Source: Stenopsyche tienmushanensis
Taxonomy: Eukaryota > Arthropoda > Insecta > Trichoptera > Stenopsychidae
Direction of reading: 5' to 3'
DNA length: 64,000 nt
NCBI GenBank assembly: GCA_008973525.1
Contig: WACJ01000502.1
Span: forward strand, 2,914,001-2,978,000
Part shown: positions 1 to 64,000 of the stretch, in pieces
How positions within the stretch are numbered: position 1 is the first letter of the stretch
Layout of the letters: each line of letters begins with the position of its first letter
Notes under the pieces: generated by a model
Told to the model about the DNA's origin: nothing
Seen by the model: the letters and a program-made list of their open reading frames with translations, nothing else
The model's database searches: none
Translations under genes and position numbers: made by a program

Positions 1-1400
1 GGGCTGAATATTTAAGCGTTTGTCGGTGGTAAAAATTCAATGGTGGTTGTATATTTTCATATTTGTGGTGCTTTATTGACATGGGTAAATTATGATGTAC
101 GTCGGATCCGGATTTGAGTCCAGGTCAAGTTCCTTTGGATATGGACCAAACCGGAACCGGTAGCAATGAGTATTAACTTATACTATTAAATTTATATTAG
201 AGTCAGCGTGTAGATTATCCAGTGACCCGAATTTTCCAATTAAGTCAGACCCGTCAGATGAACATGAGGAATAGATTGGAAAACTCAACCCTGGCTTCAA
301 AAGTTATCGTTACGGCGATTCCGATTATTAAAATGAGATTTGAGTCGACGCCTCCAAAAAATTTGTTTGATTCGCAGATTGATGCAGAAATTATAGAACT
401 CCCTCTTAATTCCTACAGGGCCTCAAAGGAGGCCACGATCGGCAAATCCACAGATAGCAAATGTAATATAGCAATACGGTAGTAATATTAAAGTGTGAAT
501 TGTGAGCAAAAGTTTAAATAGCGTTATATTAATCACCGAAGCCTTCCGTAATTAATCTAACAAACTGACTCGAGTCGAGGGTTGGGGAAAGGATTCGGAT
601 TTGTCCCGAGTGCTTACCATGGAAGAATTATGTTGAATTAAGATTTAAATTATAACGACCCCTTTGTTAGGGGTTGCGAGGTCAAGGGAAAGGATATAAT
701 CCCGAATCCGTAACGGTCCACGTTTTAGATTTCGCCAATTCCGCCAAAATCCGATCCGCTAGAAGAGCCATATTTTAATAGCGAAGTTTTCGTGGGCGTA
801 TTGTATTTTTAGGAAAGGTTGTGTAAAAACCGTTTCGGAAAAAACAAGGCATTCAACAGTTGTTGAAGGATATTCGAGCAAGGTATAATAAAATTTAACA
901 GCGTTTCTCCATTCGAAAAGTTATATCGTACGCAGGCTGCTACGAATAGGTTCGTCTTTTTATCCTTCTTAAGTTCTTTAAGGCTTAGGAGGAGGAAGGA
1001 AAAAAAGGATACTAAGTCGCATTCGACAACTTAAATGCGAGATTTTTTTGCGCTAAGCAAAAGGATCATATTATTCGCAAAGACACAAAACCAGTACAAA
1101 CAACTCATGATGCAAAAAAAATAAGTCAAGGTTCTATCCGCAAAAATACATGGATTTCTTATAAATGAGGCAATGGTTGTAAATTTATGCACATATATAT
1201 TAAAAATAAATTTTCGTATGAGGCAAAAAAATGACCAAGCTTAATTACATTTCGGGGAAATTTGGACGGATTATGTATAGGGATGTTATAAATACATTAT
1301 GAAGTACAAAAAAAATTAAAGCTAAATTAGTATTTTGTTAGAAATAAAATACCAATCAAGTCTACGTGTGTGATGAAGAAATGTATGAAAAGAAAGCTAA
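1..1400. other. Non-coding stretch, nothing recognised
   Basis: AT-rich sequence with no recognisable gene. An 86-codon open frame at 222-482 (+) has no family motif and begins without a convincing context, so I treat it as chance. No repeat shared with the rest of the window was noticed here. Confidence 0.5.
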
Positions 1401-1405
1401 AAAAG

Positions 1406-1645
1406 TATCCTGGTTGACACAATTTCAACCTTTCTAGTCATTTAAAATTTTAAAAATTAAAAACATTCTTAATTAATAACGATGTCTCTATAGTCCCTAC
1501 CTCAAACAAAAAATATATGTTCATATAATGGCGAATGTTTAAAAAAAAGTCATTTTTTGCCTTTCAGTTTTTTTTTTTTAAATAGTTAAAAATATTTTTT
1601 TATACAAAAATCTGGTAGAAACGATAGAGAATTATATTGAGAAGA
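1406..1645 (-). repeat. Partial copy of unclassified repeat U
   Basis: This stretch matches 10738-10985 in the same orientation, sharing blocks such as GTTGACACAATTTCAAC, AAAACATTCTTAATAA and CTATAGTCCCTACC, then a poly-T/AAATAGTTAAAAA segment and TCTGGTAGAAACGATAGA. Forward copies lie at 21225-21455 and 57776-58125. It lacks the GGGGGTATTC end seen in other copies, so it is truncated. The class is unknown; there is no coding sequence. Confidence 0.6.
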
Positions 1646-1649
1646 TTTT

Positions 1650-1848
1650 TACCTTATACTCATACAAATCCACTTATCTGTCAGTACCGTCGCAGCGTGT
1701 ATGAAGCTTGTACATAAATAAATAAACACTGTCGATAGCAAACAATACTCGGTAATTCAAGTAAATATAAAAAATACATATAAAAATGCTCTTTCTGATT
1801 CACTTGAATTCGCTCGCAAATAGGCGATCGTCCTACCATACAGGTTAA
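1650..1848 (-). repeat. TTAA-B-like MITE copy
   Basis: Read on the minus strand it starts with TTAACCTGTATGG, then GATCGCC and GAGCGAATTC, a block close to the start of the copy at 35158. It continues with CAGAAAGAGCA, the core (CTATCGACAGTG, TTATTTATTTATGTACAAGC, CACGCTGCG) and ATAAGTGGATTTGTATGAG. It is shorter than the complete TTAA-B copies at 37267 and 61455. It has no coding capacity. Confidence 0.6.
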
Positions 1849-2068
1849 TTGAGGAGCTTTTATTTTGGATATAATATCAGTAGCACAAGATGAATTTATC
1901 CTGAATTTATACAAATTATTCGCCACTCATATATTATAGTGACTGTGCCAATAGCCAATAGATTGAAATGAAATTTTAGTAATGCCTACAGGAGAGTTTG
2001 CTGCATCGATATATCTAAGCATAACAGTGGTTTTTAATCTGTAGTGCTTGTATCGACAAAAAAAATTA

Positions 2069-2290
2069 TTGACCCTTTGCGGTCCTATGTCGAGTCTGGC
2101 TCGACATTTTGTTTCTACATTTTTTCCCCATTCAGATTTAAAATCAAGTGATTTTATTTTGCAGTATCGTGTTAGGGACAGTATTTGGAAAGGAATATTG
2201 GTTTTTATGATCCTTCATAGTGTTTCGCTCACCTGCTAGAGATACAAAGGAAAGGGGCTGTTGCCCGGATAAAATCCTAAAACACAGGCA
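2069..2290 (+). repeat. TTAA-C MITE, one terminus
   Basis: It begins TTGACCCTTTGCGGTCC (a decayed TTAA end), followed by the small inverted repeat ATGTCGAGTCTGGCTCGACA, and extends to CCTAAAACACAGG. The same roughly 225-bp sequence recurs inverted at 20470-20694 and 38090-38307. In the 36683-38307 copy both TTAACYYTTTGCGGTCC ends are present, so this is a short non-autonomous element probably mobilised by a TTAA-targeting (piggyBac-type) transposase. The second end of this copy was not found. Confidence 0.65.
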
Positions 2291-2454
2291 GTGACTCTTA
2301 ACGCGCGCTTTCGTGAACATCTCCGATCAAACTTACGATAAATGGATAACAGACATAAATAAAAATATAAATTAACACACCAATAAATCGTAAGGATAAC
2401 ATTCATCATTTTATTGTTCTATATAAAAAATATATTTGAATTTGTTTATTTGAT

Positions 2455-3131
2455 GTAGGGGGGATCCTAAGGGTAAGTTTGTTTGGTTCTGCGTGTTTGT
2501 CGGCCATTTTGTTCAGTCACAGTAAATTCTTCCGATGGAGAAGTCATCGTGCATTCCCGCTACCTCCCGTCCGTGAAAGTTCTGCACAGTCATCCGTTTT
2601 TTGATATTGCAGAAAAATATTGTAGCTAATATTTATCAGAAGCTCGTGGAAGTTCATGTTAGTGATGTGATGTCACGAAAGTCGACAACATGTCACGAAA
2701 TAATGGAAGAGTGGAAGACCATCAGTGATTTCTGATGTATTTGTGCAAAAAAATAAAAAACAAATGTAAAATGACCGGCGTATGATGCTTGATGACCATC
2801 GCGAAAAATTTCCTGGCATTTATCGAAGTCTTCTTGATGATATTGTATCGGAAAAAATTGGTTACAATAAATTGTGTGCGATATGGGTGTCCAGAATGTT
2901 TACACAGGAGCACCATCAAAATCGCGTGACCATCGCACGTGAATTTTCGGAATCGTTTTGCACAGAAGGGAAAAGCTTTTTTGAATTCAATCGTGACGGG
3001 AGATGAGATCTAGATGTGTACATTATATCCCAAAATCCAAAAACACAATCCAAAAAGAGCTCGCGGCGGAGGTCTATGACACTGGCATACATAAATGTTA
3101 CGTTACACCTTACTTTCTGGATGACCCTCAT
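2455..3131 (+). pseudogene. Mariner transposase remnant (family A)
   Basis: A decayed and internally deleted mariner element. The left end is near GGGGGATCCTAAGGGTAAGT and the right end is TACTTTCTGGATGACCCTC, an imperfect inverted pair. The reading from the ATG at 2535 gives part of the N-terminal DNA-binding region (VANIYQKLVEV) but soon hits a stop. Residues at 2782-3006 (SLLDDIVSEKIGYNKLCAIW then VSRMFTQEHHQNRV) match the linker region just before the catalytic domain of mariner transposases. The catalytic block is nearly all missing and there are several frame breaks, so it cannot be active. Relatives are at 29380-31254 and 45298-46112, which share TTTGTTCAGTCACAGTAA near the 5' end. Confidence 0.8.
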
Positions 3132-3139
3132 AGATCATA

Positions 3140-4090
3140 ATGATTTATGTCAGTATGATAATTTCTTTATTCTTAAGCTTACAACATAATTAGCGTGAAG
3201 GAATGTTCCCATGATTATTGTTATAATAACGGATTTTACAACTCACGTTGTGTCACAGCGTCCGACCAATTAGTGCCTCGTTCGCGTCACGGGTTTTCAC
3301 GGACACAGGAAGCATCCCGTCAAATCCCGTCATCCGTCACAATCTCACCACATAAATTAATTATATTATCGCGGTGCCGTACAACATAATCTAGTGCGTT
3401 ACAGAAGACCGTGCCGCGTAATTTGTATGCAAATACCAGTCGGAAATACGTCACGGGCGCGATATCGTCGAAAAATGTCAACGGGTGGGAAAAAAAACGG
3501 TTACGTGTCCATTTATTCAACCTGGTCCGTGAGCATTCAGCGATGCCTTTCTGTGAATCTTTATTGAATAAAAATACAAGATGAGACGGGTCATGAATCG
3601 GGAGATCGGGATGCTGTAACCGCTCATCAGTACGGAGATCACGTTTCATCCGTACAAAAACAAATCGCACTTCCCACACCAGATATCTTACTTTCGCATG
3701 ATATCTGAAAGGGGAGATCAATAGCTAAGGGTCCCGAAAGGACTAACATACGTACGACCCGGATGTGACTTTTCCGGGAATTAATTTTAAGGCCTACATT
3801 GCGCAATGAATTACATATGTCATCCTACTGCGATGACACAACTTTAAAATACTTACATGCACTGTCATCGCTGTTATTGTGGTTTTATTATCCATTTTTG
3901 TATAGTTTTGCATTGTTGCCGTCAGATATGATGCTTTTATTGCTTCAATGCATGCAGCAATTGTGTTCATTACGTCAATCTTTATCCTTGTTTTCCGCAA
4001 TAGTTCCATTAGGTATAATTGCCTTCATTTTGCAATACCGTTTGCTGTGTAAACATCCGAATCATTATAAAAAAATAATTGAATGAATGT
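3140..4090. other. Non-coding stretch with one long open frame
   Basis: No known element was recognised. The minus strand is open for 133 codons at 3320-3721, in sequence richer in GC than its surroundings (many CGTCAC/CCCGTC words). The translation shows no domain I know, no signal peptide and no membrane segment. It could be an exon or chance; I lean to chance. The region 3799-4086 also has a short open frame without features. Confidence 0.3.
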
Positions 4091-4094
4091 GTTT

Positions 4095-4364
4095 AATTGG
4101 ATTGTATGTCCACAAAAATCCAATTTTATATCAGGACCGCGCAGCATGAGTAAAGCTTGTATATCAATAAATGAACCTTAACACTATTGATAGCGCATAA
4201 TTAATTTATTCACTTAAACATAAACAATAGACGTGTATTCTTTCAGTTTTAGTAGCAAAATAATACATTTGTTGAAGCTTGAAATCGATTAATCGCAAGA
4301 ATGCTATTTCTGTTTCGTCTGAATCCGATCGCCAATATGCGATCATACTCATCAAAGGGTCAAT
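4095..4364 (-). repeat. TTAA-A-related MITE copy
   Basis: On the minus strand it starts TTGACCCTTTGATGAG, then GATCGCATATTGGCGATC, a 5' module ending TCGATTTCAAGC, then the core (CTATCAATAGTGTTAAGG, TTCATTTATTGATATACAAG, TGCTGCGCGGTCCTG). The 5' module is like that at 17365-17470 and unlike that of the 22827 and 60035 copies, although the core is the same. Non-coding. Confidence 0.65.
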
Positions 4365-4794
4365 GAGAAAAAAATACTGTTCAAACAAAACAAATGATAG
4401 ATAAATGATTTGCTGATTTTAAACGTGGCCGTACAAATACCGATGATGCTGAACACTGGTCGTTCAAATTCGGCACTTGTTCTAGAAAATATAAAAAAGT
4501 CCAAAAAATAGTTTTGGTCGGTTGTTTAAGATAACTGACACTTTAAAGATAAGGCAGTGTATTCAAAATTTGTTCTTGAGAATCAAAAACACAACAACGC
4601 GTCCACAATTCAGAGCGCTGTTTGGGGCTATTTCGGCGCAATCAAAAGGAATGCCAAACAATAACAAAAATGTTCTTTCATCTAGTCCAGCGCTTCTTAA
4701 ACTTATGTAGTCCGCGGACCCCCTCTTGGAGCAAACGTGTAGGGGTACCCTTACAGCATGACCTTGCCATCGATGTACGTGTGTAGGGAATCCA

Positions 4795-5660
4795 ATCCCG
4801 AGCCAAAATTTCGATCCCGGGTTTGCATAAAGCGATCCCGGGATCAGTCCCGGGATCCCGGGATTGGGATTTTCAATAGTTTAAGAAATTACATTAATAA
4901 ATTTGATCAAAAATTACTGATAAGTCCATTTGTTTAATATAAAAAATAATTTGAGGAAAACGAATTTTATTTATTTAAGAAAAGATAAAAATACAATTCA
5001 AAAATAGATAAATAAAACACTAAAAAATTCAAATATTATTTGGAAAATATACCCAGAGTAACATTGAATATTGACTGTTTCGTCATTTAGTCTGGATCTT
5101 ATTTTGGTGGTCAGGCAACATGCTGCTGAAAATGCAAGCTCAGCCTCCACACTCGTTGGAGGTATTGTCATCAGATATTTAAATGCTAGCTCGAGTTGAT
5201 GACCGCGTCTCCATTTTCATATAACATCATCAATGTGACTGATAAAATTTCTATCTGTTGAGACCCGAACTAAAACTCGCAAAATTCCCGATTTCCCGAC
5301 AAATTATTTATTTCCGTCGCTGCAGATGAATACTTACATACTATAATACTTTGATGTGATTCGTAATTGCATTACGGAGGAATACAAAAATTCTGAACCC
5401 CGTATCTATTATATTTCATATCGATATTCCCATTATAAGAGTCGAGGTGTAGTAAATACATCACCGGTAGGGAAAGGTTAACATAACAATTTGAAAAACA
5501 TATATGTACTGAGTATATGTATACAAAGATTAGACAGTTACTGCCCCTAAGCTCGCCAATTAGTAGTTACGCCACTGTTTCCATACGTCCAGATTTTGGC
5601 GAGAATGTCTCGATTTAGTAGCAGCTGCGTGCTGGTGAGATGTACGATTTCTGTTAGATA
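4795..5660. mobile_element. hAT transposon remnant
   Basis: The left end is TAGGGAATCCAATCCCGAG followed by stacked CCCGGGAT words. The right 400 bases (from about 5225) match 27260-27650 closely, for example CTGCAGATGAATACTTA and ATTACGGAGGAATACAAAAA. The interior holds the C-terminal end of a hAT transposase on the minus strand (separate entry), which the 27213 copy lacks. The right terminal repeat seen in the 27213 copy is missing. Dead element. Confidence 0.7.
5030..5200 (-). pseudogene. hAT transposase C-terminal (dimerisation) domain fragment
   Basis: The minus strand reads LAFKYLMTIPPTSVEAELAF and continues SAACCLTTKIRSRLND. This is the signature of the hAT-family C-terminal dimerisation domain: a proline-serine-rich turn, then the VEAE-AFS block and the RSRL block. 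The usual E-R-A-F-S appears as E-L-A-F-S. Only this domain survives. No BED zinc finger or catalytic residues were found upstream on the minus strand, so the transposase is long inactive. It identifies the surrounding repeat as hAT rather than another cut-and-paste class. Confidence 0.75.
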
Positions 5661-5699
5661 AAAATTTCAATCTAAGACATTCTCTTTGTCTCTGCGATT

Positions 5700-6770
5700 C
5701 ACAATCTCCGCACTTATCATGCGAGAATCCGAACGCATATACGCGTGATTCCCAATCAACGGGATAAAATCGTACAACTACTGAAATATTCGGAGTCTGA
5801 TCATAAAACTCGATTTAAACATTTCGACTAAGTTAAGATCTATCTTACAAAGTAAAGTCTCGTATCATTGATTCGATGCGTATAACTTTATTTGCGATAA
5901 ATTGTATAGCTCCGTTACCTAATTATCGATTCGCCCAAAGGTAAGAAGTCCTGGAGGCTTCGCCCGCGCTATCTGCAGGTCACGTATCCAGGATCAGACG
6001 AACAAGCGGGAATTTTCACGAATTTTTCGTGACGACCGAATTTTCCAGGATGTTCGCGAAAGTGAAAAACGAAGATTGAGCCCATACACTGGAAGGGCGT
6101 CCGCATTATGAAATATTCGCGAGTTCATAATCGAAGCCTTCGCACACATTTTCGTGGCTTCGGAAAAATTCCCGAAATCTAAAGGATAAATTCCACGACG
6201 CCCAAATAAACATTGATGAAAAACGATAAGCTTGTACGTTCGAAAAATAATAAATAAGCCCTTGCCGAATATATCGTTACGGACGATGATACACAAGTGC
6301 TTGTTAACAATTTTGCATACGCATTTGGTTTTTTTGTGCCATCATCCATCATAATCATGCTTGTCGTCATCATTATACGTCATGTCGCAAGATAATGAAA
6401 AATGAGACAATCGGATGCTCTTGAATGGCTGCCGAGGAAAAGCTTGATGTATTTTTAATATAAGGTAAAGAATTTACAAAACGACGGACGGATCTGTGAC
6501 GGCTTTATATTGTGTGACGCAAAATATTTTTTGCACGGAGACTTCCGAGGTATTCATTCTTATTTTTGAGCATCAAAAGATTAAAAATGCGCGTGGAGGT
6601 TTCCAAAAGCAATGTTTTAAAGTCATTGATGCGATTCCGGGTTACGGCGCCCCGTTTTATGGCGTCATTTGTATGATGCACTAATTAGCAAAACACCTTC
6701 GAACCATACGTTTTTAACCTGCGCGTTACTATGATATGTATTTGGTACACCATATGAAATTCTAAATAAA
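5700..6770. other. Non-coding stretch, nothing recognised
   Basis: The minus strand has a 100-codon open frame at 5994-6296 and the plus strand a 62-codon one at 6496-6684. Neither shows a family motif. No repeat shared with other parts of the window was noticed. Confidence 0.4.
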
Positions 6771-6774
6771 TCCA

Positions 6775-6850
6775 AATCCCGTATCTATTGTATTATATTT
6801 CATATTGATATTTTATATAATTAGAGTAGAGTTGTAGTAAATAAATAACC
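6775..6850. repeat. Fragment of the hAT-associated repeat
   Basis: The short block CCCGTATCTATTG, TTATATTTCATATTGATATT, TAGAGT and GTAGTAAATA is a diverged copy of 5399-5460 and 27436-27497, the 3' half of the hAT element. Confidence 0.5.
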
Positions 6851-6859
6851 TCCCAAGAC

Positions 6860-8560
6860 AATCCGGATTGGGACGGATTTTATTGAATCGAATCTCAAAA
6901 TAAGTGCTTTAATTAGTACGATCTTTTTAATGGACTTGCTATAAATATGTTCCAAGCAAGAAGATACGATACTGCAAGAACTAAAGCATAATGCTTTTCT
7001 ACTTTGTGAAAGTACCATCTCAAAGTTGGACAACTTGCTAGAGCTTCATTTGAGACTTCACCAACAAAATACATATTGATCACTGAAGAGTGTTTTAATG
7101 AAAATGTGCAGAGTTCTATAACATTTGCAATTAATTTGTTTATTGAATATTGAATTTCATTTGCATCAAAATAGGGCGATTTATGGAATAAGTGCGCCAT
7201 ATGCGTGGGGCCCTATTGATCCTGAGATATGGCGGTTGATTTAGGGTGGAAATGTTGATAATTTTTATCAGATTTGCTACTTATAATACTTTCTACAATG
7301 CATGTCTGCGATATTATTAAAACATGCCGAATATATAAACGATTTGTTTTTTTAAAAATATTTTTTCTAAATTATCATCGAACTGATGTATGATTTTTAG
7401 GGGTACCGGACAAAAATTTCGTTTTTTAAAAATTAAAATTCAATTATAATTTTAGCCGCATGAGGATATGATTCCTCTGTTGAATATCCTAGGCCTATAC
7501 AAAAAAAATGATTTGGTCATATTTAAGAATTTTATAATGAATAATAATATTTTGCAATCCCACCATACAGAAAATAAGACCTTTTTAGATGTAATGTTCA
7601 ATTTTTAGGTCAATGGTTCGAGTATATAAACCATTTCTCATCCCCTATCTCAAGATGTCTAAGAAATATTGAACTTTCATCTAGTTTTATTTATTTTTGA
7701 CACATTCAAGCAGATACAGATACGTTTTTATAATATATACTAAGTTGTCCAATCTCTCTTTTCTTCGTTATCGTTATGTTCAGGTATGGTATCCGATCGC
7801 GAGCCGCTCATTCGTCACATCAGCGGTCCGAAAAGCGGACTGATTGAGTATACAAACCCTATGGCTACTCCTTCTTCTTTTAGGGCCTTTTGCGGCATTT
7901 TCTATAATCTGTACTAACACGGAAGCAACGTAGCGACTAAACACTTTCTATTATAGTATTTTTTTTACAACAGATTAATTGGATTTCTTTAGGGGGGGGG
8001 GGGAGCGTTAAGTTAGATACTTGTCATGGGCGCTTAATTCCATAGTTACGGCTCTGCTTTGTATAATCTATATTTGAATAAACAGTTGAAATTTTGAGAT
8101 TGAGTTTCATCGATAAAATCAGACATTAATATTGGGTTTACCTGATATTTAAGTTAAAATGTTTTGGACCACCCTAATACTGCTGAATAATGATTTTTTT
8201 CCGTAAATGTCACCTTTTTATTGTCGCAGTCGCTGCATTATTATTTTGATGAAATTCATAAATTTTGCTTATATGACACAAATTGCTCTATTTGGAATAC
8301 AGTGCAAAAAAATTGCATATTCTTATGAAAGTTATGCTTTAGATGTCCACCAATTGATAGCAAAATAAATACACATTAACACATCGACAATCTAAGAAGA
8401 TGAGAAAGAAATATGGCCATTAAAAAGGACGATGTTAAAAAACGACATTTTCATCCGATACTCCTAATACACATGCTATGTACATAACACGAATAAATGT
8501 ATATTATATTAAATATTATCCATTTTAAATTTCACTCAGTTGCAATCTTGATCACTAGAG
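6860..8560. other. Non-coding stretch; unassigned minus-strand open frame
   Basis: The minus strand is open for 95 codons at 6913-7200 with several hydrophobic runs (ALVLAVSYLLAWNIFI). I could not assign it to a family. A run of 12 G lies at 7992-8003. The rest is AT-rich and featureless. Confidence 0.3.
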
Positions 8561-8565
8561 AAATA

Positions 8566-9053
8566 CATTCAAACCTCTTTTTGTGCGATTTCAAAGTTAT
8601 GCGGTTTTATTTAAAGCCGTTTATTTTCATGTTGACATCATATCTCAAGTTTTATTCAATTAATTTACTTCAAACTGGGTACGAATCTTTTCTATACAAC
8701 CCATTTTGTCAAAATTTTGAGTCATATCGAAAATCGCAACGAAAATGATCATACAGCGATGATAGTTTGTAATTAAAACAATTAGTATTTTTCTAGTTGA
8801 TGTCTGGCATTTGAAATTCCAGATGTCAGACATCCTTAAAATTTTACCAATGATGCAAGACGTCCTTTAAATGTTATTTTTTAATTCCCTTATTGTTTAT
8901 TGACTGTTTTTTATTGACTTTTTTTGTGCGATTTTATATAGCTATTTCAAAGTTATGCGGCGGCAAAAATCTTCACTTTTCTATGTAAATCATAGCTTTT
9001 TTTGTGCGATTTTCAGTAGGAATGCATCTACCGCTCAAAAAAAGGTTTAAGTG
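8566..9053. mobile_element. Pogo/Tigger-like MITE (family T), near full length
   Basis: The ends are CATTCAAACCTCTTTTTGTG and, at the right, CAAAAAAAGGTTTAAGTG, with TA on each side (8564-8565 and 9054-9055). This fits the TA target duplication and CACTYAAACC-type ends of pogo/Tigger-like DNA transposons. The interior has recurring GTGCGATTT and TTATGCGG words and a central inverted repeat (GATGTCTGGCATT ... CAGATGTCAGACATC). It is about 488 bp with no transposase. A sister of similar size and opposite orientation lies at 57183-57662. Bases 8627-8695 resemble part of repeat U. Confidence 0.7.
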
Positions 9054-9059
9054 TATACA

Positions 9060-10730
9060 TATCATCCTCCATATCCTCCTGGATCTAATTTGATTTTCTT
9101 TGTTATTCTTTAGGGTTCAAATCATTCAAGTGTTTCATACACGTGGGTAACATTTTCAACCTTGACATTATTGTAGCGGATTCGCGAAATTTGATCTTCA
9201 ACGTTCGCAACAAGCGAGTAAGATATCATAAGTGACAAATAATTCAAATAGTCTCCATCGATAAACAAAGCCGAGGGTTGAAATTTAATCGTCAGAGTCA
9301 TAAAGAAAGTAGCAGCTAAATGACAAAGTGTTCCCTTGTAATCTTTTAAGTGTGAAATCCAATTTCGTCTGCGAAACACAAAAGCGCTGCAACATGAGAC
9401 TCACCCTCAGGATCGCTGTTATGATACACAAATTGAGGATCACGGTGTGAGAATGGGCGAAAATGGAAATGAGGGATATGTGGAAGATTCGAACGTGGGA
9501 GGTTGAGATGAGCACAATGGAACTACTCCGATGGCAATTGTTCGAGAAATGAGCACAGAATTAACGAAGGACACATGCAAAACCATTATTACGCGAAAGG
9601 GTTCCCAAGGATTATGCTAACCGGCTTAGAGCAGAAATCTGTTATTAAATAGTCATAAATTAAACTAAATTCAATTTGGACGCCCACTGAAGCTGAGAGA
9701 CGTGCAAACTTCGACTTTGCAGGACGATGCTCATTTATGTATATTGTTAATTTGAAATGAGCAGAAATTTAATAAAAATCGAAGAGCAGCAGCCAAATCC
9801 TGTTGGTGAAGTATTGCAATATCATGATTGGATGTGGTCGTGCAGAACGAACGATGTTCGTTTATCCTTAATTAGTTGGCAAACAAAAGTTTCCTCGATC
9901 TTGGAATTTCAACTGAAAAATCCCAATGGAATATTTCCGAAGTACTAAAAAAAGGATTCTTGCCGAAATATACATTTGGATGCCGTTTTCAATACATAAA
10001 TTCAAGCCACTGGCGCAAATTTGCATAGAGGAGCAATTGTTCCATTTCCTAGCGGCGCACAAATGTCAGAGTTGATCAAAAGCATCTCCATGCCGAAGAA
10101 CTGGGTCAACTCAGAAAACAGACGACCGGAACATCCTAAGCATTTTTCCATCGGCAATCGTGAACACATGACGGCGAACTCGTAGTGTATGATAATCACA
10201 CGTATTCCAGTCGATCGTCCACATCCATCTTCCACGTCAACTGGGACTGACGGCTGTGAAATTGATATGACAAGCTGCACGGCTTCGGAACAGTGCCCCT
10301 GGGGGAGGTTTCGGCCACCCCCGCAAAAAAAGGACCCAGCTTGAAAGGCTCGGATCAGACGCATTGTCAATAATGGAGATTAAGTCTGTAGGGCGCAGTC
10401 TGAGTAAAACACACCGATTGATTAATTGTCGGTACATTTAGGTTGCTTGGGAAATATGTACTGGGTGTTCCGAAAAAGCATTTGGGTCACGTGAACCATT
10501 GCCGGACGTAATAGATACATTTAACAAGAACCATTGCATTATTTTGCATTCAAATACTTCATTTTTACAATAACTTATCATCATCTTATAACACAACTAT
10601 TTCAACACGTTGTATCTTAGAAGTTTTGCGAACATATTATTAAACCTAAATTTATGTGGAAATTTTAAATAAAATCATCGTTGAATTCATACGTCGAATG
10701 TAGCAAGTGTAAGAGTTAATAAAAAGGTTG
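9060..10730. other. Non-coding stretch; two unassigned minus-strand open frames
   Basis: At 9122-9379 the minus strand is open for 85 codons, preceded by an acceptor-like TTTCGCAG. The peptide has a hydrophobic middle (YLNYLSLMISYSLVANVEDQ). It could be a decayed exon, and some features recall insect chemoreceptor transmembrane stretches, but that is weak. At 10002-10370 a 122-codon minus frame in GC-richer sequence shows no known domain. No repeats were noted. Confidence 0.3.
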
Positions 10731-10734
10731 TATC

Positions 10735-11216
10735 CTTGTTGACACAATTTCAACCCTTTTAGTCAACTAAAATTTAAAAAATAAAAAACATTCTTAATAA
10801 GTAATAATGTCGCTATAGTCCCTACCACAAAGGATTAAATAATTTTATTTTCATGAAATGACGGCTGCTTTTAAAAAAAATGTAATTTTTGGAATTATTT
10901 TTTCAGTTTTAATTTTTTTTAAATAGTTAAAAAAATATGTTTTGATATAAATCTGGTAAGAACAATAGATAGATATATGGAAAAGATTCCTATTAATTTT
11001 GAAGTAAATCAGTCAATTAAAACTTGAGATATCATGTCAACCGTGTAGAAAAATAAAAACACATTTAAAGATTTCATTCTGGTAGGACTGCCTTAGTTGC
11101 AGCGTCACTAAAATAGCTATAACTCCGTAAATAATTGGAATTTTGGAAAATTATTTGGAGGATATATTTTTAATTCTAGACTAGAATACTCCCTTAAATT
11201 AAGGTGTTTAGGAGGA
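10735..11216 (-). repeat. Repeat U, longest reverse copy
   Basis: Read on the minus strand it starts TTAAGGGAGTATTCTAGTCT, then contains ACGGAGTTATAGCTATTTTAG, TACCAGAATGAAATCTTTAA, GGTTGACATGATATCTCAAG, a TTTATATCAAAACATATTTT-like AT-rich block and the block shared with 1406-1645. It matches 57776-58125 in the first two thirds. The class is not recognised: no coding sequence and no clear terminal inverted repeat at the other end. Confidence 0.65.
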
Positions 11217-13000
11217 GTTAACACATCACGTACGGGATGGATATTTTTATCTATAAATGACACATCACTCAATAAGTTCGTAGGATATTTTTTATTACTC
11301 TAAACTTTATTTTTCTTTACTTTTTGAGTTGCTTTTTTTGCAATCTCGCCAAAAAATCTTACTAACTCATTGATATATATTTTTATCAACCGAGCCACCG
11401 TATATCGAAAAAATCGTGTTTTATGGAAGTATGATACACATGTGGTACCATTGGTCACTAATAATTGCTAAGGCAATAGGGTAAATTTGTGTTTGTGTAA
11501 TATGTAATAAAATAGGAAAGCTACTGGTCTAATGGTTGTTTTAGGCTATGTATAAACACACATATACATACAGAACACTACAAATGATTCTCCATCTCTA
11601 TTCGACTAACTACTGCTTGGAGTTTCACTTTTCGTGACGTTCAAGTCGATTTGCCCTACTGCGCCTATGCAATCACTTAAAAAAATGAATAAGGATGATA
11701 CTGTATCTGGATTTGATGTTGAAAATTATTATATAAGTAAATATTTATTTGCATTTGAGGAATGTGTGTCCGAGTTTCATTTTGACATCAATATTCATAT
11801 TCAAATTTTGCAAGAATTTATGAAAATTTAACGTTTCCTTACATCTTCACATACTTTGAGCCAAATTATATATATCTTGCTTACTTTCAGCAATCATTAT
11901 TATCAAACGAATGTTCTCATCGATACAACTATAGAGAATATATTGAATTTTACATTCGTTTTCGCCGTCGTTAGAATGTGTTTTTCGGCTTATTGCTCGA
12001 GATTTCGTCTGTGCGAAATGTAAATTCAAACTTTCAGAATGTAATTTGTCTATGTTGAGCCACGGCACACAAGGATGATATTAAGTGTTTATGTTCGGAA
12101 ACGATGAATTTCAAACTAAGCCACTCCATCTAAAATATTAAGTCCCTCCCATAGCGACAAATGTGTGATCGAATTTCACAGTAACTGAGTTTCCGGTTGA
12201 ACCCGCGACATCGGATATTATGTTAATATCTTCCGTAAATCTATTCCGCATACGTTACGCTCTAATATCGGAAGCTCCACATTCTAAAGTCACAATGTCA
12301 ATACTCCGTCGAATCGTGATGAAGATTGATACGACGCCGACTAGATTTTGCCAAATTTGCATATAAATAAACGTACGGATTTAATAAATTTGTACGGGCC
12401 AGGAGACAAAGGGTCGGATCGGGACATTCACCTAATAATAATTCCATATGTTATTATCAACAATAAATATGCAAAGCATAAGACAACCCTCGCGTGGGAG
12501 GGTGCCCCAGGATTATACAATATAAGGGAAAATTGCTTTAATTTCGTTCCTCACGGACTGCCATAAAAATGGAAAACATATGTGGCCCGACGGGAAAAAT
12601 AATGAAAAAAATCGTATACGGGTGTTATTAGATTAAATACCGCGCCGAAAGTAATGTAATACAATTAGGCTTTCGAATGCGAAAGCCTAATCGAATCATT
12701 GTCCATAACTATTATTTACCCAGGGATACGTGCCCCTAAGTGATAAAAGTTTTAACGACAACGTGTCGAGAAAATAACACCTTGCTTTCTAATCAATTAA
12801 CACGTTGTTTTCGACGATGGAAAAATGCGCCGACGCAGGGACGAAAACACCGAACACAATAATTGCCCACCCTTAAAATTTCTGTTATAAATTCTCATCA
12901 AAGGGAGCGAAAACAGAGCTCATGGCGTACAAAAATAATCTCAGAAATCATATTATAAATTTACAGTAATTATGGCAAACATTAACGCAAAATATAAAGA
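11217..13000. other. Non-coding stretch, nothing recognised
   Basis: AT-rich sequence with only short open frames (65, 73 and 72 codons) lacking recognisable motifs. A small inverted pair (GGCTTTCGAATGCGAAAGCC) lies near 12669. No transposon ends were found. Confidence 0.4.
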
Positions 13001-13004
13001 ACCT

Positions 13005-13389
13005 CGCACATTGAGTGCAGAGATTAGTGAATCAGGGACAGAGGCGGTTGTCTTGCGTTTCGTACAACGATGGTGAAGTCATGCTATAAAGGAACCCCTA
13101 CACGTACACAGTTTTACGAACACAAACAATCGCTTGTATTTTTACAAAGGAAAACAATGTTTTAACGAACCGGTTGAAAAGCATTAGGTATAGGGTCTTC
13201 TTAGGTCGTCGGCAGTCTTTTTAAAATCATTTAAAATCAACGCTATTATGGGGTCTAACAATATCAACAGTGTGCGGTCCTGAGATAAAGTGGATTTGTG
13301 TGGACGATAAGTAAAACATATGAACATATTCATATGTTTAACATAGAAGAGAACTCAATTTAAAATTAATTCACTAATTTAAGCATTAA
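13005..13389 (+). repeat. TTAA-A MITE, 5'-truncated copy
   Basis: It carries the TTAA-A 5' module (GCACATTGAGTGCAGAGATT, GTCTTGCGTTTCG, CCCCTACACGTACACAG) and then a shortened core. CAATATCAACAGTGT is joined directly to GCGGTCCTGAGA, so about 50 bp of the core is deleted. It continues GTGTGGACGATAAG and ends AACTCAATTTAAAATTAATT, CACTAATTTAAGCATTAA. Only the right TTAA end is visible. Confidence 0.65.
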
Positions 13390-13614
13390 CAATATTAGAT
13401 TGAGAGAGGTCCCAACTGCGAGACTCTGATGGCGAGATACCAATTCATCGAATAAAGCAAAGGTCGTTTTTTCGCGGCTTTCGATCGATTTTATTTCATT
13501 TTTAGGATATTAATAGGTTTCGGTCCATATAATAACTTCTTTGCTAGAGGTTATCATGGAGAAAAATTAAGAAAAGCCTTCAGAAGACGAGCATTATTAT
13601 ATATTTTATTTTAT

Positions 13615-14068
13615 GGCCCAACAACAACAACAGTGTTTGTGTTCATTTATTGATATACAAGCTTTATTCAGGTTGCGCGGTCCTGAGAGAAATTAGTTTT
13701 GTGTGGACGATAAGTGGACCTGTGGGTAATCCTGCGGTAAGCAGTTGGACTCGTAACTCAATCATCTTGCGTTCAAATCAATAGTATTTAAGTAACTATT
13801 TATTCTAGATAGAGAGAGATCTGGTTGCAAGAAGGACGACTTCCCGCAGCCAAGGCTAACAAACGACTCTTTATGGCTCCCGCCTCCTGCGCGTCACTAC
13901 CCAATCGGCAACGGTGCACGCGCAAAAAGCAATCGGTCGGTATGTAGGTGTAATGTCTCCATTGGGCGACAAGAGATGGCGCTGTTAACATAACACATTG
14001 CACTTGAAGAGAGACGGAAGATTAAGTTAGAATTAAATATGCTCAGATTAACAGCGCTAAAGGGTTAA
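13615..14068 (+). repeat. TTAA-A related repeat with tRNA-like segment
   Basis: It contains the core (CAACAGTGTTTGTGTTC, ATTTATTGATATACAAGC, TTGCGCGGTCCTGAGAG, GTGTGGACGATAAGTGGAC) and then, instead of the ATACGAATATAGC tail, a tRNA-like block (separate entry). A CTCCTGCGCGTCAC/GAGAGACGGAAGAT block follows, also found at 27728-27905, and then GCGCTAAAGGGTTAA at 14054-14068. The sequence beyond that TTAA is also shared with 25384 onward, so the TTAA may be inside a larger duplicated unit rather than a true end. Confidence 0.6.
13715..13785 (+). repeat. tRNA-derived (SINE-like) sequence
   Basis: The order GGTAATCCTGCGGTAAGC (D-arm and A-box-like), TTGGACTCGTAACTCAA (anticodon-arm-like, loop CTCGTAA, anticodon CGT) and GCGTTCAAATC (B-box and T-loop-like) is that of a tRNA gene. 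Stems are imperfect, so it is not a working tRNA. Other copies are at 25225-25285 (plus) and 20781-20837 (minus). A tRNA-derived SINE is the likely origin. Confidence 0.55.
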
Positions 14069-14310
14069 AAAAAGTCAAATTCTGTAAATGTTTGGATCAA
14101 TTTAGACATTTAAAGTCCACATGATGTTTTTTTAATATTACAGATATTTCCCAACTGCGAGACTTTCCGATGACGATAAATCCGTTTATCTGGCAAGGGC
14201 AAAGCCAGCTTAAGGATGGCGAAAAGTAGACGCCTTTCTCGGTCAAGGATTTTAAATCCTATTTTCAAAAGCATTTGCATGGACGATAAGTGGTGGACAT
14301 ACGAATAGTC
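14069..14310 (+). repeat. Repeat block shared with 25384-25620
   Basis: Shared words include GACATTTAAAGTCCACATGA, TCCCAACTGCGAGACTTTC, GATGACGA, GACGCCTTTCTCGGTCAAGG and AAAAGCAT. Parts recur near 13410-13450 and 61365-61440 (AACTGCGAGACTC, ATGACGAG). It follows directly on the TTAA of two TTAA-A copies. Class unknown, non-coding. Confidence 0.55.
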
Positions 14311-14319
14311 TCAAACTGG

Positions 14320-16700
14320 CTTTAATCATGCTTGATACCAAGAGGCTCTCTATTCTAGAAGTTTAAAATAATATATCCTGAATAATAAATTGGCTGTCAT
14401 TTCTTTCGTTCTGATCTCCATCCACCTTGCGGCGTCTCTTTTCTGATTCGATAATAAACCAAATATGTCAATCAATTCAATCAAATTTAAGCTGTGTGAA
14501 TATTCATTATGATATTTTATAGCATGTATTATAAATCCAATGCTGACAAGTTTGTCTCAGAATAGAGTTCATATATAAAAATATCATAGCGCATTTTTAA
14601 ATAATGAAATATGAATTAACTTACGCACAGAATGCTAATTGAACAACGGCGATGAATTATTGATGATATATAAATGATCCCACGACTCACTGAAACAAAA
14701 AATATGAAAATATTAAATCAAATTTGCATAAAATATATAATTTTCAGATGAAATGACCGTGTATTTTTTGCGACTCGATGTATTTCATTATTAATTTATT
14801 CAGAGTGCGCGGCTTCTACACCGCAACCATGGCTTAGAGAGTATCCTTTTTTTAAATAATATTTTAGCAATTAAAAATTCTATCGCCCGATACCCATTGG
14901 GATAATGTATTTCTTGCCCAAAAGGGCAGGGGTAAGTAAGAAAACTGAAGGACTTAATTAAAGCTTTTGATCTGCTTTTAATTATTTCCGCAGCCGGAGA
15001 GGACTTCGAATCGAGGCTTTGTCCTGGAACGGGTCGAAATCTATCGGTGATTAATTTATTTTGATTTCGATCCGCTTCCTGCAATAGATAAAGCTTTCGT
15101 CAATATATTGCGCAATATTTCATGGAGCTAATTGACGAATTAGCGCTATGCTAATGGTTTGGCATGTTATGGACTTGATACGAATTAATTCTTCAATATG
15201 TGCTGTAAACATGTTTTCTAGCATCCAAATTGATGACCCTAATGACTGAATGCGGAGGGAAGGCGCGCTTTATTTAATCCGCACAACGAAAGCCCATGAA
15301 AACTTAACAAAGAACCTTTTTATGATAGCCTAGTTATTATATTTAGATATCGATTTTATCATTAGTTAAAACGAACGAGCTTCCGCCGCGCGGCGGAAAA
15401 CTATACGACATGTAAAAACATATTTTCGCTAGGATTGAAAAAAATTAGCCCTCATCCCTCGGGGCGAAATCCGCAGAGGTCGTTCAAAAATACGCACGTC
15501 AAATTTAAATCCATCGATTATTCACCGGTCCAGACACCGCGATTGAGTCTCGGCGAGAGGCTTTTGTGGCAATAAGGGAATGGTCTGAAATCTGTGATCG
15601 AAATAAATAATTTATTGAAACCATTAAAATAGAGGAGGATCGGAGCTTTCCGAGAACGCATCTATCTGATTGCGGTTGAAGGATTCCGCTCACGTTGCAA
15701 AATTAACATAGAGCCACAATTGGGGATTGTTCTAGATTGTAGTTGTGTTTATTTAACTAGAAAAATCCTCCATTTAATAGAATACATAGCCGCACAATAA
15801 TTTTAATGAAGCGCCAGGATTAAGCCCGAATCGTCCATAAAAATGCTGAATAAATGTCTTTTTAAGGTAAATATTTTTCAATGCAAACATTGTTTTTGCA
15901 GTCTCGTCTGAATGTATTATTAGGTGTATCGATAAATCCTTACCGATTTTGATTTTGGCGATTTTGAACTAATTTCATTGAGACAAAAACCCTTTCCGAC
16001 TCCAAAGCCTGGATTGACGACCTGCAAGATTATTTTCTGCGTTTGGTGATCTCACTATCTATTCAAGAAAATTTTTAATTATAAATTTATGAAACATGGT
16101 GAAACAATAACTATATATATGTATTTACAGCAATTATAAACGGTGAAAAAAAACTTGATGAAAGGGTGAAAATTGAAGCCGAAAAACATATTTGTACATA
16201 TTTTGACTCAAAATCAGAAGAATCGACAAAGACTTTTCAATACACCTAATGATACAATATCAATAAGGTAAATGTCATTGCTGAAATTTAGAGAAATGAT
16301 AGTGCAAGTCAACATTCCGTCTATCATCAAACTTATTTCATATATCAACGATTAACTATTACTTCAATAAATATAAGCATAAGTCATAAATCCAATTAAA
16401 CTCAATTTTAATAAATCAATAAAAGTTTGACACGCTGGAATTTCAATCATAAAAGACCGAAATAAGGGGGAAAGTCCGGTACGATCAAATAGGGGATGAA
16501 CGTTCGATGGGCGTCGTAAAATTAAATATTCCATTGAATCTAGATCAATTTTATCGCCGATAAATCGCTGCTTAGAAACTCCGGCATGCTTTTAACTTCA
16601 AAAGTTTAGGACGAAAGCAAATCAATCATAGTGTAAAAATACTGTTTTTAAATAATTCGAATGCCAAAAAATAAGAGATTTTTGAACCAAAAAATTTTGG
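14320..16700. other. Non-coding stretch, nothing recognised
   Basis: AT-rich sequence with short minus-strand open frames at 14800-15084 (94 codons) and 15505-15693 (62 codons), neither with recognisable motifs. No transposon ends were found. Confidence 0.4.
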
Positions 16701-16714
16701 TGTTGTGGTGTGGA

Positions 16715-16830
16715 TATGACGTATATATCCGTCAAAGTCCATGCAAAATGGGTATGACGGATATATCCGCATTGTGAAAGTTAAGCAAACCTCAATGGAA
16801 AATGACGGATATATCCGATTGCAGTGTTGT
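16715..16830. repeat. Three spaced copies of the palindrome ACGGATATATCCGT
   Basis: The words TGACGTATATATCCGTCA, TGACGGATATATCCGC and TGACGGATATATCCGA occur about 50 bp apart. Each is a near-perfect palindrome centred on ATATAT. Spaced subterminal repeats of this sort are typical of DNA transposon ends bound by a transposase, but no transposase is adjacent. A TTAA lies about 90 bp beyond. Confidence 0.6.
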
Positions 16831-17364
16831 GTACGTTAAATGCATGATTCATCTCGGGAACTGACTTATTCGAACTTGATGATACACTATTTAACAATGA
16901 AACATAACGTTAAAGGGATTAAAAGTGTAGATGAGGTTGTTCGTAACTGATATCAAAGTTAAATGCAATTAAAAAACTTCCAACAGAGTATGATACAATA
17001 AAAATGCACGACGTTTTTAGACAGCGATAAAGCATTTGATGCAACAAAACCAAAATGAATGTGTTTTTTGTTGTTTGTTTGTCGCGTATGCGTTCCTATA
17101 CTATTCATCCGATTGCAGTTAAACATTGGTGAGTTGTTGTATGTACACTCGTAAATGATATAGAATTAATATATTAGTAGTTTATTTACCCAATTTTTTT
17201 TTTGCGAGACGTTTCGCGGATGTATCATGTTGTAGTTATACAAGCATATTAGGTTTTAAAGTCATCATTCGTTTCAATATTTCACGATCTCAATTCGCAT
17301 TTTGTGAAATTTGTCCGTATTCGGTTAAAAACCATTAAGTATAATAAATAGTATCAGCTCAAAC

Positions 17365-17565
17365 TTATCGATTTCAAGCTTTAACAAATGCATTATTTTA
17401 TTACTAAAACTGAAGGCACACGTGTGTATTGTTTATGTTTACGCAAAGTAATGAACGAATATTGTGTGCTATCAACAGTGTTAAGGTTTATTTATTGATA
17501 TACAATATTCACACACGCTGCGCGCTCTTGATGGAAGAGTTGATTTGTGTGGACGATTGTGAAAC
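17365..17565 (+). repeat. TTAA-A-related MITE fragment
   Basis: It shares ATCGATTTCAAGC, ACAAATGCATTATTTTA and CTAAAACTGAAGG with the minus copy at 4095-4364. The core follows (GTGTGCTATCAACAGTGTTA, TTTATTTATTGATATACAA, ACGCTGCGCGCTC, GTGTGGACGATTGTG). No clear TTAA ends were seen. It includes most of a 137-codon open frame that I regard as accidental. Confidence 0.6.
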
Positions 17566-17569
17566 ATTC

Positions 17570-19160
17570 TTCCATCGCAAAATGTATTCCTCGGGGTTAT
17601 TAGCAAACATTCACGTGTTGTCATCTCTACTTGTGGCGTATAATGTCCAGGAGGAGTCGAAAATTGACCGAAACGACTGGGGAGAGCAAAAAGATCCGCA
17701 TACACCCGTTGACAATGCGATAAGTCGCCTTTTTAATTTCACGGTCGCCGAATTCAGACGGCACGGAAGGACGAAAAAGAGTCGCCGGAATCCGGGGGGA
17801 GATCCGGGAATTCAATTTTTGTTTAATGGAATCCTCCGATGAATAATTCAGCCGGAAAAAAATAATTTATAATTAATTAAAACTTTCCCGACCCGGAACG
17901 AGGGATCGGAGGAGTGCACGAATCACTATGACGAGCAGCGGTCGTAGAAACGCTTGACAAAGATAAATTCGGGTCTACGGAGTGTTCTGCTCCCGATTTT
18001 TTACCGGAACAAAGATTCAATGGGAGATAAATTATACTGTGGAGTTTTTCAAATCGAACTATCGGCCTTCCTGAAAAATAAATTCCTTCGCCTTGCGCGA
18101 ACAGATAGAAACGCTCTTATTCTAGGAACGCAGACATCAATCGTTTATTTCAAATTAGAGCATAAATATGGATACCAAAGCCATAAAATGGCATTTGAAT
18201 ATCGAACGTATACAATGAAGCCTTTCAATCGTTTGCTGGAGCAAATATTTCTAGATGGTTTGATGGTGCTGCATGCTTTCGGAAGACAGAAGAATTTGCT
18301 CCAACTAACAATTCAGAATGGATTTGCGTTTAATAAAGCATATTAAATGAACAGTTGCAAACAGCCAAAATCGACGAAACTTTATACGTTTCGATGAAAT
18401 CAATTAACTTTAAATGAAAACGGCGGAATGCCATTGGGGTCCGGTCAGAATTAATAGGATCCAATTGCGCCTCAAAGGTGGAAAATATTTCCTCCCAATG
18501 AGAGAGCATCAAACGATGGCGAAATTCTAAATTTTGACCGGGGCTCGAGAAAAAAAAACACAATCAAAGCCTCCTCCAGATTGACCATTTCCGTTTGGGC
18601 GAATCGGAAATATTCTCTTTGAAGGGATTTCGTCCTGAGCAACGTTGCGGTGGACAGATACTGATGAGATTGATCGCCCCAAGACGTTTCTGCTGGATCG
18701 ATTCCCGCATTCTGACCCAATCTGTGACCTTTCAAAGACAATAAATGGCCTACGTCTGTGACCCTTTCAAATCGGCGGAGCCTCATGCGAGATTTTTTTT
18801 TCATTACATTCAATTTATTTGAGCATCAAGGGCCCGGCGCCGAAGAAGGCAAAGAATCCATCCGGGATCCATACGGGGATCGTTCAGGTCAGTGCTTTTC
18901 ACACTATGTGATAGTCCCACATATTTCCTTTCGACCCCACATCGGCGAAGGTCCAAAAATACACTAAGAATCCAAATAACACTACAATGCCGTCCAATAT
19001 CTGGCTAAATTTACCGACGCAACTAACAATAAATGGTGGCCATATGCGTACATCAAAAAATTTTATGTTAACAATATGAATACCGCGCGCACAGATCTGT
19101 GCATTCCAGCACTTTGACTTTATACACATTAAATATTATTTTTATTCAAACGCATATATA
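17570..19160. other. Non-coding stretch, nothing recognised
   Basis: Relatively GC-rich compared with the flanks. It has open frames of 130 codons (17954-18346, plus) and 113 codons (18472-18813, minus) without recognisable domains. Near 19084 the word CGCGCACAGATCTGTGCAT resembles the subterminal palindrome of the piggyBac element at 49079. Confidence 0.35.
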
Positions 19161-19165
19161 TAGAA

Positions 19166-19676
19166 TCTATACATGTAAAAATCAATGTGTGTCCGTCCGT
19201 CCATCCGGCTGTCCAAAATTTGCTAAGGTAAACAAAGCCTTTTGTCAACTATACCGAGAGGCGATAATGCTATCAATTCGATGTCCGTCTATAAAATTTG
19301 CTAAGGTAAACAAAGCCTTTTGTCAACTATGCCGAGAGACGATAATGCTATCAATCTAATGTCAGCGCTCGGCTGCGTCAGCCAAGGCCGCGCTGGACGG
19401 CTGGCGCGTCGTGGTGCTCGGCGGCTCGCCAGTCGCTATACGAAGTGAGGGAGAGCGCACGCATCCTTACCTCTCACTCCCACAGCAATACATCGCGTAG
19501 CTTTCGAACTAAGCGCGTGTTGCTTAGCAACCATATTCAAATTAATAAATAAACAAATCAATAATTCATTAGCGAGTACCCGCCAAGCAAAGCAATGCCC
19601 GACCTCGGATGCATCTTCACACATAACAAATCAATTAATAGGTGTGGCATTGCAACGCATGCCGGGAATTCGCTAG
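19166..19676 (+). mobile_element. Non-autonomous Helitron
   Basis: It starts TCTATACATGTAAAAATCAA after an A and ends with CTAG before a T, as expected for Helitron insertion between A and T. The 3' end has a hairpin, GGCAT-T-GC-AAC-GC-ATGCC at 19646-19663, ten bases before CTAG. The 5' end runs into GTGTGTCCGTCCGTCC, a kind of sequence common just inside insect Helitron ends. It is about 511 bp with no Rep/helicase coding, so it depends on another element. A 78-bp tandem duplication and a GC-rich patch (19368-19435) lie inside. Confidence 0.65.
19215..19360 (+). repeat. 78-bp tandem duplication inside the Helitron
   Basis: AAAATTTGCTAAGGTAAACA at 19215 recurs at 19293, and both copies continue with AAGCCTTTTGTCAACTAT, CCGAGAG and GATAATGCTATCAAT. 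The two units differ by only a few bases, so the duplication is recent relative to other repeats here. Confidence 0.85.
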
Positions 19677-19679
19677 TAT

Positions 19680-20460
19680 GTTATAAAAATATATAACCGA
19701 TATCATATTTCTAAAGGATCAAAACCTTTAAATGTCAGTCTACTTGAAATGGCCTTTTTAAAATGCCCCTTTTTATTTCTCATTATTCCAATTTCTTGCC
19801 ATAAATCGACTTTCGCAAGCTTATTCATCATTTTTCAGGTCTTTTAAAGTTGCGCCACAGAAGTTGGTATTTACAAACTGCATAAGTGAGCAAAAAGAAT
19901 AAGAAATTTTACAGGGTGTTGAATCATATAATATGAATATAATACATATGCAGTTGTAAATCTATTTTTTGTCTGATCTAAAAATGGATGTTCACACATA
20001 AGTTTTTAAGGAAAAAAACCGTTTATCAGTTTGTCCCGTGTGCGTTCCTATATTATTAATTGGGGATTTGTTGTGTGCACCTCCGTGAACATTTTTGACG
20101 CACCATGTTGGCGCATATTGGTCTAGTGAAGTGAAGCGGTACTGCGGGGGCGGGGAGAGGAAGATTGCGCGCGCAACGCGGCGGTTGAACTCCGCTCATG
20201 AGAGAGGTATACAGTCGGTGACTAATTTTATTCTTGTGCATCTGTCCAAAAAAGTATGTCGAAAAAAAATATCACAAGCAAATTTATTACAGCTTATGAG
20301 TCAATCCAATTAATAAATATAGAGATTTAAAAATCTGGGTTTTTTATACAAATCTAAGTTAAATATTTTTAATATATGAGCATCCTTTTTTTCTCAACTA
20401 CAATCAATCCTTATATAACGTCAACCATACAAAATTTGTACGTGTTTAGTTTGTTATGAT
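19680..20460. other. Non-coding stretch with a GC-rich patch
   Basis: Mostly AT-rich. The part 20095-20210 is GC-rich, with GGGGGCGGGGAG and GCGCGCGCAACGCGGCGG. The block GCGTTCCTATATTATTAATT at 20042 resembles 17092 (GCGTTCCTATACTATTCATC), so some of this is repeat-derived. No gene was recognised. Confidence 0.4.
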
Positions 20461-20469
20461 TGTGTTTAG

Positions 20470-20694
20470 GTTGCCTGTGTTTTAGGATTTTATGCGGGCA
20501 ACAGCCGCTTTTCTTTGTATCTCTAGCAGGTAGGCGAAACACTATGAAGGATCATAAAAACCAATATTCCTCTCCAAATACTGTCCTAAACACGATACGC
20601 AAAATAAAATCACTTGATCTTAAATCTGAGTGGGGAAAAAATATATAGAAACATAATGTCGAGCCATACTCGACATAGGACCGCAAAGAGTTAA
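20470..20694 (-). repeat. TTAA-C MITE, inverted copy
   Basis: On the minus strand it starts TTAACTCTTTGCGGTCC, then ATGTCGAGTATGGCTCGACA, and ends near CCTAAAACACAGG. It is about 90% alike by eye to 38090-38307. The plus strand here reads an accidental 62-codon frame. Confidence 0.7.
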
Positions 20695-20780
20695 TGGGAT
20701 GATTTTCAACCATTTTGACATGGTTTTAAATGGCGTATATATGTTTTTAAAAATGTAGTCGCCAGCCACACCACAATTGG

Positions 20781-20837
20781 TTTAGAAACCCAACATCATT
20801 GAGTTACGAGTCCAACCGTTTAGCCGTGGGACTACGT
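20781..20837 (-). repeat. tRNA-derived (SINE-like) sequence, third copy
   Basis: On the minus strand: GTAGTCCCACGGCTAAACGG, TTGGACTCGTAACTCAA, then TTGGGTTTCTAAACCAA, which can form a T-arm. The anticodon-like loop is CTCGTAA. It is not beside a TTAA-A core, which shows that the tRNA-like sequence also exists independently. Confidence 0.5.
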
Positions 20838-21224
20838 ACAAGTATTAACGCTATACTTAATTAACAAATGTATGTCTGTCTGTTCTTTCTACAATATTGT
20901 AACAAATGATCGATCCAATTCAATTTTTGAATTCTTTAAGATCCATACTATCAAAATTTAACGACTTTTTAATGTTATCAAATTGAAATGGCAGTCTCAT
21001 GTGATATTATCCCATATTATTTTTAAAGTCTGTTTAGTATTGCGGGGCTATAAATCGTTATTACTAGAACATTAATCATATTTATCTCCATCTTCAGCTG
21101 CACTCAAATGATCGTTCATATTGAAACGGTCGTTGTGTATGATATCTTCATCTATATGGTGTTCAATAGATATTTTTTACTTCGAAAATAGCACGAAGTG
21201 AAATTTAAATACAGAGGGTTTTCT

Positions 21225-21455
21225 AGTATTTTCTAGTCTAGTCTAGGTACAACCAGAATGAAATCTTAAAACGCGTTTTTGTCGAAATTACTTTTTACAA
21301 CACGGTTGACATGATATCTCAAGTTTTAATACACTGATTTGCTTAAAATTTGGTATGAACCTTTTATATATATTCTTCTATCGTTCCTACCAGATTTATA
21401 TTAAAAATTGATTTTTAACTATTTTAAAAAAAATTAAAACTGTAAAAAAAATGTG
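21225..21455 (+). repeat. Repeat U, partial forward copy
   Basis: It shares ACCAGAATGAAATCTTAAAA, CACGGTTGACATGATATCTC, CTACCAGATTTATATTAAAA and ACTATTTTAAAAAAAATTAA with the copies at 57776 and (reversed) 10735. Non-coding. Confidence 0.6.
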
Positions 21456-21459
21456 TCTC

Positions 21460-22820
21460 TAATCTAGGATTATAAAAGAATAGGCTTCGAATTTACCCCA
21501 AAACACCATATCATTCAAGCCATTTACATCGATATTGACAGACAACCTTAATCATAAAAACGATTTAATGATGGTGCAATATATACATGGATTCAGGATG
21601 TATGATATTAAATAAAAATATGTATATTTGTAAATATTTGAGAGTTAAAATCCAATATACACAGACTTGATATGAACGAATAACATAATCTTTTCATAGA
21701 TGCATAGATATTGCTTATCATTGAGATTCGGACAGCTGTCAATTGTCGTCTTGTATAAATACGCTTTCAACAAATCGATTGACACTTTCATTTCCACTCG
21801 GTTAAAAATGCAAACAAGGATTACAAAAATACACACACGATACATTTTTAAACACAAAACTACAGGGGAGTACGAAGTCGAATTTAAGTATCCACTTGTC
21901 ATTCTAAAAAGCAATTTCTAAATGAAAAAATGGACGTTTGAATGACAGTCGTACGATTCTTTAAATTCCAAAAGTCCCAAGTGGTTCGAATGTATTAATA
22001 ATTTCCACCGGAGCTTCTTGTATAGTTCAGAAAGCTGTCATACGATTAGACGTGTACAATATCCATGGGAATATCCTGATCGATGGATGTGCTCCTTGTG
22101 TAATAAATTAGGTCGCAATAAATGCACAGAATGACATGAAATACGATGCAATGACGCCCAAAGACCAAAATTGAATTTGTATATCCGTCGGGATGATTAA
22201 GAAAGCACTTAAGCATTTCAAAAGCTATCTATTTGCAAGTTTTCATATTATGAAGGCATCACCTTTCAGCGGCTTTCTTAATATTTCAGCTGAAACAACA
22301 AGGGCCCGAGGCAACTGCAACATTTTGAAGGAACGACCGGTCCCAGAGAAAACATTCGGGGCCCCGAAGAAAACTCATTAAGAGGCCTCTTGCAGTATTT
22401 ACGGGGGAGACCAATATTTAAATGGAGGCCTCTTCCGAAAATATAATTCCCACACACTCCCCATGGAAAACTTACTTTTACATATTTATGAAGGCTTTGT
22501 TTGTTTTTCGAAACTCGGCCGGAAAAAAACTTCTCAAGACGTGGCAAAGTTTTGCAGGACGAAAATATGGCGGGGCGAAATCTCGCGGAATTATTTATTT
22601 AACGCATGGAAAATAATCGAATAATATAGTGGATTCATTTATCATGCGCGAAAATATGGTGTTTTTGAAATGCGAAATTTATAACGATTCATTAAAAAAA
22701 TGTAGACTTAAGTGTTATTAAAAAAAAAAAATTAAATCCTTCTGGTTCAAATATTTGTGCATTTTTTTTGATAAAGGATTATAAAAGTTTAGATTCAATT
22801 TGAAAAATTGTTTTAATAAT
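21460..22820. other. Non-coding stretch, nothing recognised
   Basis: Open frames of 73-89 codons on both strands near 21645-21921 overlap each other and have no motif. The part 22270-22560 is richer in GC, with an overlapping 89-codon minus frame that I could not assign. Confidence 0.35.
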
Positions 22821-23154
22821 CTAGTTTTATCCTATTGACGAGGAATCACGCATATGCTGCGATCGTACTCGAATGATACAGAAAAAGTATTTTCGCACAT
22901 TGAATGCGAGATTAGTGAATCGGAGACAGAGACGGATGTCTTGCGTTTCATCATACACTCGTATATCAATGGCGAGGTCGTGCTGTAAGAGTACCCCAAC
23001 ACGTACACAGTTTTACGAACACAGTGCAAAATAGAGGGTCATTACATCAATTATCAATAGATGACGACAAAATAAACATTAAAATTATAAAGAGATTTAT
23101 CCGCATCTCCTTGAATACCTTTTACACATTAAGTATGTGGTTTTATTAGAATTA

Positions 23155-23326
23155 CAGTGAAACCTCGATTTTACGTTTTCCAAGGGACCCTGAAAAAAAA
23201 CGGTAATTGCGGGAAACGGTGAATGCGGGAAAGCTTCAAATAATAATAGTTTGACGGGACTATAAAAAATGAACGGTCCATCCGGGAAAACGTATTATGC
23301 GGGAACGGTTTATCGAGGTTCCACTG
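23155..23326. mobile_element. Pogo/Tigger-type MITE, complete, 172 bp
   Basis: The ends are CAGTGAAACCTCGATTTTAC and GTTTATCGAGGTTCCACTG, inverted and imperfect, flanked by TA at 23153-23154 and 23327-23328. The inside holds repeated GCGGGAAACGGT-type words. The uninterrupted site is visible in the TTAA-A copy at the window end (reverse complement of about 63680-63705: TTAGAATCATAATAAATAGT), which supports a real insertion with a TA duplication. Confidence 0.85.
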
Positions 23327-24012
23327 TATAATAAATAGTAGAAAAAGCCACATAAATCAATTATATACTTAAAACTCAGTCTGGTACCAAAGTGATTATA
23401 TTTGAAAAGCTATTATGGGCCCCAAAAATATCAACAGTGTTAAGGTTCATTTGTTGATATACAAACTTTATTCAGGCTGCGCGGTCCTGACATAAATTGG
23501 TTTTGTGTGAACGATAGACAGTGACCCACCTCTTACCCGAGCTGTTTATTGGTCCCGCTATTCGGGACCATGCCAGCCCGCTCAACAAAAGTGCACCCAA
23601 GGTGCAAAACCTGAAATTATACTGTCTGCGAGGACCCACTCTTTCTCAACACCGATGGCCACTTACGCTCTAAGCGCGGGGGGAAGCTAGCTAGGTACTT
23701 GAATTTATCAATTAGACCTAACTAAAATATATACATAGATATTGAAAAAGAAAAAAATAAAATAAAATAATAATAATAAAATAAATAAATAAATGAATAA
23801 ATAAAATTTAAAAAAAAAATAAAATAAAAAAAAAAAATAAAAGAAAGAAGTATAATAGATATATATATATACATTATGGGAGAGGGGGGGGTTGCCTAGT
23901 CTCGCTCGCGACGCTCTTGGCGCGAGCCACCTGATTGAGCTAGCCGCTGGGGGTGCTATCATGATCGATGGGATCATAGTAGCCCCCAGGAACGCATTTT
24001 TGTCCAAAAATG

Positions 24013-25202
24013 CTACAGAATACCTTGAATGCCCTGAATGAGGAGGGAGTGGCCACCAGGTCTGTGTGCCCAACCGGCCCGACTTTCGGGCCGGTTGGGC
24101 ACACTACGAAAGAGCGCCTCGCGATCGGACGCCATGCCCGGACATGTCCACAGAACGTGGTCTGCGTCCATATCCGGATCGCCGCATGGACACTCCGAAA
24201 CCGGGGATAGTTTGAACCTATACAACGAAGCCCTAAAGCGCCCGTGCCCTGTGAGGAACTGGGACGTCCAGAAATCTGGAACGACCCAGCGGCAACGCAG
24301 GCGGTTTCTAACCGAGGGGAAGAACTTTGAGAGGTGGCGGCCGGAAGTAGACTCGGACCACCTCTCCTGCCAGCTAACTAACGAAGCCTCTTTCGCGCGT
24401 CGACGAAGATCGCCGAGCGCGTCAGAGGAACCTGCGTCGATCGGGATGCTCCTGCCGCCGATTTCCGGGGTCTCACCGTTTTCTGCGAGGAACCTCGCCG
24501 CTCGACATTGGATTTCCAAATCCAGGGGCATGACGCCCGCCAGCACCGGCAGACAGTCGGTCGAGGCCGTACGGTACGCCTTCGATAGAAGTATTAAAGC
24601 CGACCTCTGGCCTCGTAGCAGAATCTGCTTCACCAGCTGGATGCCGACCCTGTGCGCCCATGCTCCCGCTGCGTACGCTGAAGTACTGAGGAAGATACCC
24701 TTGTACGCAGTCAACAGGGGGCGGCCTCTGATACCCCAATCGCTCGCCGCAATCCTCGACAGTCTACCAAAGGCATTTGCCGCTTTTTCTACCGCGCGGC
24801 GGGCGTGAATCACGAAGCCGCAGGAGTCATCCAATGTGATGCCCAGATAGGGGGCCGAGTTCACAAACTTGACCACGTCACCGCCCATTCGAGGCCGAGG
24901 GGATCGCTTAAGCCGACCCCTGAGCATGAGTCCTTGCGACTTGGAGGCCGAGAACGTTAATTTGTTCATGCGACTCCAGTCGCTTATCATCTCAAGGGCG
25001 CAGTTTGCTTTTGCCTCGATTTGCGATCTCGAGCCGGCCTCGACCAGCAGCGTGAGGTCGTCAGCGTACGCAAACAACTCACACCCCGCTGGGAGGATCA
25101 GCCCGAAGATGTCGTCGAGCAGGACGTTCCACAGGACCGGTCCAAGGACCGAGCCCTGTGGGCAGCCCATGCTAAGCTTTCTGGCGATTATCTCATCCCC
25201 AA
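24013..25202 (-). CDS. R1-clade reverse transcriptase, C-terminal part (truncated ORF2)
   Basis: This is a single open frame of about 395 codons with no start of its own, because the element is 5'-truncated. The first codons read from upstream belong to the flanking repeat. Reverse transcriptase motifs are at the very start: GCPQGSVLGP at about residues 12-21 and FAYADD with its catalytic aspartates at about 43-48. These are followed by the thumb region and, near residue 337, a CCHC knuckle (CPCGDPDMDADHVLWTC) of the R1/I type. The endonuclease and the first half of the polymerase are absent, so it cannot transpose on its own. The intact frame suggests a fairly recent insertion. A perfect 18-bp inverted repeat lies in the last 30 codons. 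Clade assignment rests on the GCPQGSVLGP/YADD/CCHC layout; a TRAS- or Waldo-like member is equally possible. Confidence 0.9.
24064..24104. repeat. Perfect 18-bp inverted repeat with 5-base loop
   Basis: GTGTGCCCAACCGGCCCG at 24064-24081 is exactly complementary to 24087-24104, with loop ACTTT between. It lies in the 3' part of the R1-clade ORF, encoding a proline/arginine-rich C-terminus, and would form a very stable hairpin in RNA. Confidence 0.9.
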
Positions 25203-25224
25203 TGTGTGAACGATAAGTGAACCT

Positions 25225-25285
25225 GTAGGTAGTCCCGCGGCAAGCGATTGAACTCATAACTCAATTATCTCGGGTTCAAATCTAC
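25225..25285 (+). repeat. tRNA-derived (SINE-like) sequence
   Basis: GTAGGTAGTCCCGCGGCAAG, CGATTGAACTCATAACTCAA and CTCGGGTTCAAATC follow tRNA order, with an A-box-like D-arm, an anticodon-loop-like CTCATAA (CAT) and a B-box-like GGTTCAAATC. The flanking CCTGTAG (25222-25228) and CTACAGG (25280-25286) are complementary 7-mers in roughly acceptor-stem position, though the T-stem's 3' half is missing. Two other copies have CTCGTAA, so CAT here may be a CpG mutation. Confidence 0.55.
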
Positions 25286-25383
25286 AGGATATGTGGCTGG
25301 CGTCCACATTTTTAAAACACACATTCGCTATGAAAAACCATGTAAAATTGATTAGCAGTAGTCTCTAATAATTAAGGGGTTAA

Positions 25384-25620
25384 GAAAATCAACTTCTGGA
25401 GATTTTTTTTATTAATATGGACATTTAAACTCTACATGATTTAAGAAAAATAATATAATTTTATTAGTTTCTGGGGGTGTTTAGTCCCACAGACAGACAT
25501 GTCCCAACTGCGAGACTTTCTCAGATGACGACGCCTTTCTCAGTCAAGGATTTTGACTAACTCTTCGTTAACAAAAGCATCGTTCATGAAAATCAACCTC
25601 TTCCTCAGAGTTTCTTTACC
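25384..25620 (+). repeat. Repeat block shared with 14069-14310
   Basis: Same words as the 14 kb copy: GACATTTAAACTCTACATGA, TCCCAACTGCGAGACTTTCT, GATGACGACGCCTTTCTCAG, AAAAGCATCG. It follows directly on the right TTAA of the interrupted TTAA-A element, as in the other copy. Confidence 0.55.
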
Positions 25621-25639
25621 ACCTTGAATAAAAAACCAC

Positions 25640-25725
25640 AAACCTTATATTGATATACAAACTTGATGCACGCTGCGCGATCTTGAGAGAAAAATAAAAG
25701 ACTTACGAATATAGCATCTACGTTT
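25640..25725 (+). repeat. Fragment of the TTAA-A core
   Basis: TATTGATATACAAACTTGAT, GCACGCTGCGCGATCTTGAG and ACTTACGAATATAGCATC match the 3' core and tail of the TTAA-A family. No ends are visible. Confidence 0.6.
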
Positions 25726-25739
25726 AACTTAATTATCAA

Positions 25740-27205
25740 TGGGTTAAACTGATTTCATGGATTTAAAAATGAAAATACTGAAACGTTTAATAATTATGCT
25801 GGTCGCTCATAGATCCTTTGCTACCATATCCTATTCAAATAATTCCTAGCAAAATATGTTATGAATTTTGCAGATATTTTATTATAGTAATTCCAAAAAT
25901 CCTTTAATTATATTAGTCTAAACCGGATACATTTGTATTACTGAAGGTATCTCCGTGTGATTATAGAACAGACACGACAGCCTTTTTCAATTGCATCAAG
26001 TACATAGATGGAGCCGTCGTCATCAGGCAGCTTGACTATCACGCCTTTTCTCTTAAATCGCAAACTGCACTTTTCTGTCTATTTTATATATTTTCAATTA
26101 ATTAAGTCAAGTCTAATACCGGATGATTTTGAAGGTATTCCGTTGATTAGTAAATAACATGTTTGATTGAACGGATCTAGTTGGGAAGCCGTCTGTTCGG
26201 AAGCTTGGATATCACTCGGGCGCGTTTCTACTTAATCAAGCTGCGAGCTTAAAAAAGCTCCTTCCGGCGACCAATAAAGCTTAAACGTAAATAACTCATG
26301 GCAAAGTTCAAGGTGATCCAATACAAGTCGGAAGTGTTTTACAGGTGAACAAGTTACAAGTTAAAGTGACACGGTCAATTACACGAGTAATCCGTCTGTC
26401 TCGGACAGATTTGTAGGCAAACGACTTCTGCCAAATCCAAACCCCGAAATCGCAAGTATGGAACAACTTTAAATCTAATTTATGAACCGGCACCGGAATC
26501 GGATACCTGTGACGGGTTTCGACTCAAAAACTTTGCCGGAGAACTGTCTATCAAATTAATTGAAATTTATCGAGTGGAAACGTTCGGCCCTCAGACACAA
26601 TAATTCAATGAGGGGGGTACGAATCATTGATCGAAGATTCAGAGCACGATATCTTATTTATTCCATAAAATGCAATTGTGCTCAATTAGCGCTTGGGTGG
26701 TTGGCGAAAGAGTTTCTGCTTGGATGGCGTTCTACAATTGGATTCCGGGAAACTTCGCGGTGCTTCTTAAAATGAAAATGCATGAAATAGAGTTGATGAA
26801 ACACAATTATTGGCTGCGCCATAAATTAGCTTTCCGAGAATATAAATTATTTTCGCGGTTATGACACGCTCTTTGATAATATCAACATGAATTGCGAAAT
26901 ATCATGCCAAATGAGTTCCTTTTTAGTATTTTTAATTGAAACTTGTATAGGTGTGATAGAGCAAATTAGCTTGGACGTCACGATAAGTGAAACTCCAAGC
27001 GGCAATTGGTCGGAAAGAGAGGGAAAATCGTCTGTATTATCTCGGTCTCTATCTTATATGTACACCATTGACACGTAAAGCGCATGCAACGAGCCTATAT
27101 TATTATATGTGTGCCTATACGTAGTGTTACATGATGGGATGCACCCCGCTCCCACGTGTTCTCCGAGATGGTCGAGCTCGCGCGCGGGTTCGTTCTGCTA
27201 TCGGG
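25740..27205. other. Non-coding stretch, nothing recognised
   Basis: Short open frames of 61-71 codons at 26308-27078 on both strands show no family motif. Parts near 26160-26540 and 26570-26860 are less AT-rich and could be conserved non-coding or exonic sequence, but nothing proves it. Confidence 0.35.
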
Positions 27206-27212
27206 TCATGAT

Positions 27213-27723
27213 TAGAGAATCCAATCCCGGGATTTCGGGATTGCATTAGTCATATAATACCATCAATGTGACTGATATAATTCCTTTCTGATGAGACACG
27301 GACTAAAACTCGCAAAAATCCCGATTTCCCGACAAATTATTTATTTCCGTCGCTGCAGATGAATACTTATATACTATAATACGTTGATGTGATTCGTAAT
27401 TATATTACGGAGGAATACAAAAATTCTGAACTCCGTATCTATTATATTTCATACCGATATTCCCATTATTAGAGTCGAAGTGTAGTAAATACATCACCGG
27501 TAGTGAAAGGTTAATATAAAAATTTGAATATATATGTATACATAGATTAGACAGTCACTGTTTCTAGGCCAATTAGTAGTTACGCCACTATTTCCAAGCG
27601 TCTAGATTTCGGCGGGAATATCTCAATTTAGTAGCCTTCAACATGCTGGTGAGGTGTACGCATTCTATTAATTAAAAAAATCAATCCCGATTTTTTCGGG
27701 ATTACTAATCGCGGGATTCACTA
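27213..27723. mobile_element. Non-autonomous hAT element
   Basis: The left end is TAGAGAATCCAATCCCGGGA and the right end, reverse complemented, TAGTGAATCCCGCGATTAG, with a TCCCGATTTTTTCGGGA hairpin next to it. It is about 511 bp. It is homologous to 4795-5660 but lacks the transposase fragment found there, so it is a deletion derivative. I could not see an exact 8-bp duplication. Confidence 0.7.
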
Positions 27724-27727
27724 CTCC

Positions 27728-27905
27728 TACCTCCTGCGCATCACCACCGAATCAATAATGGTGCATGCGCAAGAATCGATAGATGTCGTTATTTCAGACG
27801 CATTATGTCCACAGCAACACAGAATATGTCACTGTTAAATTGACAAATTGCGTCTAAAGAGAGACGGAAGATGTTACTGTAAATCTGGCAACGGCGCCAT
27901 AAAGC
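27728..27905 (+). repeat. Fragment of the 13.8-14.0 kb repeat
   Basis: CCTCCTGCGCATCACCACC, AATGGTGCATGCGCAAGAAT, TGTCACTGTTAA and AGAGAGACGGAAGAT parallel 13880-14030. It abuts the right end of the hAT element. The hAT insertion may have cut this repeat, but the left half was not recognised on the other side. Confidence 0.5.
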
Positions 27906-27909
27906 AACC

Positions 27910-29270
27910 ACGGGACCAACACATTGCCAATTTTAATATATATTACACAAACACAGCTTCACAGCTAAAAATTACCATGGAAAAAATGAAATACATAAAA
28001 TAAACTTATTGCGAGTATAATTTTGCACTTATAGTTGAAATCTGAAAATACTATATACAAAATTCATTTCACTTTTTCTTGTTAAATTTAACACAAACAC
28101 AATTAAAAAGATAAGAGGTAAGATTGAAAAAAATTGCATTTTATAAAAGCAGCATGGTTATTAAATGGGTGAATTTTGCTCGCTTCTAAAAATATTTTAT
28201 AAAGCACAGGGTCTACATCATCAGATATTAATAATTTGTGGAAGTTTCATCATTAGTTAGCATACCTGTTGATCTACCCTAACATTAATCAACCGTGAAC
28301 GGTTGTTCAAGCTTCAAGCAGTTAACCCTTCTATAGTGTCAAAATAGGGACCACGCAATAGAAGCAAAACGCCATAGAAATTAAGGTATCAATACAAAAT
28401 TAGTATGTTTTTAATTTGTTAACAAGTGCATATGTAACTCATAAGCACGAGGCGGACTTTGCGAATTTAATTCGTTGCTTACGTAAAAGACGTCGCATAT
28501 GAAGTGGACGTTATAGGAGGGTCGACTGTATTGTGCATTAAAATTAATTTTGCTATAAGTAATTTAAGACATTTCTTAAATTAGTAATTTTTTGCCTTAC
28601 GGTGAGATTTTTCGGTGTAATTCGCATGTAAACGAATAAAGGACCACAGGATGAAAGCCGGCCGCGTTCTACACGTTGTATTTCGAATTACCGCATTTCA
28701 AACAATTTTCAAAAAGGCCCTACCTGTAAATTTAAAGTTACGAGTTCATACGAGTGCCTCCAAAGCCCGACACAAAAATAAAAAAAGTTTGTAATTCAAT
28801 TTCGAAGCGAGGCGGACGGACAGTTGATAACGGACGGGGCGTAATGAAATTGGCGAAAAAAATTTTTTTCACCACAAATCACATTAAAAGAGACGATTCG
28901 TGGGTGTTGATGAAGATATAAATATGACAGGGTGTGGACGAGGGTGGAAACCACCCGGGCGGAAAATTGCGAAAGGGACATCACAGATACGGCTACAATA
29001 TCACACTCGAGCAAACGTGAGAGATTTGCTCGGAAAATACTATTATTTTAATGTTAAATCGATACGAATGGACCCGGTATCATCACGCCCGATTCAATAT
29101 TCACGCCGCGCACGTACCGACAACCATAATGACGACCCCCGCAATATTTAAACTAGCCGGCAAATGAACTGGACGAAAACTCACGTGTGCGTTAAAATTA
29201 GGTTAATCGAAAAGCTCGAAATATGTGCTCACAGGACAACACTGAATATTAAAAAGAGTCCTTAAGCCGG
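27910..29270. other. Non-coding stretch, nothing recognised
   Basis: The part 28640-29170 is richer in GC and carries overlapping open frames (83 codons plus, 72 codons minus) without motifs. No repeats noted. Confidence 0.4.
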
Positions 29271-29962
29271 GAGGGACGCTAAATCGATACGATAAGGATG
29301 CGATAAAAGGTACAATAAACACAGCATTGTAATCTTGTTCGGGCTGCGCCAACAAATGCAAGGTGATGTAAACGATTGATTAAAAGAAGTTGTGTGCGAG
29401 GTGGGTATCCAGAATTCTCACACCGGAGCACCGTCAAAATCGCGTGACCGTCACGTTTGAGTCCTTGGATCGTTTTGAACAGCATGAAGAAGCTTTTCTG
29501 GACTCTATTGTGACGGGGGATAAAACGTGGATGTGCCACTACATCCCAGAATCCAAAATATTAGGTTGTCCCATAAGTTTCTTTCGCAAATGAACACAGA
29601 TCTAATCATAGCCATGGTTGAAGAAAACCCGCAATACTGACTGACTGAAATAAACTTCAGCGTATTACAACATGCGATCTTCTTCTCCAACGACATAAAA
29701 GCCAACCTTTTTTGAAGAGACTTGTCACTGGAGATGAAAGTTGGATACTCTATGAGAATATCCAACGTAAGGACCAAGGGTACAGAAGCTTTAACTGTAG
29801 CTAAACCTGGCCTACATCCAAAAAAAGTTTTACTATGCATTTGGTTGTAATGGAAGGGGGTAGTTTATTATGAGCTACTTCAGCAAGATGAAACGATCAA
29901 TTCAACAAAATATTGTTTCCAACTAGACAATCTCCGGACATTGCTCCTTCAGATTATTATTT

Positions 29963-30899
29963 TGTAACGTGGGCGCCCTCAGCCGAATTTCGGGGCCCAG
30001 TTATCTTCGCCGCGGACCGGTCGCTTTTCTTCTTCTATCCTTCCGGCGCGCGACGGTATCCTCAGCGCGGGTTTTCCAATAGCCCACGGCTGCCGCGTCT
30101 CCCGAAACGTCGGCGAAAAGGATTCAAATAATGGGGAGGGGGTGGTGGATGGTGGATCTTTGGACGATGAATTTCAAAGATGGCCTCTTCTTTTGAATAT
30201 TTTATTGTCTTCACTTGTAGAGGCTACGGTTGCGAGGCGTAGACCGAGTTTCAACGCTGCTAGCTCAACCAAAGTTATGTCGGGGACTCGGGACTCGGCA
30301 CTCAGGACTGACTCTATCAGTCGTCGAGCCGAAGCTCGACTCCCGAAGAAGCTTCGAATTCGACTGTGACGGTCGTCGAGCCGAAGCTCGACTCCCGAAG
30401 GAGAAGAAGACTTTGATGGTCGTCGAGCCGAAGCTCGACTCCCCAAGGAGAGCTTGACTTCGATGGTCGTCGAGCCGAAGCTCGACTCCCCCAGGAGAGC
30501 TAGACTTCCTGTATGGTGCTCTGCACCTCTTTTATACACGGTTTAATGATCCCCTTCTCTTTCATCGATCTTTCTGGAGGCCAATTGCATTGCGTAGTTG
30601 TATCGGAATTTTTATGATGATTGCTGCTGATCCTATTGCTGAATTGATATGGCGCTTCGAGCGCGTTCTATCATTGTTATCTGATCCTACGGAATGCTAA
30701 TCGTCCTTCCAGAAAGGTCGATCATTTGATGCTTTTATAAACAAGAGTCTTTATTATGGTCGTTAAGATACGAGAATTGATGGATCATTTAACCGAGTAT
30801 CGTTACGCTTCTAGAAATTCTTTCCCTTGAAATGGAAATTTCCAGGCTTGCACGGCAACCCTGTCTCTTTGGTTGGGGATTTCCCAACTCCACGTTATA
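29963..30899. mobile_element. Probable solo LTR of an LTR retrotransposon
   Basis: It begins TGTAACGTGGGCGCC and ends CTCCACGTTATA, so the ends form TG...TA with inverted TAACGTGG/CCACGTTA. It is flanked by ATTT on both sides (29959-29962, 30900-30903), a 4-bp duplication like that of Gypsy-type elements. Comparison with the second family B mariner (37179-37210) shows the same place without insertion. It contains four tandem repeats, a possible TATA box (TTTTATACACGG at 30530) and no protein. Gypsy or BEL origin cannot be decided without a coding relative. Confidence 0.7.
30320..30510 (+). repeat. Four tandem repeats of 47-52 bp with a palindromic centre
   Basis: The unit GTCGTCGAGCCGAAGCTCGA starts at 30320, 30372, 30419 and 30466. 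Each holds TCGAGC-CGAA-GCTCGA, a perfect 6-bp stem with a four-base loop. Spacing is 52, 47 and 47 bp. It lies upstream of the TATA-like box in the LTR, where enhancer repeats would sit. Open frames read through here are artefacts of the repeat. Confidence 0.85.
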
Positions 30900-31639
30900 A
30901 TTTATTTCTTTCATTTAATAATTCTTTACATGGAAAAATTTTAATTCAAAAAATGATATAAAAATGTACCTTGATCAATATTTTGCCAACAAATCTGGGA
31001 AATTTTGGCAAGAAGGTATTATGAGGCTTCCGTAATGATGGAGAAATGTAATAGAACAGAATGGATCATATATTATTCAATAAATTTTGATGTAACACAA
31101 TTTATTTTTTTCTTAATATGAAAACGAAAGAAACTTATGGGACACCCTAATACAATTCAAAAAGAGATGACATAGAAAATCTGGTGCCCCAACAACATAA
31201 ATGTTCCATTAAATTTCAATTAAATGTTGTAGCCTTACTTTCTGGATGACACCCACACACCATCCGCATTGACAATATTATGATCATAGAACATTTCAAA
31301 ATGCAATTTGGGGCCAATTTATTAATTATGATCTTTTGTTACAGTAAAAATATTATATCGTATGACCCTATTTGATAAATTTATTTTAATAAAACCGCCT
31401 AACAGTTATCTGAAAGCCATTATTTCTGCATGTAGCGCTTAGGGCTCTACATTTACATTGGAAATATTTGCATTTTATTTTTGTAATATCATCATCATAT
31501 TGCAGCCACATGCAATCTACCACAGGATAACAGTCTTATCTATGTCTTATCGAGGAAAGGGGACACATTCAAAGCTATGATTGGTGTGGTTGCATGGTCA
31601 AGTAGTATAATCTCTATTCGTCGAACCATCCAAGTGAAT

Positions 31640-31870
31640 GCATCGAAAGGCAAAACGGATTCGGGTGATAAAAAAGGAGTATTTTCGAACATTGAGTGCT
31701 GAGATTAGTGAATCGGGGACGTCTCATCTTACATTCGTACATCGATGTGAAGATTGTGTTGTAAAGGTCCCCCTACACATCTGAATATAATTAAATATTA
31801 CGAACGCCAATAATCAGTATATCAATAAAAGAATAAAATATTTTAACGTTTTTTATTGAGTGCAAAATAG
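31640..31870 (+). repeat. TTAA-A 5' module fragment
   Basis: GAACATTGAGTGCTGAGATT, AGTGAATCGGGGACG, TACATCGATG and CCCCCTACACATCTG match the TTAA-A 5' module. The core is missing and a GTGCAAAATAGAGTCAT block, as at 23025, ends it. Confidence 0.6.
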
Positions 31871-31874
31871 AGTC

Positions 31875-34435
31875 ATATCATAATGGCATATTCTTATTGT
31901 TCTTAATCAAATTTTTCTGTAACAAAGTCTTCAAAAAGATGTCCAAACTTCCTCAATTCAATTTGTATTCACTATGGTTCAATGGTTTTTAGATGGTCTT
32001 GATTATTAATATATTCTAATTAAGGACTCTCCATGCATCCGTTGGTGCGTCAATGTACCAGCATAAGCAAGATTGTGTTTATTCAAAGGAACAATGAAAA
32101 TCAGCATTGCATCATTGCTGAAAGACTTAATATGCATCACAATAGAACCCTCAGACAGCATCCAATTTTGACATTTGACAGAAGATCCAACCAAGCCAAC
32201 ATAAACAAGAATTGGTATGTAAATTCGGAAGGAATCACCTCGGAGGGGTCAAAAATGACTCGGAGACTGCAACGTGGAAACATTACCGAGACATCCGAAA
32301 TGGATTCCCCATTATATTAAACAAGACTCCTGCATAACCCATTAATAATTCATGACTCCCGTTCTGCTGGTAAACGACGTGGTAAACTGCGCCACCCAAA
32401 TGTATTCACGAATTTATAAAAAAAAGCATTGGAAGGCTCCACAAGGGAGGAGATTATATCGAAGAAGACGCTTCCACAAATGGATATGACAAGTTTGTCA
32501 TAGCGGGATTATTTCCATTGAGAGCCTGAAGGCGCTTCTTAAAATAATATCATCCAAGACTTTCATCCCGAAAAGCTTTCATGTCGAGCTTTCGAGGGAA
32601 TGTTTTGACGTGTGTTATGATGAATTCAGACGACGTATTTTTTACCCGAACATATCAAATAATTACGACTGTGCAATATTGAGAGACACGGCGAATCCTG
32701 GCGAACGGCGGACTAAGCCACATCCTGGAAGCACGTGCAAATCGTAAAAACTATATTTTATGGCATCCAGCTGAGCATCTCAAGTCCCTTATTAAATTCC
32801 GGACTCATATGAGGATATTTGTGTTTGGAGGTAACATCGTCCGAGTATCTTCGGCAGCACTTTGGACAGTGTTACGGAACAAAAATAAAATAGAAGCACT
32901 TGAAGAGGTCCCAAACGCCGAGTGCTCATTTCGAGTGCAATGAATTAAAGAGCTCCATTATGCTTGGAACTTGTGAACCCATTATATTTTATCTTGTTTG
33001 CTTGGCTATCTAAATTTGTCTTCTTGGAATAGAACAACGGTAGCATCTCTCAAACATGAGAAAAAATGCCATAAAGATAACCCAAAGTGAAATATCCCCG
33101 CGTCGACCCTAAGAAAAAAGCATCAATATATTTGTACGATGGACGGCACTAATCAATTTTTATCATAAATTCGTCGATTTGAGTTCAATAAACTAAACCA
33201 TCTAAAAAAAGGGATTTTATAAATAGGCTTTTTAAATGATCTTTTATTTAAACTCCATAATAAATTTATATTATATACAAAATCGAATTTTTTCAACATT
33301 TTCACGGGTATAACGAGCAATTTTATATTGAAATATTCGATAAAGTTACTTTTTAATGCAAATATTTCACAATCATAACAAATTTGATAAAAATGATACC
33401 GTTAAAATAATGGATAAACATTAGAGAATGATCGAATAAGTAGAAATCGCAATCGATTGCTCGTTATAACCGAACTTCGCCGTAGTTCTGCTCTATCATT
33501 CTCGATTTATTGCAACAAAAAAAAGATGCAGCATCAACAAGGACCGTCAAAAATACGAAGAGATAAAAATAATGATTTAATCTACATTTAATAAAAGAAA
33601 ATGTGTGGCTTTTTGCGTTCGCGCACAAAAATAATTTGGCGAGAGTGGATATTCGATTCAGCGCTTTCGGCGCAAATATTAAAAAATCCTATTAATAAAA
33701 CAAAGGGCAACCTTTTGAGCTGTTAGAAAGACAAACTTTACCCACATAAATTAAATTTTCATTATGATCATACGTGAAATAAAATATAATTCGCATTTTT
33801 ACGTGCTCCGCCGAGCCACCATTATATCCCATTTTTTAAAACACACGAACGTAAGTTTTTGCCAAGCTTGCGGGGCTTTCATGCCGAAATATCGAGGATT
33901 TAAAATATTAATCTGTGGCTAAGTAGGAAAAAAATTAAAGCCATTATCTTTTAAATTTCACAATGTGTATAAATATGCTAATCTTGCTTAAGCTGATTTA
34001 AATCAGTTTTTATCGTCTAAATATTAATGAATGAGGATCGATATGATCAAAATTATGATCTGATGGGATCTCTGCTAAGTTATGGCCACTCGCTGTTCCA
34101 AATGATTGACGCATGTCTACTATATATAAATGATTAATATTACGGTTTGTAAACATTTTTTCATGTTCAGATATTTGAACTCGCGAATATCTTTAACAAT
34201 CACACTGTTGATTCGTAGTTAAAGTAATAGTTTGATGTTAAATTTAAATATTATAGGAGTGTTGTCAATGGTTTGATAACAGTAGTAAGATGACATTAAA
34301 TCCTGTACATTTGTTATAAATATTGAGGTTCGTATGTTGAATATAAATTGAATGAATTGCAAGAAACACGACAAAATAATATTCTACGGCATTGTAAATA
34401 AAGTGCTGTTAATGGGTAATAAAAAGGTACAATAA
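31875..34435. other. Non-coding stretch, nothing recognised
   Basis: About 2.5 kb of AT-rich sequence. A 95-codon frame at 32033-32320 has no recognisable domain, and the sequence after it is broken by stops. No transposon ends were noticed. Confidence 0.4.
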
Positions 34436-34439
34436 AAAA

Positions 34440-35157
34440 GGACTATTTCACAAAAAAATATTTGCATAGGAAAATATACGTGTAAAAATTTTAAGCTGCT
34501 ATTTTAACTCGAAATCGGATTTTTTTTGTGTTTGTTTTTATGTGATAGATACGTTCTACGGGGAGTAGCACAAAAAAATCGCATAAAAAAGAATAGGTTC
34601 CATTATTTTTAAAAACCGCATAACTTCAAATCGATGTGTTAGAATGTACCAAAAATCGCATAAAAAAAGTTTTTATAATAACATAAAACTAAAAACACAA
34701 TACATATTTATCACTAAATTGCTTTATTGAAATATATTTTAAACGATAATCTAAAAGATAATAATCGGCATGATTTATGAATTTGACCCATATCGTTTTC
34801 ATCACTGTATGAAATAACCAGTCCATTACATGCAGATGTTGAATGTAAGGGTTCCCTACAATTAGAATTGGTCTTAATTTCGTCATCCTTCTGTGTTTTA
34901 ATTTGAAAGCTCGTTCAGAATTTGAGTTATGCACAATAAATAGATTTTATAATTTATTGCAAAGTTGACTAGCTTCTTGTATAATCTTCAGAGTAAGTTC
35001 TTCCATTTCAAAATCATCTTCTATTTCTACGCTGCTATGTAAAATCGAACCGAGAATATCATCGTCATTCAATGGAGTATCCTCAATCGCGCATTCGCAT
35101 AAAAAAAAGTTCCATTACATTTGAAAATTGCATAACTTCAAAATCGCATTCATTCAA
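34440..35157 (-). mobile_element. Pogo/Tigger-like element remnant (family T) with transposase tail
   Basis: Both sides carry family T end sequences: AAAATCGCATAAAAAAG and ACCGCATAACTTCAAATCG on the left, GCATAACTTCAAAATCGCAT on the right. Between them, on the minus strand (about 35100 to 34960), an open frame reads DTPLNDDDILGSILHSSVEI, then EDDFEMEELTLKIIQE and a stop. An acidic tail of this sort is seen at the C-terminus of Tigger/pogo-type transposases. The assignment rests mainly on the ends. The rest of the transposase is gone. Confidence 0.45.
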
Positions 35158-35485
35158 TTAAACTGTGTGGCAGGATGATCGCCAATGTGCGAGCAAATAT
35201 CAGTGATTCAGAAAGAGCACTCTTGTACATTGAAGTTGGAGAGAGACAGAGACGGATAAAACGTAGCGCAATTCGGTAACTGTGCATGCGAGACAGAGAC
35301 GGAGAGCTTCCTGCGTACATCGCACAATTGTTAACCCAAATTTATCGACTAATAATGATGTGTGAATGATATATTGAATCGATTTCAAGTGTATTTTTAT
35401 GTTTACTTAAATAATTGACCGAATGTTTTGTGCTATCGACAGTTGTATATTTATTTAACTCGTTCGTCGCTGCGTCCACCAGATA
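35158..35485 (+). repeat. TTAA-B MITE copy
   Basis: It starts TTAAACTGTGTGGCAGG, then GATCGCCAATGTGCGAGC, ATTCAGAAAGAGCACTCTTG, GAGACAGAGACGG and CGATTTCAAGTGTATTTTTA, ending in the core (GTGCTATCGACAGTTG, TTTATTTAACTCG, CGCTGCG). It aligns with the first two thirds of 37267-37822. The right end was not found. It begins immediately after the pogo-like remnant. Confidence 0.65.
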
Positions 35486-35489
35486 TGCG

Positions 35490-36680
35490 TGTCTTCGAAG
35501 TCCGATTCTTCGAAAAGCGAATCCAGTGTCTCATTGTTACGTATTTCTATAACGACTTGAAAATGTTAACTTTATGAACATCTTTCTATAATGTCTTCCT
35601 TATGCTTCTTCTTTCTTCTGTTTACGCTCCGAATATCGGTTCCGTGAGAAACAACACCGAATGGCGGACAAGCAAATATAGAATCTTAGACTATGAAGAA
35701 TTCAAATTATCTCACGACTCAAAGGGTTTATATAAAATAGTAGAACTATCTTTCAATAAGATTAAATTACAAAATTTAAATTGAATTTCTAAAAAAAGTC
35801 TTGATCCTATAATGTATACATATCTACATCAAATAATATTTAAATATGTGCATACTTTTGAAGTTGTCGATTTAGAACTAGTTATCCCTAATGTTCTGAG
35901 CTGAAGAATGTTATCCTCAAAACAAATTGAAAGGCTTCGGGGGTTGTTGCTTGTCTATCCATGCTATTTGCAAACTGTGAACAGACATCCGCTCCAAATG
36001 CAATCTTGAACATGTTTCTGGCATTTGGACATTTTTGAGACTACATAAGTTATGTGCAGCAAATCACCACACAGTGAGATCTACCTCAACAAAAAATCGG
36101 TTAATCTTGGAAAGCATCCCGATTTAAATTTACGACCGCCGACAGCTTATCGCTGAATCCCATAACTATTCCGTGTGACAGCCCTGGAGTTATGGCGGCT
36201 GATAAAAAGGAGGGAATTCGTTATGGCAGTGCGTCGGATATCAGTCGAGGAGTTATCAGTTGTAATAATTGAGGCCCACGGAACACAGATGTGGAGCATC
36301 TGCGTTGTAAGGGTGTGCCGCACCGCGTGGGCCGACACGTGCTAATGCTCGAGCTTTGCAGTAAAATGACTGCAAAGAAGCAAAAATAGACGCCACTTGC
36401 GAATACGTGACTGCTTCCGGCCACAAATGAACACATCGAATGCCAGATGCCAATACACCAACATAACTGAACAGTCAACAGCTGCCATCGAGACAATTAA
36501 TCCTAATGATAATAACGAAAATGTACTGAAAAAATCAACAAATACAATTTTCAAACAATGGATAACACTCTTAATTTTGTAAATTATGCCGAGCCAATTT
36601 GACGCAATTTGATAAGGTTTGTAAGAACGATATTTACAAAATTCAAAAGTGAACATATTACAATGAAAATAGATCAGTAA
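35490..36680. other. Non-coding stretch, nothing recognised
   Basis: Several overlapping minus-strand open frames of 61-104 codons lie at 36147-36656, none with a known domain. They overlap in different frames, which argues against real coding. No repeat shared with the rest of the window was noticed. Confidence 0.4.
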
Positions 36681-36771
36681 TATTAACCTTTTGCGGTCCC
36701 TAAATATTAGGTTGTCTCATAAATTTCTTTCGACAAAATTCTGACAAAATTGGGCTACATCAAACGTTCAG

Positions 36772-37266
36772 ATGTGTGGCTTCCTTCCTTTTTTAAAGAG
36801 ACTTGTCACTGGAGATGAAAGTTGGATAATTTATGAGAATATCCAACGTAAACGGTCTTGTACCAAAGGTACAGAAGCTTTAACTGTAGCTAAACCTGGC
36901 CTACATCAAAAAAAAGTTTTGCTATGCATTTGGTGGAACTGGAAAGGGGTAGTTTATTATGAACTACTTCAGAAAGATGAAACGATCAATTCAACAAAAT
37001 ATTGTTTCCAACTAGACAATCTAAAGGATGAAATTGCCAGAAAACGGCCAGAATTAGCGAACAGACGAGGTGTTGTTTTTCATGACGTAACGCCAGGCCT
37101 CGTGTGTCTTTGCTCGTCAGAAATAAATTATTATCATTTGACTGGGATGTTTTACCTCATCCTCCATACTCTCCGGACATTGCCCCTTCAGATTATTTAT
37201 TTCTTTCATTGAAAAATTCTTTACGTGGTAAAAATTTTAATTCAAAAAATGATATAAAAATGTACC
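36772..37266 (+). pseudogene. Mariner family B transposase, catalytic domain remnant
   Basis: An open frame of 146 codons (36772-37212) carries the mariner catalytic core: the first aspartate in RLVTGDESW, the tryptophan-rich KVLLCIWWNWKGVVYYELL strand and the second aspartate in FHD. One extra base right after that aspartate (about 37085) shifts the frame. Coding continues in another frame with LFSFDWDVL-like sequence (read SFDWDVLPHPPYSPDIAPSD), which contains the third D of the mariner D,D34D triad, until it is cut by the TTAA-B insertion at 37267. The N-terminal helix-turn-helix region is absent. All three aspartates survive but the protein cannot be made. Confidence 0.85.
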
Positions 37267-37822
37267 TTAACCTTTTCGTGAGTACTTACGGAAATATCCG
37301 TTTTGACCTTCACTATTCAGAAAGAGCACTCTTGTGCATTGAAGCTCCGAGGCGGACAGAGACAAAGAGAACTTAGCGCAGTTCGGGAGACTGAGACGGA
37401 TAGCTTCTTCATATGCATCGCATGATCGTATAGATCGTTAAGCCCAAATTTATCCACTTATAATGATTTCGATTTCAAGTGTGTTATTTGTTTACGCAAA
37501 GAAACGACCGAATATTGTGTGTTATCGAGAGTGTTTGTTTATTTAACTGCTTGCTGTTCTTCGCTGCGCGTTGAATGAGTCTTTGTCCAATTATCATTTC
37601 CTTCTAAAGGAGGAGCACTTGAATCGATTTTTTGTGCATTGTTTATGTAAAGAAATGAAGTGGTATTGTATGCACTATCAAGTGCTCATTTACAATTGAC
37701 TCTGCCTCGAATTGAAGATTATCTTACGCTGATTAGGAGCTGACAGAAAGTAATCGGTGTAAAGCGATTATGACATCAACGACTTCATCGATTTTAAATT
37801 TGCTCACTTACGAAAAGGTTAA
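37267..37822 (+). mobile_element. TTAA-B MITE, complete, inside the mariner
   Basis: The ends are TTAACCTTTTCGTGAGT and ACTTACGAAAAGGTTAA, with TTAA duplicated at 37267-37270 and 37819-37822. The uninterrupted sequence is seen in the other family B mariner at 30966-30985 (GTACCTTGATCAATATTTTG), so exactly one four-base site was duplicated. The element holds a GATTCAGAAAGAGC-type 5' module, the shared core (TATTGTGTGTTATCGAGAG, TTCGCTGCGCG), and a 3' part with TCATTTCCTTCTAAAGGAGG and GGTGTAAAGCGATTATGAC. TTAA targeting is the mark of piggyBac-superfamily transposases. Non-coding. Confidence 0.9.
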
Positions 37823-38439
37823 TCAATATTTTGCCAACAAACCTGGGAAATTTTGGCAAGAAGGCATTATGAGGCTTCCGTAGGGATAGAGAAAGGCAAT
37901 AGAACAGAATGGATCATATATTATTCAATACATTTTTATGTAATACAAATTATCGTTTATTTTTTTCTTAATATGAAAACGAAAGAAACTTATGTGACAC
38001 CCTAATATTTTAGACATTTTTATGATAAAACGTTTTTTTTTTTCAATTTTAAGTTATTATTAAAACACTATTATTTAAGACGCACGCCTGTGTTTTAGGA
38101 TTTTATCCGGGCAACAGCCGCTTTTCTTTGTATCTCTAGCAGGTAGGCAAAACAATATGAAGGATCATAAAAACCAATATTCCTTTCCAAATACTGTCCT
38201 AAACACGATACGCAAAATAAAATCACTTGATTTTAAATCAGAGTGAGGAAAAAATATATAGAAACAAAATGTCGAGCCATACTCGACATAGGACCGCAAA
38301 GAGTTAATGAGTAAAAAACCTTATATGCTGCCGTTTTTCGACTAGGGGTTGAACACCACAAAGGCCACAAAAGCTATATATTAAATTTACGATAAAGTGT
38401 TACCATTAAGATATGTCGATTTTGATTAACAAAATGTAA

Positions 38440-38690
38440 AGATAACCCTAAAGCTGGAAAACCCTTAAATCTTGATGACGACGTATTTGAGAGCCATAAT
38501 GGAAACAGATCCTTGATTAAATATCGAAGAATTATTACAGGGGATGCATTCACCATAATCAACGGCTCAAGAGCATTTAAAAAGTATCGGGAAGACGAAT
38601 CGAATGGAATTTGGATGCCGCACGATCTATCCGATGATAAAAAAGGAGAGCGACGAAACACGTTCAAAGTTTTGATGTCAAGATAAAAGG
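38440..38690 (+). pseudogene. Mariner-like transposase fragment
   Basis: The plus strand reads SRAFKKYREDESNGIWMPHD then LSDDKKGERRNTF and VLMSR. The WMPHDLSDDKK stretch matches the conserved W-V-P-H-E/D-L region of mariner transposases, as in the family C copy at 48090-48160. Only this segment is recognisable; no ends were found. It may be a very old remnant of a further mariner family. Confidence 0.5.
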
Positions 38691-38879
38691 TTCGTTTCTT
38701 TCATCATTGGCACATTTACTAAAGGATAAGCTCTTTCGAAACGTAACTGAATTCGAATATTTGTACATATTTTGATTCAAAGCTAGAATTTGTTCGATTG
38801 TTCGTGTTATCTTGCAAATAGGAGTTTGTTTGAATCATTTAGATATTCGCATCATTCTTATCGTTGATCAATTTTGCTA

Positions 38880-38985
38880 TTCCCATTTGATTCTTCTGGA
38901 ATGGCGTCATTAGCCGAGTATCATCACTTCTTTGCAAAATCTACAACAGGCTTGCACGGTAACCCTGTCCTTTTATTTTTGCAAC
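38880..38985 (+). repeat. Diverged relative of the solo LTR 3' end
   Basis: AGCCGAGTATCATCAC and GGCTTGCACGGTAACCCTGT parallel AACCGAGTATCGTTAC and GGCTTGCACGGCAACCCTGT at 30797-30865, in the same order. Short and diverged; probably a fragment of a related LTR. Confidence 0.4.
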
Positions 38986-39039
38986 ACATTGATAGGCAAA
39001 AATAACTGAACAACAGAAAGCGTTGAAAAAATGTTGAAA

Positions 39040-39180
39040 ATTAAGAAATACTCCGAAGTAATGAACGAATGTGTGCTATCAACAGTATTAAGGTTCATTT
39101 ATTGAGTCTGGTTCATTATCGAGCTTGTTACATGCTGCGGCGGAGGTGACAGAAAAGTGGATTTACATTAGAGCGTAGCG
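39040..39180 (+). repeat. Fragment of the TTAA-A/B core
   Basis: GAAGTAATGAACGAATGTGT, GCTATCAACAGTATTAAGG, TTCATTTATTGAG and CATGCTGCGGCGG match the shared core and its upstream module. No TTAA ends were identified. Confidence 0.6.
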
Positions 39181-39189
39181 TGTATGTTC

Positions 39190-40610
39190 TCAGATTTGAA
39201 AGGGTTAAACAATATAATATTGCAATGTATACCATGTTTGAAATTGTACCACCTTCTACTAAAACAAAATGGCTTATATCATTTGAAAAGTCGTCACGCG
39301 TGAACATTATACGGTGTTGACATATAGGCGTCGCTTTTGGATGACCCTCCCGTTTTGTACGAATTCTTCGAGGCGATTAAGCAATAATGCAAAACTATTT
39401 ATTACGCTTGGCTTTAGTAAGCTTTTGGAAATCATAAAAATAGATCCGTTCATTTTCGAGCATATATTCTACATCGGTTTATCTTTTGTCGCGCGAGAAA
39501 GCCATCAGACGAGACTCGAAAAACATTTTCGATGGCCTTTTATGGTTTCAAATGTATCCTTTTATTGAGACGATATTTAATTGTCTGGAAGTCTTTTTTC
39601 TTCGCATCATCCCTTCGATATTTTTATGTATTGCATTTTTTTTGCCGCCGGTTTGATATATTGTATACACTTTTGTGCGGGTAATATTTCTAAGGAAAAT
39701 ACTAGGGATTCTTTGAAAGATATTAAATATGAAAATAGAGTATCTATATAGTTTATATTCTGAGAATTTATTGCGTTTACCTGAGCACTGTTCTACATCC
39801 TTATTGAACGGGTATTTTCTGATCGATCATTTACTGAGAATTTCGCACAAAGGCTACATACAATTGACAATTTGTTCTTCCTACATTATTTACATTGAAA
39901 TAGTGATATTTAAAATATGTTTTAGGGGTGGATTTGGGATAATTATCGCGACAATACACGCGTGTAGGCTAAAGTTTGGGTATATTCAGGGTCGATTCGA
40001 TCCTGTCGATTTTGATTTAAATCGAACTAAAATGGGGATGTCATGGTATGGAGTACCAAAATTATACAAGAACACGTCGAGCGTCTTGTAGTCTTATGCT
40101 CGACTGATTATTTGAATGTTTGTATAGGGCCCGTTGAAGGTTCAAGTCTGCAGATGAAATGGAGGTGAGGTTGTACAGATAAACAAATATTTTCCGTCCT
40201 CGAAACGGCTTACAAAATTAAATTGAAGTTGTCGAAATTTGATCCTGTCTTAAATGAATAAAATTGAATTTAATAATAAGGAAATTTAATTAGCGCCAGG
40301 ATCAGTCCAGAACGCCATTTAGTCATCGCCAGACTTAGTTCCGTCAAATCCAGAAATAGTCGTCTGTTCAGCGAACTATCCGGTGCATAAACAAACTACC
40401 CGGTGTTTACGAAGTGCTTTTAATAGCTATTTTTATTAATCGTGAAAATCGGTGTTTATGAACCTCGAAATTGTTTTTTTGAACGTTTAACGGCCGATTC
40501 GGTAACGTTTATGAGAAAATCGTTAGTTTTTGTGGTGCACCACAATAGAGCCGAATAGACTATTTATTGCATATTGCTTGCACTGCTGACGCCATAAATC
40601 GTTTATTATA
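39190..40610. other. Non-coding stretch, nothing recognised
   Basis: Plus-strand frames of 84 and 120 codons at 39314-39568 and 39729-40091 have no recognisable motifs. The sequence around 40300-40560 is a little richer in GC without a visible element. Confidence 0.35.
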
Positions 40611-40673
40611 GCTAACTATTTTAATATTAAGCTACTATCAAATCGACGTTCATAGTATGATATAATATTTATT

Positions 40674-40900
40674 ACATACGAGGCATATCCCGAAAGTAAG
40701 TGTACTAAATTTTTATATTTTTTTAGGAAAAGGGAGAGGAAAAGATGATAATCTGAAGGCGCCAAGTTAGGGGAATACGTAGTGTGGTTCAAAACATCCC
40801 AACCAAATAAGTCCAAGAGTGCCTTGGTGGCTGTATGAGGACGGGCGTTATTTTGAGTTTTTTTTTGAGGGTCTCAAAATAACATTGTGCTTACGAATAT
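40674..40900 (-). pseudogene. Mariner transposase fragment fused to its 3' end
   Basis: The minus strand reads NNARPHTATKALLDLFGWDV then LNHTTYSPNLAPSDYHLF, the mariner block around the second and third catalytic aspartates. The D of the usual DNARPH is N here and the P-P-Y-S-P-D motif is T-T-Y-S-P-N, so key positions are lost. The reading frame then runs straight into the terminal repeat (TACGAGGCATATCCCGAAAG on the plus strand at 40676), showing a deletion between coding region and terminus. A TA precedes the end. The 5' half is missing. Confidence 0.75.
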
Positions 40901-40904
40901 TCCC

Positions 40905-41060
40905 TTTCTTCGCAAAAAAAGATACAGAAAGCGTATTCTAGCACATTAAGTGCGGAGATTAGTGAATCGGAGACAGAGACGATCGTCTTGCGTTTCATAA
41001 TACACTGGTACATCGATGGCAAGGCCGTATTGCAAAGATACCCGTACACATACAATATTA
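40905..41060 (+). repeat. TTAA-A 5' module fragment
   Basis: AGCACATTAAGTGCGGAGAT, AGTGAATCGGAGACAGAGAC, CGTCTTGCGTTTCATAATAC and CATCGATGGCAAGG match the TTAA-A 5' module. It abuts the mariner fragment and lacks the core. Confidence 0.65.
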
Positions 41061-41064
41061 TTTA

Positions 41065-41760
41065 TTTAAATGATTACTTCAAACATTACATTTACAATAT
41101 ATTTTAATCATTTGTCACGTTTCAATTAAATTTCCAACCAAATTTCAAAGAATCAATTTCATTGCCCCTACACGTCTAAATATTATCAAATTCAAAGTAA
41201 TATTTGCGACCTTTTTAATTCATTATTTTCCTGCATTTATCGTTTGATTCATCCGATCCCTACGGAAGCAATGTATTATATTGAGAATTCTCCCTAGTAT
41301 ATAATGGGGATTGTATTTATTTTGCTCTTGTATTTTATGATTTTTGGTTTAACCCGACACGCTCATAGAATAAAATAAGGATACAATAGGGACTGTTAAG
41401 CTTTCAGGTAGAACAATTTGCCCGACCCAGATTCTTTGAACATCTTTGTTGTTGCAACTTTAAGCTATCATTAAAGTTGTAATTTTTTTGCTGGAGGAGC
41501 TCTAAAGCGAAACAAAGCGTTTTATGCGGAGTACGATTTTTTTATTTTTATTTCGGCATCTCTTAATATTTTTAATATTGCATCAAGGATAATGGAATAG
41601 GGTAGCTTTACGGCAGTTAACGACAAAAACGCCCCAAGGAAACCACATGATAAACAAATGATCATGCCATATGGTGTAATAAGCGCAAAAATAAATAATT
41701 TTAACTCTAATTCCTAAGTAGATTTAGTATACATTATTTAAATATAAATGCTATTTATTG
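41065..41760. other. Non-coding stretch, nothing recognised
   Basis: AT-rich with no open frame of note and no repeat shared with the rest of the window that I could see. Confidence 0.45.
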
Positions 41761-41763
41761 ATT

Positions 41764-43634
41764 TTAACACATAACGTGCGGGGGTTTTTTGCGTGCGTCT
41801 GCCTCTTGAGCAATCTTTCAATGCCGCGCGCAAAAAAATGCAAAATTTGAAGTTCCACAATATGCAGTCGACCTCGTAAGCGATTATTTCAAAGACCGAT
41901 ATGTCCATCACAACGAAACGGACCTGACGAGAAGACTGGAGATGGGCGTCCCGCAGGGGTCCATTCTGGGACCAACCCTCTGGAACGTATTCTACAACAG
42001 TCTCCTAAGCATGGCACTACCTGCAAGAGCAGAACTCATTGCCTTTGCAGACGACGTCGCTCTGTTGATGACGGCTCGACATCCATGGGAAGTGGATGCG
42101 GGATAATCACCCGCAGTTGGCGGCCGGAAAAAAGGAAGCAATGATATGCAGCCGAGAAGACCGAGGGTCGAGCAGCTTATTATTGGAGGACACGAGGCGG
42201 AATACAGCAAAACGCTGAGATACCTCGGGATCCTCATGGATAACAAACACATAGAAGAAGCTGCACAGAAAACGCAGAAGGTAGCCAGCGAGCTATGACG
42301 GCTCATGCCCAACATTGGAGGGTCAAAGCCGTGCAGAAGACGTACCATAGACGAAGTAATACACTCGATCTTTCTGTATGGAGTCCCGATATGGCACAAG
42401 TCGCTCAGATGCGATACCAACAGAAAGAAGCTCGCCAGGGTCCAGCGACAGGAAGAGCTCCGATTCACCGCAGCGTACAGGACAGTGTCCGAAGAAGCGG
42501 TGCTGGTGATCGCTGGAATACCCCGCTGGACTTCCAGGCAAATAAGAGGGCCTTGGACCACGAAGATCCTAAAGAGCGCAACGAATATGACCAGAAACTG
42601 AGGGAAGCCTGGCAACGGAGATGGGATCAGTCCAGCAAGGGAAGATGGACCCATCGACTTATCCCGGTCATAAGTCGGTAGAGGGCCCGGGAGCACGGTG
42701 AAACAGCCTACCGCTTGACTCAGGTGCTCACTGGGCATGGATGCTTCGGTGCGTACCTGAAGCGGATTGGTAAAGAACCATCCGCAACGTGCCCCACTGC
42801 CAAACGAAGTCGACGACGCAGAGCACACCATCATTGGTTGTGAGGCTTGGGCACCCCAAGAGAAAACTGCTGAAACAAGCACTTGGGGTAGTCGAGCTCA
42901 ACGTTGACATCATGGTCCACAGCATGATGGGAAGCAAGAAGACCTGGGACCTTTGGCGCAACTACGTAGAAGAGATTCTGAGCGCCAAAGAGGGCAGTGA
43001 AAGAGAGAGACGCAGAGCGCAACAGAATAGGACCAATCAGCTAAGGCCAGACTACCTGTCTTCCTGAAGAAATTTGTAAAACAATACCAGGGGGCCAGAG
43101 AAGGTCAAGGGAGGGGTTAAGTGGGCAGGAACGAGTTAATCGTTAATCGTCAATCCCACACTACCCAGAATGGGTGTCTTTCGAAGATTCCCCTCCTACA
43201 TGAAAAAAAAAGTAATCAATATGTATTGAAATGAATTGTGAATCGATTTATGAACGCCACCCAAAAATCATGTTTTTGGTTATATTAGCTAATAAATTAG
43301 ATGTTTTTGCTTCGCTGATAACCTTCTTAGAAATAATTTATGATCTAAAAATGTTTATTTGTATTAAGTTCGAGGGTTATTTCCAGGATACCATTCTCAG
43401 GATAGTTCACATTAAATTATGAAGGCTTGACATGAAAATAAAATACATTACAAATACATATACATTTTTATAAAATGTGTTCCATTTTATAAAAAATAAT
43501 TTCAATAAATCCATTAATAATAGGTCAATTAATGTGAAAAATGTGCAAAAACATCGCGCAATAACATTTTAGTCGATGTTAATCAAAAGACAGCGTAATT
43601 CATAAAAATATACTTCCCGCTTATAAAGTGTTAA
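41764..43634 (+). mobile_element. TTAA-D MITE, host of a nested R1-like element
   Basis: The left end is TTAACACATAACGTGCGGGG and the right end, reverse complemented, TTAACACTTTATAAGCGGGA, with TTAA at 41764-41767 and 43631-43634. The right 200 bp (AATTCATAAAAATATACTTC, TTTCAATAAATCCATTA, AATAACATTTTAGTCGATGT) matches 54340-54514, and the left end matches 53870, so the two are copies of one family. An R1-like retroelement lies inside. The ends resemble those of the piggyBac element at 49015-51869. Confidence 0.7.
41840..43211 (+). pseudogene. 5'-truncated R1-like non-LTR retrotransposon, decayed
   Basis: It begins inside the reverse transcriptase: DYFKDRYVHHNETDLTRRLE, then GVPQGSILGPTLWN (41950-41990) and FADDVALL with the catalytic aspartates at 42049-42054. 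A stop in the DAG* region (42105), frameshifts and further stops follow. The C-terminal part reads LTQVLTGHGCFGAYLKRIGK near 42720 and a decayed zinc-knuckle region (CPTA... DAEHTIIGCEAW in shifted frames, 42790-42845). The tail ends in a short poly(A) at 43203-43211. The open frames on the minus strand (296 codons) are antisense shadows. It differs from the 24 kb copy in having a poly(A) end and in the FADD box, so it belongs to another R1-clade lineage. Inactive. Confidence 0.8.
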
Positions 43635-43639
43635 TATAG

Positions 43640-45240
43640 ATATGAAATATCAATATTTTTGAATTTGGATTTGATTCCAAATTACATTTGGCTTTAAAGT
43701 ACTTTCATCCCTTTATCATGTGAAATAAAAATGAGTGAAATTTGAGCAAGGGTTGAAAATTGAATGAATGAAAACAATCATTGTGGAAAAAAAAAAATTT
43801 TCGGATGGTTTAACAAGTAATACCTACAAATCATCACGGAATACGAAAACGTTAAACTCTCAGGCTTTAGCTTTGAGGTAATCGCAAGGCGTATATTATT
43901 AATGGGGTGCTTTTAATTTTTGACTGGAGTCAAATATTTTATTCATTAAAGAGTTAAAACTCAACCAAACGAACCAAATTGGTACGCCTGTGTACGATTT
44001 GGGTTTCTGCTTGTTAGATTTTATACGAAAGTCAAATATTTTTAAAAGCAAAAGGGTAGACCGAACACGGGGCGGTCGGAACCGTTAGGGGTCCAATCGC
44101 CTATGAGCACAGTAAATATTTTATCTCACTATAAAGCTAATTCCCGACACTTTACGACGTCTCGGACTAACGACGCGCGAGTGCTAAAAAAATGACAAAA
44201 AATCTGCTCGTGTCGCCTTAAAAAATTTCCGGGCGTGAAAGTTGGCGGTTAATTGCTCACCGGGGCTGGCCAAACAAGAACCATGAAAATAATAATTATT
44301 GTCTATCAGGCTGTTGAGGCACCCGTTTAACCCCCCGTTTGCTCGTTGTGTAATTACAGCCGCAGCCGAATAAAAAAATAATAAGGAAGTCCATTAAAGA
44401 TGGGGCATAAACAGTATAATGCGTGCCGTTGCGGCATCAAGATGACTGATAAAAACACGAGTATCAACAAAAAACACACTTCTCCTGTTTGCTCTGAATA
44501 ATTAATATTTACAGTCGGATATAACCCGCCGGATGGCGAATATCCACATCGGGTAAAAAAGCGTCAACGTATCCAAAAAGACCGCATTGGGCTAACCGTT
44601 TTTGGATGTGCGAAGTAATCGCGGATTCAAAAATGGCGCTCACTACCCTCTGCTGTGTACATAGGGGGTAAATCAACTTGAATTTATAAAGCAAACAAAA
44701 TAAACAAACCCTCACTAGCCGGATGATTGCGGATTTATTTCATTTTTTTTATTTATTTTTGATTACAACAGGGTGGCAAAAATGGAGAGGTGAACTCAAT
44801 ATTTCAGTTATCTTCATACTAGATCAAAACGACGATAAGACCCCGAACAATAAAGTGCAGGTAGGATGTTAAAACGGAATTAGGCAACGCACATGATCCT
44901 GTTATAAAGGATGAAGGGTTGACCAGAGAGATGTTTAGAATTATACTCGTGGGGTTAACTCAAAGAGACCACAAAAAGGACATCAGCACACTGGGTTTAC
45001 GAAATAATACGTTTTGCCTCAAAGAATGTATGCAAGTAGGCCAGCATAGAAACTTCTCCAAAGCTATGAGAACTTGAACTGAAATTTTGCATGAATTTCC
45101 CTAAATTTCATAGAAAATATGTGGGTTGAGATAACTTAGACTGAATTTAAGCATTTTTGCTATATAATTAGCAAGTTTAGGAGCGTTCCCAAAGAAGCAC
45201 AATCGATAAATAAACGACTAAAATTCATTAATATAATTTG
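43640..45240. other. Non-coding stretch, nothing recognised
   Basis: AT-rich, becoming GC-richer at 44040-44600. A 68-codon minus frame at 44509-44715 shows no motif. No transposon ends noted. Confidence 0.4.
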
Positions 45241-45245
45241 TAATT

Positions 45246-45297
45246 ATCCCTTTGACGAGTAAGCACTCACATGTTGTGTGAGCACTCGAGCGATCCA
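45246..45297 (+). repeat. TTAA-A left-terminal fragment
   Basis: TTATCCCTTTGACGAGTAAG then CACTCACATGTT and CACTCGAGCGAT match the extreme left end of the TTAA-A copies at 22827 and 60035. Beyond 45297 the sequence is mariner, so the element is cut short here. Confidence 0.6.
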
Positions 45298-46112
45298 GAG
45301 ATGGATTCTGGGATGTAGTGACCTACCCACATCTGATCACCCGTCACGATAGAGTACAAAAAAGCGTCTCCCTCCTGTCTAGTAGATGTTTCACTTTAGG
45401 ATGTCTACTCATATACCCCCAGAAGAGGAGGGCAATTCTATGCCCCGTGGATAATGGTGGGCAAAAGTAGTCTCATCGGTTTTTCTAGCCCAAATAACAT
45501 GAGTTAGGAATGTGGAACTGCCGATTATAGAAGGAGCAGAAGAACTCTGTTTATTGATACCACTATCTTCAACAGCCTCCCCGTGGCTAGGCACTACAAA
45601 TAACCGAACCAATATCATGGGGAAGGAGGAATTCCTGCAGTCCATCATTTGCTGCAGATCCCTTTAAACTGAGGTTGAACTGGTGGTGACAGTGACCTTA
45701 CGTAGTATTTCGTTTGCGTTTTAGCATAACCTCCTCCTTCGTTCGTTCGGGTGCACGTTCTTCCTGTGGGAAATTTGCCTCCTTTTGAAGGGCATGGAGT
45801 GAATGAGGTGGATGCCTGGAAGAAGTTCGTCAGAAATCACTGATGATCTCCCACTGCTTACTCACTGTGAGTATCAGTACGTCTTTCTCTGAATAGCCTT
45901 TCCCATTTAGTGACTTGTTGTCGACACATCAGATTATTACCATAAGCTTCCATGATCTTCCGATGGATATTCGCGACAGTTGTGCAAAATAAAAAACGAT
46001 GACCACGCGGATTTCGCACGGACGGGAAGTGGCGGGAGTGCGCGACGAAATCCTCCATCGGAAGAAATTACTGTGACTGAACAAAATTTCTGTTAAGCTC
46101 CCCCCTACATGC
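45298..46112 (-). pseudogene. Mariner family A remnant, minus strand
   Basis: The minus strand opens with MEDFVAHSRHFPSVRN at 46058 and continues to the helix-turn-helix region ANIHRKIMEAYGNNLMCRQQ, VTKWERLF, after which a stop breaks the frame (45858). Far downstream (45370-45300) the start of the catalytic domain is seen: SIVTGDQMWVGHYIPES, where the usual TGDETW has Q-M. Between them lies sequence not recognisable as mariner, including a 79-codon open frame at 45409-45648, which may be a foreign insertion. The 5' leader TTTGTTCAGTCACAGTAA is shared with the copy at 2455. Inactive. Confidence 0.75.
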
Positions 46113-46119
46113 CAGTTGC

Positions 46120-47690
46120 GCCAATTTCCAAACCAAAAATATTCTCCTAATAATCAAATTTAAAAATTTCTCCATATTAAAATCTATACCGTCACGAGCT
46201 ACGCTTGTGAGACTTTATAATAAGTACACGCATATTAGTGTATCGCAAAATTTATTAGTAAAATCATTATATTTAGAATCTATAATGAATTTTTAAACAC
46301 CTAATGAAATGATCACAAATAAAAATAGTTTTTCATGAAAGCTCTACATGGCAATAATGCAGAATGCTTCTGTGATACATTGTTTCAATAGTATCCATAA
46401 TTGTGACATTATTTCAACCATGGAATAATTCGATCAGTTAACTGTTTTTCATTCGGATTAACTAATATTGAATTGATGTTTAGTCTACCGAGCTATGTTT
46501 TGAATAAACCGATGGCTTATTACAGATTAAGCTGCAAACCTCCATCGGTCTCTTTGTTAATAATTTCAAATGCACTTTCAGCTATTGAACAATTTTTCAC
46601 GTTTGGATTACTTTGTGCAATCAATCAATGTAATATAAGGGTGGGGCTACTTTTATTTAAATGATCTAATTAATGGATATTCAATAATTGTGTGATGGAA
46701 CTGACTTTCCATCTCGGGAACATCAATCGAAGCGGAGGACCCATAAATATATTTAAAGTCGGAGTTCCAACGCCAATACGCCATGAAATCCTCGTCTCAA
46801 ATGCAGATGCGATCTCGGCAAATGAATAGTTCTACGAAGATTACAGGACCCTCCATCAGTCAGGCGGCCCTCCTTGAAAGCCTGGGAGGTTTTCCAATTT
46901 TCACGCAAATAAGCACAATGTTAAGGCTGCTTATTCGGGCAGGTAAACCTTCGAGTGCCATTGTCGTATCCGGAGCTCCCTACACAATCGTGAATGAATA
47001 AAGGGAAAGCTCTGACCCGGGGAGATAAATTGGAAAATGGATTTGTCAGTAAGTTAAACTCTCATTCCTGTGTTGTTCTGGTCGAGGACTCCGACGGTAC
47101 AGGAGCGCAACAAAACTACGACTCACCCGATGATTCCGTTCACTGTCAAAGAAACCGATGCAGGATCCTCACCTGGAACAGAAGAAAAAAAGTTTTAAAT
47201 ATCACTGAAACATTATTGTTCAATTTGCAGTGAAAGAAAGAAGGAATAGCAAATGGAGAATAATAGACGTTCAACGCTGAAAAGATCAAATGGAGCGTTT
47301 CGATTTCTCATTTTTAAAAATGAATTGTAATGGGGCGAGATGAACGCAGAAAATAAAGCATTTTCGTACTGTAACAAATTTATCAACAACCGGTTATTTA
47401 AAGCTTTTTCCATTTTTCTTCAACAGTATTTCGCCTGAATAAATACAAATTTGAAAATAATATATTATAAATAAAATGTTTAATTATCAATATAATTTAT
47501 AGACAGCGATAAAGCGTTTGATGCAGTACAATTGAAATAGCTTAGCCGACACTTTTCGAGCAGACTGTTTCTCGACTTCACGAAACTTTAGGACGCAATC
47601 AAACACTTGGGTCAAAATTTTATTTGATTTCACGCATTTGTTTACAAGAAAATGTATAATTACGTGTTGCGCAACAGATGATATACCGTT
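46120..47690. other. Non-coding stretch, nothing recognised
   Basis: Short open frames of 63-79 codons (46473-47233, plus) carry no recognisable domain. GACAGCGATAAAGCGTTTGA at 47502 matches 17022, a small shared repeat of unknown origin. Confidence 0.4.
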
Positions 47691-47693
47691 ATA

Positions 47694-48614
47694 TCAGAAA
47701 AAGCGGAAAGAAATGTCATTTTTTTGTTATTTGGAAAAAAATATATTTTAATAAAAGCTATACAATATAACTCAATTAAATAATTTCCATTGCTATTTAT
47801 AATTGCCCTCCACAGATTAGGTAGCTTTTTGATGCCTCTTTCTTAAATTCGGCCGGTTTTCCACTAAAGTAAGAACCCAAATGATTTTTCATTTGTTCCA
47901 CAGAAGTGAATTTTTTATCGCAAAGCGAATGTTCTAATGACTTGAAATTATGATAGTCTGAAGTTGCAATGTCAGGAGAATATGGTGGATGTTGCAACAC
48001 TTTCAAATCCAGCTCCATTGGAAATGGATCGGTTTCATACCTGCACAATAGCGATGAACAAATGGTTATTCGTTGTTCTAAGACAGTTGATGACAACTCG
48101 TGCGGTACCCAAATTCCCTGTCTATGTTTTTTCCTGAGTCTTTTCAAATGGTCTTTTACTGTCAACCAGGAACAGCCGATGTCTAGCGATAGTTCCTGTA
48201 TTGTTTTTTGAGGACCAGAAAATTTAATGCGTCATCTTTGATTATTGGAGGTCGTTCTGATTTTGCTTTATTTTTCAAATCTCTGTCGCCACTTTTGAAT
48301 TTTTTGAACCATCTATGGCATTTTCGAACATTTAAAATGTTGCCATATGTATCACAAATGCTTTGGGTAGCTTATTTTGCGTTTAATCCTTCATCGAATA
48401 AAAATAGTAAACAAGATCGCAATTGGGTTTCATCAATTTCTGGTTTGGACTTTTTCACTATGGCTAAAAAAATATAAAAATATTTGAGAAGGTAAGACAA
48501 ACAATAGAGCTTCAAAATGACACCAACCTTGATGGATTCACACAACAGCAACCCGAGGCAAACTGACGGCAAAGAAGCAACCAAAAAAATGACATTTCTT
48601 TCCGCTTTATCTAA
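47694..48614 (-). mobile_element. Mariner family C element with internal deletion
   Basis: The ends share AAAGCGGAAAGAAATGTCAT as an inverted pair (47702-47721 and its complement near 48587-48606), flanked by TA at 47692-47693 and 48615-48616. It is 921 bp, against about 1.3 kb for a full mariner. Both ends look intact, so it could once have been moved in trans. Confidence 0.85.
47797..48465 (-). pseudogene. Mariner family C transposase, catalytic centre deleted
   Basis: Starting near 48465 the minus strand reads KKSKPEIDETQLRSCLLFLF, then DEGLNAK, a stop, and the helix-turn-helix DTYGNILNVRKCHRWFKKFK. The expected start ATG is ATA. A frameshift follows near the KSERPPI linker. In a new frame come TVKDHLKRLRKKHRQGIWVP, HELSSTVLEQRITICSSLL, and then directly LKVLQHPPYSPDIATSDYH with the third catalytic aspartate. 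The segment with the first two aspartates is missing, an internal deletion of roughly 0.4 kb. Terminal repeats are preserved. Confidence 0.85.
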
Positions 48615-48619
48615 TATAT

Positions 48620-49010
48620 ACAATAAAGTTGAACAACAAAATTCCGGATTTTATTTAAATTACCCTTGTATTTATAAATATTAGATTTTCACTAGACCTG
48701 GCTCCGATGGCGTATCATCTTTTTCGATCTTTGGCACATTTTCTAATCCAAAATTTTTTATCAAAAGAGGAATTGAAAAGCTCGAAAACCTGTGGGAAAT
48801 AGTAGATAACGTAGAAAAGTGTTTAGGGAGATTTAATAAATAAAAAGAAAAAAATAAATTAATTATTTCATTGTTAAATAATCGGCAAAGACTTCTCGAT
48901 ATACCTAATAATAACATAATATGGTCTTTATCCATTCGATCGTTAAATAAATTTGGCTTGTTTTAATAATAGCTATTTCTGTACTCGACGCTCAAATTTT
49001 CCAACGATTT
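48620..49010. other. Non-coding stretch, nothing recognised
   Basis: AT-rich spacer between the family C mariner and the piggyBac element. An 84-codon minus frame at 48681-48935 has no motif. Confidence 0.4.
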
Positions 49011-49014
49011 CTTC

Positions 49015-51869
49015 TTAACACATTGAAGACCGTACGCATAAATCTGTGCGCCTCGAAAATTTGGATCAATGGCCCGTACGCACAGATTTGTGCGCGACGA
49101 ACTACACACATTAAAAAAATCACAGCACTGCTGCTAAACATTTTTAACCTGTTTCAGAGATGTAGCTTGTTTTATATATATATAAAGATTTTAAAATATA
49201 ATTTTAAAAAAATTACGCGTAATATATTCCACACTATGGACAATCGTAATTGAAACTAAAACAATATTTTATTTGAGGTTTTAACCAAAATTAAAATTTA
49301 CCGAGCCGATTCTAAACATTTTTAAACTACATAACATATATCATAAGTATAATATATGCATGTATGAAGGTTTAAAAAGCGAATATAAAAAATACGCGTA
49401 ATATATTACACGACTTGTAAATACCAGGGACCGGAACCGAACCAACATTTTTTTAGGTTTTTTTTCGGTTCTTTTCTAAATACAATCATAATTCCACCTA
49501 TTACCTTTTTATTAGAGAATGAAAACCAAAATGATTATTATATCTTATATAAAAAAAAATAAAGACATTTTGACACTTGCGCTTGCAGTGCAATTGAATT
49601 CTGACATTTGGGTGATCTTAGGTTTTTTTTTCTGCTTTTTGTAACGATTTTGCTAGATCCGCCCTTCAGTTGGGGTGGGGGAGTATTGTGTAAGCTTTCT
49701 AAACCATTAAAACTTCACGCCTTTGTTTGCATCTTGTCCAATAATGCAAGCCAATGGTCAAAAAAAATATTTGGACAAATCGTATAACATAATTGGAGGA
49801 AAGGAGACAGTACTGCACAACAAATTTTCGATAATACATATTACTTAGTGTTCGGGTTATAGTAGTGGAATTATGTTCTCGGTATAGGACACTTCGCGTC
49901 GTGATTCTAGATTTTGATAAATTTGGTTTAAAAAACTTGTGGAAGCTGAATAACTTTATTGTGAAAATTTGAATACCTTCATAATGGATAACGATCAATC
50001 ACATTTGGAAGAAAATTACGAAGATTGTCTTTCAGACATACCTGATGATTATTATGAAGATAGTGACAGTGATGATGAGCTTTCGAACTCAGAAGTTCGC
50101 TTACCGCGATCACGAGTAATGAATCTTCAAGAATCTTCTGATTCAGAACCCGATACTCCAGATGTACCTTTAGATTGGTCAGAAATTGATACAGCAAGAA
50201 ATAATCAAAATTTTGAAGCCACTCCTGGAATCAATATCTATCCAGATAATCGTGAATCGGTGAAAAGTGTTGCATCGCTGTTTATTGGTGATGATATATT
50301 TAAAACAATCAGCGAAGAGACAAATAAATATTATGTGAAAAATAAGGACAAGTATAAAATCGTGGCTCATACAGCAAAATGGTTTGATGTGACTGTCAGA
50401 GAACTGAAAATATTTTTTGGCCTTATTATAATTACGGGATTAGTACGCAAAAAATTAATTATACGAATACTGGTCAACTAATCCGCGAATGGAAACTCCA
50501 TATTTCCGAAAAAGAATGAGTCGGAATAGATTTAAGCAAATTCTGACAGTTTTGCATTTTTCCGACAACGATTTAATAACAGGAGATTCGGAACGGCTTG
50601 CGAAGGTGCAAAATATAATAGATTATTTTCAAAAAAAATTCCAACAAGTATATATTCCTACCCAGAACTTGTCTTTAGATGAGGGGATGATACCATGGCG
50701 AGGACGTCTAAAGTTTAGAGTGTACAATCCGATGAAAATTATCAAATACGGAATTTTGAATAGAATGCTTTGCGAATCTAAAACGGGTTACATATGTAAT
50801 TTTAAATTATATTGTGGAATTGGGACGAATTTAAAAGATACAATAACCGCAGTTCTAAGGCCGTACTTAAATAAATGGTACAATATATTTGCTGACAATT
50901 TTTATAACAGTGTAGAATTGGCAAACTATTTGTATAATTTAAAAACGCGAATTTGTGGGACCATTCGTGCAAACCGGGGTATACCAGATATTTTAAAAAG
51001 CCCAAAACTGAATATTTTCCAATCTATTTTTCGCAGAAAGGGTGATGTTTTGGTTCAAGTGTGGAAAACCCACAAAAAAAGAGACGTGCGAATGATTTCC
51101 ACAATCCATCAAGCAGAAGTCGTCGATACGGGAAGAACAGATAGAAAAACCGGACTACCGATTAAAAAACCACGATGCATATTTCCAATGAAGTAAACAA
51201 AAGCTTTATATTTTATAAAGTATTTAAAAATATATCATTTTTGGCGTGTATTGTTGTTTCTAGAAATATGTTCATAAGCATCATCATAAATGAAACACCA
51301 AGAATAAAAGGAAACCTTTTTAACAATATATCCCTTAAAAAATGTGAAAGGGGCAGATCTTTTGAAATGCAATTACAAAGGACAACATTATTTATTGTTT
51401 CCTGTCTTCGAAAGAATTTAACAAATATCGGTAACTATTATTGAATAGAAAAATATCACAATCAGCATTTATTTTACGATATATTTTAGATGGCGATTAA
51501 TTTGCCAATTGAGAATCACTGAATGACCTTGATATGGACAAACTCAACTAAGTTTATGAATAAATTTGATTATAACTTGTTAATTGTTTTTTAATTCAAA
51601 AAAATTGTGAAAATAATAGTTTTTTTTTTTTTTTTTTTCAAATACTTCTCTCTTACACAAACCCAAGGTTCAGTACCAATGATTTAGTAACGTTTCCTTA
51701 TACTTATGAGTATCCCGGAGACGAAGCTAAAAAATTTATTAATTTACACCAACTGGTTTCGAAGTTATATCAATTTAAAAAAAACATAAGATTTCTCGGA
51801 ATAATCCTGAAATTCGCCCGGTCCCAGGTATAAGTTTTAGGAAATCATTAGCGGTCAACAAAGTGTTAA
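49015..51869 (+). mobile_element. piggyBac-superfamily transposon, nearly complete
   Basis: The left end TTAACACATTGAAGACCG (49015-49032) and right end CGGTCAACAAAGTGTTAA (51852-51869) are inverted and imperfect, with TTAA at both outer edges. The length of 2855 bp is normal for the superfamily. The left subterminal region has the pair GCATAAATCTGTGCGC and CGCACAGATTTGTGCGCG (49039-49096), likely transposase-binding sites. The transposase lies in the middle on the plus strand and is broken. Confidence 0.8.
49984..51196 (+). pseudogene. piggyBac transposase (DDE_Tnp_1_7 type), one frameshift and lost C-terminus
   Basis: The start is ATG at 49984. The first frame runs to 50481. It has an acidic N-terminal region (DDYYEDSDSDDELSN) typical of these proteins, then SLFIGDDIFKTISEETNKYY and FFGLIIITGLV. 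A one-base change near 50455 shifts the frame; coding resumes with YEYWSTNPRMETPYFRKRMS (from 50462) and goes to a stop at 51194. Counted from the M at 50489, the three catalytic aspartates are at residue 64 (SLDEGM), 136 (ADNFYNS) and 199 (RDVRMIST). After KTGLPIKKPRCI the frame ends early. Decayed remains of the C-terminal helices (FKNISFLACIVVSRNMFISI) are readable to 51440. The cysteine-rich domain that binds the ends is not seen. The enzyme is therefore not functional as it stands. Confidence 0.9.
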
Positions 51870-51874
51870 TTTGA

Positions 51875-53865
51875 TAAGGTTTCATTATAAGTTACAGAGA
51901 AGGTCGAAGGGTTCATCGATACTTGACCGGGAAACAAACTAAAATAATTTGCCAAAGGATCAAGAGCAGTACAAGGATGGATTGCTTAAAGGTACAGTGT
52001 ACTCAATGCACGTGCAGCCTGAGGCCGGTAACAAATCGATGTCCAATTAATCAGATTGCTGGAGGCCTTCCTTAGGGAGAACTTCTCTCCAATGACCTCC
52101 TGGATAAATAACGAGTTCTCCACATAAATAACTGCATAGTCCCGTATCATCGATCCCACAGAATCGATACAGCAAAATAAACAAGAAATAAATATATTTA
52201 CAAGTAAGGTCACCCTCATGTCGGACGTGCTCTAGAAAAGTAATCCCGTAAACATCTTATCTTGTATTTCTCATCTTTTAAAGCCCCGAGTCTCTAAGGT
52301 GATTATCAAAAGAGCTTTGTTGACTCCGAACAAAATTGGTAGACCATATCTCCTAAAAATACGCCGTCTGCGGCCGAGGAATCAAGATGGGTCTTAAGAA
52401 AATATGTTTTATTTAGGCACACAAAATGTGGATAATCTTCTCGGGGACGAAGATTACATTATGACGGAATATATTTAATCAAGAGCTAAATAGATTAAGC
52501 CGGCCGACTTTCAAAATCGTTACAATTCCCAAATGAATCGGCGACAGGTTTGCGTATGTAAAATGGCGCAATTCAATTCCAACACATGAAATGACGGTCC
52601 ATCAAAAGAACGACATGATTACAGGGTGTGCGAAGACTACCATTTTACGATTGGATGATACAATTCCGATTCGCAAATCGTCCGTTGAAACTTTAAAGTG
52701 TTGAATATTATTTTCAGCGTCGTTTAAATTGATGGTTTTCCAACTACTTTCAACGAGGCCCATTTAGGAACAAATAATTTTTCATCGCCTCCCATCGGCA
52801 ACCCCTCAGCACTTAGGCTTAATAAACTTTCATGACATGCTAAGGCTTCTTTAATCGCTTCAACCCTCCGAAATCTGAGTATCGAGCTGCCATGGCGCCA
52901 AACGCTACCTTCTTCGCGCAACCTTGCCAACTTCCACAAAGTAAACACCAAGTTTATAACTCTCTGCGGTCATGGAACTATTGTGGAATCCGGCCACGTC
53001 TTCTGTGTATGATTAAATATGGCCGGTGTTCGTGATAATGCCGAATTATTTATTGCCGTTTGTAACGAAACGGGACGAAATTGAAACGAGTATGACCTTT
53101 CTGGGGGAGTAAAAACGGGGGCGACTCTATGAAAATTGGCTGCGAAAATGTAGTGAACCTCTTTGTGAAATGATTTATACGAGACGATTGCCGTGTAGAA
53201 GAAAAACAGCATTTTTACGAAGGTGACATTTTCTTGGGGTGGAATAAACGGACCATTGAAGGGCGTCAAATGTTACATCGTATAGGTCGGCCCGCGAAGA
53301 ACGCATGCAAGTGCAACGATTTTAATATGCAGTTTTAGACTTGCGACTGCAATATATCAACAAAATTAAGCATTATTTCACCAAATTATAGCCCGAAGAA
53401 CCCCCGTGTATAATAATTTATTTAAACTTGATTAATTGCATAATCCATGTAATTATTAAAGCCTTTGTAAATGAAATATGACTTCAGGAGCAGAGTTTTA
53501 ATTTAAAAATAAGTATAGGAATTAGGCAGAAAATGGAAATTAAACGCTATTTCCATGAAGCTCATGGACTTCAACTAAAACTTCAACACTGTTAGACTTT
53601 GCATGACATGATGTCTGTAACTATAGAGCTCAATTATATCTAGAATTTGTACCCAATATTTATTTCTGAGCAAAATGATAATTCAATAAACATGAATGCT
53701 TTATAGAATATTTAGGGATCTTGATTTTAAAAATGTATTGTATTAAAAAAACACAAATAATATATAAAAATCACGTGGTTGCTATAGTAATCTTATGATG
53801 ATTTGAACCTGAAATGCTTGAGTTACAAATCAAATTTTTAAATTATCAAACTATTTACGTATACA
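51875..53865. other. Non-coding stretch, nothing recognised
   Basis: Open frames on the minus strand at 51986-52219, 52724-52951 and 52970-53269 (75-99 codons) have no recognised domain. The last two lie in less AT-rich sequence and could be parts of unrecognised exons, but I saw no splice-site pair or homology to support that. Confidence 0.35.
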
Positions 53866-53869
53866 TTCA

Positions 53870-54514
53870 TTAACACATTAACAGCGGGGGCGCGCGCGAA
53901 CGCCATAAAAGCATATACACTCAAACCTTTTTTTTGTGCGACTTTTTTATGCGATTTCCAAGTTATGCGATTTTTAAAATCCATGGAACGCATCTTCACT
54001 TTTTACACGTAAGTCATAGCTTTTTTTGTGGGATTTTCGGCACAAAAAAGGTTTAAGTGTATTAGAATAAAACGCTATAACTTTTCAAATAGCTAACAAA
54101 TTTAAATATTTTTTTCAAAATAGTATTTGAAAATCGAAAAGTTTTTAAATTACGTTTAGCACTTAAAAATACGTATTTTACACAAAATGATTATCACATT
54201 ACATTAGCATATATCAGCATACAGCAGCATATTTTTTGGTTTTATTCATGTTTTTCTAGCTAATAAATAGCCTCTGAGCAACAAAAGGGTAAAAACACAC
54301 ACTGGAAAAAATTGTTTTCGAATATTAAACACGATTTTTGGTCACTCTGTATATTGAGAATGTGTTAAATTTTATAAAAAGCGCTTTCAATAAATCCTTA
54401 CTATTCAACTAATATGAAAAATAATTTTAAAAAATGAAAAACCACCACGTAATAGCATTTTAGCCAGTGTTAGTCTGATTCATAAATATATGCTTCCCGT
54501 AATTGATGTGTTAA
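53870..54514 (+). mobile_element. TTAA-D MITE with a nested pogo/Tigger-like MITE
   Basis: The left end is TTAACACATTAACAGCGGGG and the right end, reverse complemented, TTAACACATCAATTACGGGA, with TTAA at 53870-53873 and 54511-54514. It is 645 bp, or about 500 bp without the insertion. It is a copy of the family seen at 41764-43634. A 142-bp family T MITE sits 48 bp from the left end. Non-coding. Confidence 0.75.
53918..54059. mobile_element. Pogo/Tigger-like MITE (family T), 142 bp
   Basis: The ends CACTCAAACCTTTTTTTTGT and CACAAAAAAGGTTTAAGTG are inverted, with TA on each side (53916-53917, 54060-54061). The inside has TTATGCGATTTCCAAG and TGGAACGCATCTTCACTTTT. It is the shortest complete copy, a deletion derivative of the ~490-bp form at 8566-9053. 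Confidence 0.8.
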
Positions 54515-54519
54515 TACTT

Positions 54520-57170
54520 TATTCTTGCCGAAAAATACAATGATGAATGATTATTACCATCACAATCGCATTTTTTAAAATTTAATTTTAAGCAATATAA
54601 TAATAATTGTTGCAAATATCATATCACTCAATAAGTTTGTAGGATTTTTCCACACCCATTTTTTTAGCAATTCCTTTCATTAAACGCACGAAAAATGCCA
54701 TATAATATTAGCAATTGATGCTTCTTTTCTTCTTAAGGTAATTAATGAATAAAATACTGGGATAATCCCAAAATACGGAGACAAAAATTTACTGGTGGAT
54801 ATTTACGCTTTTGGTCGCTTCGGGCGATTTTCACCAGTTGCTGTCCACTCAGTTGACTACCGATTTGCATCTGGATTATAGTGATGGATCTATGTTTCAT
54901 CCATTATCAAATACTACATGAAAAAAACTATTTTATTGCGCTAAAACAACTTTAAACAGTGCTCTGAATTGTCGATGTGTTTTTTATCGACTGTGAGCAA
55001 ACGTGGTACTCACTTCGAACAAAGCTTTCTCATGGACAAATTTTGATGCAAAATGGTAAATACGCTACTTTTTGATAACTCAGTAATGGTGAAAATTCAA
55101 TCAATACTTATTATTTTTATTATTTAAAACACAAAGGCACTCTTTCTTACATCTCAAAAGATGTTGAAGCATGCTAAAATTTCGCCCGATGAAATATTAT
55201 TATATAAATTTATTCATAATTTCTCATTCATTATGAATGAAGAGCATTATTACTATTAAAAGCGGTTAAATTTGCTTTTATTAAAGCCAGATTGGGTCTA
55301 AAATTAAATTATTCAAGGCTCGCATAACGAGTTTATTTTCTTTTGTTAGTACAAGGGTTGAAAATTATTGTGGTAATGATATTGATTTAATGACACAACA
55401 AATGCTTATAAATATTGATACAACGGCAAAGTTTCACATTATGAAGATTGAGTTAAATCCATTTAAAATTCAATGTATAATTTTGAAAGTTTCATGCTTG
55501 GCGCTAAAGTTGCATTATGTTCATGATGGCTTCGTAGCTCTTAGACAGTGCATGAATACACTTTAGTCCAGTTTTAGTATTTATACAAGACTGTAAATTT
55601 AGCTGGGAAAGAATCAGAAAGCAAGTAAGTGTTTGCTTCGAGGAAAAGTTGGATTTAAGCATAAATATGTCAGAAAAACTGCGCTAGTTGGGAAGAATAC
55701 GCGGAGGCTTTATCTCAACCTGGAAAGAAAAAAAACATACGGGAGTAAGAAACAACGGAGGAGAAGGCTCGACTTTATTCTGTGTGTGTTAATGAATATA
55801 AATTATAGCGCTACTCCTCCTCTTTTTATTTTCGGGAGCCACCCCGTAAGAATCGAGAGGAGTGCGATTCCCACTGGAATTGTCAAGCGTGTAGAACATA
55901 ATGTGCAAGTTTCGCGAACAAGACTGAATTTATCGTTCAAACTGACACAGGCGACCGTATTAACATCCACGTTTCCAATTTTGGGTCATGCGCCCTTTTA
56001 ATTCTGCATGTAGTGGGATTTCACTCACATTATCGTCGTAAGGGATGGAATCCAGGGAAGATTTGGTGTGTAAACCGTTCGAAAGGAATTTCCGACAGAA
56101 TGAGTTACAAGCAGACTTGCGGACGTAACCCCTTACCCGCGGGCTAATTTTTCATTATGCCCCCATTATATTGCTTGTTTTTATTATGCCTCGGCCGAAA
56201 AACGGACCTCTAAAGCCTCCAAATTATTTAATCATTTATAAATTGTACAGCGTCGTAGTAATGAATTATGCTTATAAAATTTCGCATGGAAATACTACCA
56301 ACATTTTTATCATAGCGTGAAACATTTTTCATACGAGCCACTACGGAAAAAAATCTTGATAACCGCTAAATATTTGCAAAAAATCATTTATTTTACACGT
56401 GAAAATATTTACGCCCGGGGAATGCGATTAATTTCCCACCCCCGAAACAAAATCACATACCGGCATAAATATTTCATACATAATTATTTACTGCACATTA
56501 AGACATTATTTTTTCTTTCTTCGCAAAAGTATTAAAATTTTCAAACTGACGCAATATTTTATGAAAGAAATCATGCTTGAAAATATATAACCGCCGAAAA
56601 TTTTTATGTTACAGAATTATAGCATATAAAAATTAGGTATTTTCATGGAGAATTTTATTAGGAAGTGATACGATCTAAATTTGAAATGAAAATGTATAAA
56701 TGGCGGGAAAATATTTATTATTTCCGTGAAAATTACCATCATAAAAATGCTTCTTAAATGTCATTATATTATAGTGCCAATCTGATGAATTTGGCACTGA
56801 ATTTATAATTATAAGTTTATTAAAATTAGTTCCCCATCGTTATAATGCTCAAAAACAGTTTCCTGGCATGTCACCAATGCATTATAATAGCTTTTATTAA
56901 AAAAATTAAATTAATGTATATGTCAGCATTTTGTGAACAGTTCCCCTGTCCGTATTTTAAATAACGTGCCACGTACTTAATAGCATTTTGTGCTATATTA
57001 CAATGAAATTCAACTAAACATTCCCCTGACAACATCTCCATGTAACATAACAGGCCAAATATAGAATATAGGTATGTGAGCATTATTCACAAGATCAACG
57101 AAGAAGATGACGAAATTCTTGTCATATTTCTAAAGCTCTAAGTTAATAAAATCCAAATATTTAGAATCGT
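54520..57170. other. Non-coding stretch, nothing recognised
   Basis: A 122-codon plus-strand frame at 55633-56001 starts with a basic stretch (RKKTYGSKKQRRRRLDF) but has no known domain. The sequence 55850-56200 is less AT-rich. No transposon ends were noticed. Confidence 0.35.
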
Positions 57171-57182
57171 GAAAACTATTTA

Positions 57183-57662
57183 CACTTAATTTTTTTTTGT
57201 GCGGTAGATGCTTTCCGCAAAAATCGCACAAAAAATACCTATGACTTGCATAAAAAAAATTGAAGATGCGTTCCACGGATTTTAAAAACCGCATAACTTT
57301 GAATCAACTATATAAAATATATCCAAAATCGCATAAAAAAAGATAATAAAAAAAAACAGGAAAACAAATTTTAAGGATGTCTGACATCTGGCATTTCAAA
57401 TGTCACACATCTACTAGAAAAATATTAATTATTTTAATCACAAACTATCATTGCTGTATGATAATTTTTGTTGCGATTTTCGACATTACTCAAAATTGCT
57501 CTCTTCTTCGGAAAAAATGGTATTCCCAGTGTCAATGTCATCATTGATAATTATTTTCTATTTTATACAAAATATTTCGATACGTACTCTTTTTTAAGCA
57601 TAAAAAAGCTTTGAAAAGAAAACCGCATAACTTCGAAATCGCACAAAAAGAGGTTTATATTG
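57183..57662. mobile_element. Pogo/Tigger-like MITE (family T), near full length
   Basis: It starts CACTTAATTTTTTTTTGTGC after TA and ends near CACAAAAAGAGGTTTATATT. It contains GTTCCACGGATTTTAAAAAC, CCGCATAACTTTGAATC, the inverted repeat GGATGTCTGACATCTGGCAT, and CAAACTATCATTGCTGTATG, all shared in reverse with 8566-9053. No transposase. Confidence 0.7.
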
Positions 57663-57775
57663 TTTTCATTATAATGAAACTGGTGTTGAATGTTCTTAGA
57701 ATTTGTGTGATTTATTTTGATAGTGATATTATTATGCATAAGGAATTAGAATATAAGTAGAATATAAAAATAACT

Positions 57776-58125
57776 TAAGGGGGTATTCCGGTCTGGAATT
57801 TTGAAACAATCAATTTTGTTTTAAGTTGTTTCAAAGTTTATTCGTTTAAGAATATATCCTCCAAATAAATTTCCGGAATTCCAATAATTTACGGAGTTAT
57901 AGGTATTTTAGTGATGCGGCAACTAAGCCGTTTCTACCAGAATGAAATCTTTAAACGCGTTTTTAAACACGGTTGACACAATATCTCAAGTTCTATTTGA
58001 CTGATTCACTTCAAATTTAATACGAACATTTTTAATATAATTATCCATTGTTTCTACCAAATTTATACCAAAATTTAATCTATAACTATTTAAAAAAAAA
58101 TTAAAACTGTAAAAAAATTAAATTC
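57776..58125 (+). repeat. Repeat U, longest forward copy
   Basis: It starts TTAAGGGGGTATTCCGGTCT and contains TTTACGGAGTTATAGGTATT, TACCAGAATGAAATCTTTAA, CACGGTTGACACAATATCTC and ACTATTTAAAAAAAAATTAA. It matches 10735-11216 in reverse. Class unknown; the TTAA next to GGGGGTATTC may or may not be a target site. Confidence 0.6.
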
Positions 58126-58129
58126 TGTC

Positions 58130-60030
58130 GTAATTTTGCTACTAATACAGTATTTTTAATTTATTCATATCCCCTGATATATACAACAGTCCCCTGTATC
58201 GATTTATTAATATTTCTTACAGCAAATTAAATATTTTGGATTCATCTGTGTATTTTTATTAACCAGCTAGATATATATTGTTTTAATAAGATTTGATCAA
58301 TATATAAGCAAAAAAAAGTGTTTTGGACAACCTTGCCCTTGCTGAAATATCCATACATCAAATAGTTTACGAGAAAGATGTCCTCAAAAGAAGATTAATC
58401 AAACAAATATTTAAGTGTACTGAATGAAAACTATGTTTGTATCATATGTATGTCTGTGTGTTCGACGAAAATTATGTCATAGAAATATGACATCGATAAA
58501 ATAATATTTAATGGGTAAATTATGTTAAATGACATTAAAGGTGGTCAATAAATTAATCACTTTACCATCAATTTTAAATAGGAAAATTTCGTCCAATATG
58601 GGTAAAAATGTCATATTTTAGGCGAGATTGCAGTGTAAATCAATAGCTATAACAATTATAAATTCATTATACAAGATTGAGAATTTATAATTAAAATATG
58701 TCGTCAATATTTGGCTTGTATATCAATCAAGCTGTCAATTATTTGTGTACGTCTGTCAAACTATTGAAACAATTACTGTGATCTATTTGTAAATGTACGT
58801 ATGTTCTATCAAGCAAATAGACTTGCTTGAATAATTTAATCAAATTGCAGGGCATTTATTAATAGTTTTAATAGGCTTTTCATTCTCATTGTCGTAAAGA
58901 GGGCTTTATTCCAGTTTTCGATGAAATCCTAGGGTCATCGAATTCAATAGACCATTCATGTTTGCAAAGGGCACACGTTTTACGGAGTACGAAACGGCAA
59001 TCAATACGATGTTTTAAGGAAGTTTTATTGGAGTTTTAATCTGCGAAAAATTTCGTACCACTTTAAAAAGCGCGTGGGCGTTACAAAAGCGAGCCCTCGA
59101 AGCCTTAAATGGGCATTGAATCTGAAAAAAATGTCTGAAAAATTGCGGCCACCGCGTAATGCGGTAATAATGAATATTATTCGGCAGAATAAATCCATTT
59201 TCTTCCCTCCTCGACGCCATGGAACGCCACAAAAACGGGATAAAATAAAAATACTAATGAATCATTTAAACCGGGGGCCAAAGAAAGGATAATAGGGAGG
59301 AGTGGCAGTAGATGAAATTGAATGATATCAAAAAAAAATTGGTAAGCTCTTCCAAATTGAATACAAATAAAACGCCTCCGGGATGGAGGAAAGTATTCGA
59401 GACTCGACAAAAGATTGCGGTTTCCATTGTCGCATAATTTTGGCGATCTTCCCGAGATAACTTTTTAAATAAAAGTTTGACTATCGCTGTGGGTCGGACA
59501 ATCGGCGGGATTTTTTCACGGAACGAATCGTACGGATAGGTGGTATAGAAACGTCGGGGCATTCACAACATTCAATCTATTGACCCTAAATTGGTCTGCA
59601 CAAAGACCTCTGATCTCATTGTCATTCATACGTCGATACAAAGACCTGGCAGACGGACTACCGGAAGCTTCTAATTTTGGGGCCTACAGATGAGGCGAAA
59701 TATAATGATGCTGTGTTCGACGTCAATTTGTATTTTTGGATGATATCGCATAACGCAGTTGGAAACGCGAGGGACAGAAAAGTTAATCGACTAATGCAAC
59801 CGATGCTCTTTGAATTTATGCGACATTGTGCTGCATCGTTTGGCTCAAGATGAGTTTTCGCAATCGGGCATTATCGTAAAAATTCGCAAATTTATATGCA
59901 AAGTTGCTGGCAAAGAATCGAAGACCAAAGCTGGATGAATGGCGACATAGCTAAATGCTTTCTGTACGACTGTGCTTTGAGAACACAGCTCGTAATGGAA
60001 TTTGTTGAATCAACTCAGGCTTAAAACAAA
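58130..60030. other. Non-coding stretch, nothing recognised
   Basis: The part 58880-59570 has overlapping open frames of 72-98 codons on both strands with no motif. From 59690 to 59990 the plus strand reads TDEAKYNDAVFDVNLYFWMI and further short pieces, which I could not place. No repeats shared with other regions were seen. Confidence 0.35.
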
Positions 60031-60034
60031 TTGT

Positions 60035-60546
60035 TTAACCCGTAGATGAGTAATCACGCATAAGTGCATTCGGACTCGAGTGATACAGAAAGAACATTTT
60101 GGCACATTGAGTGCGGAGATTAGTGAATCTGAGAAAGAGACGGGTGTCTTGCGTCTCATTATATACTCGTACATCGATAGCAAGTTCGTGCTGTAAAGGT
60201 ACCCATACACGTCGTCACATCAATTATCAACAGATGACGACAATATAAAAAATAGAAATATAATAGAATTGATCAATATCCGATTGAAAATCATCAGATA
60301 TGGAATCTTTATAGACTCTTGTTTTTATTCTTAAAAGCATAATAAATATTTTGGGGTCCAACAATATCAACAGTGTTAAGGTTCATTTGTTGATATACAC
60401 GCATTATTCACGCTCCGCGGCTCTGAGAGAAAAATGGATTTATATGAACGATAAGTGGCGGTCATACGAATATAGCATTTATGATATAAATTTAGAACAA
60501 TTTCAAAGAAATATATACATGAAGTTTAAAAACACTAATTGATTAA
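60035..60546 (+). mobile_element. TTAA-A MITE, full-length but decayed ends
   Basis: The left end is TTAACCCGTAGATGAG and the right end CACTAATTGATTAA, with TTAA at 60035-60038 and 60543-60546. It holds the full order of the family: TAATCACGCATAAGTG, GCACATTGAGTGCGGAGATT, GTCTTGCGTCTC, ACATCAATTATCAACAGATG, core (CAATATCAACAGTGTTAAGG, TTGATATACACGC, GCTCCGCGGCTCTGAG), GAACGATAAGTGG and ATACGAATATAGC. It has no insertions and no tRNA-like block, and serves as the reference copy. Confidence 0.75.
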
Positions 60547-60582
60547 TGTCGTAAAATATTTCAAATAGACTCAATTTAAATA

Positions 60583-60700
60583 CACTTGGGTCTGCTTTTT
60601 ATGCGGATCTTTTTTATGCGAATTTGAAGTTATGCGGTTTTTATTTATAACAGATTTTTATAAACTTTTTTTATGCGATTTTTGGTATATTCTATTACAT
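60583..60700 (+). repeat. Family T (pogo/Tigger-like) fragment
   Basis: CACTTGGGTCTGC follows TA, with TTTTTTATGCGAATTTGAAG and TTATGCGGTTTTTATT inside. The right end is missing. Non-coding. Confidence 0.5.
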
Positions 60701-60811
60701 TGATCTAAAGATCCGCTGAGATCATGATTTTAAACTATGAACCACCGAAATATATCAGATAGTTAAAGCCAACATGTTCATTTAATAATAGCAGAATGTA
60801 TATTTACAGCC

Positions 60812-60959
60812 GTCCAATAATATCAACAGTGTTAAGGTTCATTTATTGATATACAAACTTCGTTTACGCTGCGCGTTCCTTAGATAAAAGTGGATATGTG
60901 TGGATGATAAATGGCGGATATACGAATATACGAATATAACTCACTAATCAAAGGTTTAA
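60812..60959 (+). repeat. TTAA-A core and right end
   Basis: CAATATCAACAGTGTTAAGG, TTCATTTATTGATATACAAA, TACGCTGCGCGTTCC, GTGTGGATGATAAATGG, CGAATATAACTCACTAATCA and AAGGTTTAA form the right half of a TTAA-A element. The 5' module is absent. Confidence 0.7.
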
Positions 60960-61450
60960 TGACGATTTATTCTAATGAAAATCAATACGATAAGAAACCA
61001 ATATACGTTTGACAACGATTTTGATCAACGAGTCTTTTTAAAAGAAGTTCGAGTCGTCAAAAAATTTGTATCAATTTTAATATTATGAACGATCAAATAT
61101 TGGATCATTTTGGTGGCAACCTTGGTCTTGATATACTGATAATAGAGCTTTGTCTCCGATGCGATTGTTAGTTAGGGCGGCGACCCCTGGGGACGATTGA
61201 CTCCCTCGGGTTGCACCCCACTCCATCGTCGCTACACGAAGGGATGACATGCGGTCAATTCGACTATCGGATCCGAGAGATGACTGCAAAACGGAAGAAA
61301 TTCGACAGGAAAATATGAAAGAAGTCAGCTGTTTGTGTAATATATATATTTATTATTAAACCAGACGTGCGAACTGCGAGACTCTTATGACGAGGCGCCT
61401 CTTCTTTAAGCACGTCCAAGACCGACTGAGCGATGAAAATATATTTTCGT
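60960..61450. other. Non-coding stretch with a short shared block
   Basis: The block GAACTGCGAGACTCTTATGA with CGAGGCGCCTC at 61370-61400 resembles 13412-13440, 14150-14175 and 25500-25530. The remainder is unassigned. Confidence 0.4.
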
Positions 61451-61454
61451 TTGG

Positions 61455-61937
61455 TTAACCTTTTCGTTAGTGAGCAAATTTAAAATCGATGAAGTTGTTG
61501 ATGTCATAATCGCTTTACACCCATTACTTTCTGTCAACTCCTGTCAGCATAAGACAATCTTCAATTCGAGGCAGGGTCAATTGTAAATACACATTTGACA
61601 GCATACAAGATCATGTCATTTCTTTATATAAATAATGCACAAAAAATCGATTCATTTGCTCCTCCTTTAGAAGGAAATGATAATTGGACAAATACTCATT
61701 CAACACACAGCGGATAATGGCAATCAGTTAAAAAAATCATTATAAATCGATAAATTTGGGCTTAACGATCTATACAATCAAGCGATGCATGCGATGAAGC
61801 TCTCCATCTCAGTCTCCCGAACTGCGCTAAGTTCTCTCTGTCTCTGTCTGTCTCCGAGCTTCAATGTGCAAGAGTGCTCTTTCTGAATAGTGGAGGGGGT
61901 TACGGAGGGTCTCCGATAGTACTTCCGTAGGGGTTAA
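61455..61937 (-). mobile_element. TTAA-B MITE, complete inverted copy
   Basis: TTAA lies at 61455-61458 and 61934-61937. One end is TTAACCTTTTCGTTAGTGAG; the other, reverse complemented, TTAACCCCTACGGAAGTAC. It matches 37267-37822 in reverse through GGTGTAAAGCGATTATGAC, TCATTTCCTTCTAAAGGAGG, CGATCTATACAATCAAGCG and GCACTCTTGCACATTGAAGC (given in the 37 kb orientation or its complement). It is shorter by about 70 bp through small deletions in the core. Confidence 0.8.
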
Positions 61938-61939
61938 GA

Positions 61940-62915
61940 TATTCAATTGACTTTCGTCGAAAATTCGATTATTAGTGTATTAGAGTGTCTACGTGATGAA
62001 ATCTTCAGCAACCGAGCGTGCTTGCTGCAACGTCCGCGCAATTAAATTTGATTCTGCACACCCTAATGATATAGCCTTCCAAGAAGTGAATTTACATAAG
62101 CGATTTGTGTGTTAATTGCGAAATAAAAATTGCGCCATCATTTAAAACGGTCGCTGAATCGCATCGGTTTCCGCCGTCCACGTCAGCCTAATCTTCATTG
62201 CTAGATTGAACACACAAACGAGACAATGAACTCACAACATTTCAAGCACAATCATACAATAAAGGAGAGGATGGTATCAAATTACCTTTCGTTTGAACTC
62301 CACAATGAAAGAACCCGAGGGGTTTATTCCCGATGAATGGGAGGCACATGTGAAATGAATCGTTTATTATATATATATTTTTTATCGTATCGCATGTATT
62401 TTGAGTTTGTGTCCATGGCAGAGAGGTATTCGTCGGGCTCGTGAAAGATTTATTCGAGGACAGCAGGAGGTTCTCGAGGACCTTTGCTGGATGTAAGGCG
62501 CAAAGTTTCCTTTATTTTCCTTTTTGATGTCTGAGTGTCACATTGTGAGAGGACTTTCAGTCAACTGTGTTCGCCTCGAGGGTCCTCTTCACGGTCTTCA
62601 CGTTGTTAAGTCAGAGACTTTCTTCTGGGTAATAACTGTAATTGGTGCTGAAAATGACAAAAAATTAACGAGTAGTTACGGTTATTCTTCTAAACTTTCC
62701 CTAGTGTTGTACAAGAACACTCGTACGTGCAGTCTCAAAGGGATACTTATTTATTTATTTTTGAATTGCAACAAATTGGACGGAATTAATTTGTACTATC
62801 AAACACATATTCCTACTCTTAAAGTATGGAAAATAGCCTAATCAATAAAAGCCAAGCCAAGAAATCAGGTCAGCGGTCATATTTAAATAGAATCACTTTT
62901 ATTAGCACTCTGAGA
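61940..62915. other. Non-coding stretch, nothing recognised
   Basis: A 105-codon plus-strand frame at 62524-62841 has an even composition but no known domain. Splice-like or promoter-like signals were not convincing. Confidence 0.35.
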
Positions 62916-62919
62916 TTAA

Positions 62920-63370
62920 ATGAATTGAGTGCTGAAAATCGGAGACAGAGATGGGTGTCTTGCATCTCATCATACACTCATATATCGACGAAAAGGTACC
63001 GCTACACATTTAATACTTTCAGATATATTTTTATATGCTCTAACGCTTGGTGTTTTTGGTATGCAAAAACATTTGAGCTTCATTATCATTATCAACATTA
63101 AGACAAGATTTATGGTGGGACATAACAACTCTTTCAAACTCAAAAATAACTAGAAACCATAACAAAAATATATCATTCATAATTGCAAGTGTAGTCTCAA
63201 TTTTGCTATGCAAAACAATGTTTTTCGCAGGATGATCGAACGCTTCAAAATCTTCCAAAGAAATAAATGAATATTATGTGCTATCAATAGTGTTAAGGTT
63301 TATTTATTGATATACAAGTTTGTTACACGCTGCGCGGAGCTGAGAGATAAATTGGTTTAAATATGAACAC
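62920..63370 (+). repeat. TTAA-A-related copy, interior diverged
   Basis: The 5' module is seen at 62925-63010 (GAATTGAGTGCTGAAAATCG, GAGACAGAGATGGGTGTCTT, CATCATACACTC) and the core at 63255-63365 (ATTATGTGCTATCAATAGTG, TTTATTTATTGATATACAAG, TTACACGCTGCGCGGAGC). The 250 bp between them do not match other copies, so this is either an old copy or two fragments. Confidence 0.5.
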
Positions 63371-63439
63371 ACTACGCGTATGGAACGGGCTGATATTTTT
63401 TTGCAAAATCACGGTTATAAAGAACAATCTTACTATGGA

Positions 63440-64000
63440 TTAACCCTTTGAATAGTGACTTTATTTTAAATTGAGTTAAATATGGTTGCTATATTCATAT
63501 GTCCACCTCTTATCATCCACACAAATTCAATTTCTTTCAGGACCGCGCAGCGTGAGTGAAGCTTGTATATTAATAAATAACCCTTAACACTGATGACATT
63601 GTTGGTTCCTATGATAGCGTTTTAAATAAAAACACTTTTGATACCAGGCTGAGTTTTAAATATATAATTAATTTATTTGGCTTTCTACTATTTATTATGA
63701 TTCTAAGAAGACCCAATACCTGATGGTCTTCAATCGGATATCGTTCAAATATTGTATTAATTTATAGAAATAGTAGTGATTCTTTGTGTTTTTAATACAT
63801 CTTTAATAACCTTTACAATATTTTAATACTTTAGTTTGAAATAATTACATCAGATTTCACTGCTCGTTATATCAGAGTTAGACTGTATAACTTCAGTTTT
63901 TATATATAAAAAGAAAAGCAATTTTATTTTATTTAGCAAATTTTGATAATCTATTTTACACTACATACGATAGCCATAGCGTCTCGCTATGCAAATTTGC
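63440..64000 (-). mobile_element. TTAA-A MITE, continues past the window end
   Basis: On the minus strand this is the right end of a TTAA-A element: it ends CACTATTCAAAGGGTTAA at 63443-63440. Further in are GATAAGAGGTGGACATATG, CACTCACGCTGCGCGGTCCT, TTATTTATTAATATACAAGC and CAGTGTTAAGG, then AACTCAGCCTGGTATC and AATAAATAGTAGAAAG. The last gives the uninterrupted version of the site occupied by the pogo MITE at 23155. The left end should lie beyond 64000. Confidence 0.75.

What the first reader, a model, noticed from the sequence alone, without database searches (positions are those of the whole stretch)
1650..64000. Modular family of TTAA elements sharing one core but different ends and 5' modules
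At least 15 copies of the core (CAACAGTGTTAAGG ... TTATTGATATAC ... GCTGCGCGG ... GTGGACGATAAG) occur here: near 1700, 4150, 13260, 13640, 17480, 23430, 25655, 35440, 37525, 39080, 60365, 60820, 61720, 63290 and 63560. They are preceded by at least three different 5' modules (as at 60060, 17365, 37290) and followed by at least three different tails (CGAATATAGC, the tRNA-like block, the TTAA-B tail). The element termini differ too (TTAACCCTTTGACGAG, TTAACCTTTTCGTGAG). A stable core with exchanged ends suggests recombination or template switching between MITE families, or capture of the core by several piggyBac lineages. I know of no described family with this layout.
Basis: partly seen in the sequence, partly recalled or inferred. 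Interest (0 to 1): 0.75.

Follow-up and report, generated by a model that had tools for sequence, protein, structure and literature searches.

The report
TTAA elements with exchangeable left ends
The repeats are small non-coding jumping elements that insert at TTAA; most of the apparent 'modules' are leftovers of one old element, but a younger sister family carries several different left ends on nearly the same body, which hints at how such elements change their ends.

Summary
The repeats are real: 15 of 15 listed places match, and a 31-base core piece has 369 exact hits in the genome, 0 for the reversed control. Most of the 'modular' layout is one 922-bp collinear, non-coding, TTAA-ended element, family A. 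Its copies lost different pieces, often an end: of 89 core copies 28 keep the left end, 35 the right, 6 both. Within A the core is not specially conserved. B, C and D are diverged sisters. A, B and C are homologous at left end, core and right end; B's 'different tail' follows a duplicated core. The exception is young family B (40 of 40 scored copies 98-99%). Its left ~45 bp come in at least four versions on one body (divergence 0.241 against at most 0.158 in 77 body windows), including a palindrome that changes yet largely stays paired, and left-end and body alleles occur in all four combinations. Coral CMITEs are a published precedent for the layout. No autonomous parent was found. Most is a new member of a known kind; B's left ends merit follow-up.

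The parts
1661..1848 (-). A/C-like copy: core part matches A 715-844, left end TTAACCTGTATGG near 1848; right end missing
4108..4363 (-). Family A, type II: A 1-69 and 656-847; right end missing
13003..13389 (+). Family A, type I junction, several internal deletions (65-178, 344-402, 495-555, 812-922); right end present
13628..13717 (+). Family A core piece (766-856), followed by the tRNA-like block
17308..17557 (+). Family A, type II: A 482-516 and 646-850; both ends missing
22827..23516 (+). Family A, type I: A 1-178, 414-507, 554-639, 763-851; right end missing
25648..25734 (+). Family A right part (786-893)
31656..31872 (+). Family A left part without core (37-202, 348-427)
35158..35729 (+). 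Family C element (sister of A); left and right ends homologous to A
37267..37822 (+). Family B element, left-end type o1 + palindrome p1
37267..37311 (+). Left-terminal 45 bp of B, the segment that varies between young copies; palindrome ACGGAAATATCCGT at 37288-37301
37626..37822 (+). Second, diverged core and right end of B, homologous to A 706-922
   Evidence: 0 of 500 shuffles; the middle stretch alone 72 of 500
38794..39208 (+). Family D copy; right end TTTGAAAGGGTTAA; 38794 is where similarity between copies starts, not a proven terminus
40921..41191 (+). Family A left and middle pieces without core
60035..60483 (+). Family A, type I: A 1-179, 429-563, 763-881; left end present
60821..60959 (+). 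Family A: 763-872 and 900-922; right end present
61455..61937 (-). Family B element, left-end type o4 + p4; lacks most of the first core
63258..63358 (+). Family A, type II: 739-838
63440..63798 (-). Family A, type I: pieces of 345-922, right end present

Best explanation
These are related non-autonomous, piggyBac-type (TTAA) elements descended from one ancestor laid out as left TIR, subterminal palindrome, CAGAAAGAGCA block, AT-rich interior, core, right TIR. Shown: family A is old and decayed, and its 'modules' are surviving segments of a 922-bp consensus plus one recurrent internal-deletion subfamily (type I). B, C and D are sisters whose cores, and the ends that were compared, are homologous to A's. 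B is young and carries several alternative left-terminal ~45-bp segments on one body. Inferred: copies were moved in trans by a piggyBac transposase; deletions and nested insertions after transposition made most of A's variety; in B the left terminus was replaced in short tracts (from the element's own right TIR or from a neighbouring element's end) while its palindrome was largely kept.
For: Collinearity 146 of 159. Sharp TTAA boundaries in 32 left and 39 right ends, TIR 15 of 17. 54 of 89 core copies lack the right end, so those breaks followed insertion. L110, L114, L115 and L116 keep both ends, each with its own internal deletion. A-B and A-C ends above 1000 of 1000 shuffles. B second core to end above 500 of 500. 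Young B: 40 of 40 scored copies 98-99%. Left block divergence 0.241 against body mean 0.084, maximum 0.158, 0 of 77 windows as high. Palindrome cells paired 77.8%, 0 of 500 shuffles as high. PHI p=0.001 at 30 bp. o1 left end matches the right TIR at 15 of 16, o2 and o3 at 11. L121 has two left ends in tandem.
Against: No autonomous parent or transposase remnant was found. The left ends of A (CCCG) and of B type o2 (CCTG) miss the CC[C/T]T motif. 13 of 159 neighbouring pieces are out of order, which I take as separate insertions without proof. PHI is not significant at 100 and 150 bp, nor for the body alone. The -1 slide of the palindrome has a higher covariation score than the structure itself (0.343 against 0.184). 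Left-end types mostly follow body groups, so some of the pattern is ordinary subfamily divergence. Four combinations can also arise from repeated mutation.
Confidence: 0.7

Rival explanations
1. True modular exchange across all families: the core was captured by several piggyBac lineages through recombination or template switching.
For: Termini differ between families; across families the core is on the whole as well or better conserved than the ends (A-B1 85% core, 74% left, 72% right). B shows left-end reassortment.
Against: A, B and C left and right ends are homologous, B's tail contains its own core, and A copies are collinear.
Confidence: 0.1
2. No exchange in B: the left-end variety is subfamily divergence in a fast-changing palindromic end, plus homoplasy.
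For: Types largely track body groups; PHI not significant at 100-150 bp or for the body alone; palindromes are prone to local rearrangement (recalled).
Against: The left block is more divergent than any of 77 body windows; L142 joins left end p3 to o1-like body alleles at several columns; PHI p=0.001 at 30 bp and 0.026 at 60 bp.
Confidence: 0.25
3. A SINE family with a conserved central domain, tRNA-like heads or tails, and variable 5' parts.
For: Varied flanks around one core are typical of such SINEs (recalled); a tRNA-like stretch follows one core.
Against: TTAA ends with inverted repeats on both sides; the tRNA-like block is not called by ARAGORN or Rfam and lies outside the consensus.
Confidence: 0.02

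Closest known systems
CMITE families of Acropora corals (PMC2872659: abstract, passages, sections 15 and 17)
   Same: TTAA MITEs with different TIRs and a shared interior; the interior is better conserved between families than the TIRs; presumed piggyBac transposase in trans.
   Different: CMITEs are about 100 bp with a 75-base interior; here 375-922 bp and thousands of candidates in one genome. Sequences were not compared, as none were fetched.
Pokey MITEs mPok1 and mPok2 of Daphnia (PMC3849761: passages)
   Same: piggyBac-type, TTAA, lineages with different ITRs, about 750 bp, old copies with few intact ITRs and many indels, tandem insertion at neighbouring TTAA.
   Different: mPok have known autonomous relatives and 90-110 copies; no parent was found here.
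The window's own piggyBac copy, 49015-51869
   Same: Same superfamily by transposase domain and TTAA ends.
   Different: TIR TTAACAC.TTG; no convincing similarity to A (best E 0.056), so not the parent.

Membership tests
piggyBac superfamily (non-autonomous member) | TTAA at both ends | tested here: met
   32 left and 39 right ends of A; B left ends TTAA or near in 29 of 29
piggyBac superfamily (non-autonomous member) | 12-19 bp TIRs with CC[C/T]T terminal motif (definition as in PMC2872659) | tested here: inconclusive
   A: 15 of 17 bp TIR; right end CCCT meets the motif, left consensus CCCG does not. B: right and o1 left CCTT meet it, o2 CCTG and others do not
piggyBac superfamily (non-autonomous member) | Insertion duplicates a single TTAA (empty site) | not tested
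   No second assembly at hand
piggyBac superfamily (non-autonomous member) | Shares ends with a transposase-bearing element | tested here: inconclusive
   None among ten families sampled by flank slices, most without visible ends; by reading the lists no scored end within 5 kb of the 116 scored transposase places; most candidates were not scored
MITE | Short, non-coding, high copy, inverted-repeat ends | tested here: met
   No transposase remnant in A, B, C; 5023 and 5778 first-look candidates for A's ends
MITE | Uniform length | tested here: not met
   A copies with both ends range 375-910 bp; B full copies are nearer uniform, about 534-556 bp
CMITE-like layout | Different TIRs with a shared interior | tested here: met
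CMITE family itself | Same interior sequence | not tested
   CMITE sequences were not fetched

The most novel reading that the evidence does not exclude
In family B the left terminus is an exchangeable cassette: short tracts are copied from the element's own right TIR or from a neighbouring element's end, and the subterminal palindrome is kept by compensatory change because a transposase reads its symmetry, so that one body can pass between transposases.
Probability: 0.3. Interest if true: 0.65.

Novelty: new member of a known kind. Interest (0 to 1): 0.42.

Why it matters
How non-autonomous elements come to have a shared interior and different ends was left open for CMITEs. Young family B offers many recent copies in one genome in which left-end replacement could be caught and dated. 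The decayed family A shows how decay alone can look like modular assembly.

Tried and rejected
Rejected: a SINE with a central domain (TTAA boundaries); the window's own piggyBac as parent; transposase remnants inside A, B or C (D not tested); the tRNA-like block as part of the element.

Led nowhere: flank slices of ten transposase families, of which only one showed clear ends (TTAACCCTTTCCACTCC) and none resembled A or B. tblastn of 120 piggyBac relatives against L001-L088 and the window found only the window copy and one 23-residue match in L073. The Mantel test on A has no power because its positive control fails. Host identity was not determined. 'None within 5 kb' of a transposase was judged by reading the lists, not by script.

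Dropped before counts: 11 of the 100 listed core places were not fetched (of 369 in the genome). Of the 40 scored B copies 30 were fetched; with 2 from the window that is 32, of which L124, L128 and L139 were dropped for want of the left anchor, leaving 29. The ungapped left divergence 0.398 is inflated by a one-base gap and was replaced by the gap-aware 0.241. Overlap at deletions compares BLAST overlap with exact matching, which are not the same measure.
Full report
What is there. The window lies in a 451-Mb, 549-contig genome as C502:2914001-2978000. A 31-base stretch of the core (CAACAGTGTTAAGGTTYATTTATTGATATAC) has 369 exact hits there and the reversed pattern none. I fetched 89 of the 100 places listed.

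Family A is one element, not a set of modules. Iterated pile-ups gave a 922-bp consensus from TTAACCCGTTGATGAGT to CTCACTAATCAAAGGGTTAA. Chained matches make 157 elements in 88 loci and the window, 92 in two or more pieces; 146 of 159 neighbouring same-strand pieces are in consensus order and 13 are not. Conservation stops sharply at TTAA in 32 left and 39 right ends; the ends form an inverted repeat matching at 15 of 17 positions. Type II (CTAT before the core) and type I (AATAT; positions 640-762 replaced by about 14 bases) number 46 and 26 of 89, with 17 other.

How A's variety arose. Of 89 core copies 28 keep the left end, 35 the right and 6 both. A copy without an end should not have moved in that state (inference), so those breaks followed insertion. 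Among 151 junctions with 15 or more missing bases, binned at 6 bp, the type I junction holds 13, one other 3, six hold 2 and the rest 1; the right-hand breakpoint 763 recurs in 27. The eight best left ends (L109-L116) all have a right-end piece downstream; L110, L114, L115 and L116 are compact and each has its own internal deletion, L112 holds about 575 bp of other sequence, and L109 and L113 look like one duplicated locus. The best of 40 scored left ends and 40 scored right ends are 95% and 96% identical to the consensus, out of 5023 and 5778 first-look candidates, so the family looks old. In matches away from the exact 31-mer the core bin is 91.0% identical to the consensus and the other bins 84.6-93.5% (85 matches): the core is not specially stable within A. 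The discordance test cannot be answered on A: left versus right r=0.09, p=0.19 (n=41), but the positive control between two halves of the left part also fails (r=-0.11, p=0.84, n=29). Adjacent segments do correlate after centring (core and tail r=0.14, n=49; 691-768 and right r=0.24, n=45; p=0.0005 each).

Sister families. B, C and D differ from A by roughly 10-28% in the segments compared. Left and right ends of A against B and of A against C score above 1000 of 1000 shuffles. The core of A matches B likewise and C by BLAST (81% over 59 bases). D's right end exceeds its shuffles only just (15.0 against a maximum of 13.5), and its left end was not found. B holds two cores; from the second core to its end it aligns with A 706-922 above 500 of 500 shuffles, though one stretch tested alone does not (72 of 500). 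The 'exchanged tail' of B is thus a duplicated core followed by a homologous right end. A-B1 identity is 85% in the core, 74% at the left end and 72% at the right.

The exception: left ends of young B. The 40 scored B right ends, of 1828 candidates, are 98-99% identical to the query. I fetched 30 and added two window copies; 29 of 32 had the left anchor. On much the same ~430-bp body they carry: TTAACCTTTTCGTGAG-like + ACGGAAATATCCG (10), TTAACCTGTATGG + that palindrome or nearly so (4), TTAACCTCTATGG + CGAAGGGTCTTCG (4), a TTAACCCCTACGG-like group with variants of CGGAGACCCTCCG (10, counting L134 with CCCAGGGCCTGGG), and L142, which joins a TTTTAAGG outer end to the third palindrome. Mean body divergence is 0.028 within the first group and 0.06-0.10 between groups. 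Gap-aware divergence is 0.241 in the left block against a mean of 0.084 and a maximum of 0.158 in 77 sliding body windows. The palindrome largely keeps pairing: 77.8% of cells, 0 of 500 shuffles as high, at most 61.1% when slid, three of six pairs with changes on both sides. Against this, the -1 slide has a higher covariation score (0.343 against 0.184), and the twelve rows were chosen by me as distinct types. Nineteen body columns show all four combinations with the p1 and p3 left ends, in part through L142 and L132. A PHI-type test gives p=0.001 at 30 bp and 0.026 at 60 bp, but 0.35 at 100 bp and 0.93 at 150 bp, and for the body alone 0.32 at 60 bp and 0.96 at 100 bp. The o1 left end matches the right TIR at 15 of 16 positions in typical copies, o2 and o3 at 11. 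The related copy at 1661-1848 has a TTAACCTGTATGG left end, so I infer that o2 is older and that o1 arose by copying from the right end. L121 carries two left ends in tandem, a possible intermediate. These last steps are inference.

Parent. A, B and C hold no transposase remnant while the control is found. The genome is rich in piggyBac transposases: 116 scored of 2193 candidates, 109 of the 116 without a stop inside the match by my count. By reading the lists, none of those 116 lies within 5 kb of the scored ends of A, B or D; most candidates of every kind were not scored. Ten families sampled by flank slices gave no match, and only one showed its ends. The transposase in the window has its own TIR and its best solved relative is piggyBat. 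Assignment to piggyBac therefore rests on TTAA and the end motif, which only some ends meet.

What is known. Coral CMITEs have different TIRs with a shared interior and TTAA ends, and their authors suggested cross-mobilisation (PMC2872659: abstract, passages, sections 15 and 17). Pokey MITEs show two ITR lineages and old copies with few intact ITRs and many indels (PMC3849761: passages). Searches whose listings I read showed no report of left-end replacement on one body in piggyBac MITEs; they cover only the held open-licence library, and I opened only two of the listed papers.

Verdict. The layout is mostly an ordinary, old, decayed TTAA family with diverged sisters. The left-end polymorphism of young B is the part worth following.

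Noticed in passing
window 49015-51869: A piggyBac copy with frameshifted transposase (49984-51193 +) and its own TIR TTAACAC.TTG..GACCG; best solved relative piggyBat.
   Followed up: partly
own genome, contig C93 2047782-2072122: Six DDE_Tnp_1_7 open frames of 560-572 aa on one strand about 4-5 kb apart: looks like a tandem array of piggyBac-derived genes.
   Followed up: no
own genome, one search list: Many apparently intact piggyBac families, one of 617 aa with more than 20 copies of equal or nearly equal score: a genome rich in young piggyBac elements.
   Followed up: partly
window 13700-13787, 25203-25290, 20787-20843: A tRNA-like block shared by three places, twice with the same ~15-base core end in front of it.
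   Followed up: partly
window 24016-25260 (-), 41810-42103 (+), 36745-37209 (+): Reverse transcriptase pieces (PF00078) and a mariner-type transposase piece (PF01359).
   Followed up: no
L109 and L113: Two A copies on different contigs share about nine bases of left flank and the same inner insert, mariner-like by eye, so probably a duplicated locus.
   Followed up: no
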